Below, one piece after another: positions 1 through 48,244 of a stretch of 48,244 nucleotides of DNA. A program made the position numbers and the translations under genes. The notes beneath the pieces were generated by a model. The model had not been told where the DNA came from and did not search any database. It worked only from the letters and a program-made list of their open reading frames with translations. Every line of letters starts with the position of its first letter. Positions within the stretch are counted from its first letter, which is position 1. The DNA comes from Pseudolabrys sp. (GTDB lineage: Bacteria > Pseudomonadota > Alphaproteobacteria > Rhizobiales > Xanthobacteraceae), in contig JAFIGS010000015.1 of the NCBI GenBank assembly GCA_017849615.1, positions 1-48,244 of the forward strand, given 5' to 3'.

Positions 1-141
1 ACGCAACCTCCGGGCTCGGGCGGCGCCGGGGCACCGCTCGCCGGCACTAAGACCGGCCGCGAGGAGCTCGCTGATGGTGAGCGCTACCCGTTCCCCGGTC
101 GGGAGCGGATCAGCCGCCAGAAGCGCGGCCCGGCATCGTAA
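1..141 (+). CDS. Possible C-terminal end of a protein cut by the window edge
   Basis: An open frame runs from the first base to a TAA at 139-141. The 46 visible residues are Gly/Pro-rich at first and then basic and polar (DGERYPFPGRERIS), ending KRGPAS. No family is recognised. High GC makes open frames common by chance, and there is no start codon in view to test. The following gene begins 238 bp downstream on the same strand, so the two need not be related. Confidence 0.3.
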   Translation, partial: TQPPGSGGAGAPLAGTKTGREELADGERYPFPGRERISRQKRGPAS

Positions 142-379
142 CGACACCGCATGGAGCGCCGCGAGGCGCAGGCCTTCTCCGATCGCAAGGAGAGGCCGCA
201 CCGAAAGGTGCACCGTTCGGGCGCCGCGCGGCGCTCCATTCCCTCACCGGATACGGTGAGGCGCGAGAGGGGAAGTCCGGCGCACCCGGCGCCGTTCAAA
301 CAATACGGGCGCCGTCGCATGTCCGCCCGAATGCGGCGGCGCACATGCGTCATCCGATCGACCAGCGAGGCTGCCCGCG
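142..379. other. Intergenic stretch before the first complete gene
   Basis: No convincing gene is seen. A GGAAG-N17-CGTT element at 271-296 resembles the EcfG stress promoter but has G for C at the last position of the -35 box, so it is only a weak candidate for the promoter of the gene at 380. A CGCATGT/ACATGCG inverted repeat with a spacer of about 20 bp lies around 316-350. Its meaning is unknown. Confidence 0.3.
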
Positions 380-925
380 ATGTTCCGTTTCTCTGCCATT
401 GTGCTGCTGCTGGCGCTGTCGTCGCCGGCGCTCGCCTATGTGGGCGAGAACCTTCTGGTGTCGCTGCCCGACGGCTGGAAGATCGACTTCCAGAAGAAGC
501 AGGGCAACACGCAGATCACCGAGATGGTGCCTAAGGCCGAGAGTGTGAACGGCTGGACCGAGATGGTCACGGTGCAGGTCTTTCACGGTCTCCAGGCGAA
601 GCCCGAGCAGTTTCGCGACCGCATCGCCGGGCTGTGGGGCAAGTCGTGTCCGGGCGCCGAAAGCGCGCCGATCGTCAGCGCGGTGGAGAACGGCTATCCG
701 GTGACGATGTGGCTGTCGTCCTGCCCGCACAACAAGGACACCGGCAAGCCGGAGTTCACCTTCATGAAGGCGATCGCCGGCAAGGACAGTTTCTACGTGG
801 TGCAGAAGGCGTTCAAGGCGGCGCCGTCGAAGGAGCAGACCGCGACCTGGACGCAATATCTGCGCAAGGTCGGCGTCTGCGACACGCGCCTTGCGGATCG
901 CGCATGCCCGGCGGGAATTAAATGA
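380..925 (+). CDS. Exported protein of unknown function, 181 aa
   Basis: The protein opens with a clear Sec signal peptide: a short basic start, a hydrophobic run (IVLLLALSS) and a likely cleavage after ALA near residue 19. A mature domain of about 160 residues follows. It has four cysteines in the mature part, at about residues 92, 114, 165 and 173, which could form periplasmic disulfides. No enzyme motif is visible. The beginning, VGENLLVSLPDGW, resembles small conserved rhizobial periplasmic proteins without assigned function. It stands alone, with an unknown frame upstream and a palindromic repeat directly downstream. The ATG at 380 gives a complete signal peptide, which supports that start. 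Confidence 0.75.
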   Translation: MFRFSAIVLLLALSSPALAYVGENLLVSLPDGWKIDFQKKQGNTQITEMVPKAESVNGWTEMVTVQVFHGLQAKPEQFRDRIAGLWGKSCPGAESAPIVSAVENGYPVTMWLSSCPHNKDTGKPEFTFMKAIAGKDSFYVVQKAFKAAPSKEQTATWTQYLRKVGVCDTRLADRACPAGIK

Positions 926-928
926 ACT

Positions 929-998
929 GTAGCCCGGGTGGAGCGAAGCGCAACCCGGGACGGTTGTCCCGGATCTCGCTCACGCTCATCCGGGCTAC
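929..998. repeat. REP-like palindromic repeat
   Basis: The ends are inverted copies: GTAGCCCGG at the left and CCGGGCTAC at the right. Internal inverted parts (CCCGGGTGGAGCG and CGCTCATCCGGG) allow a long hairpin. It sits between two convergent genes. Elements of this form are dispersed in many copies in Bradyrhizobiaceae-type genomes. It may help end transcription from both sides. Confidence 0.7.
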
Positions 999-1005
999 GA
1001 GCCCG

Positions 1006-2088
1006 TTACGCCGTCTTCAAACGCGGCACCAGTCTGAGCACATTGTCGCGCTTGATTGCCCTGGCTTCGTCCGGCTTGAAGAAGGTGTCGATCGGCTTCA
1101 CATATTCTTCGGAGCGGCGATAGGGATAGTCCGAACCGAACACGATCTGCGAGGCCGGCACCATTTTCGCCAGCGCCGACAAGGTCACCTCATTGGGGAT
1201 GGCGGCGGTGTCGTAATAGAAACGGTTGATCTGCTTGTTGATCTGCGCGCGCGTCACCTTGCCGGCGAAAGGCGGCCGGGCGATCGATTGCACCGTGAAG
1301 CGCTCGTAGAACGACGTGATCGAGCCGCCGCCATGCGACCAGATCCAGTTGATGTCGGGATATTTCTCGCCGAAGCCGGAGAAGATCACGGTGAAGATCG
1401 AGCGCGTCGTGTCGGTGCCGTATTCGATCAGCGCCGGGTCGATGTCGCGCACCAGGTTGACGCAGCAGTTCGCCGCGGTCGGGTGCGTGTAGACGGTGGC
1501 CTTGCGGCGGTTCAGCTCGGCCCAGACCGGCTCGAGCTCGGCATAGCCCAGCCACTTGTCGCCGTAGCTGGTCATCACGCCGACGCCGTCCACCTTGAGC
1601 GTGTCGAAGGCGTATTCGATTTCCTTGAGGCTCTCGTCGATATGCGGCAGCGGCAGCATCGCCCAGGTGCCGAAGCGGCCGGGATGGCTCGTCTCCAGCT
1701 TCTTGGCGAACTCGTTGGACTCGCGGGCGATGCGCGCTGCCGTCGGTGCGTCGAAGGGGTTGAGCTGCGGCGTGGTCGGCGAGGTGATGGCGACGCCGAC
1801 GCCGCCTTTGTCCATGTCCTCGATCGTCTTCTCGACCGTCCAGTTGTTCACCGGCGGCGAGTCCTGCTTGACGCTCTTGAGCGCGGTCACCCAGCTCGGC
1901 GGCGAGATGTGATGATGCACGTCGATGATCGAGCCTTTGGCCTGCGCATAGGCCTTCGGCAGAAAGCCGGCAAGCGGTGTTACCGCGTAGGGCAAGGCCG
2001 CGGCGCCGCCGGCGAGCAACGCGCGGCGGGAGAGATGCGGGCCGTGCGCTTGACCGCACTGGCACGACGGGGACAGACGCAACGACAT
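1006..2088 (-). CDS. Tat-exported amidohydrolase family 2 (metal-dependent hydrolase)
   Basis: A protein of 360 residues with the TIM-barrel amidohydrolase-2 fold (PF04909; decarboxylase and hydrolase relatives). An HHH metal-binding cluster lies at residues 58-60 (DVHHHISPP), with the late motif GSDYPYRRSEEY. The N-terminus has a twin-arginine-like signal (SRRALLAGG at about 20-28, hydrophobic stretch, AYA cleavage region near 46-48), so the folded metalloenzyme is probably exported to the periplasm. The start was chosen because GGAGGT lies 8 bases upstream; the open frame extends 52 codons further without a ribosome site. The substrate cannot be told from sequence. Relatives act on aromatic or lactone compounds. 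Confidence 0.85.
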   Translation of the reverse strand: MSLRLSPSCQCGQAHGPHLSRRALLAGGAAALPYAVTPLAGFLPKAYAQAKGSIIDVHHHISPPSWVTALKSVKQDSPPVNNWTVEKTIEDMDKGGVGVAITSPTTPQLNPFDAPTAARIARESNEFAKKLETSHPGRFGTWAMLPLPHIDESLKEIEYAFDTLKVDGVGVMTSYGDKWLGYAELEPVWAELNRRKATVYTHPTAANCCVNLVRDIDPALIEYGTDTTRSIFTVIFSGFGEKYPDINWIWSHGGGSITSFYERFTVQSIARPPFAGKVTRAQINKQINRFYYDTAAIPNEVTLSALAKMVPASQIVFGSDYPYRRSEEYVKPIDTFFKPDEARAIKRDNVLRLVPRLKTA

Positions 2089-2363
2089 CGCAAGGACCTC
2101 CCGGCTGATGGCCGCATCGCAGCGGCGCTGTTCTTGTCCGGTGAGGCTAGCGGGAGAGTCGTGTGCTGTGAACGAAAGAACATGCTGCGGCGCAGTGGTC
2201 GCATTGCGATAGCTTATGGGGCGAGCGCCCGCGCGGCCGCCCAAAACAAACGCGGTATAAATTCGTCAGGTATCAGCCCGCGTTCAGAGTTGGGCGCATA
2301 CCACAGCCGGTTGCGTGTGGTATGGTTCCCCTCAGGACGCGCGTGTGTGTTGAGGAGGCGCAT

Positions 2364-2567
2364 ATGGCATCCGGATTTGACGACACCTTGCGGTGGGTCC
2401 ATCGGACGAACATCGAGCGCTACCGGCAGATTTTGCGTACGCCGCTGTCGGGAGAAGAGCGCAGCTTCGTGCGCCGGTGCATCGGCGAGGAGCAGGCGGC
2501 CATGGCGGCGCTCGAGGGCGCAGGCCGGCCGGCGGATCCGGCGGTACGAATCGACAAGGTCGGCTAG
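2364..2567 (+). CDS. Small conserved-type hypothetical protein, 67 aa
   Basis: A short, mostly helical, charged protein (NIERYRQILRTPLSGEERSFVRRCIGEEQAAM) with no membrane segment or signal peptide. A strong GAGGAGG ribosome site lies 7 bases before the ATG and fixes the start. The central part looks like a short helical hairpin seen in small cytoplasmic proteins of rhizobia. No function is assigned. It precedes the antiporter gene by 35 bp and may share its transcript. Confidence 0.7.
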   Translation: MASGFDDTLRWVHRTNIERYRQILRTPLSGEERSFVRRCIGEEQAAMAALEGAGRPADPAVRIDKVG

Positions 2568-2602
2568 ACTGCCCCCGATCATCGTTTTCGGGGCTGTGAC
2601 TG

Positions 2603-3742
2603 ATGGCGACCACCACTGCTCGTCCTGGCGCGGATCGCCTTGGCGCCGCGTTGCGCGCCGAATTGCCGATGATCGTCGGCCTCGCGATGGCCGCCGTGCT
2701 GGTCACCTTCGGCCACGGCTGGACCCGCGATTTTTCCAATCTGGCTTTCACCGCCGCCATCTTCGCCGTGCTGTTCGTGGTGATGATCTGGTGCGCCTTC
2801 GGCGTCGTCCGGCACGCCGAAGTCTTGGCGCATTATTGCGGCGAGCCTTACGGCACGTTGATCCTCACTCTGTCGGTCGTTTCGATCGAGGTCACCATCA
2901 TGGCCACGATCATGCTGACCGGCGATCCCAACCCGACCTTGCCGCGCGACACGGTCTATGCGGCGGTGATGATCGTCCTGAACGCCATGGTCGGCATTTC
3001 GGTCATTGTCGGGGCGCTGCGCCACCGCGAGCAGCAATACAGCCTGCAGGGCGCGGTCGCCTTTCTCGCCGTCATCACCACGCTGGCGGTGATTTCGCTG
3101 ATCGTGCCGACCTTCACCAAATCGACGCCGGACAGTTCGGTGACGCACGCCCAGGCGCTCGCCTTCGCCGTGCTGACCACCATGCTCTATGGCGGCTTTC
3201 TGGTGATCCAGACCATGCGGCATCGCACCTTCTTCGTCGAGGCCGATGCGGGCGACGAGAGCGCGGAGGGCGAGGGCGGTGCGCCGGTCTATCCGGCCTG
3301 GGTGCACGCCATTCTCCTGTTGCTGACCTTGTTGCCGGTGGTGCTGCTGGCGGAATCGCTGGCCCTGATCGTCGATTTCGCGCTCGACACGCTGCATGCC
3401 CCCGCGACAGTGGGCGGCATCATCATCGCCATTCTGGTTCTCGCGCCCGAGGGTCTGTCGTCATTCCGGGCGGCGGCGCAGAATCATCTGCAGCGCTCGG
3501 TCAATTTGTCGCTGGGCTCGGCGCTGTCCACGATCGGCCTCACCATCCCGGCGATGCTGTTGATCAGCCTGTTCACCGGCACGCCGCTGCAGCTAGGCCT
3601 GGCCCCGGCCGACGCGATCCTGCTCGGGCTCACGCTGCTGATCGCGCAGATGACGTTCTCCGGCGCGCCGACCAACATCCTGCTCGGCGGCGTGCACATC
3701 GTCGTGTTCGCGACGTTCATGGTGCTGATCTTCAACCCATGA
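2603..3742 (+). CDS. chaA: ChaA-type calcium (or sodium)/proton antiporter
   Basis: A membrane protein of 379 residues with about ten or eleven hydrophobic segments and the two alpha-repeat regions of the Ca2+/cation antiporter superfamily. The first holds EPYGTLILTLSVVSIEV with its acidic residues, and the second holds APEGLSSFRAA. An acidic loop (ADAGDESAEGEGG at about 215-227) separates the halves. The family exchanges cytoplasmic Ca2+, Na+ or K+ for external H+ at the inner membrane, giving alkaline and salt tolerance. Which ion is used here cannot be read from sequence. The gene ends at a hairpin shared with the convergent neighbour. Confidence 0.85.
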   Translation: MATTTARPGADRLGAALRAELPMIVGLAMAAVLVTFGHGWTRDFSNLAFTAAIFAVLFVVMIWCAFGVVRHAEVLAHYCGEPYGTLILTLSVVSIEVTIMATIMLTGDPNPTLPRDTVYAAVMIVLNAMVGISVIVGALRHREQQYSLQGAVAFLAVITTLAVISLIVPTFTKSTPDSSVTHAQALAFAVLTTMLYGGFLVIQTMRHRTFFVEADAGDESAEGEGGAPVYPAWVHAILLLLTLLPVVLLAESLALIVDFALDTLHAPATVGGIIIAILVLAPEGLSSFRAAAQNHLQRSVNLSLGSALSTIGLTIPAMLLISLFTGTPLQLGLAPADAILLGLTLLIAQMTFSGAPTNILLGGVHIVVFATFMVLIFNP

Positions 3743-3770
3743 AAAAGCCGTGCCCGGGAGGGCACGGCTT
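3742..3770. terminator. Bidirectional intrinsic terminator
   Basis: A 9-bp perfect stem, GCCGTGCCC/GGGCACGGC, with a GGGA loop lies between two convergent genes. On the minus strand it is followed by a run of five T, so it is strongest for the leftward gene. On the plus strand the tail is TTCATT. Confidence 0.8.
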
Positions 3771-3792
3771 CATTCGATGGTCGCCGCTCAGG

Positions 3793-4128
3793 TTACTGGT
3801 TGTTCTGAGCGGGCGGGGTCGCGGGGGCCGGAGCCATCGGCGAGGTCGCGCCCGAGCCGGTCGTGCTCGGCGGCGTCACGTTGCGGGCCGGAGGGGCACC
3901 GGCGGGCGAGGTGATGGCCGGATTATTCGCGGTCACGGGCGTGCCGGCGTCGTTGCCGGTATGCCAGTTCCCCATCACGAGAACGGCAATCAGGATCGCA
4001 GCGGCAATGCCGCCAACCCACGCCCATGTCGAACTCGAACCGGGACGCTGGATTTCCGACTCCTGCAGCGCCGGATCATGCGTTGGGCGGGTGTCAAAAC
4101 GCGGATCGTTCAAACGGGGGTCGCTCAT
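3793..4128 (-). CDS. Single-pass membrane protein with Pro/Ala/Thr-rich tail, 111 aa
   Basis: The protein has a polar N-terminus of about 35 residues, one transmembrane helix (AWVGGIAAAILIAVLVMG at about 35-52), then a low-complexity tail rich in Pro, Ala, Thr and Asn that probably lies in the periplasm. The start follows AGGAGG 7 bases upstream; the frame continues upstream without a ribosome site. No function is known. The architecture (short cytoplasmic head, one helix, disordered tail) recurs in other small genes of this window, including the protein at 42505-42741. Confidence 0.7.
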   Translation of the reverse strand: MSDPRLNDPRFDTRPTHDPALQESEIQRPGSSSTWAWVGGIAAAILIAVLVMGNWHTGNDAGTPVTANNPAITSPAGAPPARNVTPPSTTGSGATSPMAPAPATPPAQNNQ

Positions 4129-4318
4129 GGCAGTTCCTCCTGGTTCCAGCTTCGCGCATTGGCTTGCTCGGTGAACGTGCGCACGTCGCAAAAGTTGCGC
4201 ATGGCCGACCCGCAAAGAACCGGGTTCCGATGGAACCATGATGCGTCGCCGCGATGCGGATGCTATAGCGCCGGTTCCCGCCCATGCCGGGCATCACGTC
4301 GTCGGGTTTCGCTACATC

Positions 4319-5218
4319 ATGCCGGACTTGCGGTTATCGAACGTCGCTGTCGCGTCGGCGCCGATTCTGTTCGTGCTGTTGTGGAGCACGGGATTCATCG
4401 GCACCCGCTATGGCCTGCCTTATATCGAGCCGATGACATTCCTGGCCGTGCGGATGACGGCCGTCGTCGTGCTGATGGCGCTGATCGCCGTAATCTTCGG
4501 CGCGCGGCTGCCGGACGGGGCGGGCATCGGCCACAGTTTCGTCACCGGTCTGCTGGTGCATGGCGTCTATCTCGGCGGCGTTTTTCTGGCGATCAGTCAG
4601 GGCGTGCCGGCCGGCATCTCGGCGCTGATCCCCGGTCTGCAGCCGATCCTCACCTCCACCATCGCCAATCGCTTCATGGGCGAGAAGGTATCGCCGCTAC
4701 AATGGGCCGGCCTCGTTCTCGGCCTTGTCGGCGTTGCGCTGGTGCTGCACGACCGTCAGATGCTGGCCGACGCCAGCATCCTCGGCTGGGCCGCCAGCGT
4801 CGTGTCGCTGATCGGCATCACGCTCGGCTCGCTCTATCAGAAGCGCTTCGGCGGCGGCATCGACTGGCGCAGCGGCAACACGATCCAGTATCTCGGCGTC
4901 GCGGTCGCCTTCTGGCTGATCGCATTCGCCTTCGAGACCCGCGTCATCCATTGGACCGGCGAATTGATCGGCGCGCTGGTCTGGCTGGTGGTCGTCCTGT
5001 CGATCGCGACCGTCGCCTTGATGTACTGGCTGATCCGCCGGTCGGCGGCGACCAGCTTCGCCAGCCTGTTCTATCTGGTGCCGGCGACCACGGCGCTGAT
5101 GGCCTATGTTCTGTTCGGCGAGAAGCTCGACGCGCTGTCGATCTTCGGCATGGTGATCTGCGCCGCCGGCGTGCTGGTCGTCAATCGCGGCGGCCGGCCC
5201 AGGCCGGCGGCCGAATAG
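4319..5218 (+). CDS. EamA/DMT-family transporter
   Basis: A 299-residue inner-membrane protein with about ten hydrophobic segments in two EamA repeats (PF00892). The first starts LFVLLWSTGFIGTRYGLPYIEP, and the second begins near SVVSLIGITLGSLYQKRF. The family exports or imports small metabolites, often amino acids and their derivatives. The substrate is not predictable. No strong ribosome site is seen. The chosen ATG lies just before the first helix; an in-frame ATG 81 bases upstream would add a non-membrane extension and is less likely. Confidence 0.85.
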   Translation: MPDLRLSNVAVASAPILFVLLWSTGFIGTRYGLPYIEPMTFLAVRMTAVVVLMALIAVIFGARLPDGAGIGHSFVTGLLVHGVYLGGVFLAISQGVPAGISALIPGLQPILTSTIANRFMGEKVSPLQWAGLVLGLVGVALVLHDRQMLADASILGWAASVVSLIGITLGSLYQKRFGGGIDWRSGNTIQYLGVAVAFWLIAFAFETRVIHWTGELIGALVWLVVVLSIATVALMYWLIRRSAATSFASLFYLVPATTALMAYVLFGEKLDALSIFGMVICAAGVLVVNRGGRPRPAAE

Positions 5219-5226
5219 GCGGCGGC

Positions 5227-5631
5227 TTACTTCTTCTCCATCACCAATTGCGTCTGGGTGACCAGCGCGCACAGGCGGCCGTCGGCGCGGGTGATCCTCG
5301 TCTGCCAGACCATGGTGGTGCGGCCGCGATGCAGCGGGGTGCATTCGGCATAGGCGGTGTCGCCGACGGGGATGGCGGCGAAGAAGTTGGTCTTGCTCTC
5401 GATCGTCGTCGTGGTCTGGCCGGGCTTGAGATTGGCCGAGGTCGCGGTGCCGCCCAGATTGTCCGCCAGCGCCATGATCGCGCCGCCATGCATGATGTTG
5501 AAACGGTTGTTCAGCTCCTCGCGCATCGGCAGCTCGGCCGTGACCTTCTCGGCCGACATGTGGGTGATCCTCAGGCCGAGATGCTCGGCAAAGGGCGGCT
5601 GCTTGAAGGCGGCTTCGTTGACGTCGGACAT
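5227..5631 (-). CDS. PaaI-family hotdog thioesterase
   Basis: A 134-residue single hotdog-fold protein (PF03061). The HGGAIMALADNLGG motif at about residues 48-61 is the central helix and active-site region of the PaaI/YdiI group, which hydrolyses acyl-CoA thioesters, often aromatic ones. Length is typical. GCGGAG lies upstream of the ATG. It sits downstream of the peroxiredoxin gene on the same strand, but a terminator separates them. The acyl-CoA substrate is unknown. Confidence 0.8.
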   Translation of the reverse strand: MSDVNEAAFKQPPFAEHLGLRITHMSAEKVTAELPMREELNNRFNIMHGGAIMALADNLGGTATSANLKPGQTTTTIESKTNFFAAIPVGDTAYAECTPLHRGRTTMVWQTRITRADGRLCALVTQTQLVMEKK

Positions 5632-5652
5632 GCGCGGGCTCCGCAGGGCACA

Positions 5653-5681
5653 AGAAAAGGGCGCGGGACCGGCCCGCGCCC
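5653..5681 (-). terminator. Intrinsic terminator after the peroxiredoxin gene
   Basis: A 9-bp stem, GGGCGCGGG/CCCGCGCCC, is followed on the minus strand by TTTTCTT. It lies between the peroxiredoxin stop and the thioesterase start, so most peroxiredoxin transcripts should end here. Confidence 0.8.
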
Positions 5682-5718
5682 TCGATCTATAGCCACACCG
5701 GTATTGCGCTGTCGCGGC

Positions 5719-6378
5719 CTATTTGGGCTGCGGCGCGATGCGAATGTAGGGGCGGGGCTGCTTGTAGCCGCCCGGCCAGATCTTCTTGGCTTCCTCGTCG
5801 CTCACCGCGCCGGTGATGATGATGTCGTCGCCCTGTTTCCAGTTCGCGGGCGTCGCAACGCGATGCTTGGCGTTGAGCTGGAGGGAGTCGAGGACGCGCA
5901 GGATTTCGTCGAAGTTGCGGCCCGTGGTCATCGGATAGACCAGGATCAGCTTGATCTTCTTGTCCGGGCCGATGATGAAGACGTTGCGGACGGTCTGGTT
6001 GTCGGCCGGGGTGCGGCCTTCCGATGTGCCGCCGGTCGCGGCCGGCAGCATGCCCCAGGCCTTCGAGATCGACAGGTCGGTGTCGCCGATCATCGGATAG
6101 TTCGGCGCGAAGCCGACCACGTCCTTGATGTCGACCGACCACTTCTTGTGATTGTCCACCGGATCGACCGACAGGCCGATGATCTTGGTGTTGCGCTTGT
6201 CGAACTCGGGCTTGAGGCGCGCCATGGTGCCGAGTTCGGTGGTGCAGACCGGCGTGAAGTCCTTGGGATGGGAGAACAGCACCGCCCAGGAATCGCCGAG
6301 CCAGTCGTGAAAGCGGATCTTGCCTTCGGTGGTTTCCGCTTCGAAATCCGGGGCGACGTCGCCGATTGCCAGGGTCAT
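5719..6378 (-). CDS. 1-Cys peroxiredoxin (Prx6 type)
   Basis: A 219-residue cytosolic thiol peroxidase that reduces H2O2 and alkyl hydroperoxides. The peroxidatic cysteine is Cys45 in HPKDFTPVCTTELG, with the conserved Pro, Thr and downstream Arg of the family. It is the only cysteine in the protein, which fits the 1-Cys Prx6 class, whose sulfenic acid is reduced by an external thiol. The C-terminal extension (about 160-219) with WPGGYKQPRPYIR is the Prx6 dimerisation tail. The start is set by TTGGAGA 6 bases upstream. A second ATG four codons earlier is possible but less well placed. Confidence 0.92.
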   Translation of the reverse strand: MTLAIGDVAPDFEAETTEGKIRFHDWLGDSWAVLFSHPKDFTPVCTTELGTMARLKPEFDKRNTKIIGLSVDPVDNHKKWSVDIKDVVGFAPNYPMIGDTDLSISKAWGMLPAATGGTSEGRTPADNQTVRNVFIIGPDKKIKLILVYPMTTGRNFDEILRVLDSLQLNAKHRVATPANWKQGDDIIITGAVSDEEAKKIWPGGYKQPRPYIRIAPQPK

Positions 6379-6570
6379 TTCAGTCTCCAAACGTCAGTTG
6401 GTTAGGATTCGTCGCGCTTTATATAAGGTAGGCCTTCGAGGCGAAACAGCGGCGGAACTAAAAGGGAAATCTCACCTTCGCGTCCTGTCGGGGGAGAATG
6501 CAGGTTTTACATATCGTCTCCGCGGCAGCATATTCATCCGCCGTGCAAGGGAGCCGGGCCGGGTCTCGCA

Positions 6571-7872
6571 ATGTCGATCGGTGATCTTCTCCTGCGTCTG
6601 ACCATTGCTCTCGGTATCGGGCTGCTGGTCGGCGTCGAGCGCGGCTGGAAGACGCGCGCCATGACGCCTGGCTCGCGTGCTGCCGGTATTCGCACCTTCA
6701 TTTTGTGTGGTCTGCTCGGCGGCGTCATCGCGGCGCTGGCGCAATATGTTGGCACGGGCTACGGCGCCGGCCTTGTCATCGGCCTGGGCTTTGCCGTCTA
6801 TGCCGCGGTCTTCACGGTTCTTCAGCGTGACGCCGATCGCGCCGCGGGAAGCTTTTCAGCGACAACCGTCTTTGCCGGGCTGCTCACATTTGCGCTTGGC
6901 GCGCTCGCGGTAGCCGGCGACAGCCGCGTGGCGGCGGCTGCCGCGGTGGCGATGACCGGCGTGCTGGCGATCCGCAACGAGATCCATGGCTGGCTCGACC
7001 GCATCACCTGGCCGGAACTGCGCTCGGCGCTGGTGCTGCTCGCGATGACCTTCATCGTCCTGCCGGTGGTGCCCGATACGACCATCGGCGGCGATCCCGG
7101 AGTCAACCCGCGCGAGGTCTGGCTGATCGCCATTGTGCTCGCCGGCGTGTCGTTTCTGGGATACGCCGCGGTCAAGATGTTCGGCGCCGAACGCGGCGTG
7201 CTGGTCAGCGCGTTGGCGGGCGGGCTGGTATCGTCGACGGCGGTGACGGTGGCCAATGCCCGGCGCGCGGCCACGGGCGAGGGCGCGGTGGATGTGCTGG
7301 CTTCGGGCGTCGCGATCGCCACGGCGCTGTCGTTCCTGCGCGTCACGGCCATCGTCGCGGCGCTGCAGCCCGGCCTCTTGGTACTGGTTGCGCCGGCGCT
7401 CGTGGCGGCCGCGCTGGCCGCGGCAGCCTACGCCATCGTCACCGTATACTGGCGCGGTGCCGACCATGGTGGCCGGGTCCGGCCTGACGGCTTCAGCAAT
7501 CCGTTCAGCTTCTGGCCGGTAGTCGGTTTTGCCGTGTTGCTCGGCGCCACGATGGTGGCCGGGCGGCTGGTCGTCGAAACCTTCGGTACGGAGGCCAGCT
7601 TTATCGGTGCCGTCGCGCTCGGGCTGTTCGATGTCGACGCCGTGACGGCGGCGACCAGCCGGCTGGTGCCGGTCCCGCTCGATGAGCGCGCCGCCAGCAT
7701 GACGATTTTGCTCGCTGTGGTCGCCAACACCGCCAGTAAACTGACACTTGCGGCGGTCATGGGGCGGGGACGCTTCGCCGTCGAGGTGGCGGCGATGACG
7801 CTGCTGTGCTGGCTCGCTGGCGGCGCTGGCTTGTGGCTGGCGACCTCGGCTGGATTCGCCGTCCCACATTGA
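6571..7872 (+). CDS. MgtC/SapB and DUF4010 domain membrane protein
   Basis: A 433-residue, highly hydrophobic protein with about twelve transmembrane segments. The N-terminal 150 residues match the MgtC/SapB fold (LGIGLLVGVERGWKTR, then GIRTF). The rest matches DUF4010, including SALAGGLVSSTAVTVANARR and the late LGLFDVDAVTAATSRL. MgtC proteins bind or regulate other membrane machines in low Mg2+. The two-domain DUF4010 form is common in environmental proteobacteria, and its role is unproven. The ATG is preceded by a weak ribosome site. The next gene, pccA, follows 56 bp downstream. Confidence 0.85.
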   Translation: MSIGDLLLRLTIALGIGLLVGVERGWKTRAMTPGSRAAGIRTFILCGLLGGVIAALAQYVGTGYGAGLVIGLGFAVYAAVFTVLQRDADRAAGSFSATTVFAGLLTFALGALAVAGDSRVAAAAAVAMTGVLAIRNEIHGWLDRITWPELRSALVLLAMTFIVLPVVPDTTIGGDPGVNPREVWLIAIVLAGVSFLGYAAVKMFGAERGVLVSALAGGLVSSTAVTVANARRAATGEGAVDVLASGVAIATALSFLRVTAIVAALQPGLLVLVAPALVAAALAAAAYAIVTVYWRGADHGGRVRPDGFSNPFSFWPVVGFAVLLGATMVAGRLVVETFGTEASFIGAVALGLFDVDAVTAATSRLVPVPLDERAASMTILLAVVANTASKLTLAAVMGRGRFAVEVAAMTLLCWLAGGAGLWLATSAGFAVPH

Positions 7873-7928
7873 CATTTTATTGCAGTGCCGCAGAGTGAGG
7901 CCATTAAGCGGCGGGGACCCTCGACTAC

Positions 7929-9944
<2,016 letters not shown>

Positions 9945-9950
9945 CGCGCC

Positions 9951-11270
9951 TCAGCGCGTGGCGGCGCCGTCGGCCCGCACCGAGCTGGCCTGCACGAAAC
10001 CCTTGGCGAGCGCGTGGTAGATGCCCTCCGGGCAGACCGCGCGCGAGCACGCATAGGCGATTAGTGACGCGGCCATCACCGGCACGACCATTGCGTGATT
10101 GCCGGTCATCTCGGTGACGATGACGAAAGCCGTGATCGGCGCCTGCACGACGCCGGCGAAGTAAGCCACCATGCCGAGAATGACGATGGGCCCGACCGGC
10201 GCGCCGTGGAAAAACTGCGCCACATTGCTGCCGATGCCGGCGCCAACCGCGAGCGACGGCGCGAAGATGCCGCCGGGGATGCCGCTGATGGCGGTCAGCG
10301 CCGTGGCGGCGAACTTCAGCAGCCCGAAGCTTTCAGGCAACGGCGTACCGTTTTCCAGCGCCGTTTTCACCTGCTCATAGCCGGTGCCATAGACGAGGTC
10401 GCCGGAAGTCAGGCCGCAGAGCGCGACACCGAGGCCGCACAGACCGGCGAGGACAAGCGGACGCTTCTTCAAGAATGTGCCGGCCAGGCTCGGCAGGCCG
10501 CGCGCAGCGGCGATGACGAAGCGGCTGAACAGGCCGCCGCACAATCCGCCGATCACGCCGCAGATCGGCACCGCCAGCCAGTCGGCGCCATTCTGCAGCA
10601 TCATCGGCGTGCTGCCGAAATAAGTGTAGTTGCCGACGAGGGCGAGGGTGGTGAGGCCGGCGGCGATGACGGCGGACAGGATGAGGCCGCTGGCGCGCGT
10701 TTCGAAGCTGCGGCTCAATTCCTCAATGCCGAACACAATGCCCGCCAGCGGCGTATTGAACGCGGCGGCAACGCCGGCCGCGGCGCCGGCCAGAACGAGG
10801 CCGGGCTGGCGGCGCGGTGACAGGCGGCCGGCGGCAAACATGATCGACGCGCCAATCTGCACGGTCGGTCCCTCGCGGCCCGCCGAGGCGCCGCAGAGGA
10901 GGCCGAGCAAGGTCAGCAGCACCTTGCCGATGGCGACACGGATCGACACCAGCCGCGCGCGGGCGCCCTGATCGGTCAACTGGCGGGCGGCGATCGCCTG
11001 CGGGATGCCGCTGCCCTGCGCGCTCGGAAAGTACTGCCGCGTCAGCAGCACGGCGAGCACGAAGCCCGCGGGGGTCACTCCGAGGGCGATATAGTGCGAA
11101 TAGCCGAGCAGCATGGCAAAGCCGCGCTGCGCCCAGTCGGCCAGCGCGGCGAGCGCGACCGCGGCGCCCCCGACGGCGATGCCGCCGAGCACGAACAGCA
11201 GGCGTCGTCGCCAGCGCGCCGACAGCACTTTCATTTGGCGCATACGACGGACCGAGCGAATGGGAAACAT
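9951..11270 (-). CDS. ClC-family chloride channel/transporter
   Basis: A 439-residue inner-membrane protein with the three ion-pathway motifs of ClC proteins: GSGIP at 86-90, GREGP at 131-135 (the gating glutamate) and GIFAPSL at 334-340. The EE pair in FGIEEL (about 183-184) matches the proton glutamate region of ClC-ec1, which favours a Cl-/H+ antiporter rather than a channel. There is no CBS domain tail. It may act in acid resistance or charge balance. The start is uncertain: ATGs at 11243 and 11234 are alternatives, and none has a strong ribosome site. The gene is convergent with pccA and ends 6 bp from it. Confidence 0.9.
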   Translation of the reverse strand: MFPIRSVRRMRQMKVLSARWRRRLLFVLGGIAVGGAAVALAALADWAQRGFAMLLGYSHYIALGVTPAGFVLAVLLTRQYFPSAQGSGIPQAIAARQLTDQGARARLVSIRVAIGKVLLTLLGLLCGASAGREGPTVQIGASIMFAAGRLSPRRQPGLVLAGAAAGVAAAFNTPLAGIVFGIEELSRSFETRASGLILSAVIAAGLTTLALVGNYTYFGSTPMMLQNGADWLAVPICGVIGGLCGGLFSRFVIAAARGLPSLAGTFLKKRPLVLAGLCGLGVALCGLTSGDLVYGTGYEQVKTALENGTPLPESFGLLKFAATALTAISGIPGGIFAPSLAVGAGIGSNVAQFFHGAPVGPIVILGMVAYFAGVVQAPITAFVIVTEMTGNHAMVVPVMAASLIAYACSRAVCPEGIYHALAKGFVQASSVRADGAATR

Positions 11271-11379
11271 TGGCGGCTATCCCGTCAGGGCGCGGGCGGA
11301 AGGGCGGTCGGCTCCGTGCTGCTGTAGGTCCGCCGCCCGGAGGTGGCAACCGCGAATTTCACGCAAATGACGCCGCGCA

Positions 11380-11405
11380 GGAACCGCGTTTCGCTCGCGC
11401 GCGTT
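11380..11405 (+). promoter_or_regulatory. EcfG-type general stress promoter
   Basis: GGAAC at 11380-11384 and CGTT at 11402-11405 are separated by 17 bp, an exact match to the alphaproteobacterial EcfG consensus GGAAC-N16/17-CGTT. It ends 32 bp before the start of the small acidic protein, a normal promoter distance. Confidence 0.8.
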
Positions 11406-11437
11406 GGGGCCCTGATGCCTATCGAAGGAGATCGCCG

Positions 11438-11746
11438 ATGCCCCGAAAGCCACGCAACCCCGATCTCGAGAGCAACACCGCGCCGGACCTCATCGACGAG
11501 GACCGGCGCCGCGACCTCCCGAAGACGCGGCCCGATACGCTCGGCGAGCGCACCGGGCGCGGCGAGGAGGTGCCGGCGGGCGGTGGCTTCACGCCGCCCG
11601 AAGATGGCGGCAATCCGCAGCATCCTGTCCATGACGAGGATGAGGAGGACATGATGCCGGAGGATTACGAGCGCGAGATCGACAGCATCGACGGCGCGGA
11701 GCTGGACGACGACGAGGAAATCGAAGAGGACGACACGGTGCACTGA
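11438..11746 (+). CDS. Acidic, probably disordered small protein (102 aa), stress-regulated
   Basis: A soluble protein with a basic N-terminus (MPRKPRNPDLESN), a Gly/Pro-rich middle and a strongly acidic C-terminal third (DEDEEDMMPEDYEREI, then ELDDDEEIEEDD). No fold or catalytic motif is visible. The composition suggests intrinsic disorder. AAGGAG sits 8 bases before the ATG and fixes the start. The exact EcfG promoter just upstream predicts induction in the general stress response (starvation, osmotic, oxidative or desiccation stress). Function is unknown; a nucleic-acid-mimic, metal-buffering or chaperone role would be guesswork. Confidence 0.78.
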   Translation: MPRKPRNPDLESNTAPDLIDEDRRRDLPKTRPDTLGERTGRGEEVPAGGGFTPPEDGGNPQHPVHDEDEEDMMPEDYEREIDSIDGAELDDDEEIEEDDTVH

Positions 11747-11776
11747 CGCGCGGCTCGGCTCTGCTATAGTTCCGGG

Positions 11777-12238
11777 GTGAATCTCTATTTCGCTTACGGC
11801 TCAAACATGCACCGCGCCGCCATGACGGCGCGCTGTCCCGCTGCCCACGCCGTCGGCGCCGCGCGGCTCGACGGCCATGAGTTCTTTATCGGCGTCGATG
11901 GCTGGGGGTCGGTGCGCCGCGCGCCGGGGCGCACCGTGCATGGCGTGCTGTGGCGGCTGACGCCGCGGGATCTCGCAGCGCTTCACGCCTACGAACTGCT
12001 CCACAAGGAAATTTATCTGGTGCGCTATCTTCCGGTCCGGGTCGGTTCGCGCACCGTGCTGTCCATGGTCTATCTCCTGCGCCGCACCAGCGCCGGGCGG
12101 CCCAAGCCCGGCTATGCCGAAATGTGCGCGGCGGCGGCGCGGAGCTGGGGCCTGCCGGAGCGTCATGTCCGCGTCATCGCGCGGTGGTCGATATCGCGCT
12201 GGACCGGCAGCCGGCTGATCGGGCAGGGCGAGGCATGA
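11777..12238 (+). CDS. Gamma-glutamylcyclotransferase-like protein
   Basis: A 153-residue protein of the GGCT/AIG2 fold (PF06094-like). It starts with the family's YGSN substrate-binding motif (LYFAYGSNMHRAAM). A hydrophobic core follows (VHGVLWRLTPRDLAALHAYE), in which Glu of AYELLHKEIY may be the catalytic acid. Family members cyclise gamma-glutamyl groups to 5-oxoproline, often in glutathione turnover. The start is GTG, with YGSN placed eight residues in, as in relatives. It lies 10 bp upstream of the acylphosphatase gene and 30 bp after the acidic protein, so these genes may be co-transcribed. Confidence 0.75.
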   Translation: MNLYFAYGSNMHRAAMTARCPAAHAVGAARLDGHEFFIGVDGWGSVRRAPGRTVHGVLWRLTPRDLAALHAYELLHKEIYLVRYLPVRVGSRTVLSMVYLLRRTSAGRPKPGYAEMCAAAARSWGLPERHVRVIARWSISRWTGSRLIGQGEA

Positions 12239-12248
12239 GGGAAGCGCG

Positions 12249-12551
12249 GTGAGCGAAGCGGTGATTGTCCATCTCGTCGTCCACGGTCGTGTCCAAGGTG
12301 TTGTCTACCGCGCCTTCGTCGAGAGCGAAGCACGGACGCGAGGTCTTCACGGCTGGGTGCGCAACTGCCGCGACGGCACCGTCGAGGCCGTGCTCGCCGG
12401 CGATGCGGCGCTGATTGAGGACATGACCGCCGTCTGCAAGCGCGGACCGTTCGGCGCGCGCGTCGATGCCATCCATCGGTCCGACGGCCATGCCTCGTCG
12501 CTCAAAGAGCGTGCGCCGGGTCAGGTGTTCTCGGTGCTGCCGACGATCTGA
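12249..12551 (+). CDS. acyP: Acylphosphatase
   Basis: A 100-residue small alpha/beta protein with the full acylphosphatase signature: VHGRVQGVVYRAF, whose Arg binds the phosphate, and GWVRNCRDGTVEAVLAG, whose Asn positions the water. It hydrolyses acyl phosphates such as acetyl phosphate or 1,3-bisphosphoglycerate in the cytosol. The start codon is GTG. It follows the cyclotransferase gene by 10 bp and probably shares its transcript. Confidence 0.9.
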   Translation: MSEAVIVHLVVHGRVQGVVYRAFVESEARTRGLHGWVRNCRDGTVEAVLAGDAALIEDMTAVCKRGPFGARVDAIHRSDGHASSLKERAPGQVFSVLPTI

Positions 12552-12591
12552 ACGCGGCGTTTGTTTTATCCGGATACTGTGATGGCAGACG

Positions 12592-12618
12592 AAAAAAAAA
12601 GCCGCCATTTGCGGCGGC
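12592..12618. terminator. Strong intrinsic terminator, best on the minus strand
   Basis: GCCGCC at 12601-12606 pairs with GGCGGC at 12613-12618. On the minus strand the hairpin is followed by nine T. It terminates the leftward small gene at 12631. It also lies after the rightward acylphosphatase gene, where the tail CCTTTCC is weaker. Confidence 0.8.
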
Positions 12619-12630
12619 CTTTCCAGTTTC

Positions 12631-12801
12631 TCACGCGGTCTTGTCGATCGTCTGGCCGGTGCCTGGCGCCGGCGCCGCCTGGATCGGGGACTGCGCCCCC
12701 GTATCGTCCGCGTCACCATCCACGTCAGGACCAGTGCCTTCTGCGCGCTCCATGCCGCTTGACGGCATGATCGGCGCTGAGCCGATAGCTGGAATGCTCA
12801 T
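12631..12801 (-). CDS. Small hypothetical protein, 56 aa
   Basis: It begins MSIPAIGSAPIMP and continues Gly/Asp/Pro-rich with an acidic patch (DVDGDADD). There is no signal peptide or membrane helix, and disorder is likely. AGGAG lies 8 bases before the ATG and a strong terminator follows the stop, which together support a real small gene despite its length. An open frame on the opposite strand over the same bases lacks such signals. Function is unknown. Confidence 0.6.
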   Translation of the reverse strand: MSIPAIGSAPIMPSSGMERAEGTGPDVDGDADDTGAQSPIQAAPAPGTGQTIDKTA

Positions 12802-12942
12802 TGCGTTTCTCCTGCAGCCGCCCCTTGTCCTTTCATTGCGCAATGGACATGAAAACTCTGTTAAATGAAATGTGGGTCAAAACCTGACGGCTGTTTATTT
12901 TAAATCGGGATGCTCACCGGAAGGGAGAGAATGGTATCAGCA

Positions 12943-13674
12943 TCAGGGCGCGGCGGCGTCCGCAGCTTGCGCGTTTACAGTCGTCCCGAACAATTCCTCG
13001 AACGCCCGCCGGAAGCTGATGTCGAATTCCGGCATGGTCGTCGTGTGGCCGAGATCGGCGAGGCTGGTGACGCCGTAGCGTTGCACCGAGACGCCGCAGG
13101 GCACGATACCGCCGAAGTGCGAGAGGTCGGGCTCGATATTGACGGCGACGCCGTGCAGCGTCACCCATTTGCGCACGCGGATGCCGAGCGCGGCGATCTT
13201 GTCCTCGAAGCCGTCTCCCTTGTCGGACCGTTTCACCCAGACGCCGATGCGGTCCTCGCGCCGCTCGCCGCGCACATTGAAGGCGGCGAGGCTGCGGATG
13301 ATCCATTCCTCGAGCGTGGCGACGAAGCGGCGCACATCAGGCCCGCGCCGGCGCAGGTCGATCATGACATAGCCGACCCGCTGGCCGGGGCCGTGATAGG
13401 TCATCTGGCCGCCGCGGCCCGAATCGAACACCGGGAATCGGGCGTCGAGGACGTCGGCAGCATCGGCGGACGTGCCGGCGGTGTAGAGCGGAGGGTGCTC
13501 GACCAGCCAGACGAGTTCCGGCGCCTCGCCCCGGCTGATGGCCTCGGAACGCGCCTCCATGAAGGCCACGGCCTCCGGATAAGGCGTCAAACCCTCGGAA
13601 ATCCACCATTCGACCGGCCGCGCGCCGGGGGCGGGCAGCATGCCGACATCGAGGAGATCGCGCGCGTTAATCAC
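12943..13674 (-). CDS. lipB: Lipoyl(octanoyl) transferase LipB
   Basis: A 243-residue cytosolic enzyme that moves octanoate from octanoyl-ACP to the lipoyl domains of E2 and GcvH proteins. The family motif [12 protein letters not shown] spans about 87-98. The catalytic pair is Lys159 ([15 protein letters not shown]) and Cys193 (IVPCGVSV). The product is needed by pyruvate, oxoglutarate and branched-chain ketoacid dehydrogenases, the last of which feeds the leucine pathway genes found here. The start is uncertain: a GTG is used here, and ATG at 13641 is an alternative. Neither has a clear ribosome site. Confidence 0.92.
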
Positions 13675-13752
13675 CGGTTAACCATAGTGAGGCGACCTTG
13701 AACCAGGCCAGTCACAGGGGCGGGCAGAGACGACATACAGGAATTTGGGAAC

Positions 13753-13995
13753 TTGGCCACTTTCGACAAGGTTTCGGTCGACATAACGGTCGTGCTCGGG
13801 ACGACCACCATGCCGATCCATCAGGTGCTCCGGCTCGGCCGCGGCGCCATCATAGAGCTCGACGCTTCCGAGGACGACGCCGTCAAGGTGCTGGCCAACA
13901 ACATGCCGGTGGCGCAGGGCACCGTCGTGGTCAACGGCAACCGCATTGCGGTCGAGGTCGGCGAACTGCTGCCGCGCTCGCCGGATATGCGGTAA
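13753..13995 (+). CDS. fliN: FliN-type flagellar motor switch protein, C-domain only
   Basis: An 80-residue protein made almost wholly of the FliMN C-terminal domain (SpoA fold): VSVDITVVLGTTTMPIHQVLRLGRGAIIEL, then NNMPVAQGTVVVNGNRIAVEVGE. FliN forms the C-ring that contacts CheY-P and the export apparatus. It is shorter than enteric FliN (137 residues) because the N-terminal region is absent. The start codon is TTG with GGGA a few bases upstream. No other flagellar gene is in this window, so it is an orphan copy either serving a flagellum encoded elsewhere or retained alone. A strong terminator follows. Confidence 0.82.
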   Translation: MATFDKVSVDITVVLGTTTMPIHQVLRLGRGAIIELDASEDDAVKVLANNMPVAQGTVVVNGNRIAVEVGELLPRSPDMR

Positions 13996-14020
13996 CACGC
14001 ACCCAAGTCGCACACAGACG

Positions 14021-14054
14021 AAAAAAAAAGCCCCGCAAGCGGGGCTTTTCTTTT
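14021..14054. terminator. Bidirectional intrinsic terminator
   Basis: GCCCCGC and GCGGGGC form a 7-bp stem with an AA centre, flanked by A9 on the left and TTTTCTTTT on the right. It serves fliN on the plus strand and the tRNA-Leu gene on the minus strand. Confidence 0.85.
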
Positions 14055-14073
14055 GCAAAATCACTTCGGATTT

Positions 14074-14158
14074 TGGTGCGGCCGAGAAGACTCGAACTTC
14101 CACGGTGTTACCCGCTGCCACCTCAAGGCAGTGCGTCTACCAATTCCGCCACGGCCGC
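14074..14158 (-). tRNA. tRNA-Leu (anticodon GAG)
   Basis: Read on the minus strand, the 85-nt gene starts GCGGCCG and ends CGGCCGC-A-CCA, giving a 7-bp acceptor stem with encoded CCA. The anticodon arm is CTGCC-TTGAGGT-GGCAG, so the anticodon is GAG, reading CUC and CUU. A long variable arm (class II) and the TTCGAGT T-loop fit a leucine tRNA. Confidence 0.95.
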
Positions 14159-14306
14159 ATATCGTGAGTGACCGAAATCACCCTCAGCGGCGGTCCTGTA
14201 TCAAATAGGGTCCCGCCACACAAGGGCCGAAGGCGCTTTCCCGGGCCTTCGCCGGTGGATTTTTCGTCGTCCCGTCAATCCGTTAGCCGGGCGGCCGATT
14301 TGGGCC

Positions 14307-14720
14307 TCACACCGCTTCGATGCGGATCGGCTTGGCGCCTTCGTAGAGGACGGCGCGGCCGAATTCGTAGAGCCGGTCCATGCCCGAGGTCAGGGTGATG
14401 AAGTGGTTGCCGGCGAGCTGGCCGAGCTTCGAGGCGAAATGCACGGCGCCGTAGGACAGCAGAATTTCGGTTTCGCTGATGCCGCCGGGATAAACGATCA
14501 TCTGGCCGGGATGCGGATAGCTGGTGTGGTTTTCGTAGGTGAGGCCGAGGTCGAGATCGCCGAGCGGGACCCAGACGCCTTCGCCGCTCCAGCGGACGTG
14601 AATAACCTTCTCCTCATAGGGCAGCAGCTTCTTGAACACCGCGACGGTCTTGGGCGCGAGCTCGGTCTCGAACTTCGCGTCGAACACGAATGAGCCGGCG
14701 GTGATACGAAGCTTGTCCAT
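14307..14720 (-). CDS. DUF3830 family protein (cyclophilin-like fold)
   Basis: A 137-residue soluble protein with the DUF3830 pattern: KLRITAGSFVFDAKFE, then IHVRWSGEGVWVPLGDLDLGL, the ENHTSYPHPGQ loop and LGQLAGNHFITLT. The family has a cyclophilin-like beta-barrel and no proven activity. Members often lie near catabolic hydrolases and permeases. AGGAG 7 bases before the ATG sets the start, and the open frame upstream is spurious. It is separated from the deacetylase gene upstream by about 100 bp and may be an independent unit. Confidence 0.8.
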   Translation of the reverse strand: MDKLRITAGSFVFDAKFETELAPKTVAVFKKLLPYEEKVIHVRWSGEGVWVPLGDLDLGLTYENHTSYPHPGQMIVYPGGISETEILLSYGAVHFASKLGQLAGNHFITLTSGMDRLYEFGRAVLYEGAKPIRIEAV

Positions 14721-14818
14721 GAAGCGCTCCTGGTATGTCGAAGGGATTCCAGCCCCGTTTCGCCGGCGATGCTGCACCGACAGGCGCTTTCTGACAATCC
14801 GCCGGCCGGCGAATGCCG

Positions 14819-15685
14819 TCAGGGGCTGATGACGGTCGAAACGACCCGGGGCCATCCCGGCTTTTCCGTGGCCGCGACGTCGGCCTGGCCGCGCTCCGGC
14901 ACCGAGGCCGGCCGGTCGCCGACGGGGACGGCCTGCACGATCCGGTAGCCATTGGCCTTCAGGCGCTTGAGCAGCATCGGCACGGCGCGGGCGGTCGCCG
15001 GATGGATGTCATGAAGCAGCAGCACGCCGCGGTGGCCTTTGGCCTCGATGCGCGCCATCGCGCGTTGCACGATCTGTTCGGCGGTAATGCCGCGATGCCA
15101 GTCGTCGGCGACCTCATCGGCGCTCCACACCGACAGCGATTGGGACTCCGCATAGGTTTCGATCTGCCGCGAGCGCGACAGTCCCGGCACGCGGAAGAAC
15201 GGCGCCAGGGCGCGTTCGTCGCCGAGCGCCGCCTTGACCGCCGCAATGCCATCGCCGATTTCGCCGGCGACGCGCGCCTGCGCCATTTGATTCATCCGCA
15301 GCGGATGGCGGTGGCTGTGGGTACCCACGACATGGCCGGCATTGTAGATGCGGCGGACCATGTCCGGATTGGCGCGCGCCATGGTGCCGACCAGGAAGTA
15401 GGTGACCTTGACGCATTCGGCGGCGAGCGCGTCGAGCACGCGGTTGGTGTAGGGCGGCAGCGGGCCGTCGTCGAAGGTGATGACGACTTCATGGTCTTCC
15501 AGCGGCAGCGATTGCCGGTACTGCATCGTGCCGATGCGCGGCAGTTCGTTGCTGTCGACCGCGATGGTGCGGCTGGTGCCGAGCGCGTCGGGATTGGTGC
15601 AACCCTCGGCCTTCGCCGCCGTCGAAAAAGCCGCAAGACCCAGCGCGCTGCCGGCCAGCAGCAGCGCCGTACAAAAACGAGACAT
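14819..15685 (-). CDS. Secreted polysaccharide deacetylase (NodB-type), copy 1
   Basis: A 288-residue protein with a signal peptide (residues 1 to about 27, ending AAKAE) and a carbohydrate esterase 4 domain. Motif 1 is TFDDGP (Asp72, Asp73), motif 2 is the metal-binding H123-S-H-R-H127, motif 3 is FFRVPGLS, and a late LLLHDIH supplies the catalytic His. It would remove N-acetyl groups from a cell-wall or surface glycan in the periplasm. It lies next to a second copy with the same CTNPDALGTSR-type start of the mature region. GTG at 15697 is an alternative start. Confidence 0.88.
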   Translation of the reverse strand: MSRFCTALLLAGSALGLAAFSTAAKAEGCTNPDALGTSRTIAVDSNELPRIGTMQYRQSLPLEDHEVVITFDDGPLPPYTNRVLDALAAECVKVTYFLVGTMARANPDMVRRIYNAGHVVGTHSHRHPLRMNQMAQARVAGEIGDGIAAVKAALGDERALAPFFRVPGLSRSRQIETYAESQSLSVWSADEVADDWHRGITAEQIVQRAMARIEAKGHRGVLLLHDIHPATARAVPMLLKRLKANGYRIVQAVPVGDRPASVPERGQADVAATEKPGWPRVVSTVISP

Positions 15686-15879
15686 CGAAAGCACCACCCG
15701 AATAACCCATGCTCCGCGCGAATGATCGTTGCACGCGCTGCGGAGCCCCGCCGGAGACCCTAGCGGCGGAGTGCCGAGGCCTTAAGCAGGAATTGGCCGA
15801 GGGCGGCCGCGGTGGGGGTTTTGCACAGTTGTATTTTTGCCGCTGCGGCAAAAACAGAACAGGGGCGGAGAGGCTTGTG

Positions 15880-16662
15880 TCAGTTTGTGACGGCGCCGTG
15901 CGCCGCGACGACGTGGACGATGCGATAGCCGCGCGCTTTGAGTTCGCGCAGCAGCCGCGGCACCATCGCCGCGGTTTGCGCCTTGGTATCGTGCAGCAGC
16001 ACAATCCCGCGTCCGACACGCTCGATGCGCTGCATCAGCTTTTGCAACTGCACATCCGGCGACATCGGCTCCCAGTCGCTGGCCCAGACATCGGCGCCGA
16101 AAACGACGATGCCGCGTTCCTGCAGCCGATCGAGCAGAGGCTGGCTCGAGGCAAATCCGGGGAAGCGGAAAAACGGCGTTGACGGCGTGCTGCGGGCGAC
16201 GCCGGTGAGCGCGAACTCATCGCGCGAAATGCCGCGATTGATCTCGGCTTCGGCCTTGGCAAGAGGCAGGTGGCTGAGCAGCGGGTGGGAGTAGGTGTGG
16301 TGGCCGATGCTGTGGCCTTCCGCCCGGGCGCGCCGTGCGAGCCCGGGATGGGCATCTGTGTTGCGGCCAAGCAGAAAGAAGGTGGCGCGCACGCATTCGG
16401 CCTTGAGCACATCGAGCACGCGCGGTGTGGTCGTCGGCCACGGACCGTCGTCGAAGGTCAGGACCAATTCCTTGTCGGCAAGGGGCAGGGTATCGGGGAA
16501 ATGCTTGCGGCCGACGCGGGGCGTGGTCGCAGCATCGACGTTGAGCACCCGGAACGTGCCCAGCGCGTCCGGCCGCCCGGTGCAGGCTTCGTTTGCGGCC
16601 GCGATCGACGGCGCGCTCAGCGCACCGATGGCAGCAAGCAGGAATGCAGTAACACCGCGCAT
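15880..16662 (-). CDS. Secreted polysaccharide deacetylase (NodB-type), copy 2
   Basis: A 260-residue protein with a signal peptide (MRGVTAFLLAAIGALSAPSIAAA) and a carbohydrate esterase 4 domain: TFDDGP at 69-74, metal site H122-T-Y-S-H126, FFRFPGFAS, and the late IVLLHDTK. The mature start, ACTGRPDALGTFRVLNVD, parallels copy 1 (CTNPDALGTSRTIAVD), so the pair arose by duplication and then diverged. AGGGAA 6 bases before the ATG sets the start. The gap of about 190 bp between the copies leaves room for a separate promoter. The glycan acted on is unknown; peptidoglycan is the simplest guess. Confidence 0.88.
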   Translation of the reverse strand: MRGVTAFLLAAIGALSAPSIAAANEACTGRPDALGTFRVLNVDAATTPRVGRKHFPDTLPLADKELVLTFDDGPWPTTTPRVLDVLKAECVRATFFLLGRNTDAHPGLARRARAEGHSIGHHTYSHPLLSHLPLAKAEAEINRGISRDEFALTGVARSTPSTPFFRFPGFASSQPLLDRLQERGIVVFGADVWASDWEPMSPDVQLQKLMQRIERVGRGIVLLHDTKAQTAAMVPRLLRELKARGYRIVHVVAAHGAVTN

Positions 16663-16893
16663 CGAGTTCCCTGACCGAGCACCATTTGGCCGACTCTCCG
16701 TTGAGGCGTTTAGGTGGAGGTCGTCCGCCGCGTCAAGCGCCGCCGGCGCGAACCAAAAATGCGAGCATTTGCTGTTGTTTAGTTCGGAATGCCGCAAACG
16801 GTTACGCTTCATTCACCTTGTTTGCTGACCCGGCATTAAGCCTGCTGGGGTAAGCCTTTACGGGTGACCGCGGCCTGTCCGCGGAGAAGTCGT

Positions 16894-18792
16894 GTGGTGT
16901 CGCGTATGAGTGTGACAGACCTGCCGGGCGTCGGCACAGGTAGCGGCAAGCTGCGGACGCTCGCGGCTGCCGTGCGCATGCCTGCGGCAATCGGTTCGTC
17001 GTCGCGCCGCATGATCGTGCTGCTGGCGCTTGTGGCGCTCGTCGCAACCCTCGTCAGCACGGGCGTCGGCTATCAACTGGCACGCCACCATGATGAAACC
17101 CAGGTCGCGGCCCAACGCGCCGCGCTGCGCAACGCCGTCGCCGAATTCCGCGCCGTCTTCGGGCATTCCGACGAAATCGATCCGCGTTTCGTGCGCATGG
17201 TCGAGCAGAGCGCCCGGCTCAAGGATCTGAAATTCGACGTGGCGCCGCCCGACGACGGCCGCGAAATCCAGCCGGTCCTTGATGCCGACGGGCGCATCGC
17301 CGGCTTCTTTACTTGGCAGAAGACCGAGCCGATGGCCGAGACGGCAAAGGCCATCATGCCTTTCGCGGCCGTTCTGGCGATGGCGCTCGTCGGCTTCGCC
17401 GGCTTTTCGGTCTGGCATTTGCGCCGCGCGAGCCGGGATCTCGTCGAAAGCGAGGCGCTGGCGCGCCGGGCCGCCGATATCGACAAGATCACCGGCCTGC
17501 CGAACCATGCCAAGCTGCTCGAATTGCTCGATCTTGCGCTGGCCGAGCGCATGGACGGTGAGATCACGACGTTCGCGGTGTTTGAAATCGAAGGCATCGC
17601 GGACGTCGCCTCCAATTTCGGCGTGCTCGGCAGCGACGAACTGATCATCGCCCTGGCGAGCCGTATTCGCGAGGCCGCTCCCGCGGGCGCAGTGTGCGCG
17701 CGCATCGGCAGCGACGAATTCGCCATGCTGCTCACCGCGCCGGACAGCACCGATATTTCCGCGGCCGTCGCGTCGGTGATCGAAAATCTCATGCGGCCGC
17801 ACTGGTTCGAGACCGTGGTTCGCGTCAGCGCCCATGCCGGCTATGCCCAGTCGCCGCACCATGCCGCGACCCGCGGCGAGCTGACGCGCCGCGCTGAACT
17901 GGCGCTGCGGACCGCTGCGCAGAAGGGGCCGGGTGCCTGCGTTGCATTCGAGGCCTCACTCGATACCGTGTCGGCCGATCAGAAATTCATCCAGCGCGAA
18001 TTGCCGCGCGCGGTCAGCGCCCATGAGCTTGAACTGCACTACCAGCCCATCGTGGCCGCGCATGGCGGCCGTATCGTGGGCGTCGAGGCCTTGCTGCGCT
18101 GGACGCATCAGCAGCGCGGGCCAATCGGGCCAGCGGTGTTCATTCCGATCGCCGAGCAGATGGGTCTGATGGACGCGATCGGTGCGTTCGTGCTGCGCCG
18201 CGCCCTCCAGGAAGCCAAGCGCTGGCCGGACCTCTATATCGCGGTCAACCTGTCGCCGCTGCAGGTGCGCGACGGCTCGATCGTCGACACGGTGCGTTCG
18301 GCGCTGGCGGAGAGCGGTGTGCCGCCGTCGCGGCTGATGCTGGAAATCACCGAAGGCGTGCTGATCGACAATCCCGAGGAGATGGTGCGCCGCATCGAGG
18401 ACCTGCACGCGCTCGGCGTCCGCGTGGCGCTCGACGATTTCGGCTCGGGTTATTCGAACCTCAGTTATCTGCAGCGCTTCCCGCTGGACAAGCTCAAGAT
18501 CGACCGTGGCTTCGTCACGGCGCTTGGCTCGTCGGCCAACGGCGGCGTCATCATCCAGGCCATTGTCGCGCTTGGCCGCGCGCTCGGCCTGTCGATCCTG
18601 GTCGAGGGCGTCGAGACCGAGCAGCAGCGCGTCCTGTTGCGCCTCGCCGGTTGCGACGAGATGCAAGGCTTCCTGTTCGCCAAGCCGGCGCCGGCGGCCG
18701 CCATCGACCGCCTGCTCAATCAGCAGAAGCAGAATGGCGGCAAGGCGCTGGCGGGCCAGGCACCGGCCGAGAACGAGGCGCTGTCGGCCTAA
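16894..18792 (+). CDS. Membrane-bound GGDEF-EAL protein, probable c-di-GMP phosphodiesterase
   Basis: About 632 residues: two transmembrane helices (about 40-60 and 155-175) enclosing a periplasmic sensor of about 95 residues, a GGDEF domain, then an EAL domain. The GGDEF site reads GSDEF (about 272-276), and the metal-binding segment usually holding Asp reads FEIEG, so the cyclase half looks degenerate. The EAL half keeps [37 protein letters not shown] and EGVET, all needed for c-di-GMP hydrolysis. The GTG start at 16894 has GGAG with a 7-base spacing; ATG at 16906 is the alternative. The periplasmic ligand is unknown. Confidence 0.9.
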
Positions 18793-18938
18793 TATTCTGT
18801 CGCCGAGGCGCGCTTGGGCGAAGCCGATACCGGCTCGGTTCCGGCGCCGGCGACACGATAAAACTCCCGCGCCATGGCCGTTTCGCCCGAGCGGTGTTTG
18901 TGACTAGAGTTACGCTCCAACGTGCCGGAGACACTGAC

Positions 18939-20111
18939 ATGATCCCCAATACCTGGTCGGGCTTCGATTTCGGGCTCGGCGAAGATGCCGACATGCTGCG
19001 CCAGTCGGTCGCCGATTTCGCCCGCGATCGCATCGCGCCGCGTGCCGACGAGATCGACCGCAGCAACAAGTTTCCGCGCGAACTGTGGCCGGAGATGGGG
19101 GCGCTCGGGCTGCACGGCATTACGGTGAGCGAAGAATACGGCGGCTCGGCGCTGGGCTATCTGGCGCATTGCGTCGCCATGGAAGAGGTGTCTCGCGCAT
19201 CGGCCGCGGTCGGCCTGTCTTACGGCGCGCATTCAAACCTCTGCGTCAACCAGATCAGCCGCAACGGCACCGAGGCGCAGAAGAAGAGGTATCTGCCGAA
19301 GCTGGTCTCCGGTGAGCATGTCGGCGCGCTGGCGATGTCCGAGCCGGGCGCGGGGTCCGACGTGGTGTCGATGAAGACGCGGGCCGACAAGGTCGGCGAC
19401 CGCTACGTGCTCAACGGTTCGAAGATGTGGATCACCAACGGTCCGGTGGCCGACACTTTGGTGATCTACGCCAAGACCGACCGTACCGCCGGTTCGCGCG
19501 GCATCACGGCCTTCATCGTCGAGAAGGACTTCAAGGGTTTCGCCCCGGCGCAGAAGCTCGACAAGCTTGGCATGCGGGGTTCGGACACGTCGGAACTGGT
19601 GTTCACCGACTGCGAGGTGCCGGAGGAAAACGTGCTCGGCGTCGAGGGCAACGGCGTCAACGTGCTGATGTCGGGACTCGATTATGAGCGCGTCGTGCTC
19701 GCGGCGGGCCCGCTCGGCATCATGCAGGCCTGCATGGATGTGGTGATCCCTTACGTTCACGACCGTCATCAGTTCGGTCAGGCCATCGGCCGCTTCCAGT
19801 TGATCCAGGCTAAGCTCGCCGACATGTATGTGACCATGAATTCCGCCAAGGCCTATGTCTACGCGGTGGCGAAAGCGTGCGACGATGGCCGCACCACGCG
19901 CGAGGACGCCGCCGGCGCGATCCTGTACGCTGCCGAGAAGGCGACCTGGATGGCGCTGGAGGCGATCCAGTGCCTCGGCGGCAACGGCTACATCAACGAC
20001 TTCTCGACCGGCCGTCTGCTGCGCGACGCCAAGCTGTACGAGATCGGAGCGGGGACAAGCGAAATCCGCCGCATGCTGATCGGCCGGGAGATTTTCGAGA
20101 AGACGCGGTAG
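18939..20111 (+). CDS. ivd: Isovaleryl-CoA dehydrogenase
   Basis: A 390-residue acyl-CoA dehydrogenase oxidising isovaleryl-CoA to 3-methylcrotonyl-CoA with FAD, the third step of leucine breakdown. The catalytic base is Glu250 in [15 protein letters not shown]. Its position in this helix, rather than near the C-terminus, marks the isovaleryl type. [12 protein letters not shown] (about 131-142), WITNG, and the C-terminal [13 protein letters not shown] and [17 protein letters not shown] are typical family motifs. CGGAG 8 bases upstream supports the start. The next enzyme in the pathway, methylcrotonyl-CoA carboxylase, is encoded 17-26 kb away in this window rather than adjacent. Confidence 0.92.
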
Positions 20112-20120
20112 GGCCGCCGC

Positions 20121-21290
20121 TCAATCCAGCTTGTCGAGGATGTCCGCGATCGGATTGCCGGTCCAGGCTTCGGTGACGAAGTCGCGGTGGCGCACATTGT
20201 CCTCGGTTTCGATCAGCGCCACGCCGCCCCGCCGCCACAGGTTCTTGCGGATCGACGTATCGAACGGGATGTGCTGCGCCTTGAGCGTCTGCGCCAGCGC
20301 CGCGTTCTGCCGGCGCGTCGATGCCGTGTAGGACGAGATGAAGAACGATGACTTCCAGTTCTTGATGTAGTGGATGAAGTCGTCCATCTCGCCGTAGAGC
20401 CCGTCCATCAGCACAAGGCCCTTGAGCTTCTTGCCGAGTCCGCCCTGGCGGATGGCGTAGGCCGCCGGCACGTAACCGCCGCTATAGGCGACGATGATCA
20501 CCGGCAGGTTGCCGAAGCGCACGGCCGCGGCCGGGTTGTTGTCGAGGGCGGCGAGCTTGGCGCCTGCTTCCTTGACGAAGCGCGTGAAGCCGCCGGGCTC
20601 CCAGAAGCGGCCGGCGCTCGAATTGGCGGCATCGACCGCGAATTGCGGCGCGACCAGCACGGCGTTCATGCCTGAAGCCGTGATCTGCTCCGGCACGTTC
20701 TGACGGTTGAGCACGTCGCGCGTCAGCTCGGCGCCATGGCCATGGAAGAACACCACCATGACGGCGGGACGCGTGACGTCGAAGCCGCGCGGGATGTGGA
20801 GCAGCACGCGGTTGTCGCCGAAGGTGGTGCTTTCCCACAGCACGCCGCGCGGGGTGCGGTGGCCCTTGCGGCCGTTCTCGTTGACGTTGAGGAACGGTTC
20901 GCCGGTTGTCGGCACGGTGCCATTGTACGGAAAGGGTGCCGACGCGAACTTGACCAGCGCGGTGCGCGGCGCGGGTCGCGGCTGGCTTTGCGGCGGCGGC
21001 AGCGCGGCCTGGCGTTCGGCGCGCGGCTGTGGCCGCGGTGCGGGCAGGGGCACGGTTTTGACGCCGACGCTGCCGGTTGCGCCATTGGCCGGCCATCGTG
21101 CGCTGAAGACATCGCCGCCGGACTGCGCATGGACCGCGCCGCCGGCGAGCATGAGGGCCGAGAACGCAAGCGGCGCCAGCCGCCGCAACTGGCGCCTGGC
21201 GCGAACCTCAAAACCTGCGCTGCGGTGACGCAAGGTCGGATCGTTCTCCGGTATCGCCCGCCCGCGGGCCCAACCGCTCTGGGCTGACAT
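20121..21290 (-). CDS. Exported alpha/beta-hydrolase-like protein
   Basis: About 389 residues: a basic N-terminus with a hydrophobic segment (LAPLAFSALMLAGGAVHAQ) acting as signal, a Pro/Arg-rich linker of about 50 residues, then a hydrolase-like domain with the oxyanion loop VVFFHGHGAE, a nucleophile elbow AYSGGY in place of GxSxG, and a late HRDFV that could carry the histidine. The substrate is unknown. It may be an esterase or an inactive relative. The start is uncertain: ATG at 21350 is in frame, and no clear ribosome site is seen at either. It is convergent with ivd with a 9-bp gap. Confidence 0.7.
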   Translation of the reverse strand: MSAQSGWARGRAIPENDPTLRHRSAGFEVRARRQLRRLAPLAFSALMLAGGAVHAQSGGDVFSARWPANGATGSVGVKTVPLPAPRPQPRAERQAALPPPQSQPRPAPRTALVKFASAPFPYNGTVPTTGEPFLNVNENGRKGHRTPRGVLWESTTFGDNRVLLHIPRGFDVTRPAVMVVFFHGHGAELTRDVLNRQNVPEQITASGMNAVLVAPQFAVDAANSSAGRFWEPGGFTRFVKEAGAKLAALDNNPAAAVRFGNLPVIIVAYSGGYVPAAYAIRQGGLGKKLKGLVLMDGLYGEMDDFIHYIKNWKSSFFISSYTASTRRQNAALAQTLKAQHIPFDTSIRKNLWRRGGVALIETEDNVRHRDFVTEAWTGNPIADILDKLD

Positions 21291-21402
21291 TGCGGCAGAG
21301 CCAAGACAGCGCACGCCGTCAATCTTGGCTGTTGCCGCGCCCGAGGTCATATCAATATGATCAACAAAGAATTAACGACTCGAACGGGCGCGGGGGCGTT
21401 TT

Positions 21403-22746
21403 TTGGCGGAGTCGCAAGGGGTTTCGGCCGCGCCGGCGGGGATCACGCTGTTCGCGGCGACGACGCTCGTTATCGCCGACATGGTCGGCGTCGGCGTCTT
21501 CACCAGCCTCGGCTTTCAGGTGCAGCCCCTCAGCTCCGGCTTCGCGCTGATCCTGCTATGGGTCGTCGGCGGCATCGTCGCGCTGTGCGGCGCCGCCTGT
21601 TACGCCGAGCTCTCCGGCATGTTTCCGCGCTCGAGCGGCGAGTACAATTTCCTGCACCGGACCTATCACCCCGCGGTCGGCTTCATGGCCGGCTGGCTGT
21701 CGGCGACGGTCGGCTTCGCCGCGCCGGTCGCGCTCGCCGGCATGGCCTTCGGCGAATATGCGCGGCCTCTGCTGCCCGGCATTTCGCCGCTGCTGCTGGG
21801 CTTCGCCGTCATCTGGGTCGCCACGGCTTTTCACCTGACCGGTCTGCGCACGGGCGCGGCGTTTCACAACGTCGCCACCGTGATCAAGCTGCTGCTGATC
21901 GCGGTGTTCATCGTCGCCGGGCTCGCTTATGGCCAGCCGCAGCCGCTTTCCTTCAAGCCGGCTGCCGGCGACGTCGGCCAGATTTTCAGCGCCGCCTTCG
22001 CCATCAATCTGGCCTTCGTGATGTACGCCTATTCGGGCTGGAACGCGTCGACCTACATCATCGGCGAGATCAGGGATCCCGCCCGCACGCTGCCGCTGGC
22101 GCTGTTCTTCGGCGTGTCCGTGGTGGTGGTGCTTTATGTCGCGCTCAATGCGGTGTTTCTCTACACCACGCCGGTCGAGAAATACGCCGGCCAGATCCAG
22201 GTCGCGACCATCGTCGGCGCCCATGTGTTCGGGCCGTTCGGCGGCAATCTGGTCTCGGGCCTGATCTGCGTCGGCCTGATTTCCTCGGTCAGCGCCATGA
22301 TGTGGATCGGGCCGCGCGTTACCATGGTGATGGGCGAGGATTTTCGCCTGCTGCGCTTCTTCGCGCATCGCTCGCGCTTCGGCGTGCCGTCCGTTGCCAT
22401 TGGCTTCCAACTCGCGGTGGCAAGCCTTTTGCTGCTGACGCAAAGCTTCGAGGCGGTGCTGGACTTCATCCAGTTCAGCCTGACCTTGTGCTCGTTCTGC
22501 GCGGTCGCCGGCGTCATCGTGCTGCGCTTCACGCGGCGGGATCATCCGCGGCCGTACCGGACATGGGGCTATCCGGCAACGCCGCTTGTGTTTCTCGCCG
22601 TCACCGGCTTCATGTTGTATTACCTCCTGGTGAATCGTCCGGTGCAGGCGCTTGCCGGCGTGGCGCTGATGCTGGCGGGGCTCATCATCTATTTTTTCGC
22701 GAAAAACGGCGCGGCCGGGCCGGCCGCGGACGGGGTCGATCAATGA
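21403..22746 (+). CDS. APC-superfamily amino acid permease
   Basis: A 447-residue inner-membrane protein with about twelve hydrophobic segments. The N-terminal ITLFAATTLVIADMVGVGVFTSLG carries the APC helix-1 Gly motif, and AELSGMFPRSSGEYNFL is the conserved loop after helix 2. YSGWNASTYIIGEIRDPARTLP is the classic helix-6 region of amino acid/polyamine permeases. The amino acid carried is not predictable. The start is TTG, which places helix 1 correctly. The stop overlaps the start of the next gene (ATGA), so the two are translationally coupled. Confidence 0.87.
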   Translation: MAESQGVSAAPAGITLFAATTLVIADMVGVGVFTSLGFQVQPLSSGFALILLWVVGGIVALCGAACYAELSGMFPRSSGEYNFLHRTYHPAVGFMAGWLSATVGFAAPVALAGMAFGEYARPLLPGISPLLLGFAVIWVATAFHLTGLRTGAAFHNVATVIKLLLIAVFIVAGLAYGQPQPLSFKPAAGDVGQIFSAAFAINLAFVMYAYSGWNASTYIIGEIRDPARTLPLALFFGVSVVVVLYVALNAVFLYTTPVEKYAGQIQVATIVGAHVFGPFGGNLVSGLICVGLISSVSAMMWIGPRVTMVMGEDFRLLRFFAHRSRFGVPSVAIGFQLAVASLLLLTQSFEAVLDFIQFSLTLCSFCAVAGVIVLRFTRRDHPRPYRTWGYPATPLVFLAVTGFMLYYLLVNRPVQALAGVALMLAGLIIYFFAKNGAAGPAADGVDQ

Positions 22747-23822
22747 AACGCTTTGCTCTCGTCGGGGCTGTCCTGCTCGGCCTCTTTGCCGCGCCCGCTT
22801 ACGGCGACGACGCCACGCCGGCCGACACCGCGCGTTTTCTCGCCGGCATGCCGCCATCGGCCGGCTCGCCGATCGAAGCCCTGACCAAAAGCCGGCAGTG
22901 GCAGACCCATGCGAAGGTGATGGACGGCGCCTTCGGCACCGTCGAGAAAAATACGCTGTCGAAAATCCGCGCCTGGTCGCGCGACACCATCAAGTCGCCG
23001 CAGCCGACGCTGCTCTACATGTTCGGCGGTCCCGACTTCCTGTTCGCCAATGCGTTCTATCCCGAGGCCTCGACCTATGTGCTGGTCGGGCTCGAGCCGA
23101 CCGGCGACATTCCCGACCTCATGAAGATGCAGCGCCGCGGCGAGGTGCCGGGGCTTGGCAGTCTCGAGAATTCGATGCGCACGCTGCTCGCGGTGAGCTT
23201 CTTCATCACCAAAGATATGCGTGAGCATCTGGGCGGATCGAACCTTCAGGGCACCATCCCGATTCTTTACACCTTCCTGGCACGCGCCGGCATGGAGGTT
23301 CGCGACGCCGCGCTTGTGATGATCGACGACGACGGCGACGTGAAGCCGGACGACAGGAAGGGCAGGACGTCGGCGCGCGGCGTCCGGATCACCTTCGCCG
23401 GGCTCGATGCGCGTCCGCGCACGCTTTATTACCTGACCACGGATCTATCCAATGGCGGCGTCAGGCGCGGCGGCTTCCTCAAATTTGTCACCAGGCTCGG
23501 GCCGTCCGACGCCTTCCACAAGAGCGCGTCCTATCTGATGCACAAGGACAACTTCTCGCAGATACGGTCCTTCCTGCTGGCTCAGGCCAGAATCATCGTG
23601 CAGGACGACAGCGGCATTCCGCTGCGCTACTTCGACCGCGCGGCGTGGGACCTGTATCCGTTCGGCAATTATCTCGAGCCGCTCGATATTTTCCCCGAGG
23701 GGCGCCAATCGAAGATCGCCCGCGAGGTCTTCGCGAAGGCGCCGAAGATCGACTTCGGCCTCGGCTATCGCTGGCGGCCGGGGCAGTCGAACCTGCTGAT
23801 GGCGGTCAAAAAGCCGCAGTGA
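22743..23822 (+). CDS. Exported protein of unknown function coupled to the permease
   Basis: 359 residues with a clear signal peptide (MKRFALVGAVLLGLFAAPAYG). The mature part is mixed alpha/beta, with TLLYMFGGPDFLFANAFYP, YVLVGLEPTGDIPD and a C-terminal FGLGYRWRPGQSNLL. The regular strand pattern and FGGPD/GLEPTG loops resemble a conserved periplasmic family without known activity. Its ATG overlaps the permease stop by four bases, so the products may act together, but no family precedent is known to me. Only the coupling is observed; a role in solute delivery is a guess. Confidence 0.75.
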   Translation: MKRFALVGAVLLGLFAAPAYGDDATPADTARFLAGMPPSAGSPIEALTKSRQWQTHAKVMDGAFGTVEKNTLSKIRAWSRDTIKSPQPTLLYMFGGPDFLFANAFYPEASTYVLVGLEPTGDIPDLMKMQRRGEVPGLGSLENSMRTLLAVSFFITKDMREHLGGSNLQGTIPILYTFLARAGMEVRDAALVMIDDDGDVKPDDRKGRTSARGVRITFAGLDARPRTLYYLTTDLSNGGVRRGGFLKFVTRLGPSDAFHKSASYLMHKDNFSQIRSFLLAQARIIVQDDSGIPLRYFDRAAWDLYPFGNYLEPLDIFPEGRQSKIAREVFAKAPKIDFGLGYRWRPGQSNLLMAVKKPQ

Positions 23823-23909
23823 AAAGCTGGCCCGTTGGCCGGCATTAACTTTTGCTTCGGGCGAATCGCCTAGCCCATTGGACGAGCAGCCAATGGGGAC
23901 CTCACGGCC

Positions 23910-24194
23910 ATGATGCGGGTACGCTTGAAGGCGGATGGACGCATTGTCGAAATCGCCGCCGACGGCAGCGAAATTTCCGTCGAGCACCGCGATCCGGCTG
24001 TTTTCGTGCGTCAGGTGCGCGCCCGCTGCGGCCTGACCCAGGCGGCCTTTGCCGAAAAGATCGAAGTGCCGATCGAGACTGTGCGCAACTGGGAGCAGGG
24101 CAAGCGCAATCCGCGTGGCCCGGCCAGAGCGCTGCTCAAGGTCATCGACCGCTCGCCCGACGTTGCCTTCGCCGCGCTCGGCGGCAGGCGCTAG
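23910..24194 (+). CDS. Small XRE-type helix-turn-helix regulator
   Basis: 94 residues. An N-terminal segment with two short strands (MRVRLKADGRIVEIAADGSEISVE) precedes a helix-turn-helix (VRARCGLTQAAFAEKIEVPIETVRNWEQGKRNPRGPARALL at about 38-78). This layout is that of YiaG/HigA-like antitoxins and small repressors. No toxin gene lies on either side, so it is an orphan. GGGGA about 10 bases upstream supports the start; a second ATG follows at once. Its stop codon shares the four bases CTAG with the stop of the convergent iron permease gene. Confidence 0.82.
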   Translation: MMRVRLKADGRIVEIAADGSEISVEHRDPAVFVRQVRARCGLTQAAFAEKIEVPIETVRNWEQGKRNPRGPARALLKVIDRSPDVAFAALGGRR

Positions 24195-25015
24195 GCTTCC
24201 ACCGGCCGCCCCTGCGGGCGATACCGCGCGATCTTCATCAAGACGAACATCGCCGCCAGAGCGCCGAGATAGGCGACGAGCTGCAATGCCGTCGGCTGCG
24301 CCACGTAACCGACCAGGGTGTGCAGCAACTGGCCGAACAGGCTTTTTTCGCTGAGCAGCCACGACGTATCCCACAACGTCTCGCCCAGATGGTTGATGAT
24401 GCCGGCGGCGTACAGGTATTGCGCCGACTGCGCCGCCATGCCGGCGGCAAGCAGGGCGATCAGCCAGCTCGTCACCGCGAAGATGTAGCGCTGCGGAATG
24501 GCGAGCAGGCCGGCGTAGGTCAGTCCGGTGAAGGCGGCGCCGGCGAGGATGCCGAGCAGGCCGCCGGTCAGAAGCGACAGGCCCGACGTGCCTTGCGCGA
24601 AAATGCCGTAGAGGAACAACACCACTTCCGAGCCTTCGCGCAGCACCGCGAGCCCGATGACCACCGCGAGCGCCGTCAGCGATCGGGAGCCTTCGCTCAC
24701 CGCGGTGCCGATCTGGCGCATTTCCATCGCGATCTCGCGGCCGTGACGCGCCATCCATGCGTTGTGCCACATCAGCATGACCACGGCGGCGCCGAGCACC
24801 AGCGCGTTGAACAGCTCCTGGCCGATGCCCTCGAAGGCTTCGGCGATCACGCCGGCGAAGGCGGCAACAATGGCCGCGCCGAGAATGCCGGCGACAACGC
24901 CGATCGTCACCCAGCGGCCGCGGCCGACGACGCCGCGCGTCGCCGCCATGACGATGCCGATGATCAGACCGGCTTCGAGAACTTCGCGAAAGACGATGAC
25001 GAGGGCGCCGAGCAT
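24191..25015 (-). CDS. efeU: FTR1-family iron permease
   Basis: A 274-residue inner-membrane protein with about seven hydrophobic segments and the two RExxE iron-binding motifs of FTR1/EfeU: REVLE at 10-14 and REGSE at 126-130. It imports iron, Fe(III) in yeast Ftr1 and probably ferrous-derived iron in bacterial EfeU systems. The upstream gene, 17 bp away, encodes a periplasmic cupredoxin-like protein, a usual partner. No EfeB peroxidase or EfeO M75 domain is nearby, so this is a reduced two-gene version. An Irr-type element upstream of the operon suggests iron control. Confidence 0.9.
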   Translation of the reverse strand: MLGALVIVFREVLEAGLIIGIVMAATRGVVGRGRWVTIGVVAGILGAAIVAAFAGVIAEAFEGIGQELFNALVLGAAVVMLMWHNAWMARHGREIAMEMRQIGTAVSEGSRSLTALAVVIGLAVLREGSEVVLFLYGIFAQGTSGLSLLTGGLLGILAGAAFTGLTYAGLLAIPQRYIFAVTSWLIALLAAGMAAQSAQYLYAAGIINHLGETLWDTSWLLSEKSLFGQLLHTLVGYVAQPTALQLVAYLGALAAMFVLMKIARYRPQGRPVEA

Positions 25016-25032
25016 GAGAGGTTTCGTTCCGG

Positions 25033-25365
25033 TTATTCTGCGATCACGACGCCCTTGGCGGTGCTTTCATGAAACTCGCCGACGAAATTGTAGCGACCGG
25101 GCTTGAGCGGCCCGATGCGCACCGTGGCCTTGGCATTGCCGGCGATGACCTTTTCGACCTTGAGGCTTTCGCTCTCGAACTCCTCGGGCGTGGCGTCGCT
25201 GTTGATGACGGTGATGGTGACACGCTTGTTCGCCGGAACCTTGAGCTCGGCCGGCGAGAACTTGTGGTCCTTGATGGTGAGCGTGAAGTCGTCCGCGGCC
25301 TGCGCGGCGAGCGGAGCCGCGATCACGAAGGCGGCGAGGGCGGCAAAGGCTAAAAGGCGGCGCAT
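25033..25365 (-). CDS. Periplasmic cupredoxin-like protein of the iron uptake operon
   Basis: 110 residues: a signal peptide (to about residue 23, AAQAA) followed by a cupredoxin-like beta-sandwich (FTLTIKDHKFSPAELKVPANKRVTITVINSDATPEEFE, ending YNFVGEFHESTAKGVV). There is no cysteine, so it lacks a classical type 1 copper site. His of DHKF and of FHEST, with acidic residues, could bind a metal differently, as in the N-domain of EfeO. It precedes the FTR1 permease and probably delivers or oxidises iron in the periplasm. The probable Irr box lies about 72 bp upstream of its start. Confidence 0.85.
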   Translation of the reverse strand: MRRLLAFAALAAFVIAAPLAAQAADDFTLTIKDHKFSPAELKVPANKRVTITVINSDATPEEFESESLKVEKVIAGNAKATVRIGPLKPGRYNFVGEFHESTAKGVVIAE

Positions 25366-25436
25366 GAGATCCTCGGTGTGCAGATTGTCGCACCCACAAA
25401 GCCACGATTTAGCCTAGGCGCAAGCCCTTAATTTTG

Positions 25437-25453
25437 TTTGGAAATATTCTAAT
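25437..25453. promoter_or_regulatory. Probable iron control element (Irr box)
   Basis: TTTGGAA-ATA-TTCTAAT matches the rhizobial iron control element TTTAGAA-N3-TTCTAAA at 15 of 17 positions (counting the free centre), and the inner GAA-N3-TTC palindrome is exact. It stands 72 bp before the cupredoxin/FTR1 operon and about 200 bp before the divergent aldo/keto reductase gene. Irr binds such sites when iron is scarce. Confidence 0.65.
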
Positions 25454-25650
25454 TGGAGGATCCGGCCCCAACTCCTTGGGAGGCGGGGAAATGTCGGGCC
25501 TTTGGCGCAACATTAAATCGTAGCAATGACCGGTACGGCCGGGCCGCCGCCCGGCTTTGGCGGTTGGCAGTGACGGCCTGCAGCGGCATGCTCCCGGCTC
25601 AGGCCCCATGATTGCGGCGGCTGATCGGATACGCGTCGAGGAGGGTCCCT

Positions 25651-26466
25651 ATGCAGACCGTCGAAGCCAAGGGTTTCAGGATACCGGTAATCGGGCTCGG
25701 TACCTGGGAATTGCGCGGCCGCGACTGCGCCCGCCTGGTCGAGCAGGCCATCCACCTTGGCTACCGTCACATCGATACCGCGCAGATGTACGCCAACGAA
25801 GCCGAAGTCGGCGAGGGCGTGCGCAAGTCAGGCAAGCGATCCGAGGTAATGGTCACCACCAAGGTCGCGCATACCAGCATGGCGCCGCAGGATGTCGAAC
25901 GCTCGGTCAAGGAGAGCCTGCGCAAGCTGCATATCGACGAGATCGATCTGCTGATCATCCACTGGCCGAACGACCGCATCCCGCTGGCCGAGACCCTCGG
26001 CGCCATGGCGAAGATGAAACAGGCCGGCTATGTCCGGCAGATCGGTGTTTCGAATTTCACCGTCAAGTTGCTCGACGAAGCGGTGACGGCGACCGACGAG
26101 CCGCTGGTCTGCAATCAGATCGAGTATCATCCCTTTCTCGACCAGACCAAGGTCGTGGCCGCCACCAGGGCGCACGGGATGGCGGTCGTGGCCTACAGCC
26201 CGATCGCGCGGGGCTCGGCCTCGGGCAATGAGACGCTCGAACGCATCGGCCGCGCTCACGGCAAGTCGGCCGCGCAGGTGTCGCTGCGCTGGCTGGTGCA
26301 GCAGGACATCGTCGTCATTCCGCGCACCAGCAAGCGCGAGCGTCTGGAGGAGAATTTCGCCATCTTCGACTTCACATTGTCGCCGGATGAAATGGCCGAG
26401 ATTGCGGCCCTTTCGGCGGCGCAGAAACGGATCGTCAATCTGGCGTGGTCGCCGGCATGGGATTGA
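25651..26466 (+). CDS. Aldo/keto reductase
   Basis: A 271-residue (beta/alpha)8 NADPH-dependent oxidoreductase of the AKR superfamily, near the 2,5-diketogluconate reductase group. The catalytic tetrad is Asp42, Tyr47, Lys71 and His104 (IDTAQMYANE, TTKVAH, IHWPND). The cofactor region near the C-terminus reads VIPRTSKRERLEENFAIFDFTL. GAGGAGGG lies shortly before the ATG. It reduces aldehydes or ketones in the cytosol, and the natural substrate is unknown. An open frame extends 13 codons upstream but lacks a ribosome site. Confidence 0.88.
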   Translation: MQTVEAKGFRIPVIGLGTWELRGRDCARLVEQAIHLGYRHIDTAQMYANEAEVGEGVRKSGKRSEVMVTTKVAHTSMAPQDVERSVKESLRKLHIDEIDLLIIHWPNDRIPLAETLGAMAKMKQAGYVRQIGVSNFTVKLLDEAVTATDEPLVCNQIEYHPFLDQTKVVAATRAHGMAVVAYSPIARGSASGNETLERIGRAHGKSAAQVSLRWLVQQDIVVIPRTSKRERLEENFAIFDFTLSPDEMAEIAALSAAQKRIVNLAWSPAWD

Positions 26467-26508
26467 AGCGGCTCGGCGAATGTGAGAAGTCGCAACGACC
26501 CATATTGC

Positions 26509-26584
26509 TGTCATGGTCCGCGCAAGCGGACCATCCAGCTCTTGGTTTCAAGCGCTGGATCGCCCGCCTTCGCGGCCGATGACG
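26509..26584. repeat. Palindromic intergenic repeat
   Basis: Two hairpins lie in line: TGGTCCGC-GCAA-GCGGACCA on the left, then CCAGCTCTTGG and CGCTGGATCG...GATGACG on the right. The outer TGTCAT and GATGACG are roughly inverted. The pattern matches a dispersed repeat type (GTCATGGTCCGC...GGCGATGAC) frequent in Bradyrhizobiaceae-like genomes. It ends just before queC. Confidence 0.6.
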
Positions 26585-26601
26585 TCTGAGGAATTCGGTC
26601 G

Positions 26602-27327
26602 ATGACCATCGCCAATGACGCCGCGCTCGTCCTGTTCTCCGGCGGGCAGGATTCCACGACCTGCCTCGGCTGGGCGCTCGAGCGCTTCGCGCGCGTCGAG
26701 ACCGTCGGCTTCGACTACGGCCAGCGCCATGCAGTCGAGCTCGAAGTGCGCCCGCGCATTCGCGAACTGATGGCCGGGCTCAAGCCGCAATGGAAGCAGC
26801 GGTTGGGCGACGATCATATGGTAACCCTCGACGCGCTGGCCGCCATTTCCGAGACGGCGCTGACACGCGACACCGAGATCGCCTTCGCCGATAGCGGTTT
26901 GCCCAACACTTTCGTGCCCGCGCGCAACCTCATTTTCCTGACTTTCGCCGGCGCGGTGGCCTACCGCCGCGGCGCTCGTCATATCGTCGCCGGCATGTGC
27001 GAGACCGATTACTCCGGCTATCCCGACTGCCGGGACGATACGATCAAGGCGATGCAGGTCGCGCTCAGCCTCGGGCTCGACAGGAAGGTGACCGTCCATA
27101 CGCCGCTGATGTGGGTCGACAAGGCGGGAACCTTTGCCATGGCCCGTGATCTGACGCGCGATATCGCAGGGCAGGGCTTCCTCGACCTTGTTGTGGAACA
27201 TACCCACACCTGCTACTTGGGCGACCGCTCGCACCGCCATGCGTGGGGGTATGGCTGCGGCACCTGCCCGGCCTGCGACCTGCGCCGGCAGGGTTACGCC
27301 CGGTTTCTCGCCGACTGTCCGAACTGA
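26602..27327 (+). CDS. queC: 7-cyano-7-deazaguanine synthase
   Basis: A 241-residue cytosolic enzyme converting 7-carboxy-7-deazaguanine to preQ0 with ATP and ammonia, for the queuosine of tRNA. The PP-loop motif SGGQDSTT is at 13-20, [19 protein letters not shown] is the substrate region, and the zinc cysteines are Cys204, 219, 222 and 225 (HTCYLGD, then GCGTCPAC). The spacing between the first two cysteines is longer than in E. coli, as is usual in alphaproteobacterial members. The transporter gene 12 bp downstream is in the same pathway. Confidence 0.93.
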
Positions 27328-27339
27328 GTTTTCATCGCG

Positions 27340-27903
27340 ATGACCATCGAAAAGCGCAAGAACGTCGAAGGCGCGATTTTCCTCGTGCTCTTCTGTCTCA
27401 CCATTCCCGCCGCCAACTGGATGATCGGCCATGTCGGCACGGTCTGCGCGGCCGACGGTCCGTGCCTGATCCCGGTCGCGCCGGGCCTGATGGCGCCCTC
27501 GGGCGTCCTGATGATCGGCGCGGCGCTGGTGCTGCGCGATCTGGTGCAGCGCCGCCTCGGCGTCGAATTCGGCATTGCCGCGATCATCGCCGGCGCCGGG
27601 ATCTCCGCCGTGATCGCGCCGCCGTCGCTGGTGACGGCATCGACCGCCGCGTTCCTTCTTTCCGAATTGGCCGATTTCGCCGTCTATACGCCGCTGGCGC
27701 GGCGGCGGCTGGTGACGGCGGTCGTCGCTTCCAGCCTGGTCGGGCTGGTGTTCGATTCCATCATCTTCCTGTGGCTGGCCTTCGGCTCGCTCGAATTCCT
27801 GGTCGGACAGGTGGTCGGCAAGAGCTGGATGGTGCTGTTCGCCATTCCGCTGGTGGCCTATCTTCGCCGCCGTGACATACGCCTCGGCCTGGCGCCGGCC
27901 TGA
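27340..27903 (+). CDS. Queuosine precursor transporter (VUT/QPTR family)
   Basis: A 187-residue inner-membrane protein with about six hydrophobic segments, of the DUF165/VUT family to which E. coli YhhQ belongs. Typical are the APSGVLMIGAALVLRDLVQRR segment, SELADFAVYTPL and the FDSIIFLWLAFGS helix. It takes up preQ0 or preQ1 for queuosine synthesis. Its place 12 bp after queC suggests one operon able both to make and to salvage the precursor. The family call is firm; which base it carries is inferred. Confidence 0.87.
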   Translation: MTIEKRKNVEGAIFLVLFCLTIPAANWMIGHVGTVCAADGPCLIPVAPGLMAPSGVLMIGAALVLRDLVQRRLGVEFGIAAIIAGAGISAVIAPPSLVTASTAAFLLSELADFAVYTPLARRRLVTAVVASSLVGLVFDSIIFLWLAFGSLEFLVGQVVGKSWMVLFAIPLVAYLRRRDIRLGLAPA

Positions 27904-27921
27904 GCCCTTAGCGAGACATTC

Positions 27922-28662
27922 ATGACAAAGCCAATGACGATGACTTCGCCCGCCACCGCGACGGTGAGCGCCGCAACGCTCGACGTGCTGCGCACGGTCA
28001 CGACCGGCACCGTCACGACGATCCTGCTGAAGAAGGGCATTCGCCACGCCTGGATGAAAGGCGCGATGCCGTTCGGCCACACCGGCAAGCGCATCGTCGG
28101 CCCGGCCTTCACCTTGCGCTTCGTACCGGTGCGCGAGGATCTCGCGACGCCGGCGAGTTGGCTCAATCCGATCTCGACGCGCTCCGCCATCGAGGCCATG
28201 CCGGAAGGCTGCATCTGCGTCGCCGACGCCATGGGCGTCACCGGCGCCGGCATCTTCGGCGACATCCTCTGCATGCGCATGGTCAAGCGCAACGTCGCGG
28301 CGCTGATCACCGACGGCGTCATGCGCGACCGGCACGGCGTGCTCGGCACGGGCCTGCCGGTGTGGTGTCAGGGCGTGGCGGCGCCGGCGTCGGTCAACCA
28401 GTTGACCTTCGTCGGCTGGAATGAGCCGATCGGCTGCGGCGGCGCTGCGATCTTCCCGGACGACATCATCGTCGCCGACGACGACGGCGCGGTGGTGATC
28501 CCGAGAGATTTAGTCGAATTCGTTGCGCATGAAGGTGCCGAGCACGAGCTGATGGAAAGTTGGCTGGTGCAGGAAGTGGAGAAGGGCGCGAAGCTGCCCG
28601 GCCTTTATCCACCGAACGACGAGAACAAGAAGCGCTACGAGGACTGGAAGAAGTCGCGGTAA
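27922..28662 (+). CDS. RraA-family protein (aldolase/RNase E inhibitor fold)
   Basis: A 246-residue protein of the RraA/HMG-aldolase family (PF03737). The core GDILCMRMVKRNVAALITDGVMRDRHGV carries the metal- and substrate-binding Asp and Arg, and CICVADAMGVTGAGIFGD precedes it. Family members include 4-hydroxy-4-methyl-2-oxoglutarate aldolases and oxaloacetate decarboxylases. The name RNase regulator is often transferred without proof. The C-terminal tail (KGAKLPGLYPPNDENKKRYEDW) is longer than in E. coli RraA and typical of the catabolic branch. It lies 18 bp after the transporter gene, possibly in the same transcript. Confidence 0.82.
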   Translation: MTKPMTMTSPATATVSAATLDVLRTVTTGTVTTILLKKGIRHAWMKGAMPFGHTGKRIVGPAFTLRFVPVREDLATPASWLNPISTRSAIEAMPEGCICVADAMGVTGAGIFGDILCMRMVKRNVAALITDGVMRDRHGVLGTGLPVWCQGVAAPASVNQLTFVGWNEPIGCGGAAIFPDDIIVADDDGAVVIPRDLVEFVAHEGAEHELMESWLVQEVEKGAKLPGLYPPNDENKKRYEDWKKSR

Positions 28663-28756
28663 TTTCGTGACGACCGGGACGCGACGATGTGCGCCAACGC
28701 GCGGGCCGCATCCGGTATGATACGGTGACGGCTGGAAGGGGCGCCCGTCAGCCGTC

Positions 28757-29560
28757 ATGTTCTATATCCTCTCGAAAACCGTCACGGTGCTGTTGCACCC
28801 GTCCAACCTGATCCTGCTCATCGGGATGGCGGGGCTGGCGCTGATGCTGATGGGTTGGCGGCGCGGTGGTACCCGGCTGGTGATCGCCAGCGTGATCCTC
28901 CTGTTCATCGCCGGGCTGTTGCCGGTCGGCCCGTACCTCACGCATGCGCTGGAGCGGCGCTTTCCGCCGTGGGAGCAGGCCGGCGGGCTGTCGCGCGGCC
29001 CCCCGACGGGCATCATCATTCTCGGCGGCGCGATTTCGCCGCTGCTGACGCGGCAGACCGGCCTGACATCGGTCAATGGCGACGCCGGCCGCGTCATTGC
29101 GCTGGCGCATCTGGCGCGCACGTTCCCGAATGCGCGCATCGTCTATTCCGGCGGCGACCCCAGCCTGTTCGGCAACAAACATCCCGAGACCGATTTCATC
29201 GGTCCCTTGCTCGACGATTTCGGCGTGCCGCGCGCGCGCGTCGAACTGGAAACCCGCTCGCGCAACACCGCGGAGAACGCCGCCTTCACCCGCGACATCG
29301 CGCAGCCCAAGCCGGGCGAGCGCTGGCTGCTGGTGACCTCGGCGCAACATATGCCGCGCGCGATCGGCTCGTTCCGGGCGGCGGGATTTCCGGTCGAGGC
29401 CTATCCGGTGGCGTTCCAGGTGGAGCATCATTTGCGGCTGCGGCCGGGCTTCACGGTCGGCAACAATCTCGCCCGTCTCGACCGGGCGGTGAACGAATGG
29501 ATCGGCGTCATCGCCTATTGGGCGACCGGACGAAGCTCGGCGCTGTTTCCGGCGCCGTAG
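28757..29560 (+). CDS. YdcF/DUF218-family membrane protein
   Basis: A 267-residue protein with two N-terminal transmembrane helices (about 12-32 and 41-60) and a DUF218 domain (about 85-250) with GIIILGGA, the ARIVYSGGDP loop, TRSRNTAENAAFT and LLVTSAQHMPRAIGSFRAAGFPVEAYPV. The ElyC/SanA/YdcF group takes part in envelope maintenance. ElyC affects undecaprenyl phosphate metabolism, but no activity is proven for this member. The domain probably faces the periplasm. Confidence 0.83.
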   Translation: MFYILSKTVTVLLHPSNLILLIGMAGLALMLMGWRRGGTRLVIASVILLFIAGLLPVGPYLTHALERRFPPWEQAGGLSRGPPTGIIILGGAISPLLTRQTGLTSVNGDAGRVIALAHLARTFPNARIVYSGGDPSLFGNKHPETDFIGPLLDDFGVPRARVELETRSRNTAENAAFTRDIAQPKPGERWLLVTSAQHMPRAIGSFRAAGFPVEAYPVAFQVEHHLRLRPGFTVGNNLARLDRAVNEWIGVIAYWATGRSSALFPAP

Positions 29561-29708
29561 CCGCCGGCGCCGATATTGTGATGGCCGCAACCGCCCGATA
29601 AAATTTCAATCATTGGGCGATTCGTGCGCCCGAGTGCGCGTCAGCGTTCTCGAGCACCATCCGCGTGTTTTTTCCGCGTGATGCCTTCAACACAAGGGGG
29701 AATCGCAA

Positions 29709-29879
29709 ATGGCTGTCGACAAGACGCCTGCATTGCGCCCGCGCGACACCGACGCGGCGGACTTCTACGACGACCTCAATCTCAGCGCCCATTGGGGCGA
29801 GAAGATCATCACCGCGGTCGCCGTGACGCTGGGCCTGACGATCGTCGCCGCGGTCGCGCTGCTGATGGGGATGCCCTGA
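29709..29879 (+). CDS. Small single-helix membrane protein, 56 aa
   Basis: An acidic, Asp-rich N-terminal part (RDTDAADFYDDLNLSAHWGEK) is followed by one transmembrane helix (ITAVAVTLGLTIVAAVALLMG) at the C-terminus. AAGGGGGAA just before the ATG is a strong ribosome site, which supports a real gene despite the short length. The layout recalls single-helix accessory subunits such as the small subunit IV of aa3-type oxidases, but no oxidase gene is near and the match is not clear. The gene stops 9 bp before the convergent DUF599 gene. Confidence 0.65.
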   Translation: MAVDKTPALRPRDTDAADFYDDLNLSAHWGEKIITAVAVTLGLTIVAAVALLMGMP

Positions 29880-29888
29880 CGCGGCTGG

Positions 29889-30572
29889 CTAGGTGGCGTC
29901 GAAGGCGCGGCGCGAATTCGAGGCGAACTGCCGCCGCCACATGACGATCACGACGCCGACGGTGGTGAGCGCCAGTTCGATCGGGCCGAGAAACCAGCCG
30001 AGATAGCCGAGCGCGAAAAAGAACGCGCGCTGGCCGCGGTTGAATTGCCGGCCGGCGTCTTCGCACAGCCGCGCGCCGCGATGCGCGAAGATGCGCGCCG
30101 CCTCGCTGTCCTTCTGCGTATGCGGCGGCGCCGCGCCGATCATGATGGCGAGATAATTGAACAGCCGGTACGACCAGGCGAACTTGAAGAAGGCATAGAC
30201 GAAGATCACCGACAGGCCGACGATCTTGGCCTGCCACATCTCCGGTGTGTTCGGCACGGCGAAGGGAAGCATGCCCATGACATGCACGATCTCGTCGGAG
30301 GCGCGCAGCAAGGTCAGCGCGCCGCCAATGGCGATCAGGCTGGTGGAGGCGAAGAACGCCGTGCCGTTCTGCAAGGCCGCGGTGACCTGCGAGTCGACGA
30401 TGCGCACCTCGCGCGCCAGCAGTTCCTTCATCCACTCGTCCCGATAGACATGCATCAGCGAATTGAGACTGCGGCTGCCATGCGCCGTACTCTCGATGAC
30501 GATCGAATAGCCGATCCAGGCCGCGAGGAAGAGGCCGAGCGCAAGCGCATCCGGCAGGCTCAGTGTCACCAT
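29889..30572 (-). CDS. DUF599 family membrane protein
   Basis: A 227-residue protein with four or five hydrophobic segments. DUF599 features visible are the SLNSLMHVYRDEWMKELLARE segment after helix 1, DSQVTAALQNGTAFFASTSLIAIGGALTLL, and FKFAWSYRLFNYLAIMIGAAP. The family has no known role. TGAGGA 6 bases before the ATG at 30572 sets the start; another ATG four codons upstream is possible. It diverges from the rhodanese gene across about 105 bp. Confidence 0.82.
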   Translation of the reverse strand: MVTLSLPDALALGLFLAAWIGYSIVIESTAHGSRSLNSLMHVYRDEWMKELLAREVRIVDSQVTAALQNGTAFFASTSLIAIGGALTLLRASDEIVHVMGMLPFAVPNTPEMWQAKIVGLSVIFVYAFFKFAWSYRLFNYLAIMIGAAPPHTQKDSEAARIFAHRGARLCEDAGRQFNRGQRAFFFALGYLGWFLGPIELALTTVGVVIVMWRRQFASNSRRAFDAT

Positions 30573-30678
30573 CGCATTCCTCATGGCCGCCTGGTGGCGC
30601 GCTTGTGGCGCTGCCGCCGTTCCGTTACACCGCCATTGTAACGGCCGGGCGTGGCGGCCGAACAGGGGAATCCGGGCG

Positions 30679-31086
30679 ATGCCGCAGAATATCACCATCG
30701 GTTACAAGGAGATGTGCGAGGCGGCCGAGCGCGAGATCGAAACGCTCGATACCGCCGAGGCCATCAAGCTCGCTGGCCGCGACGACGTGGTCTTCGTCGA
30801 TATCCGCGACATCCGCGAGTTGCAGCGCGACGGCAAGATGCCGGGCGCCTTCCACTGTCCGCGCGGCATGCTGGAATTCTGGATCGACCCCAACGGCTCC
30901 TATTACAAACCGGTGTTTGGCCAAGACAAGAAATTCGTATTCTTCTGCGCCGGCGGCATGCGCTCCGCGCTGGCGGCGCAGACGGCGCAGCGCATGGGCC
31001 TCAAGCCGGTTGCCCATATTCGCGGCGGCTTCGGCGCCTGGAAGAAGCAGGGCGGCCCGATCGAGGCGCCGGAAGCCAAGGGTTGA
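30679..31086 (+). CDS. Rhodanese-like sulfurtransferase
   Basis: A 135-residue single rhodanese domain. The active-site loop is FFCAGGMRS (catalytic Cys about residue 93), preceded by VVFVDIRDIRELQRDGKMPGAFHCPRG, the entry motif of the fold. It transfers sulfane sulfur to a thiol or cyanide acceptor; the partner is unknown. GGGGA before the ATG fixes the start. About 95 bp separate it from the tandem glutathione transferase genes on the same strand. Confidence 0.87.
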   Translation: MPQNITIGYKEMCEAAEREIETLDTAEAIKLAGRDDVVFVDIRDIRELQRDGKMPGAFHCPRGMLEFWIDPNGSYYKPVFGQDKKFVFFCAGGMRSALAAQTAQRMGLKPVAHIRGGFGAWKKQGGPIEAPEAKG

Positions 31087-31180
31087 CGGAACCGATCAAC
31101 GCCGCTGCTGGCGCTCATCGTCAAAATTCATTTGCCGCTGCCGGGCCCTTTCCGCACCATGCCCCGAATCCGAGGGGCAA

Positions 31181-31885
31181 ATGGCGCTGACACTGATCAT
31201 CGGCAACAAGAACTATTCGAGCTGGTCGCTGCGGCCGTGGATCGCCATGAAGGCGACTGGCATTGCGTTCGACGAGGAGCTCATTCCGTTCGAAACCGAG
31301 GATTTCCGGACCATCGTTCCCGCGGTGTCCGGCTCGGGGCGCGTGCCGGTGCTCGTCGATGGCGACATCCGCGTCTGGGAGTCGCTGGCGATTCTAGAAT
31401 ACCTTGCCGAGAAATTTCCCGAGGCCGGGCTATGGCCGAAAGATCCGGCGGCCCGCGCGCATGCCCGCGTCGCCGCCAACGAGATGCATGCCGGCTTCCA
31501 GGCCTTGCGTAATCATCTGCCGGTGAACTTCGCCCGCCGCATCATCAAGCGCGAGCTGCCGCCGGCTGTCCTCGGCAATATTCGCCGCATCGAGGCGCTG
31601 TGGGCCGACTGCCGTGCGCGCTTCGGCGCCCGGGCGGAGAATGGCGGACCTTTTCTGTTCGGCGCATTCACCAATGCCGACGCCATGTATGCGCCGGTGG
31701 TGTCGCGCTTCCACACCTACGCCGTCGATGTAACGCCCGGCACGCGCGCCTACATGGATGCGGTCATGGCGTTGCCGGCGTACAAGGACTGGACCGCGGC
31801 CGGTATTGCCGAGCCGTGGATTTTCGCCGAAGACGAAGTTGACTGGCCGGAGATTCACCGCGCCGAACGGCGCGCATCCGTTTAA
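31181..31885 (+). CDS. Glutathione S-transferase, copy 1
   Basis: A 234-residue cytosolic protein with an N-terminal thioredoxin-like domain (LIIGNKNYSSWSLRPWIAMKATGI; the GRVPVLVDG cis-Pro loop; WESLAILEYLAEKFPE, which binds the gamma-glutamyl part) and an all-helical C-domain ending near WPEIHRAERR. The NKNYSSWSLRPW start marks a bacterial subgroup often annotated as YfcF-like or maleylacetoacetate isomerase-like. Catalysis probably uses Ser of YSSWS. GAGGGG before the ATG. A close paralogue follows after 15 bp. Confidence 0.88.
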   Translation: MALTLIIGNKNYSSWSLRPWIAMKATGIAFDEELIPFETEDFRTIVPAVSGSGRVPVLVDGDIRVWESLAILEYLAEKFPEAGLWPKDPAARAHARVAANEMHAGFQALRNHLPVNFARRIIKRELPPAVLGNIRRIEALWADCRARFGARAENGGPFLFGAFTNADAMYAPVVSRFHTYAVDVTPGTRAYMDAVMALPAYKDWTAAGIAEPWIFAEDEVDWPEIHRAERRASV

Positions 31886-31900
31886 TCGGCAGGGGAAGCC

Positions 31901-32587
31901 ATGACGCTCAAGCTCGTGATCGGCAACAAGAACTATTCGTCCTGGTCGATGCGGCCGTGGATCGCGATGAAGGCGGCCGGCATTGCCTTCGAGGAAATCC
32001 TCATTCCGCTCTACGGGCCGGGCAGCGCCGAACAGATCTTGAAATATTCGCCGGCCGGCAAGGTGCCGATCCTGCACGACGGCGACTTCGCTGTCTGGGA
32101 CTCGCTCGCCATCCTCGAATATCTCGCCGAGAAATTTCCGGACGCGCAGCTCTGGCCGGCGGATGCGCAAGCGCGGGCCCGGGCACGATCGGTCTCGGCC
32201 GAGATGCACTCCGGCTTCCAGGCCCTGCGCCAGCACTGCACCATGAATCTCTGGCTGCCGCCCAAGCCGCGGCCGATGCCGGACGAAGTCTACGCGAACA
32301 TGAAGCGCATCGAGACGATCTGGGCCGAATGCCGCGCGCAATTCGGGCAGGGCGGACCGTTCCTGTTCGGCAAGCGGTTCGGCAATGCCGACGCCATGTA
32401 TGCGCCGGTCGTGGGTCGCTTCCACAATTACGGTCTGCCCGTCGGTCCGGCGACCCTGGCCTACATGGACGCCGTGATGGCGACGCCGGCCTGGAAGGAA
32501 TGGGTGGACGCCGGCATGAAGGAAACCTGGGTGCTCCAGCACAACGAGCCGGAGTGGCCGCTGGTGCGCGGCGTCAAGGTCGCGTGA
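31901..32587 (+). CDS. Glutathione S-transferase, copy 2
   Basis: A 228-residue paralogue of the preceding gene: LVIGNKNYSSWSMRPWIAMKAAGI, GKVPILHDGDFAVWDSLAILEYLAEKFPD, and FGNADAMYAPVVGRFHNY in the helical domain. The substrate-binding stretch differs from copy 1 (PLYGPGSAEQILKYSPAGK against PFETEDFRTIVPAVSGSGR), which suggests different electrophiles. GGGGAAG lies before the ATG. The two genes surely share a transcript and arose by tandem duplication. Confidence 0.88.
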   Translation: MTLKLVIGNKNYSSWSMRPWIAMKAAGIAFEEILIPLYGPGSAEQILKYSPAGKVPILHDGDFAVWDSLAILEYLAEKFPDAQLWPADAQARARARSVSAEMHSGFQALRQHCTMNLWLPPKPRPMPDEVYANMKRIETIWAECRAQFGQGGPFLFGKRFGNADAMYAPVVGRFHNYGLPVGPATLAYMDAVMATPAWKEWVDAGMKETWVLQHNEPEWPLVRGVKVA

Positions 32588-32692
32588 GCGCGGCGCGCGC
32601 CGCATCGCAACCAAAGTTCCATTCACGCGTTGATCCGCCGCTGAAGGCCGAGCCCGGTGTCCGGGTTCCGTGTCCTTCACGCGGGGACATGC

Positions 32693-34798
32693 ATGCTGCT
32701 CAAAAAGGATCACAACGTCTGGCGCATTGCGCGCGCGAAACGCGCCTCGATGCTGGTCGATGCCGCGAATTATTTCGCGGCGGTGCGCAGCGCCATGATC
32801 AAGGCGGAGCGGTCGATCCTGATCGCCGGCTGGGACATTCACAGCCAGACCCGGCTGGTCGGCCCGGACTGCTGCGCCAATGACGGTTATCCCGAGACCT
32901 TCGCCGAGTTTCTCGCGGCGCTGGTCACGAAGAAGCCGCAGCTCGAAATCCGTCTGCTGCTGTGGGATTTTTCCGTTCTCTATGCCGGCGAGCGCGATCC
33001 GTTCCCGACCGCGACGCTGCAATGGAGCACGCCGCACAACATTCATTTCTGCCTCGACGATTGCGTGCCGGTCGGCTCGTCGCAGCACCAGAAGCTGGTC
33101 TGCGTCGATGACAAGGTAGCCTTCTCAGGCGGGCTCGACATCACTATCCGCCGCTGGGACACCTGCGCCCACACCGCCAACGACACGCACCGCGTCGATC
33201 CGGCCGGCAAGCCCTACGGCCCCTTTCACGACGTGCAGATGGTGGTCGATGGCGACGCGGCCGGCGCGCTGAGCGAATTGTTACGACAGCGCTGGGCCTG
33301 CGCGGCTTCGGAGAAGGTCGCGGCGGTCGAAGTCGGTGGCGACGCGTGGCCCGATGGCGTGGCGGCCGATTTCACCGATATCGATATCGGCATCGCCCGC
33401 ACCGAGCCGCGTTTCGATGGCCGCGAGGAAGCGCGCGAGGTCGAGCGACTGTTCTTCGACATGATCGACGGCGCCGAACGCTCGATATACATCGAGAACC
33501 AGTTTCTCACCGCGTTGCCTGTGGCCGAAAGACTGGCGAAGCGGCTGCGCGAACGTCCCGAACTCGAGGCGCTGATCGTGTCTCCGCAGACTCATGTGTC
33601 GTGGCTCGAGGCGCAAAGCATGCGCACGGGACGGGCGCGTTTCGCCGCAATTCTCAGCGGGTTTCCGCAGGACCGCGTCGCGCTGTTTTATCCGCATGTC
33701 GAAACCGGCGGCGTAACCGCCAACACCATGGTGCACTCCAAGGTAACGGCGGTCGATGACCGCGTCTTCCGCATCGGCTCGGCCAATCTCAACAACCGCT
33801 CGATGGGCACCGACACCGAGTGCGATCTGGTCGTTGTCGCCGGTTCCGAAGAGCAGCGCGACACGGTTGTTCGCCTGCGCAACACGCTGATCGGCGACCA
33901 TTGCGGCGCCACGGCGGACGAGGTCGCGAAAGCGCTAGAGGAAAATGGCGGCTCGCTGGTCAGGACGGCGCGAAAGCTGGCGCTCAACGGCCATAGCTTG
34001 CAGCCGATCGTCGATGATCCGGCCGCGTCATCCGAGGCTTTCGCGCTGATTCAGGGCGTGGCCGATCCTGAAAAGCCCATCGGCGCCGAGGAGTTTCTCA
34101 GCAGTATGTTGGGAGGTTACGTGCCGGCGCGCCATTATTCGACCGTGCTCAGGGTGATCGTGGCCGGCCTCGTCATTGTCGGGATGGCGATGGCGTGGCA
34201 GTTCGTGCCGCTCGCCGATCCAAAATCCGTCAAGGAAGCTTTCGGCGAGATTGCCGGCAGCTACTGGGCGCCATTCGTCGTCATCGGCACCTTTGTCGTC
34301 GCCGGGTCGCTGATGTTTCCGGTGACGGTGCTGATTGCGGCCACCGCGGCGGCGTTCGGTCCGTGGACCGGCTTCACCTATGCGTTCATCGGCGCGCTGG
34401 CGAGTGCGCTCACCACCTACGCCATCGGCGCCGCGATCGGCAAACGCACGGTGCAGGACCTGCTCGGCGCGCGGCTCAATCGAATCCGCCAGAAGATCGC
34501 GTCGCGCGGGGTCGTGTCCGTCGCCGCGATCCGTCTCGTGCCCGTTGCGCCGTTCACCGTGGTCAATCTGGCGGCCGGCGCCAGCTCCATTCCGGTGTTC
34601 GACTACATGGCCGGCACGGTAATCGGTATGCTGCCCGGCATGATCATGATCTCGGCCGTGGGCAACCAGTTCGCGCGGATCCTGACATCGCCAACGCCGC
34701 TCGACATCGCGGTGCTGGTGCTCGCGGTCGGCGCCTGGGTCGGCCTGTCGATCGGCGTGCAGGCGGCGGTGTCGCGCTACTGGAGCGGCGGCCGGTGA
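32693..34798 (+). CDS. Phospholipase D-family enzyme fused to a VTT (DedA-like) membrane domain
   Basis: 701 residues. The N-terminal half is a PLD/cardiolipin synthase fold with two intact HKD motifs: His132, Lys134, Asp139 (HQKLVCVDD) and His348, Lys350, Asp355 (HSKVTAVDD), each followed by the usual FSGG or GSANLNNRS. From about residue 480 a membrane part begins: several helices with the VTT/DedA pattern FPVTVLIAATAAAFGPWTGF, AIRLVPVAPFTVVNLAAGA and TVIGMLPG. It may make or cleave phospholipids and move lipid across the inner membrane. GGGGA before the chosen ATG sets the start. The nuclease-like gene overlaps its end, as in the E. coli ybhP-clsB arrangement. Confidence 0.88.
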   Translation: MLLKKDHNVWRIARAKRASMLVDAANYFAAVRSAMIKAERSILIAGWDIHSQTRLVGPDCCANDGYPETFAEFLAALVTKKPQLEIRLLLWDFSVLYAGERDPFPTATLQWSTPHNIHFCLDDCVPVGSSQHQKLVCVDDKVAFSGGLDITIRRWDTCAHTANDTHRVDPAGKPYGPFHDVQMVVDGDAAGALSELLRQRWACAASEKVAAVEVGGDAWPDGVAADFTDIDIGIARTEPRFDGREEAREVERLFFDMIDGAERSIYIENQFLTALPVAERLAKRLRERPELEALIVSPQTHVSWLEAQSMRTGRARFAAILSGFPQDRVALFYPHVETGGVTANTMVHSKVTAVDDRVFRIGSANLNNRSMGTDTECDLVVVAGSEEQRDTVVRLRNTLIGDHCGATADEVAKALEENGGSLVRTARKLALNGHSLQPIVDDPAASSEAFALIQGVADPEKPIGAEEFLSSMLGGYVPARHYSTVLRVIVAGLVIVGMAMAWQFVPLADPKSVKEAFGEIAGSYWAPFVVIGTFVVAGSLMFPVTVLIAATAAAFGPWTGFTYAFIGALASALTTYAIGAAIGKRTVQDLLGARLNRIRQKIASRGVVSVAAIRLVPVAPFTVVNLAAGASSIPVFDYMAGTVIGMLPGMIMISAVGNQFARILTSPTPLDIAVLVLAVGAWVGLSIGVQAAVSRYWSGGR

Positions 34799-35505
34799 GG
34801 GGAGACGCCGAGCGGGCGGGCACCGTCCGCGTCATGACCTGGAATATCCACGGCACGCTGGGGCGCAATCCGCGTTTCGATCTGGTGCGCGTCGCCGATC
34901 TCATTCGCCGCTGGGACCCGGACATCGTGGCGCTGCAGGAAGTCGATTCAAGGCGCGCGCTGGCCGACGCCACCAATCCGTTTGAATATCTCACCGGCGC
35001 GGTCGGGCTCTACGGCATCGGTGCCAAGTCCCTGACCGGGGCCGACGGCGACTACGGACAGATGCTGATCTCGCGCTTTCCGTTGGCCGGCCATGAGATC
35101 CGCGATATTTCGTTCGGCGAGCGGGAGCCGCGCCGTGCCATTCGCGCCGAGGTCGAGACACCGTTCGGTCCGCTGACCGTGGTCGCGACGCATCTCGGCC
35201 TCAGCATCGGCGAGCGCCGCCGCCAGGCGCGCATGCTCATCGAACTCGCCGCCGGCGATGCCGCCGCCGTGGTGCTGGGCGATTTCAACGACTGGTTCTG
35301 GCCGGGCTCGGTGCGCGGCGTGCTGTCGCGCATCCTCGCCGGGCGCACTCACTTCCGCACGTTTCCGGCGGCGTGTCCCTTGCTCAAGCTCGACCGCGTC
35401 TATTGCCGGCCGCGGACGGCGCTGGTGCGCAGCTTTGTCGATCGCAGCGCCCGTGCGCTGTCCGATCATCTGCCGGTGATCGCGGACTTGCGGCCCAGCG
35501 TCTGA
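34795..35505 (+). CDS. Endonuclease/exonuclease/phosphatase (EEP) family protein
   Basis: About 236 residues of the EEP fold (PF03372): MTWNIHG, VALQEVDSRR (metal Glu), VVATHLGL, GDFNDW (catalytic Asp, Asn) and C-terminal SDHLPV (catalytic His). It is like E. coli YbhP. The GTG start overlaps the stop of the PLD gene by four bases, so translation is coupled; ATG at 34834 is a shorter alternative. Linkage to a cardiolipin-synthase-like enzyme suggests a phosphodiesterase on lipid head groups rather than on nucleic acid, which is an inference from context. Confidence 0.86.
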   Translation: MRGDAERAGTVRVMTWNIHGTLGRNPRFDLVRVADLIRRWDPDIVALQEVDSRRALADATNPFEYLTGAVGLYGIGAKSLTGADGDYGQMLISRFPLAGHEIRDISFGEREPRRAIRAEVETPFGPLTVVATHLGLSIGERRRQARMLIELAAGDAAAVVLGDFNDWFWPGSVRGVLSRILAGRTHFRTFPAACPLLKLDRVYCRPRTALVRSFVDRSARALSDHLPVIADLRPSV

Positions 35506-35512
35506 CACAACA

Positions 35513-35541
35513 AAAAAGCCTGGCGCAGGCGCCAGGCTTTT
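35513..35541. terminator. Bidirectional intrinsic terminator
   Basis: GCCTGGCGC pairs with GCGCCAGGC (35518-35526 and 35529-35537). A6 lies on the left and TTTTC on the right. It lies between the rightward EEP gene and the leftward csbD gene and can end both. Confidence 0.83.
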
Positions 35542-35563
35542 CATGCTCGCTGGAAGGCGTTTT

Positions 35564-35746
35564 CTAGTCGTCGAGCGCTTCCTTCAGCTTGTCCTTGGCG
35601 CCGCCGTAGGCGTTCTGCGCCTTGCCGGCAACCTGATCGGCCTTGCCTTCGGTTTCGAGCTTGGCATCGCCGGTCACCTTGCCGGCGACTTCCTTCACCT
35701 TGCCCTTGGCCTGGGTCAGAGAGCCTTCAACACGATCTTTATTCAT
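35564..35746 (-). CDS. CsbD-family stress protein
   Basis: 60 residues of the CsbD type (PF05532): KDRVEGSLTQAKGKVKEVAGKVTGD, then KADQVAGKAQNAYGGAKDKLKE. It is a very hydrophilic, helical-repeat protein lacking aromatic residues apart from one Tyr. CsbD proteins accumulate under general stress, and their molecular role is unknown. AAGGAG 6 bases before the ATG sets the start. An exact EcfG promoter is centred about 50 bp upstream, in line with the sigma-B control of Bacillus csbD. Confidence 0.9.
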   Translation of the reverse strand: MNKDRVEGSLTQAKGKVKEVAGKVTGDAKLETEGKADQVAGKAQNAYGGAKDKLKEALDD

Positions 35747-35786
35747 GGTTGCTCCTTGCTGGGTCATTTCGGGATCTCGCGAAAAC

Positions 35787-35812
35787 AACGCGCCGCCGCC
35801 GTGGGATGTTCC
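35787..35812 (-). promoter_or_regulatory. EcfG-type general stress promoter of the CsbD gene
   Basis: On the minus strand GGAAC (35812-35808), 17 bp, CGTT (35790-35787). The -10 end is 40 bp from the CsbD start codon. Confidence 0.85.
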
Positions 35813-35842
35813 TCACGTTATTTTCTGTCCGTGACGGAATCG

Positions 35843-35880
35843 AAAAAGCAGAGGCCCGCGACATCGCTGTCGCGGGCCTC
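35843..35880 (-). terminator. Intrinsic terminator after the small exported protein gene
   Basis: A perfect 13-bp stem, GAGGCCCGCGACA with its complement, has a 4-base loop and is followed on the minus strand by TGCTTTTT. It lies 54 bp beyond the stop of the leftward gene at 35934 and upstream of the CsbD promoter, so it separates the two stress units. Confidence 0.82.
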
Positions 35881-35933
35881 GCATCCAGCGGCCGGGTTGG
35901 TGGCCGCTCTTAGCTCGGTTACTCGTAGTTCAG

Positions 35934-36221
35934 TTACTTGCCGGTGCCGCCGGCATTATCATTCGGCTTGGCCGACGGCGACGACGGATTGGCGGTCGGC
36001 TGGTCTGCCGAGGTTCCGGTGGTCGCGCGCGGCGCCGTGCCGGCCGGCATGTCGGCGGTGCCCTTCGGCTGCGCGCCGCTCTTGCCCATGTTGCCTTCCT
36101 GCGTCGGCGCGGCATTGATGCTGCCGGGCGCGGTGGTCTTGCCGTCGTTGGTCTGCGCGCTGGCGATCGACACGCCGGCAACGATCGTGGCAACGGCGGT
36201 CATGATGGTCAGCGTCTTCAT
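35934..36221 (-). CDS. Small exported low-complexity protein, 95 aa, stress-regulated
   Basis: A signal peptide (MKTLTIMTAVATIVAGVSIASA, cleavage before QTNDGK) is followed by a mature part rich in Thr, Ala, Pro, Gly and Ser with little hydrophobic content, so it is probably disordered in the periplasm. AGGAGG before the ATG sets the start. The exact EcfG promoter 59 bp upstream implies induction in the general stress response. No family is recognised. The composition resembles the N-terminal part of the DUF1236 protein next door, which may reflect shared ancestry or just shared bias. Confidence 0.75.
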   Translation of the reverse strand: MKTLTIMTAVATIVAGVSIASAQTNDGKTTAPGSINAAPTQEGNMGKSGAQPKGTADMPAGTAPRATTGTSADQPTANPSSPSAKPNDNAGGTGK

Positions 36222-36279
36222 CACGGTCCTCCTGTTTGTTCGTTGATCGGTTTTCGTTGTTTCGCAAACACGCGATGAC

Positions 36280-36305
36280 AACGAGCATTCCGAGATTCAA
36301 GTTCC
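36280..36305 (-). promoter_or_regulatory. EcfG-type general stress promoter
   Basis: On the minus strand GGAAC (36305-36301), 17 bp, CGTT (36283-36280), 58 bp before the start of the small exported protein gene. Confidence 0.85.
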
Positions 36306-36346
36306 GGGAACCTGTGTGATTTCTCAACACGGTGCCGTTTGAAATG

Positions 36347-36381
36347 CCGCGGCGCGGAACCGCGAAGGTTCCGCGCCGCGG
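36347..36381. terminator. Perfect 15-bp palindrome after the DUF1236 gene
   Basis: CCGCGGCGCGGAACC at 36347-36361 and its exact complement at 36367-36381 enclose the loop GCGAA. It begins about 20 bp past the DUF1236 stop. No T-run follows on the minus strand (CATTTC), so it may stabilise the 3' end or bind a factor rather than act as a simple terminator. Confidence 0.6.
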
Positions 36382-36402
36382 TCGCATCGGGTGCCGTGTG
36401 CG

Positions 36403-37059
36403 TCAGGCGTCGAGCACGGCGACGATCTCGCGGGTCGCCGGGTCGATGACGAGGATGTTCGAGCCGACGAGGATGTAATTGAAGCCGCGCCAGCGCGGAT
36501 AGATCGTTACCACCTCGGCGGGCAGCGGATAGTACCGCACGGTATCCGGCACGCGCGTGCCGACGCTGATCGAGATGTTGACGTTAGCCTTCTCGACCTT
36601 CTGCTGCTTGATCACCGAGGTGATCCTGGTGCGCTGCTCGGTGGTCAGGTTGGCGCGTGCGCCGCTCGCACCCTGACCGCTGGTGGAAGGTGCGGCCTTG
36701 GTGTCGTCGGCACGACCGTCGGCGCCGGCATTGCCGGGCTTCATGCCGCTCTTGTCGTCCTTCATGCCGGGCTCCGCCGCCGAACCGCTGCCGCTCTGCG
36801 GCGACGCAGCGCTGGGCTTGTCGCCGGCGCGGGGCTTGTCGGCGCTTCCGGCGCTCGGCGGCGCGCCCTGGCCGGTGGTCTCGGGCATGCCGTTCTTGCG
36901 CTCGCCGGCATTCATCGGCGGGGCGACCTTGTCGGGCGTCGCTTTCTGCTGCGCCGCGGGGGGCGAGGCCGGCGGCGCGGCATTGGTCTGCGCATGGACG
37001 GCGCCGGCTGACAATGCAAGCGCCACGGCGGCGGTGGTGAGCAGTCGGGTTCTGGTCAT
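36403..37059 (-). CDS. DUF1236 domain exported protein, stress-regulated
   Basis: 218 residues: a signal peptide (to about 23, AVHAQ), a long Ala/Pro/Gly/Lys-rich low-complexity region (about 25-135), a short helix (LTTEQRTRITSVIKQQKVEK) and a C-terminal DUF1236 domain of about 60 residues (TRVPDTVRYYPLPAEVVTIYPRWRGFNYILVGSNILVIDPATREIVAVL). The domain is found almost only in Hyphomicrobiales and has no known role. It may bind the outer face of the envelope. GAGAGGAA precedes the ATG. The exact EcfG promoter 45 bp upstream places it in the general stress regulon. Confidence 0.87.
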   Translation of the reverse strand: MTRTRLLTTAAVALALSAGAVHAQTNAAPPASPPAAQQKATPDKVAPPMNAGERKNGMPETTGQGAPPSAGSADKPRAGDKPSAASPQSGSGSAAEPGMKDDKSGMKPGNAGADGRADDTKAAPSTSGQGASGARANLTTEQRTRITSVIKQQKVEKANVNISISVGTRVPDTVRYYPLPAEVVTIYPRWRGFNYILVGSNILVIDPATREIVAVLDA

Positions 37060-37103
37060 AGCGAGTTCCTCTCTGATACCGCCCCGAACATTCCAAACCC
37101 CTC

Positions 37104-37128
37104 AACGCCGTGCCCCCGCCGCCGTTCC
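37104..37128 (-). promoter_or_regulatory. EcfG-type general stress promoter of the DUF1236 gene
   Basis: On the minus strand GGAAC (37128-37124), 16 bp, CGTT (37107-37104), 44 bp from the DUF1236 start codon. It also lies about 90 bp before the divergent mccB start. Confidence 0.82.
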
Positions 37129-37217
37129 GGAGGTCCATTGCCTTGCGGTTCCGGCCGGGGCACCTTGCCGCCGCAGACAAGACGGCCGGCGATTCCGCGG
37201 GCCGGGGAGGCCTGACT

Positions 37218-38825
37218 TTGACGATCCTGAAATCGGCGATCGATGCTTCGTCGCCGGAATTCGCCGGCAATTCCGTTCGCATGCGGGCGCTGCTCGACGA
37301 GCTGCGCGCTCGCCGCGCCGAAGCCGCCCTGGGCGGCAACGAGAAGGCGCGCGCCCGCCATGTCGGCCGCGGCAAGCTCCTGCCGCGCGACCGCGTCAAC
37401 AACCTGATCGATCCCGGCTCGCCCTTCCTCGAGATCGGCGCGCTTGCCGCCTACGGCATGTACGACGACGCCATCCATGGCGCCGGCATGATCGCCGGCA
37501 TCGGCCGCATCGAGGGCCGCGAATGCATGGTGGTGTGCAACGATTCCACCATCAAGGGCGGCACCTACTATCCGATGACGGTGAAGAAGCATCTGCGCGC
37601 GCAGGAGATCGCGCGCGAGAACCGCTTGCCCTGCGTCTATCTCGTCGATTCAGGCGGCGCCAACCTGCCGCACCAGACCGAGGTGTTTCCCGACCGCGAG
37701 CATTTCGGCCGCATCTTCTACAATCAGGCGACGCTTTCCTCGCTGCGCATTCCGCAGATCGCGGTGGTGATGGGCTCCTGCACCGCCGGCGGCGCCTATG
37801 TGCCGGCGATGTCGGACGAGACCATCATCGTCAAGAACCAGGGCACCATCTTCCTCGGCGGCCCGCCGCTGGTGAAGGCCGCGACCGGCGAGGTGGTGAG
37901 CGCGGAGGATCTCGGCGGCGGCGATCTGCATGCGCGGAAATCGGGCGTCGCCGATCATCTGGCGCAGGACGATCATCACGCGCTTTCCCTTGCACGGCGC
38001 ATCGTCGCCAATCTCAACAGCCGCAAGTCGCCCGACATCGCGCTGGAGACGCCGCGCGACCCGTTGTATGACGCCGCCGAACTTGACGGCCTGGTGCCGG
38101 TCGATCTCAAGAAGCAATACGACATCCGCGAGGTCATCGCGCGGCTGGTGGACGGCTCGGCGTTCGACGAGTTCAAGCAGCTTTACGGCACGACGTTGGT
38201 CTGCGGCTTTGGCCGCATTCACGGCATGCCGGTCGGCGTCATCGGCAATAACGGCATCCTGTTCTCGGAGAGCGCGCTCAAGGGTGCGCATTTCATCGAA
38301 CTGTGTTGCCAGCGCCGGATTCCGCTGCTGTTCCTGCAGAACATCGTCGGCTTCATGGTCGGCCGCGATTACGAGGCCGGCGGCATCGCCAAGGACGGCG
38401 CCAAGCTCGTGACCGCGGTCGCCTGCGCGCAGGTGCCGAAGATCACGGTCATCGTCGGCGGCTCCTACGGCGCCGGCAATTATGGCATGTGCGGCCGCGC
38501 CTATTCGCCGCGTTTCCTGTTCACCTGGCCGAACGCGCGCATCTCGGTGATGGGCGGCGAGCAGGCGGCGAGCGTGCTCGCCACCGTCAAGCGCGACAAT
38601 ATCGAGGCCGGCGGCGGATCATGGTCGCAGGTCGAGGAAGAGGAATTCAAGACGCCGATCCGCGAGCAATACGAGGAAGAGGGCAATCCCTATTACGCCA
38701 CGGCGCGTCTGTGGGACGACGGCATCATCGCGCCGAGCGAAACGCGCCGCGTGCTGGCTTTGGCTTTCAGCGCGGCGCTCAACGCGCCGGTGCCGGAGAC
38801 GAAGTTTGGGGTGTTCAGGATGTGA
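37218..38825 (+). CDS. mccB: Methylcrotonyl-CoA carboxylase beta (carboxyltransferase) subunit
   Basis: A 535-residue carboxyltransferase subunit with the two crotonase-like halves: N-half with [49 protein letters not shown] and [16 protein letters not shown]-half with [46 protein letters not shown] and [17 protein letters not shown]. The last motifs are typical of methylcrotonyl- rather than propionyl-specific subunits. It carboxylates 3-methylcrotonyl-CoA in leucine breakdown, with the alpha subunit encoded at 45221. The TTG start follows GGGGAGG at good spacing and gives the usual family length; the frame runs further upstream. Confidence 0.92.
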
Positions 38826-38828
38826 GCT

Positions 38829-39797
38829 ATGCGACCTGGTGTCTCTATAAAGCTTGGTGAATTGCGAGAGATAGTCGCGGCCATTCGTAGAGTTGACCTA
38901 AAAGTGGCAGACGTTGCTGCTCTTTCCCGCCGAGTTCAGTATCTGCTCCATGGCTTTGTTATCCAAACGCCTATCCTAGAGCCCGGCACGAAAGTTTATA
39001 GAGCCGTTAAGTGGGATCAAAAATACGATCTGACTGCGAGATTGGGCTATCCGCCGCCAGAGAAGATTTCAAAATTCGGTAGAGCGAACACCATTGGACA
39101 GTCCTTGTTTTACTGCAGCGTAGGCTGGAATGCTCCTCAGTTTGAGCTTCACTTAGAGAAAGGGGACTTCTTTGCTCTATCCCGGTGGAGGGTCACCGAG
39201 CGGCTTATTGTAAACAATTTGGGGTTCACCGACCGAGTATTTAGTCGCCTTCAATCAGATCGAAGTTCGATACCGCAGTGGATACGGCGCGATCAAAATC
39301 CTCAAACGCCGTCAGCGCGATTGCTAGATAAATTCTTCAATGAAGAATTTACGCGCGAAGTGCCGGCGGGAGAAGAGCACTTATACAAAATGTCGGTCGC
39401 TATCACGCTGCCATTTCTGCACGACGTGGCTGAAGACGAAAAAATTGAAGGGGTTAGAGATCACAGGGTGGCCGGGCTGCTTTATCCTGCGATCGCAGTG
39501 CTTGGACATGGCGACAATCTGGTCTTTAAACCGGAGATCGTAGACAGATATCTGGCGATTGAGCAGGTGGAATACAATCAAGTCGTTGATCGAAAAGTCG
39601 ACGGAAAATACGTTACCTATGAGAATAAACATATTGATTTTGCTGACGCCTTTAGTCCCGCTGGGTGTATCGAATGGAAGAACAGGTGCGCGGAATGGAA
39701 CATTGTCATTCCACCAGGGGGGAGCGTTCGGATTAGTAAGGAAAACGGAAGGGCGGTGTATAGAAACGAGCGTGGAGAAGTAATTGATCCTGCTTAG
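38829..39797 (+). CDS. RES-domain protein (NAD+-targeting toxin fold), AT-rich
   Basis: 322 residues. Residues about 50-200 match the RES domain: VYRAVKWDQKY (Arg58), PEKISKFGRANTIGQSLFYCS (Arg85, Asn87, Tyr95) and ALSRWRVTERLIVNNLGF. RES toxins of RES-Xre modules degrade NAD+ with an ADP-ribosyltransferase-like fold. This protein is about twice the usual toxin length, with a C-terminal extension of about 120 residues of unknown fold. No Xre/DUF2384 antitoxin is adjacent. Base composition and codons (AAA, TTA, ATA) are much richer in A+T than all neighbours, a sign of transfer. It starts 3 bp after mccB, so it may be read on that transcript. Confidence 0.8.
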   Translation: MRPGVSIKLGELREIVAAIRRVDLKVADVAALSRRVQYLLHGFVIQTPILEPGTKVYRAVKWDQKYDLTARLGYPPPEKISKFGRANTIGQSLFYCSVGWNAPQFELHLEKGDFFALSRWRVTERLIVNNLGFTDRVFSRLQSDRSSIPQWIRRDQNPQTPSARLLDKFFNEEFTREVPAGEEHLYKMSVAITLPFLHDVAEDEKIEGVRDHRVAGLLYPAIAVLGHGDNLVFKPEIVDRYLAIEQVEYNQVVDRKVDGKYVTYENKHIDFADAFSPAGCIEWKNRCAEWNIVIPPGGSVRISKENGRAVYRNERGEVIDPA

Positions 39798-39800
39798 CCC

Positions 39801-39866
39801 GTAGGGCGGATTAGCGCAGCGTAGTCCGCCATTGTCTGTGGCTTCGCTGCACTCAGCCCACCCTAC
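39801..39866. repeat. Palindromic intergenic repeat
   Basis: GTAGGGCGGATTAGCGCAGCGTAGTCCGCC at the left and CCCACCCTAC at the right form an imperfect inverted repeat of a widely dispersed proteobacterial type. It follows the RES gene directly and may mark the right edge of the foreign segment. Confidence 0.65.
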
Positions 39867-39889
39867 AAGCCATTCCGACGTGTTGCTCC

Positions 39890-40105
39890 ATGCCCGCCAA
39901 ATCAAAAAAGATCGGCCACGATTGGGAAGTCTTCATCCGCTATCTCGAGGATGGCGAGGACGACAGCCTGCAGATCGAAAGCTGCTGGACGGCTGAGGAG
40001 GCGATCGCCAAGGCGCGCGATGCGCTCAATGCCTATGCAAAAAACGACGACGACAAGGACCAGTTCGAGATCATGGCCGTCGTGCGCTCGGATGCGGAGA
40101 TATGA
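39890..40105 (+). CDS. Small acidic hypothetical protein, 71 aa
   Basis: A soluble protein with basic residues at the start (MPAKSKKIGHDW), then a mixed alpha/beta pattern (EVFIRYLEDGEDDSLQIESCWTAEEAIAKARDALNAYAKND) ending in a strand (FEIMAVVRSD). The strand-helix-strand layout suggests a compact fold. No ribosome site stands out. The normal GC content contrasts with the AT-rich RES gene to its left, so it is probably not its antitoxin. It lies between two repeats. Confidence 0.6.
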   Translation: MPAKSKKIGHDWEVFIRYLEDGEDDSLQIESCWTAEEAIAKARDALNAYAKNDDDKDQFEIMAVVRSDAEI

Positions 40106-40119
40106 GCGGCCTGTCCCGG

Positions 40120-40215
40120 CCTCATGCTGAGGAGCATCGCGTCAGCGATGCGTCTCGAAGCATGGGGCCGCGCCATCCTTCGAGATGGTGCGTGCCGCGC
40201 CTCCTCAGGATGAGG
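40120..40215. repeat. Compound palindromic repeat
   Basis: CCTCATGCTGAGGAG at the left end is mirrored by CTCCTCAGGATGAGG at the right. Between them GCATCGCGTCAGCGATGC forms its own hairpin, and TCTCGAAGCATGG faces CCATCCTTCGAGA. This matches a multi-copy intergenic element common in Bradyrhizobiaceae-like chromosomes. Confidence 0.7.
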
Positions 40216-40252
40216 GCGGACGAGGCGCTTCGACCATGCTATGCACGTCCTC

Positions 40253-40945
40253 ATGAAACACACCTCCGCTCTCATCGTCGGCGCCGGCTCAGGCCTGTCC
40301 GCCTCGCTCGCGCGGCTTATGTTGAAAGAGGGGATGCAGGTCGCGCTCGCGGCGCGCTCGGCTGAAAAGCTCAGGGAGTTCGCGGACGCCACTGGCGCGC
40401 GCACCTTCGATTGCGACGCTGCGAAACGCGACGAGGTCGAGACGCTGTTCGACGACCTCGACGCCGCGAACCTGACGCCGGATGTCGTCATCTACAATCC
40501 GAGCTACCGCGTGCGCGGTGCCTTCGTCGATCTCGATCCAAAGGAAGTCGAGAAGACCTTGGCCATCACCGCCTTCGGCGGCTTCATCGTGGCGCAGCAG
40601 GCGGTGCGGCGTATGCTGCCCAAGGCTAAGGGCGCGCTGCTGTTCACTGGCGCGTCGGCGTCGGTGAAGGGCTATGCGCAGTCGGCGCCGTTCGCCATGG
40701 GCAAGTTCGCGCTGCGCGGTCTGGCGCAGAGCCTCGCACGCGAGCTCGGCCCGCAAGGCATTCACGTGGCGCATTTCGTCATCGACGGCGGCATCGCCAG
40801 CGCGCGCCGCCCGGCCGATCCCGCCAAGCCCGATGCGCTGCTCGATCCCGACGCCATCGCCGAGAGCTACATGCAGGTCCTCAGGCAGCCGCGCAGCGCC
40901 TGGAGCTTCGAGGTCGAGCTGCGGCCGTGGGTGGAGAAGTTCTAG
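40253..40945 (+). CDS. SDR-family protein with Tyr-to-Phe change in the catalytic motif
   Basis: A 230-residue Rossmann-fold protein. The cofactor loop is VGAGSGLSASLARLML, and the NNAG-like motif reads YNPSYRVRGAF. The YxxxK catalytic motif reads F147-A-M-G-K151, so the proton-donating Tyr is absent while Lys and the upstream Ser (GASASVKG) remain. FALRGLAQSLARELGPQGIHVAHFVIDGGI is typical of a small SDR subgroup sharing this Phe. It may bind NAD(P) without classical dehydrogenase chemistry or use another donor. The start is taken at the second ATG, nearer the first strand. Confidence 0.83.
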   Translation: MKHTSALIVGAGSGLSASLARLMLKEGMQVALAARSAEKLREFADATGARTFDCDAAKRDEVETLFDDLDAANLTPDVVIYNPSYRVRGAFVDLDPKEVEKTLAITAFGGFIVAQQAVRRMLPKAKGALLFTGASASVKGYAQSAPFAMGKFALRGLAQSLARELGPQGIHVAHFVIDGGIASARRPADPAKPDALLDPDAIAESYMQVLRQPRSAWSFEVELRPWVEKF

Positions 40946-40949
40946 CACC

Positions 40950-41053
40950 GTCATTCCGGGGCGCACCGAAGGTGCGAGCCCGGAATCCATATCCCCAGCG
41001 CTGCGGAGTATGGATTCCGGGCCCGCGCGTTTTCATGCGCGCCCCGGAATGAC
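40950..41053. repeat. Palindromic repeat of the GTCATTCCGGGGCGC type
   Basis: It starts GTCATTCCGGGGC and ends GCCCCGGAATGAC, an exact inverted pair. A second inverted pair, CCCGGAATCCATA and TATGGATTCCGGG, lies inside. The same element occurs again at 47963-48062, so at least two copies are in this window. Confidence 0.85.
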
Positions 41054-41095
41054 AGAAGTCTTTTCATCACCCGCTTCGCGCGCTAAACGCCGTCC

Positions 41096-41833
41096 ATGCT
41101 CGATCTCTCTCATCTCGCTGATCTCGCCCCCACCGGCACCTTGCGCGGCGGCATCGTCGTCGCGCCGGCCAAGTCGTTGTCCTTCGCCACCAAATCCGGT
41201 GACGGCGTCGCCCAGGGCGTGCCGGTCGATCTGCTGCACGGCTTTGCCGCGCTGCTGAACGTGCCGCTGTCGCTCGCCGAGTTTCCGAACTCCGGGCAGC
41301 TCACCGATGCCATCGCCGAGGGCGCCTGCGATATGGGCTTCATGCCGCGCGATGCGGCGCGCGAGGCGCGCGTCGCCTTCGGCCCGTCCTTTTATCTGAT
41401 GGGCAGCACCTATCTGGTGCCGGCGGGCTCCGAGATATTCACCATCGAGCAGGTCAATCGCGAGGGCATCCGCATCGTCGCCATCGCCAGCACCACGACG
41501 GCGCGCGCCGCGCGGCGCACCGCGCCGCTGGCCGCGGTCGAAGAGGTTTCGAGCGTCGATCTGATGACCGCTATGGCGCAGCGCGGCGAGGCCGATGCCT
41601 TCGCGCTGTCGCACGATTCCTTCATCGGCCTGCTGCCGCGCATTCCCGGCGCGCGCGTGCTGCCGGGGCAATTCCAGCAGACCGGCATCGGCGTCGCCGT
41701 GCCGCCGGGGCGGCCGGGTGCGCTCGCCTTGGCGCGGCAACTCATCGAGACCGCGAAGGCGAACGGGCTTGCCCGCCGCGCCTTCGATGCCGCCGGGTTC
41801 GTCGATGCCGCGGTGGCGCCGCTCGACGACTGA
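41096..41833 (+). CDS. Solute-binding-protein-like (SBP family 3) protein without signal peptide
   Basis: 245 residues matching the type II periplasmic binding fold of amino-acid ABC transporters: LRGGIVVAPAKSLSF, GVPVDLLHGFAALLNVPLSLAEFPNSGQLTDAIAEGACDMGFMPRDAAREARVAFGP, and the hinge into domain 2 at YLVPAGSEI. The N-terminus (MLDLSHLADLAPTGTLRGG) carries no signal peptide, and no upstream in-frame start that adds one is apparent. No permease or ATPase gene is adjacent. It may act as a cytoplasmic binding or sensor protein, or the true start is misplaced. No ribosome site is visible. Confidence 0.75.
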   Translation: MLDLSHLADLAPTGTLRGGIVVAPAKSLSFATKSGDGVAQGVPVDLLHGFAALLNVPLSLAEFPNSGQLTDAIAEGACDMGFMPRDAAREARVAFGPSFYLMGSTYLVPAGSEIFTIEQVNREGIRIVAIASTTTARAARRTAPLAAVEEVSSVDLMTAMAQRGEADAFALSHDSFIGLLPRIPGARVLPGQFQQTGIGVAVPPGRPGALALARQLIETAKANGLARRAFDAAGFVDAAVAPLDD

Positions 41834-41836
41834 GCG

Positions 41837-42115
41837 CTACAAAGTCACCACCACCTTGGCGCTCGCGCCTTGCTCCACCGCCTCATGCGCGGCGGCGGCG
41901 TCGTCGAGGCCGAATGTGCGCGGGTCGACGCGGTTGATCGGCTTGCCCTGTGCCAGCGCGGCGCCGATGCCGCTCACGGCGCGGGCGCGCTCGGCAGCGT
42001 CAAGCTCGAACACCAGGAAGAACTGGATGCCGATGGCGTTCGCGGTAATGTTGAGTTCGACCACGGCATCGACGCCGCGCTTGTCGGTCAGCGCCGCGCG
42101 CGAGCATGCCTGCAT
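41837..42115 (-). pseudogene. Truncated zinc-type alcohol dehydrogenase/quinone reductase remnant (C-terminal part)
   Basis: The minus-strand frame reads LTDKRGVDAVVELNITANAIG, then FELDAAERARAVSGIGAALAQGKPINRVDPRTFGLDDAAAAHEAVEQGASAKVVVTL, the last quarter of an MDR-family NADPH:quinone reductase or alcohol dehydrogenase. The first three quarters, including the catalytic and cofactor domains, are missing: a stop lies about 12 codons above the visible ATG, and unrelated sequence (an EcfG promoter and a small gene) follows. It is a decayed end of a gene. Confidence 0.75.
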
Positions 42116-42118
42116 CGC

Positions 42119-42144
42119 GGAACCTGAACAAGCGTGCAGACGTT
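42119..42144 (+). promoter_or_regulatory. EcfG-type general stress promoter
   Basis: GGAAC (42119-42123), 17 bp, CGTT (42141-42144), 60 bp before the start of the 77-residue protein gene. It lies at the breakpoint of the dehydrogenase remnant. Confidence 0.82.
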
Positions 42145-42204
42145 GCCATCAGCGGAACGCAATTTAGAATGCGCTCGCAGGGAGCGACCTTCACGGAGGA
42201 AACC

Positions 42205-42438
42205 ATGACATTTCGTGTTTACAGCGGCCCGAAGGGCGCGCCGGATCCGTCGCCGATGGAAAAGCAGCGCATGCTGTACAAGGAGTTCATGTCGATGGAC
42301 GAGGCGCTGTGGTGGGCGAGCCATCTGCGTCAGCAGGGCAGGGTTGCGCTGTTCATCGAAGGCGATGACGGCAGCCGGCTCGACCGCCGCGCCATCGGCG
42401 CCGCGATCAGCGTCACGCCCTTCGCCCGCTCGGCGTGA
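42205..42438 (+). CDS. Small hypothetical protein, 77 aa, stress-regulated
   Basis: A soluble protein (MTFRVYSGPKGAPDPSPMEKQRMLYKEF, then MDEALWWASHLRQQGRVALFIEGDDGSRLDRRAIGAAI). A helix with two Trp is followed by a strand (VALFIEGDDG), suggesting a compact alpha/beta unit. CGGAGGAAA just before the ATG is a very strong ribosome site. The exact EcfG promoter upstream and the strong terminator downstream make it an independent, highly expressed stress gene. No family is recognised. Confidence 0.78.
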   Translation: MTFRVYSGPKGAPDPSPMEKQRMLYKEFMSMDEALWWASHLRQQGRVALFIEGDDGSRLDRRAIGAAISVTPFARSA

Positions 42439-42452
42439 CAGGATCGAAAAGG

Positions 42453-42485
42453 AAAAGCCCCGCCGTCCGGCGGGGCTTTTTTTTT
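42453..42485 (+). terminator. Strong intrinsic terminator
   Basis: GCCCCGCCG (42457-42465) pairs with CGGCGGGGC (42468-42476) and is followed by nine T. AAAA on the left also gives a short tail for the leftward gene at 42505, so it can act both ways. Confidence 0.88.
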
Positions 42486-42504
42486 GCGTGGAGACTGTCG
42501 CCGG

Positions 42505-42741
42505 TCAGTTGGCGCGCGTGGCGCGGTCCGGCTGGACGTTGGCGGTCACGCGGTCCCACTGCTGCTTGGCGCCCTCGGAGAGGTCGTGCCACTTCACGCC
42601 GACCACATCCCAGTTCACCATCGGCCGCGCGGCGGTGACGGTGGTGTCGCTGCTGGCAACGCCGGCATGGTTGCTGTCGTAGATGTAGGCGCCGCCGATC
42701 GTGAGAGCGCCGCCGAGAATGATGCCCAACAGAAGTCGCAT
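42505..42741 (-). CDS. Small membrane-anchored protein, 78 aa, stress-regulated
   Basis: One N-terminal hydrophobic helix (MRLLLGIILGGALTIGGAYIYDS) acts as signal anchor, then a soluble tail of about 55 residues (MVNWDVVGVKWHDLSEGAKQQWDRVTANVQPDR) lies in the periplasm. GGAG lies before the ATG. The exact EcfG promoter 49 bp upstream implies control by the general stress response. The frame upstream of the chosen start is open but lacks support. No family is recognised with certainty. Confidence 0.75.
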   Translation of the reverse strand: MRLLLGIILGGALTIGGAYIYDSNHAGVASSDTTVTAARPMVNWDVVGVKWHDLSEGAKQQWDRVTANVQPDRATRAN

Positions 42742-42790
42742 GTGCCGTTCTCCGTCCCGAAGGTTTGACGCCCCGTATTCCCGGCTAACG

Positions 42791-42815
42791 AACGGGTTTG
42801 TCGAATAAAAGTTCC
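42791..42815 (-). promoter_or_regulatory. EcfG-type general stress promoter
   Basis: On the minus strand GGAAC (42815-42811), 16 bp, CGTT (42794-42791), 49 bp before the start codon of the small membrane-anchored protein gene. Confidence 0.82.
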
Positions 42816-42982
42816 ATCGGAATCGCCTCGCGAAGGGCCGCCGGCCGGCCAAGGCGGGTGGCCTGCGGCATTTGCGTAAAAACAATTGGCCCGTTTCGGA
42901 GCACCCTCTAACAGATTGAAATGAAAGGATAAAATAATAAAAAAAGACGGGCATAAGGCGAATTATCTGCTATATTACAAAT

Positions 42983-43822
42983 ATGCGTACACAGTCGAGC
43001 AAGGCCGCCGGTCGGACCTCCCAGAAGTCCTCCCGGCAGAACGTCAAAAAGTCCGCCAAGAGCGCCCGGAAGGCCGGGAACTCGTCGAGGGGGCGCGCCA
43101 CTGCGCGTTCGTCGCGCGCGGCGTCCAAATCGTCGAACAAGCCTGTGAGCAAGCCCGCCAGCAAGGCTGCGGTGAAGCCGGCGGCGAACAAGGCCAAGGC
43201 GCCTGTCAAAACCATCGACAAGACGTTGGCCAAAGCGGCGGTCACCGCGGTTGCCAAGCCTGTTGCCAAGCCTGTTACCAAGCCTGTTACCAAGCCTGTT
43301 ACCAAGCCGGTGGCTGTCGCCAAGCCGATCGAAAAGCCGGCGCTGAAGCCGGTGGCCGCCAAGCCAGTGGCGAAGCCCGCGGAGAAGCCTGTCACCAAGG
43401 CCGTCTCCAAGCAGGTGTCGCGCATCGCCGCCGATATCGCTGCGAAGGCTGCCGCCAAGGAAGCGATCAAGGCCAGGAACGGTCTGACGAGCGCTGCCGC
43501 CGTGGTCAAGCCCGGCGCGGCTAGGAGCGAGCGCATCGAATTGTCCGAGAGCGAGCTTGCCGCGCTCAGCATGATCCGCACCTTCTCGCCGCCGATGCAG
43601 CCGATCGAGGCGCCGGAGGCGGCGCCGGCCAAGGCGCACAAGTATCAGGTCGGCGATGCGGTGTATTTCACCTCGCCGAGCTTTGGCCGCGCCGCCGCCA
43701 GCGGCACCTATACGGTGATCAAGGTGCTGCCGTCGGACGGCGAGGACCGCCAGTACCGGATCAAGAGTTCGGTCGAGGCCTTCGAGCGGGTCGCCAAGGA
43801 AAGCCAGCTCGAGCGCATCTGA
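42983..43822 (+). CDS. Histone H1-like Lys/Ala/Pro-rich protein with C-terminal SH3-like domain
   Basis: 279 residues. The first 155 or so are extremely basic and low in complexity (SKAAGRTSQKSSRQNVKKSAK, then KPVxKPV repeats), like bacterial histone H1 (Hc1/AlgP type), and should bind DNA or RNA. A helical stretch (VSRIAADIAAKAAAKEAIKA) follows. The last 60 residues (YQVGDAVYFTSPSFGRAAASGTYTVIKVLPSDGEDRQYRIKSSVEAFERVAKESQLERI) form a small beta-barrel seen alone as a conserved small protein in Hyphomicrobiales. No ribosome site is seen, and a TATATT box ends 6 bp before the ATG, so the mRNA may be leaderless. The upstream region is AT-rich. Confidence 0.8.
   Translation: MRTQSSKAAGRTSQKSSRQNVKKSAKSARKAGNSSRGRATARSSRAASKSSNKPVSKPASKAAVKPAANKAKAPVKTIDKTLAKAAVTAVAKPVAKPVTKPVTKPVTKPVAVAKPIEKPALKPVAAKPVAKPAEKPVTKAVSKQVSRIAADIAAKAAAKEAIKARNGLTSAAAVVKPGAARSERIELSESELAALSMIRTFSPPMQPIEAPEAAPAKAHKYQVGDAVYFTSPSFGRAAASGTYTVIKVLPSDGEDRQYRIKSSVEAFERVAKESQLERI
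43250..43309 (+). repeat. Five tandem 12-bp units inside the H1-like gene
   Basis: The unit GTTRCCAAGCCT (R = G in the first two copies, A in the next three) repeats five times, encoding V-A/T-K-P. Near identity of the units points to recent slippage, so copy number probably varies between strains. Confidence 0.85.
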
Positions 43823-43920
43823 TCCGCTCGCGCGCCGGCACGTGCTCCGTGCGCGCCGGCTCCGGCTTTGACGTATAGTCGCGCCTCGTGAATCGCTTCG
43901 TCGCGGGGAGAGCCAATTCC

Positions 43921-44256
43921 ATGCCGATCTACATCACGCAAGGGCGCTACACCCGCGAAGCCATCAAGGGCATGCTGGTGAAGCCCGAAGACCGCGCCGA
44001 GGCGGTGTCGCGGCTTCTGGCCAAGGTCGGCGGCAAGCTCATCGGCTACTACGTCACCTTCGGCGACTACGATTTCATGCTGATCGCGGACGCGCCGGAC
44101 AACACCCAGATGGCGGCGGTGCTGCTGTCGGCCGGCGCCAGCGCCGGCGTGACCGATCTGAAAACCACCGTGGCCATGACCTCGATCGAGGCCAAGGGCG
44201 CCTTTGCCGCCGCAAGCGATGTCGCCCCCGGCTTCCGCGCGCCGGGCGGGCTGTGA
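43921..44256 (+). CDS. GYD-domain protein
   Basis: A 111-residue soluble protein of the GYD family (PF08734, ferredoxin-like fold): MPIYITQGRYTREAIKGML, AVSRLLAKVGGKLIGYYVTFGDYDFMLIADAPDNTQMAAVLL. The GYD-containing strand is FGDYDFM. The family has no proven function, and the fold resembles Dabb/ABM dimeric barrels. GGGGAGA before the ATG sets the start; the frame extends 11 codons further. It precedes the proline-rich membrane protein by 54 bp. Confidence 0.87.
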   Translation: MPIYITQGRYTREAIKGMLVKPEDRAEAVSRLLAKVGGKLIGYYVTFGDYDFMLIADAPDNTQMAAVLLSAGASAGVTDLKTTVAMTSIEAKGAFAAASDVAPGFRAPGGL

Positions 44257-44310
44257 GCGAGCCGGGAGCGCCGACCTTGATGCCGCCACCATTGCCCTGT
44301 CGGTAGAGCC

Positions 44311-45189
44311 ATGTCAGGCCGCGTTCCCATATCCGTTCTGTTTGCCCGTTACGCGACGCCGCTCGCGGTGCTGCTCGGCCTTGGCGTCGGCGCCTTCGCC
44401 ATTGCCGACCAGATGGCCGCGGACCGCCGCGCGGCGCACGAACGCGCCGTCATCGCGCGCAGCGACGAACTCACCGCGCGGGCGATGGCGCCGGGGTCGG
44501 CGCTGGCCTGCCTCGATGCCGCGCCGGGCGACGCCACCGAGACCGCCTGCGAGGCTGCCGTATTCGGCTCGCCGCAGGCCACCGCCGCCGCGGTCGCCTA
44601 TATCGGCGCGCGCATGGCGCTGCTCGCCGACGGCAGGGACGTGCCGGCGCTGGCGCCGCGCCTTGCCACGACGCGGCGCGCCATCGAGGTCGACCGCTTC
44701 GGTATCGCCGCCCAGGTGCTGAGCCAGCGCGACGGCTGCTCGGCCGCGCAGTGCACCGGCTTTGCGCTGGTGACCGACTCCAGCATGCTGCGCTCGAACC
44801 TGAAGGCGCGCACCTTCGATCAATACGTCTCCCGCCATTCGGTCGCCTGGAACGGCCCGGTGCAGGCCGCACCGGACAAGCCGGTCGCGGCGGTCCCGCC
44901 GGCGGCGCCGCCGCCGCTGCAAGCCGGTGCTCCCGCCGGGGGCGAAGCGCGCCAGGTGTCGTCGAAATACGATTTCCCCTCGGCGGCCTCGATCCCGCCG
45001 GTCAGCATCATGAATGCCGAGCCGCCTCTGTCGAAGGAGGCGACCGAAGCCAGGCAGGCCGCCGCCGCGCAGGGCGCCGCTTTGGGCGACCGGGCGCCGC
45101 CGGCTCCGCCGCAGCCCGAGCGCACCCCGGTGCCGCCGAAGCGTCCACAGGTGCCGAACGAACCGGCGGACATCGCCCCGGCGCGCTAG
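44311..45189 (+). CDS. Membrane-anchored protein with Pro-rich C-terminus, 292 aa
   Basis: An N-terminal helix (LAVLLGLGVGAFAIADQMA at about 18-36) anchors a periplasmic domain of about 145 residues that has several Cys (SALACLDAAPGDATETACEAAVFG; DGCSAAQCTGFALV), likely in disulfides. The last 110 residues are rich in Pro, Ala and Gly (AVPPAAPPPLQ; PPKRPQVPNEP) and probably disordered. It lies 31 bp before mccA, so the two may be co-transcribed, but a link to leucine breakdown is not evident. No family is recognised. Confidence 0.75.
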   Translation: MSGRVPISVLFARYATPLAVLLGLGVGAFAIADQMAADRRAAHERAVIARSDELTARAMAPGSALACLDAAPGDATETACEAAVFGSPQATAAAVAYIGARMALLADGRDVPALAPRLATTRRAIEVDRFGIAAQVLSQRDGCSAAQCTGFALVTDSSMLRSNLKARTFDQYVSRHSVAWNGPVQAAPDKPVAAVPPAAPPPLQAGAPAGGEARQVSSKYDFPSAASIPPVSIMNAEPPLSKEATEARQAAAAQGAALGDRAPPAPPQPERTPVPPKRPQVPNEPADIAPAR

Positions 45190-45220
45190 TATCGTCTCGT
45201 CGTCAACGCCGGGCCCTCGC

Positions 45221-47170
45221 ATGTTCAAATCCGTTCTCATCGCCAATCGCGGCGAAATCGCCTGCCGCATCATGCGCACGGCCAAACGCATGGGCATGCG
45301 CACCGTCGCGGTCTATTCGGAGGCGGACGCCAACGCGCTGCACGTCAAGCTGGCCGACGAGGCGCATCTGATCGGCCCGGCGCCGGCGGCGCAGAGCTAT
45401 CTGGTGATCGAGAAGATCATCGCCGCGGCCAAGGCCTCCAAGGCCGAGTGCATCCACCCGGGCTACGGCTTCCTGTCCGAGAACACCGCCTTCGCCAAAG
45501 CCTGCGCGGATAACGGCATCGTCTTCGTCGGGCCGCCGCCCTCGGCGATCGAGGCCATGGGCCTCAAGGACCGCGCCAAGGCGCTGATGGAGAAGGCCGG
45601 CGTGCCAGTCGTGCCCGGCTATCACGGCGAAAACCAGGACCCGACGCTGCTCAAGCGCAAGGCCTACGAGATCGGCTATCCGGTGCTGATCAAGGCCGTC
45701 GCCGGCGGCGGCGGCAAGGGCATGCGCCGCGTCGACAGGCACGCCGATTTCGAGGACGCCCTCGCGGGCGCGATGCGCGAGGCGCAGAACGCCTTCGGCG
45801 ATGCCCGCGTGTTGATCGAGAAATACGTCACCGCGCCGCGCCACATCGAGATGCAGGTCTTCGCCGACACGCAGGGCGACGCCATCCATCTCAACGAGCG
45901 CGACTGCTCGCTGCAGCGCCGCCACCAGAAGGTGATCGAGGAAGCGCCTGCGCCGGGCATGAGCGCGGCCTTGCGCGCCGAGATGGGCGCGGCCGCCGTC
46001 GCCGCCGCGAAAGCCGCCGGCTATGTCGGCGCCGGAACCATCGAGTTCATCGCCGACGGGGCGGGCGGCCTCAAGAGCGGCGGCTTCTGGTTCATGGAAA
46101 TGAACACGCGCCTGCAGGTCGAGCATCCGGTCACCGAAGCCGTCACCGGCCTCGATCTGGTCGAATGGCAATTCCGCATCGCCCATGGCGAAGCCTTGCC
46201 GCTCAAGCAGGACCAGGTGCCGCTTCAGGGTCACGCCGTCGAGGCGCGGCTGTATGCCGAGGACCCGGAAAAGGGCTTCCTGCCGTCGACCGGCAAACTC
46301 GTCGCGCTCGAATTCCCGAAGGCCGAAGGGCTGCGCGTCGATACCGGTGTCGAGAGCGGCGACGAGGTAACGCCGTTCTACGATCCGATGATCGCCAAGC
46401 TGATCGCCACGGGCGAAACCCGCGAGCAGGCGCTGGACATCCTCGCCAATGCGCTCGACGCCACCATGGTCGCCGGTCCGCGCAGCAATGCCGGCTTTCT
46501 CGCCGCGCTGGCGCGGGCGGGCGACTTCCGCAACGGCGCCTTCGACACCGGCTTCATCGATGCGCATCTGACTGAACTCGTCGGCGCGCATGGTCTCGAC
46601 AACGAGGCCGTCGCCTTCGGCGCCGAGGCGCTGATGGCGGCCGAGCACGATCGTCTGGCCGAGCAGCGCGATGGCTCGGATTCGCCGTGGGATGCCGATG
46701 ACGGCTTCCAGTTGTCCGGCGCGCGGCGTCTTATCGTGCCGCTGATTGCCGAAGGCCAAAAGCTCAACGCCGAAGTGACCTACGAGGGCGGCGCGGCCAA
46801 GGTCACCGTCAACGGCGCTTCGCCTGCCGCCGAGGCCACGGCGATCATCGCCAACGATGCGGTCTACGTGCTGCAGAGAGGCCGCCAGACCAGGCTGGCG
46901 CTGCGCGATCTGTCGCTTGGCGAGGACACGAACGAAGGCGGCGGCGGTACGATCCGCGCGCCGATGCACGGCAAGGTGCTGGCGGTGCTGGTGGAGCAGG
47001 GCGCGTCGGTGGCGCGCGGCCAGCGCCTCGCCATCATCGAGGCGATGAAGATGGAGCACACGCTTACCGCGCCGCTCGACGGCACGGTGGCGGACATCGC
47101 GGCGAGCGTCGGCGCCCAGATCGCCGAAGGCGCCAGAGTGATGACGATTGCGCCTGCGGAAGGCGCTTAA
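45221..47170 (+). CDS. mccA: Methylcrotonyl-CoA carboxylase alpha subunit (biotin carboxylase + biotin carrier)
   Basis: 649 residues. Biotin carboxylase N-domain (FKSVLIANRGEIACRIMRT), ATP-grasp with AGGGGKGMRRVDRHADFEDAL, EMNTRLQVEHPVTEAVTGLDLVEWQ, a linker, and the biotinyl domain with IIEAMKMEHTLTAPLDG, biotin on about Lys610. The MEHTLTAP continuation after AMKM and the LDLVEWQ motif are typical of methylcrotonyl-type alpha subunits, and the shorter linker differs from the pccA copy at 7929. It works with the MccB subunit of this window to carboxylate 3-methylcrotonyl-CoA. The open frame begins 69 codons upstream, but the family start is the ATG used here. Confidence 0.9.
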   Translation: MFKSVLIANRGEIACRIMRTAKRMGMRTVAVYSEADANALHVKLADEAHLIGPAPAAQSYLVIEKIIAAAKASKAECIHPGYGFLSENTAFAKACADNGIVFVGPPPSAIEAMGLKDRAKALMEKAGVPVVPGYHGENQDPTLLKRKAYEIGYPVLIKAVAGGGGKGMRRVDRHADFEDALAGAMREAQNAFGDARVLIEKYVTAPRHIEMQVFADTQGDAIHLNERDCSLQRRHQKVIEEAPAPGMSAALRAEMGAAAVAAAKAAGYVGAGTIEFIADGAGGLKSGGFWFMEMNTRLQVEHPVTEAVTGLDLVEWQFRIAHGEALPLKQDQVPLQGHAVEARLYAEDPEKGFLPSTGKLVALEFPKAEGLRVDTGVESGDEVTPFYDPMIAKLIATGETREQALDILANALDATMVAGPRSNAGFLAALARAGDFRNGAFDTGFIDAHLTELVGAHGLDNEAVAFGAEALMAAEHDRLAEQRDGSDSPWDADDGFQLSGARRLIVPLIAEGQKLNAEVTYEGGAAKVTVNGASPAAEATAIIANDAVYVLQRGRQTRLALRDLSLGEDTNEGGGGTIRAPMHGKVLAVLVEQGASVARGQRLAIIEAMKMEHTLTAPLDGTVADIAASVGAQIAEGARVMTIAPAEGA

Positions 47171-47193
47171 CGCAATCTGGTTGGCTGAGAGTA

Positions 47194-47634
47194 ATGCCCC
47201 TTCATCTCATCAAGCTGTCCGTCGGAACCGACTCCATCGCCGACCTGCAGGGCTGGATCGACGACAAGATCAAGGCGCAGAAGAAGCGCGGCGTGAAGAA
47301 GCCGGAGCGCATTCACACCACGCGCATGGTGCCCAAGCGCGCCGACGAGCTGAAGGACGGCGGCTCGATCTACTGGGTGATCAAGGGCCAGATCATGTGC
47401 CGCGAGGTCATCCTCGACATCCGGCCCTTCACCGACAAGGACGGCATTCACCGCTGCAAGCTGGTGCTCGATCCCAAATGCATTCCGGTCGAGCCGCGGC
47501 CGCGCGCCGCGTTCCAGGGCTGGCGCTATCTCGTCGACAAGGAGGTGCCGCGCGATCTCGGCAAGATCGGCAAGGGCGCGCTCAACATGCCCGAGGAGAT
47601 GCGCCGCGAACTGATGCAGTTGGGGTTGTTGTAG
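47194..47634 (+). CDS. DUF1489 family protein
   Basis: A 146-residue soluble protein with the DUF1489 pattern (PF07370): PLHLIKLSVGTDSIADLQGW, HTTRMVPKRADELKDGGSIYWVIKGQIMCREVILDIRPF, and the ending RPRAAFQGWRYLVDKEVPRDL. The family is almost confined to Alphaproteobacteria, is usually single copy, and has no proven role. It follows mccA after 23 bp and may be read from the same transcript. Confidence 0.88.
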   Translation: MPLHLIKLSVGTDSIADLQGWIDDKIKAQKKRGVKKPERIHTTRMVPKRADELKDGGSIYWVIKGQIMCREVILDIRPFTDKDGIHRCKLVLDPKCIPVEPRPRAAFQGWRYLVDKEVPRDLGKIGKGALNMPEEMRRELMQLGLL

Positions 47635-47659
47635 TTGAGGAGCGAGCTTCTCTTGCTCC

Positions 47660-47742
47660 GGTCATCCCCGCGAAAGCGGGGATCCAGCTCTTTTCCGGAA
47701 GCATGGCTCAGGTCTGGATGCCCGCCTCCGCGGGCATGAGCG
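47660..47742. repeat. Palindromic intergenic repeat of the GTCATCCCCGC type
   Basis: ATCCCCGC-GAAA-GCGGGGAT forms one hairpin, and ATGCCCGC-CTCC-GCGGGCAT a second, joined by CCAGCTC and GGTCTGGATG. It is a dispersed proteobacterial type that sits between the DUF1489 gene and the convergent small gene. Confidence 0.75.
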
Positions 47743-47752
47743 GGGTTTCGGG

Positions 47753-47881
47753 TTACGTCGCCAGCCAGTAGCCGCCGAGCACCAGCAGCAAAGCGAGGCC
47801 GACGATGACCGCCAGCACGACGGCGGCGATTGCCGGCAGGCCGTGAGCGTCCATCCAGCCCTGCAACGCTTTGCCCACCAT
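47753..47881 (-). CDS. Very small membrane protein, 42 aa
   Basis: A short soluble head (MVGKALQGWMDAHGLP) leads into one transmembrane helix (AIAAVVLAVIVGLALLLVLGGYWLAT) that ends the protein. GGGGAG 7 bases before the ATG is a good ribosome site; the frame extends upstream without one. Single-helix proteins of this size often modulate larger membrane complexes, but no partner is evident here. Confidence 0.6.
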   Translation of the reverse strand: MVGKALQGWMDAHGLPAIAAVVLAVIVGLALLLVLGGYWLAT

Positions 47882-47962
47882 GTGAAACTCCCCGAAAATC
47901 GATCGTTGCCGGCAACCTATCAACCGTCGTTGCCGAGAACAACAGAGCCTCGGCGTTCGGTC

Positions 47963-48062
47963 GTCATTCCGGGGCGCCACGCAGTGGCGAGCCCGGAATC
48001 CAGCGATGCATGAGGGCGGGTCTGGATTCCGGGTTCGCGCTTTCAGCGCGCCCCGGAATGAC
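47963..48062. repeat. Palindromic repeat of the GTCATTCCGGGGCGC type, second copy
   Basis: It has the same build as 40950-41053: outer GTCATTCCGGGGCGC and GCGCCCCGGAATGAC, inner CCCGGAATCCAG and CTGGATTCCGGG. Between the arms the copies differ, as expected if the hairpin rather than the primary sequence is kept. Confidence 0.85.
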
Positions 48063-48244
48063 GAATAGAAAATAGTCCTTGACCATTATTCCTACGATAG
48101 GATAGGGTTCATTCGTCCGGCCCGGCCGGGGACGTCATCTAGAGACGTCTTGATGACGGGGCAGGATGTGGCGCCTGCGGGCGGGGCTCGTAACCCCGCT
48201 CCCGGGAGGCCGCGGGTAGCCGTCCGGGCCTACTAGGGGGCTCT
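48063..48244 (+). other. Unexplained GC-rich, hairpin-rich segment with a possible upstream promoter
   Basis: TTGACC (48079-48084), 18 bp, TAGGGT (48103-48108) could be a housekeeping promoter. Downstream lie several potential hairpins: GTCATC/GATGAC, GCAGG/CCTGC, GGGG-CTCGTAA-CCCC, and AGGCC/GGGCCT. Any reading frame from an ATG here stops within about 30 codons. It may be the leader of a gene beyond the window, a structured RNA or a riboswitch, but it matches no RNA family I can recognise. Confidence 0.35.

What the first reader, a model, noticed from the sequence alone, without database searches (positions are those of the whole stretch)
11380..42815. Six exact EcfG stress promoters, mostly driving small proteins of unknown function
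GGAAC-N16/17-CGTT occurs at 11380, 35787, 36280, 37104, 42119 and 42791, each with correct orientation and 32-60 bp from a start codon with a good ribosome site. With uniform base use, about 0.7 exact hits would be expected by chance over both strands and both spacings (4 x 48244 / 4^9). Five of six targets (102, 95, 218, 77 and 78 aa) have no assigned function; the sixth is CsbD. This ties these orphan proteins to the general stress response as a group.
Basis: partly seen in the sequence, partly recalled or inferred. Interest (0 to 1): 0.72.

Follow-up and report, generated by a model that had tools for sequence, protein, structure and literature searches.

The report
Six conserved stress-response promoters
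Six small genes in this bacterium each carry the on-switch of the general stress response of its class, and related species keep the same switch in front of most of the same genes, so these proteins, most of unknown function, very probably belong to the stress programme.

Summary
Exact GGAAC-N16/17-CGTT occurs at all six places, in the right orientation, 32-60 nt before a start codon. Shuffles give 0.71 hits on average; 0 of 100 reach 7.

The genome has a phyR/nepR-ecfG locus with the same motif before phyR. Among same-genus orthologs, 114 of 141 upstream regions carry the exact motif, against 1 of 141 for the reversed motif. With no motif assumed, GGAAC-N16/17-CGTT was the commonest spaced pair before each of the six families. 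Genome-wide, 41 of 89 motif sites are promoter-like against 6 of 75 control sites.

Beyond the finding: all five DUF1236 genes found in this genome have the motif, as do 11 of 24 judged elsewhere in the order. The 78-aa protein's unnamed family has a near-invariant PMVNWDVV stretch. The weakest case is the 77-aa gene (7 of 20).

EcfG promoters before genes of unknown function are already known; what is added is which families are tied to them. No expression data were available.

The parts
11380..11405 (+). EcfG-type promoter (GGAAC 11380-11384, N17, CGTT 11402-11405) of the 102-aa gene
   Evidence: exact motif before 11 of 12 orthologs; the twelfth (L214) has GGAAC-N17-CATT (by eye)
11438..11746 (+). 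102-aa acidic hydrophilic protein, no Pfam family
   Evidence: GRAVY -1.58, Gly 8.8%
35787..35812 (-). EcfG-type promoter of csbD (N17)
   Evidence: exact before 28 of the 30 best-matching orthologs and 5 of 12 further, more distant matches
35564..35746 (-). CsbD-like protein, 60 aa
   Evidence: PF05532, E 2.3e-20
36280..36305 (-). EcfG-type promoter of the 95-aa gene (N17)
   Evidence: exact before 12 of 19 orthologs, exact or one-step relaxed before 19 of 19
35934..36221 (-). 95-aa protein with signal-peptide-like N-terminus (by eye) and hydrophilic remainder, no Pfam family
37104..37128 (-). EcfG-type promoter of the DUF1236 gene (N16)
   Evidence: exact before 26 of 30 orthologs
36403..37059 (-). 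218-aa DUF1236 protein with signal-peptide-like N-terminus (by eye)
   Evidence: PF06823, residues 149-217, E 9.8e-17
42119..42144 (+). EcfG-type promoter of the 77-aa gene (N17)
   Evidence: exact before 7 of 20 orthologs; GGAAC-N16/17-CATT before four more
42205..42438 (+). 77-aa protein, predicted small alpha/beta fold, no Pfam family
   Evidence: pLDDT 85.6, pTM 0.74
42791..42815 (-). EcfG-type promoter of the 78-aa gene (N16)
   Evidence: exact before 30 of the 30 best-matching same-genus places, 8 of the 11 further places, and 33 of 43 named loci, which overlap these
42505..42741 (-). 78-aa protein: N-terminal hydrophobic helix, near-invariant PMVNWDVV, C-terminal helix; no Pfam family
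4113..4137 (-). seventh exact motif, inside ORF 922-6405(+), taken as background

Best explanation
All six sites are promoters read by EcfG, the general-stress sigma factor of Alphaproteobacteria. Under stress, phosphorylated PhyR binds the anti-sigma factor NepR and frees EcfG; RNA polymerase with EcfG then binds GGAAC (-35) and CGTT (-10), 16-17 bp apart, and transcribes each small gene from its own promoter. Shown here: the phyR/nepR-ecfG locus in this genome, the motifs, their positions and their conservation before orthologs. Inferred: binding by EcfG, induction, and the proteins' roles. The likeliest role of the group (inference only) is protection of the cell and its envelope in non-growing or dried cells: two soluble hydrophilic proteins (CsbD and the acidic 102-aa protein), two proteins that look exported (95 aa and DUF1236), one membrane-anchored protein (78 aa) and one small alpha/beta protein (77 aa).
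For: Seven exact hits against 0.71 expected, 0 of 100 shuffles reach 7. Core locus: PhyR (PF22029, PF22233 and receiver domain), NepR and a sigma factor with regions 2 and 4; the same motif faces phyR in 26 of 30 NepR loci examined, this genome's included, reversed control 0 of 30. Orthologs: 114 of 141 upstream regions exact, reversed motif 1 of 141; 359 box permutations average 0.02-0.17 sequences per family, the highest being shifted readings of the same site. The motif is the commonest spaced 5-mer/4-mer pair in each of six families when none is assumed, 106 of 135 pooled without the window's own copies, while mean spacer identity is 0.31-0.54 in all groups but a single pair. Genome-wide promoter-like enrichment 41/89 against 6/75. 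csbD needs EcfG in Sphingopyxis: relative expression 0.00 in the double ecfG mutant (PMC7083833, passages). The motif is the published EcfG consensus (PMC7083833, PMC3892343; passages).
Against: No expression or binding data exist here. The 77-aa gene has the exact motif in only 7 of 20 orthologs. Ten of 43 named loci of the 78-aa family lack the exact motif, all at 51% identity or less. More distant csbD matches have it less often, 5 of 12. Genome-wide, 48 of 89 exact motif sites are not promoter-like by my rough gene caller, so an exact match alone is not proof. Seven of 43 same-genus genomes show no NepR, yet at least four of those (G008, G027, G035, G036) keep the motif before the 78-aa gene; incomplete assemblies may explain most of this.
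Confidence: 0.93

Rival explanations
1. The motif hits are chance matches in a GC-rich genome.
For: The whole genome has 89 exact hits against 75 for the reversed pattern, so many hits genome-wide could be chance; one of the seven window hits is inside an ORF.
Against: Exact motif before orthologs in 114 of 141 regions with diverged spacers; recovery in all six families with no motif assumed; shuffles.
Confidence: 0.02
2. A different ECF sigma factor with a similar -35 preference, not EcfG, reads these promoters.
For: The genome has another sigma factor matching PhyR_sigma2 at C35:465757-465915, next to an ORF that looks by eye like an anti-sigma factor. The AAC of the -35 box is described as common to ECF sigma factors (PMC7083833 section 10).
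Against: The same motif sits before phyR in 26 of 30 loci, in line with the EcfG control of phyR reported elsewhere (PMC7083833 and PMC6599016, passages), and csbD is a measured EcfG target in another species (PMC7083833).
Confidence: 0.05
3. Only five of the six are stable members; the 77-aa gene came under EcfG only in the window's closest relatives, or is driven differently elsewhere.
For: The exact motif stands at nearly the same distance in the window and its two closest orthologs; 13 of 20 orthologs lack it, and in the other four that have it the distance differs.
Against: Four of the next-closest orthologs keep GGAAC with CATT, and CATT occurs among motifs of measured EcfG-dependent genes in Sphingomonas (PMC6599016, passages). 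The genome-wide rate for one such region is about 0.0015, so 6 of 19 non-own is far above chance.
Confidence: 0.25

Closest known systems
EcfG (SigT/RpoE2) regulon of the alphaproteobacterial general stress response
   Same: Same motif, spacing and distance to start; a phyR/nepR-ecfG locus with the motif facing phyR; csbD among targets; many targets of unknown function, as reported in PMC7083833 and PMC6599016 (passages).
   Different: Species and target set differ. The 102-, 95-, 77- and 78-aa families have no Pfam name, and I found no paper in the held library holding both EcfG and DUF1236. The names SigT and RpoE2 are recalled.
CsbD-like proteins (PF05532)
   Same: 60-aa member, E 2.3e-20; csbD is an EcfG target in Sphingopyxis granuli (PMC7083833, passages).
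   Different: No difference was looked for beyond the profile match.
DUF1236 proteins (PF06823)
   Same: The 218-aa protein has the domain at its C-terminus; a DUF1236 gene is strongly induced by aluminium in Rhizobium phaseoli (PMC8909678, passages).
   Different: The passages seen do not link that induction to EcfG, and no held paper has both words; here the link is by promoter.

Membership tests
EcfG-type promoter | GGAAC -35 and CGTT -10, 16-17 bp apart | tested here: met
   Exact at all six sites.
EcfG-type promoter | Lies a short distance upstream of a gene in the same orientation | tested here: met
   32-60 nt at all six; the reversed motif has no hit in the window's contig.
EcfG-type promoter | Genome encodes EcfG, NepR and PhyR | tested here: met
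   that the sigma factor is EcfG rests on its place beside nepR and phyR and its domains.
EcfG-type promoter | Conserved before orthologs | tested here: met
   114 of 141 exact overall; only 7 of 20 for the 77-aa gene.
EcfG-type promoter | Transcription depends on EcfG; start site just after -10 | not testable with these tools
   No expression data.
CsbD family (PF05532) | Profile match above Pfam cut-off | tested here: met
   72.7 bits, cut-off 40.
DUF1236 family (PF06823) | Profile match above Pfam cut-off | tested here: met
   60.9 bits, cut-off 32.4.
DUF2188 (considered for the 77-aa protein) | Profile match above cut-off | tested here: not met
   2 of 12 members match weakly, best E 0.064; the window's own protein not at all.

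The most novel reading that the evidence does not exclude
csbD, the 95-aa gene and the DUF1236 gene, with the convergent 77-aa/78-aa pair about 5 to 9 kb away, form a conserved stress module in this genus in which every gene has its own EcfG promoter, and DUF1236 and the PMVNWDVV family are dedicated general-stress envelope proteins across the Hyphomicrobiales.
Probability: 0.45. Interest if true: 0.55.

Novelty: new member of a known kind. Interest (0 to 1): 0.42.

Why it matters
A large share of EcfG targets has no known function (stated in PMC7083833 and PMC6599016, passages), and these conserved pairings of promoter and orphan family give a short list worth testing. Linking DUF1236 and the PMVNWDVV family to the general stress response would turn 'unknown' labels into testable hypotheses about survival without growth.

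Tried and rejected
A first attempt to snap ortholog starts let weak BLAST pieces move the start and gave false misses; it was replaced and its counts are not used. Searches are the same test; one search did not turn minus-strand loci round and is not used. My rough gene caller mis-read two spots: it placed a wrong-frame ORF over the DUF1236 gene (so 37104 is not among the 41; adding it gives 42), and it chose too late a start for PhyR.

In one search the stretch examined for L395 was placed wrongly because the contig is short; repeated, it still has no exact motif, so 26 of 30 stands.

A possible extra promoter (GCAAC-N16-CGTT at 32607, before a PLD/VTT gene) was looked for in 20 fetched stretches: the gene was found in 13, the same site in 4, with a nearly unchanged spacer, and not in the two relatives with the highest identity; left open. 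Foldseek of the 77-aa model against the PDB found no match at E 0.001 (best E 0.22). Pfam scans of the 77- and 78-aa alignments gave only weak matches (best E 0.064 and 0.014), and the PDB sequence search one weak match (E 0.39). The model of the 78-aa protein is poor (pTM 0.42). Alignment A2 leaves out two relatives with run-on C-termini (L286, L287) and one whose start I could not place (L294).

Co-loss: of 43 same-genus genomes, only G019 and G038 lack the 78-aa, csbD and DUF1236 genes together, and both are among the 7 with no NepR match; suggestive, but 6 of those 7 assemblies are listed as 69-94% complete.

Literature listings not followed beyond the listing: in part; in part; two searches found no paper.
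Full report
Observation. Dinucleotide shuffles average 0.71 hits, largest 3, and none of 100 reaches 7. The six listed sites lie outside called genes and point at a start codon: 32 nt (11380), 40 (35787), 58 (36280), 44 (37104), 60 (42119) and 49 nt (42791) downstream (for this call I replaced the caller's wrong-frame ORF by the DUF1236 gene). The seventh lies within a 1827-aa ORF and is not among the sites with a called start 10-130 nt downstream. The whole genome has 89 exact hits and 75 hits of the reversed pattern, none of the latter in the window's contig. Seven of the 89 fall in this 1.1% of the genome (binomial p 6e-5; post hoc, because the finding was picked for them).

Targets. CsbD (PF05532) and DUF1236 (PF06823) are the only Pfam matches at E 0.01; the 102-, 95-, 77- and 78-aa proteins have none. 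NCBIfam adds no match above its cut-offs. The 102-aa protein is very hydrophilic and acidic (GRAVY -1.58, 35 D/E against 11 K/R, Gly 8.8%). The 95-aa and DUF1236 proteins begin with what looks by eye like a signal peptide, and the stretches after it average a GRAVY near -1.07. The 78-aa family has a hydrophobic N-terminus, a PMVNWDVV stretch in which P40, V42, N43, W44 and V46 are invariant in 41 aligned sequences and M41, D45 and V47 nearly so, and a C-terminal helix in a low-confidence model. The 77-aa protein is predicted as a small alpha/beta fold (pLDDT 85.6, pTM 0.74) without a significant PDB match.

Core machinery. One NepR was found in the genome. Around it lie PhyR, transcribed away from it, NepR, and a 181-aa sigma factor with regions 2 and 4. 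The same motif faces phyR, 27 nt from its start. Of 30 NepR loci examined (29 from relatives and this one), 26 have the exact motif facing phyR, and none has the reversed pattern (one misplaced stretch repeated without change). NepR was found in 36 of 43 same-genus genomes, in 35 above the family cut-off.

Genome-wide test. With a simple codon-usage gene caller, 55 of 89 motif sites and 15 of 75 control sites lie outside called ORFs; 41 of 89 and 6 of 75 have a start 0-150 nt downstream (Fisher p 5.6e-8 and 3.5e-8). The 37104 site is not among the 41 because the caller mis-read the DUF1236 gene; with it the figure is 42 of 89. Thirty of the 41 targets are at most 150 aa, median 101 aa. Pfam was run on the 36 non-window targets as called: 15 have no family at E 0.001, and 6 have no family above cut-off other than DUFs (DUF1236 three times, DUF1328, DUF3309, DUF3096); others include PhyR itself, a PAS-domain protein cut off by the stretch, an L,D-transpeptidase, a CBS-domain protein and a glycine-zipper protein. 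Some of the 41 are surely chance, as the six controls show.

Ortholog test. The six proteins were searched in 43 same-genus genomes. All listed matches were examined for the 77-aa (21), 95-aa (20) and 102-aa (12) genes, and the 30 best for the 78-aa gene (of 41), csbD (of 42) and DUF1236 (of 91 by my count of the listing). Two loci were dropped as second pieces of genes already counted (L130, L192). The exact motif is in the 150 nt before the start in 7/20 (77 aa), 30/30 (78 aa), 26/30 (DUF1236), 12/19 (95 aa), 11/12 (102 aa) and 28/30 (csbD), together 114 of 141, or 108 of 135 without the window's own copies; the reversed motif is in 1 of 141. The same boxes at the 13 other spacings from 10 to 24 give 13 hits together. 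Five of 30 DUF1236 regions also have the motif on the other strand; in four of them it is the same site, which reads GGAACG...CGTTCC and so could be read in both directions. The matches left over were then fetched for two genes: 8 of 11 further places of the 78-aa gene and 5 of 12 further csbD matches have the exact motif in the 200 nt before the match, reversed motif 0 of 23; several of those csbD matches are probably paralogs (43-73% identity). The remaining DUF1236 matches were not fetched.

When all 5-mer/4-mer pairs at these spacings were counted without assuming a motif, GGAAC/CGTT came first in each of the six families, and in 106 of 135 pooled non-own regions of 130 nt, the next pair being in 33. 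For the 77-aa gene the lead is small (6 of 20 against 5). Mean spacer identity was 0.31-0.54 in all groups but one with a single pair (0.88), so the boxes are kept while the spacer drifts. The seven 95-aa misses have TGTT or GGTT at the -10 place; four of the 13 misses for the 77-aa gene and the one miss for the 102-aa gene have CATT there (by eye; one search counts the four). Published EcfG-dependent promoters vary at the -10 box too (PMC7083833 section 10; PMC6599016 passages). In 43 named loci of the 78-aa family, which overlap the genus set and include Pseudolabrys, Pseudorhodoplanes and other Hyphomicrobiales by their record titles, 33 have the exact motif; the ten without are all at 51% identity or less.

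Genus and gene order. In six relatives checked by their coordinates (G001, G002, G007, G012, G013, G024) csbD, the 95-aa gene and DUF1236 are neighbours in the same order, with the 77- and 78-aa pair about 5 to 9 kb away.

DUF1236. The Pfam family was searched in 41 genomes across the order; 11 have it, with 41 places listed, of which 30 were held as loci. Sixteen of 30 have the exact motif 10-130 nt before an in-frame start codon, 22 of 30 with relaxed boxes, and 0 of 30 with two control patterns. Four of the 30 are this genome's own, L359 is the same gene as L348, and L354 has only 188 nt before the domain and was set aside; outside this genome that leaves 11 of 24 exact and 17 of 24 relaxed. 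All five DUF1236 genes found in this genome have the exact motif (four, the fifth). A DUF1236 gene is among the three genes most strongly induced by aluminium in Rhizobium phaseoli (PMC8909678, passages).

Literature. GGAAC-N16-CGTT is the described EcfG motif in Sphingopyxis granuli and Rhizobium etli (PMC7083833, PMC3892343; passages). csbD needs EcfG in S. granuli, and a high share of unknown-function targets is called a common feature of these regulons (PMC7083833, passages). In Rhodopseudomonas palustris ecfG rises about sevenfold in growth arrest (PMC13343836, passages). A search for EcfG with DUF1236 found no paper, DUF1236 alone found three, and Pseudolabrys with stress response and sigma factor found one microbiome paper (listing only); the library holds open-licence papers only.

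Verdict. That EcfG drives orphan genes is not new. The added value is the list of families, above all DUF1236 and the PMVNWDVV family. Direct dependence on EcfG and the proteins' functions remain to be shown.

Noticed in passing
window 32607-32631 (+): GCAAC-N16-CGTT, 61 nt before the start of a 701-aa PLD/VTT-domain gene; in four relatives the whole 25-mer is nearly unchanged, spacer included, so it may be something other than an EcfG promoter.
   Followed up: partly
window 41837-42115 (-): 92-aa ORF matching only the end of a zinc-binding dehydrogenase domain, below Pfam's cut-off; probably a remnant of a longer gene, directly beside the 77-aa gene's promoter.
   Followed up: no
window 922-6405 (+) and 45203-47059 (-): Long ORFs (1827 and 618 aa) without any Pfam match at E 0.001.
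   Followed up: no
G000 C35:465757-465915 (L392): A second sigma factor matching PhyR_sigma2, followed by an ORF that looks by eye like an anti-sigma factor; by context probably not EcfG.
   Followed up: partly
NepR loci, e.g. L109 and L394-L422: All 26 phyR-facing exact promoters go on as GGAACTTT after the -35 box, a T-rich extension also seen before several orthologs of the 78-aa gene.
   Followed up: no
L163, L166, L174, L177 (DUF1236 promoters of relatives): The promoter reads GGAACG...CGTTCC, so the same site is an EcfG-type motif on both strands, between DUF1236 and what in the window is a divergent carboxyltransferase gene.
   Followed up: no
G038 and G019: The only 2 of 43 same-genus genomes that lack the 78-aa, csbD and DUF1236 genes together are both among the 7 with no NepR match; G038 is listed as 99% complete.
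   Followed up: partly
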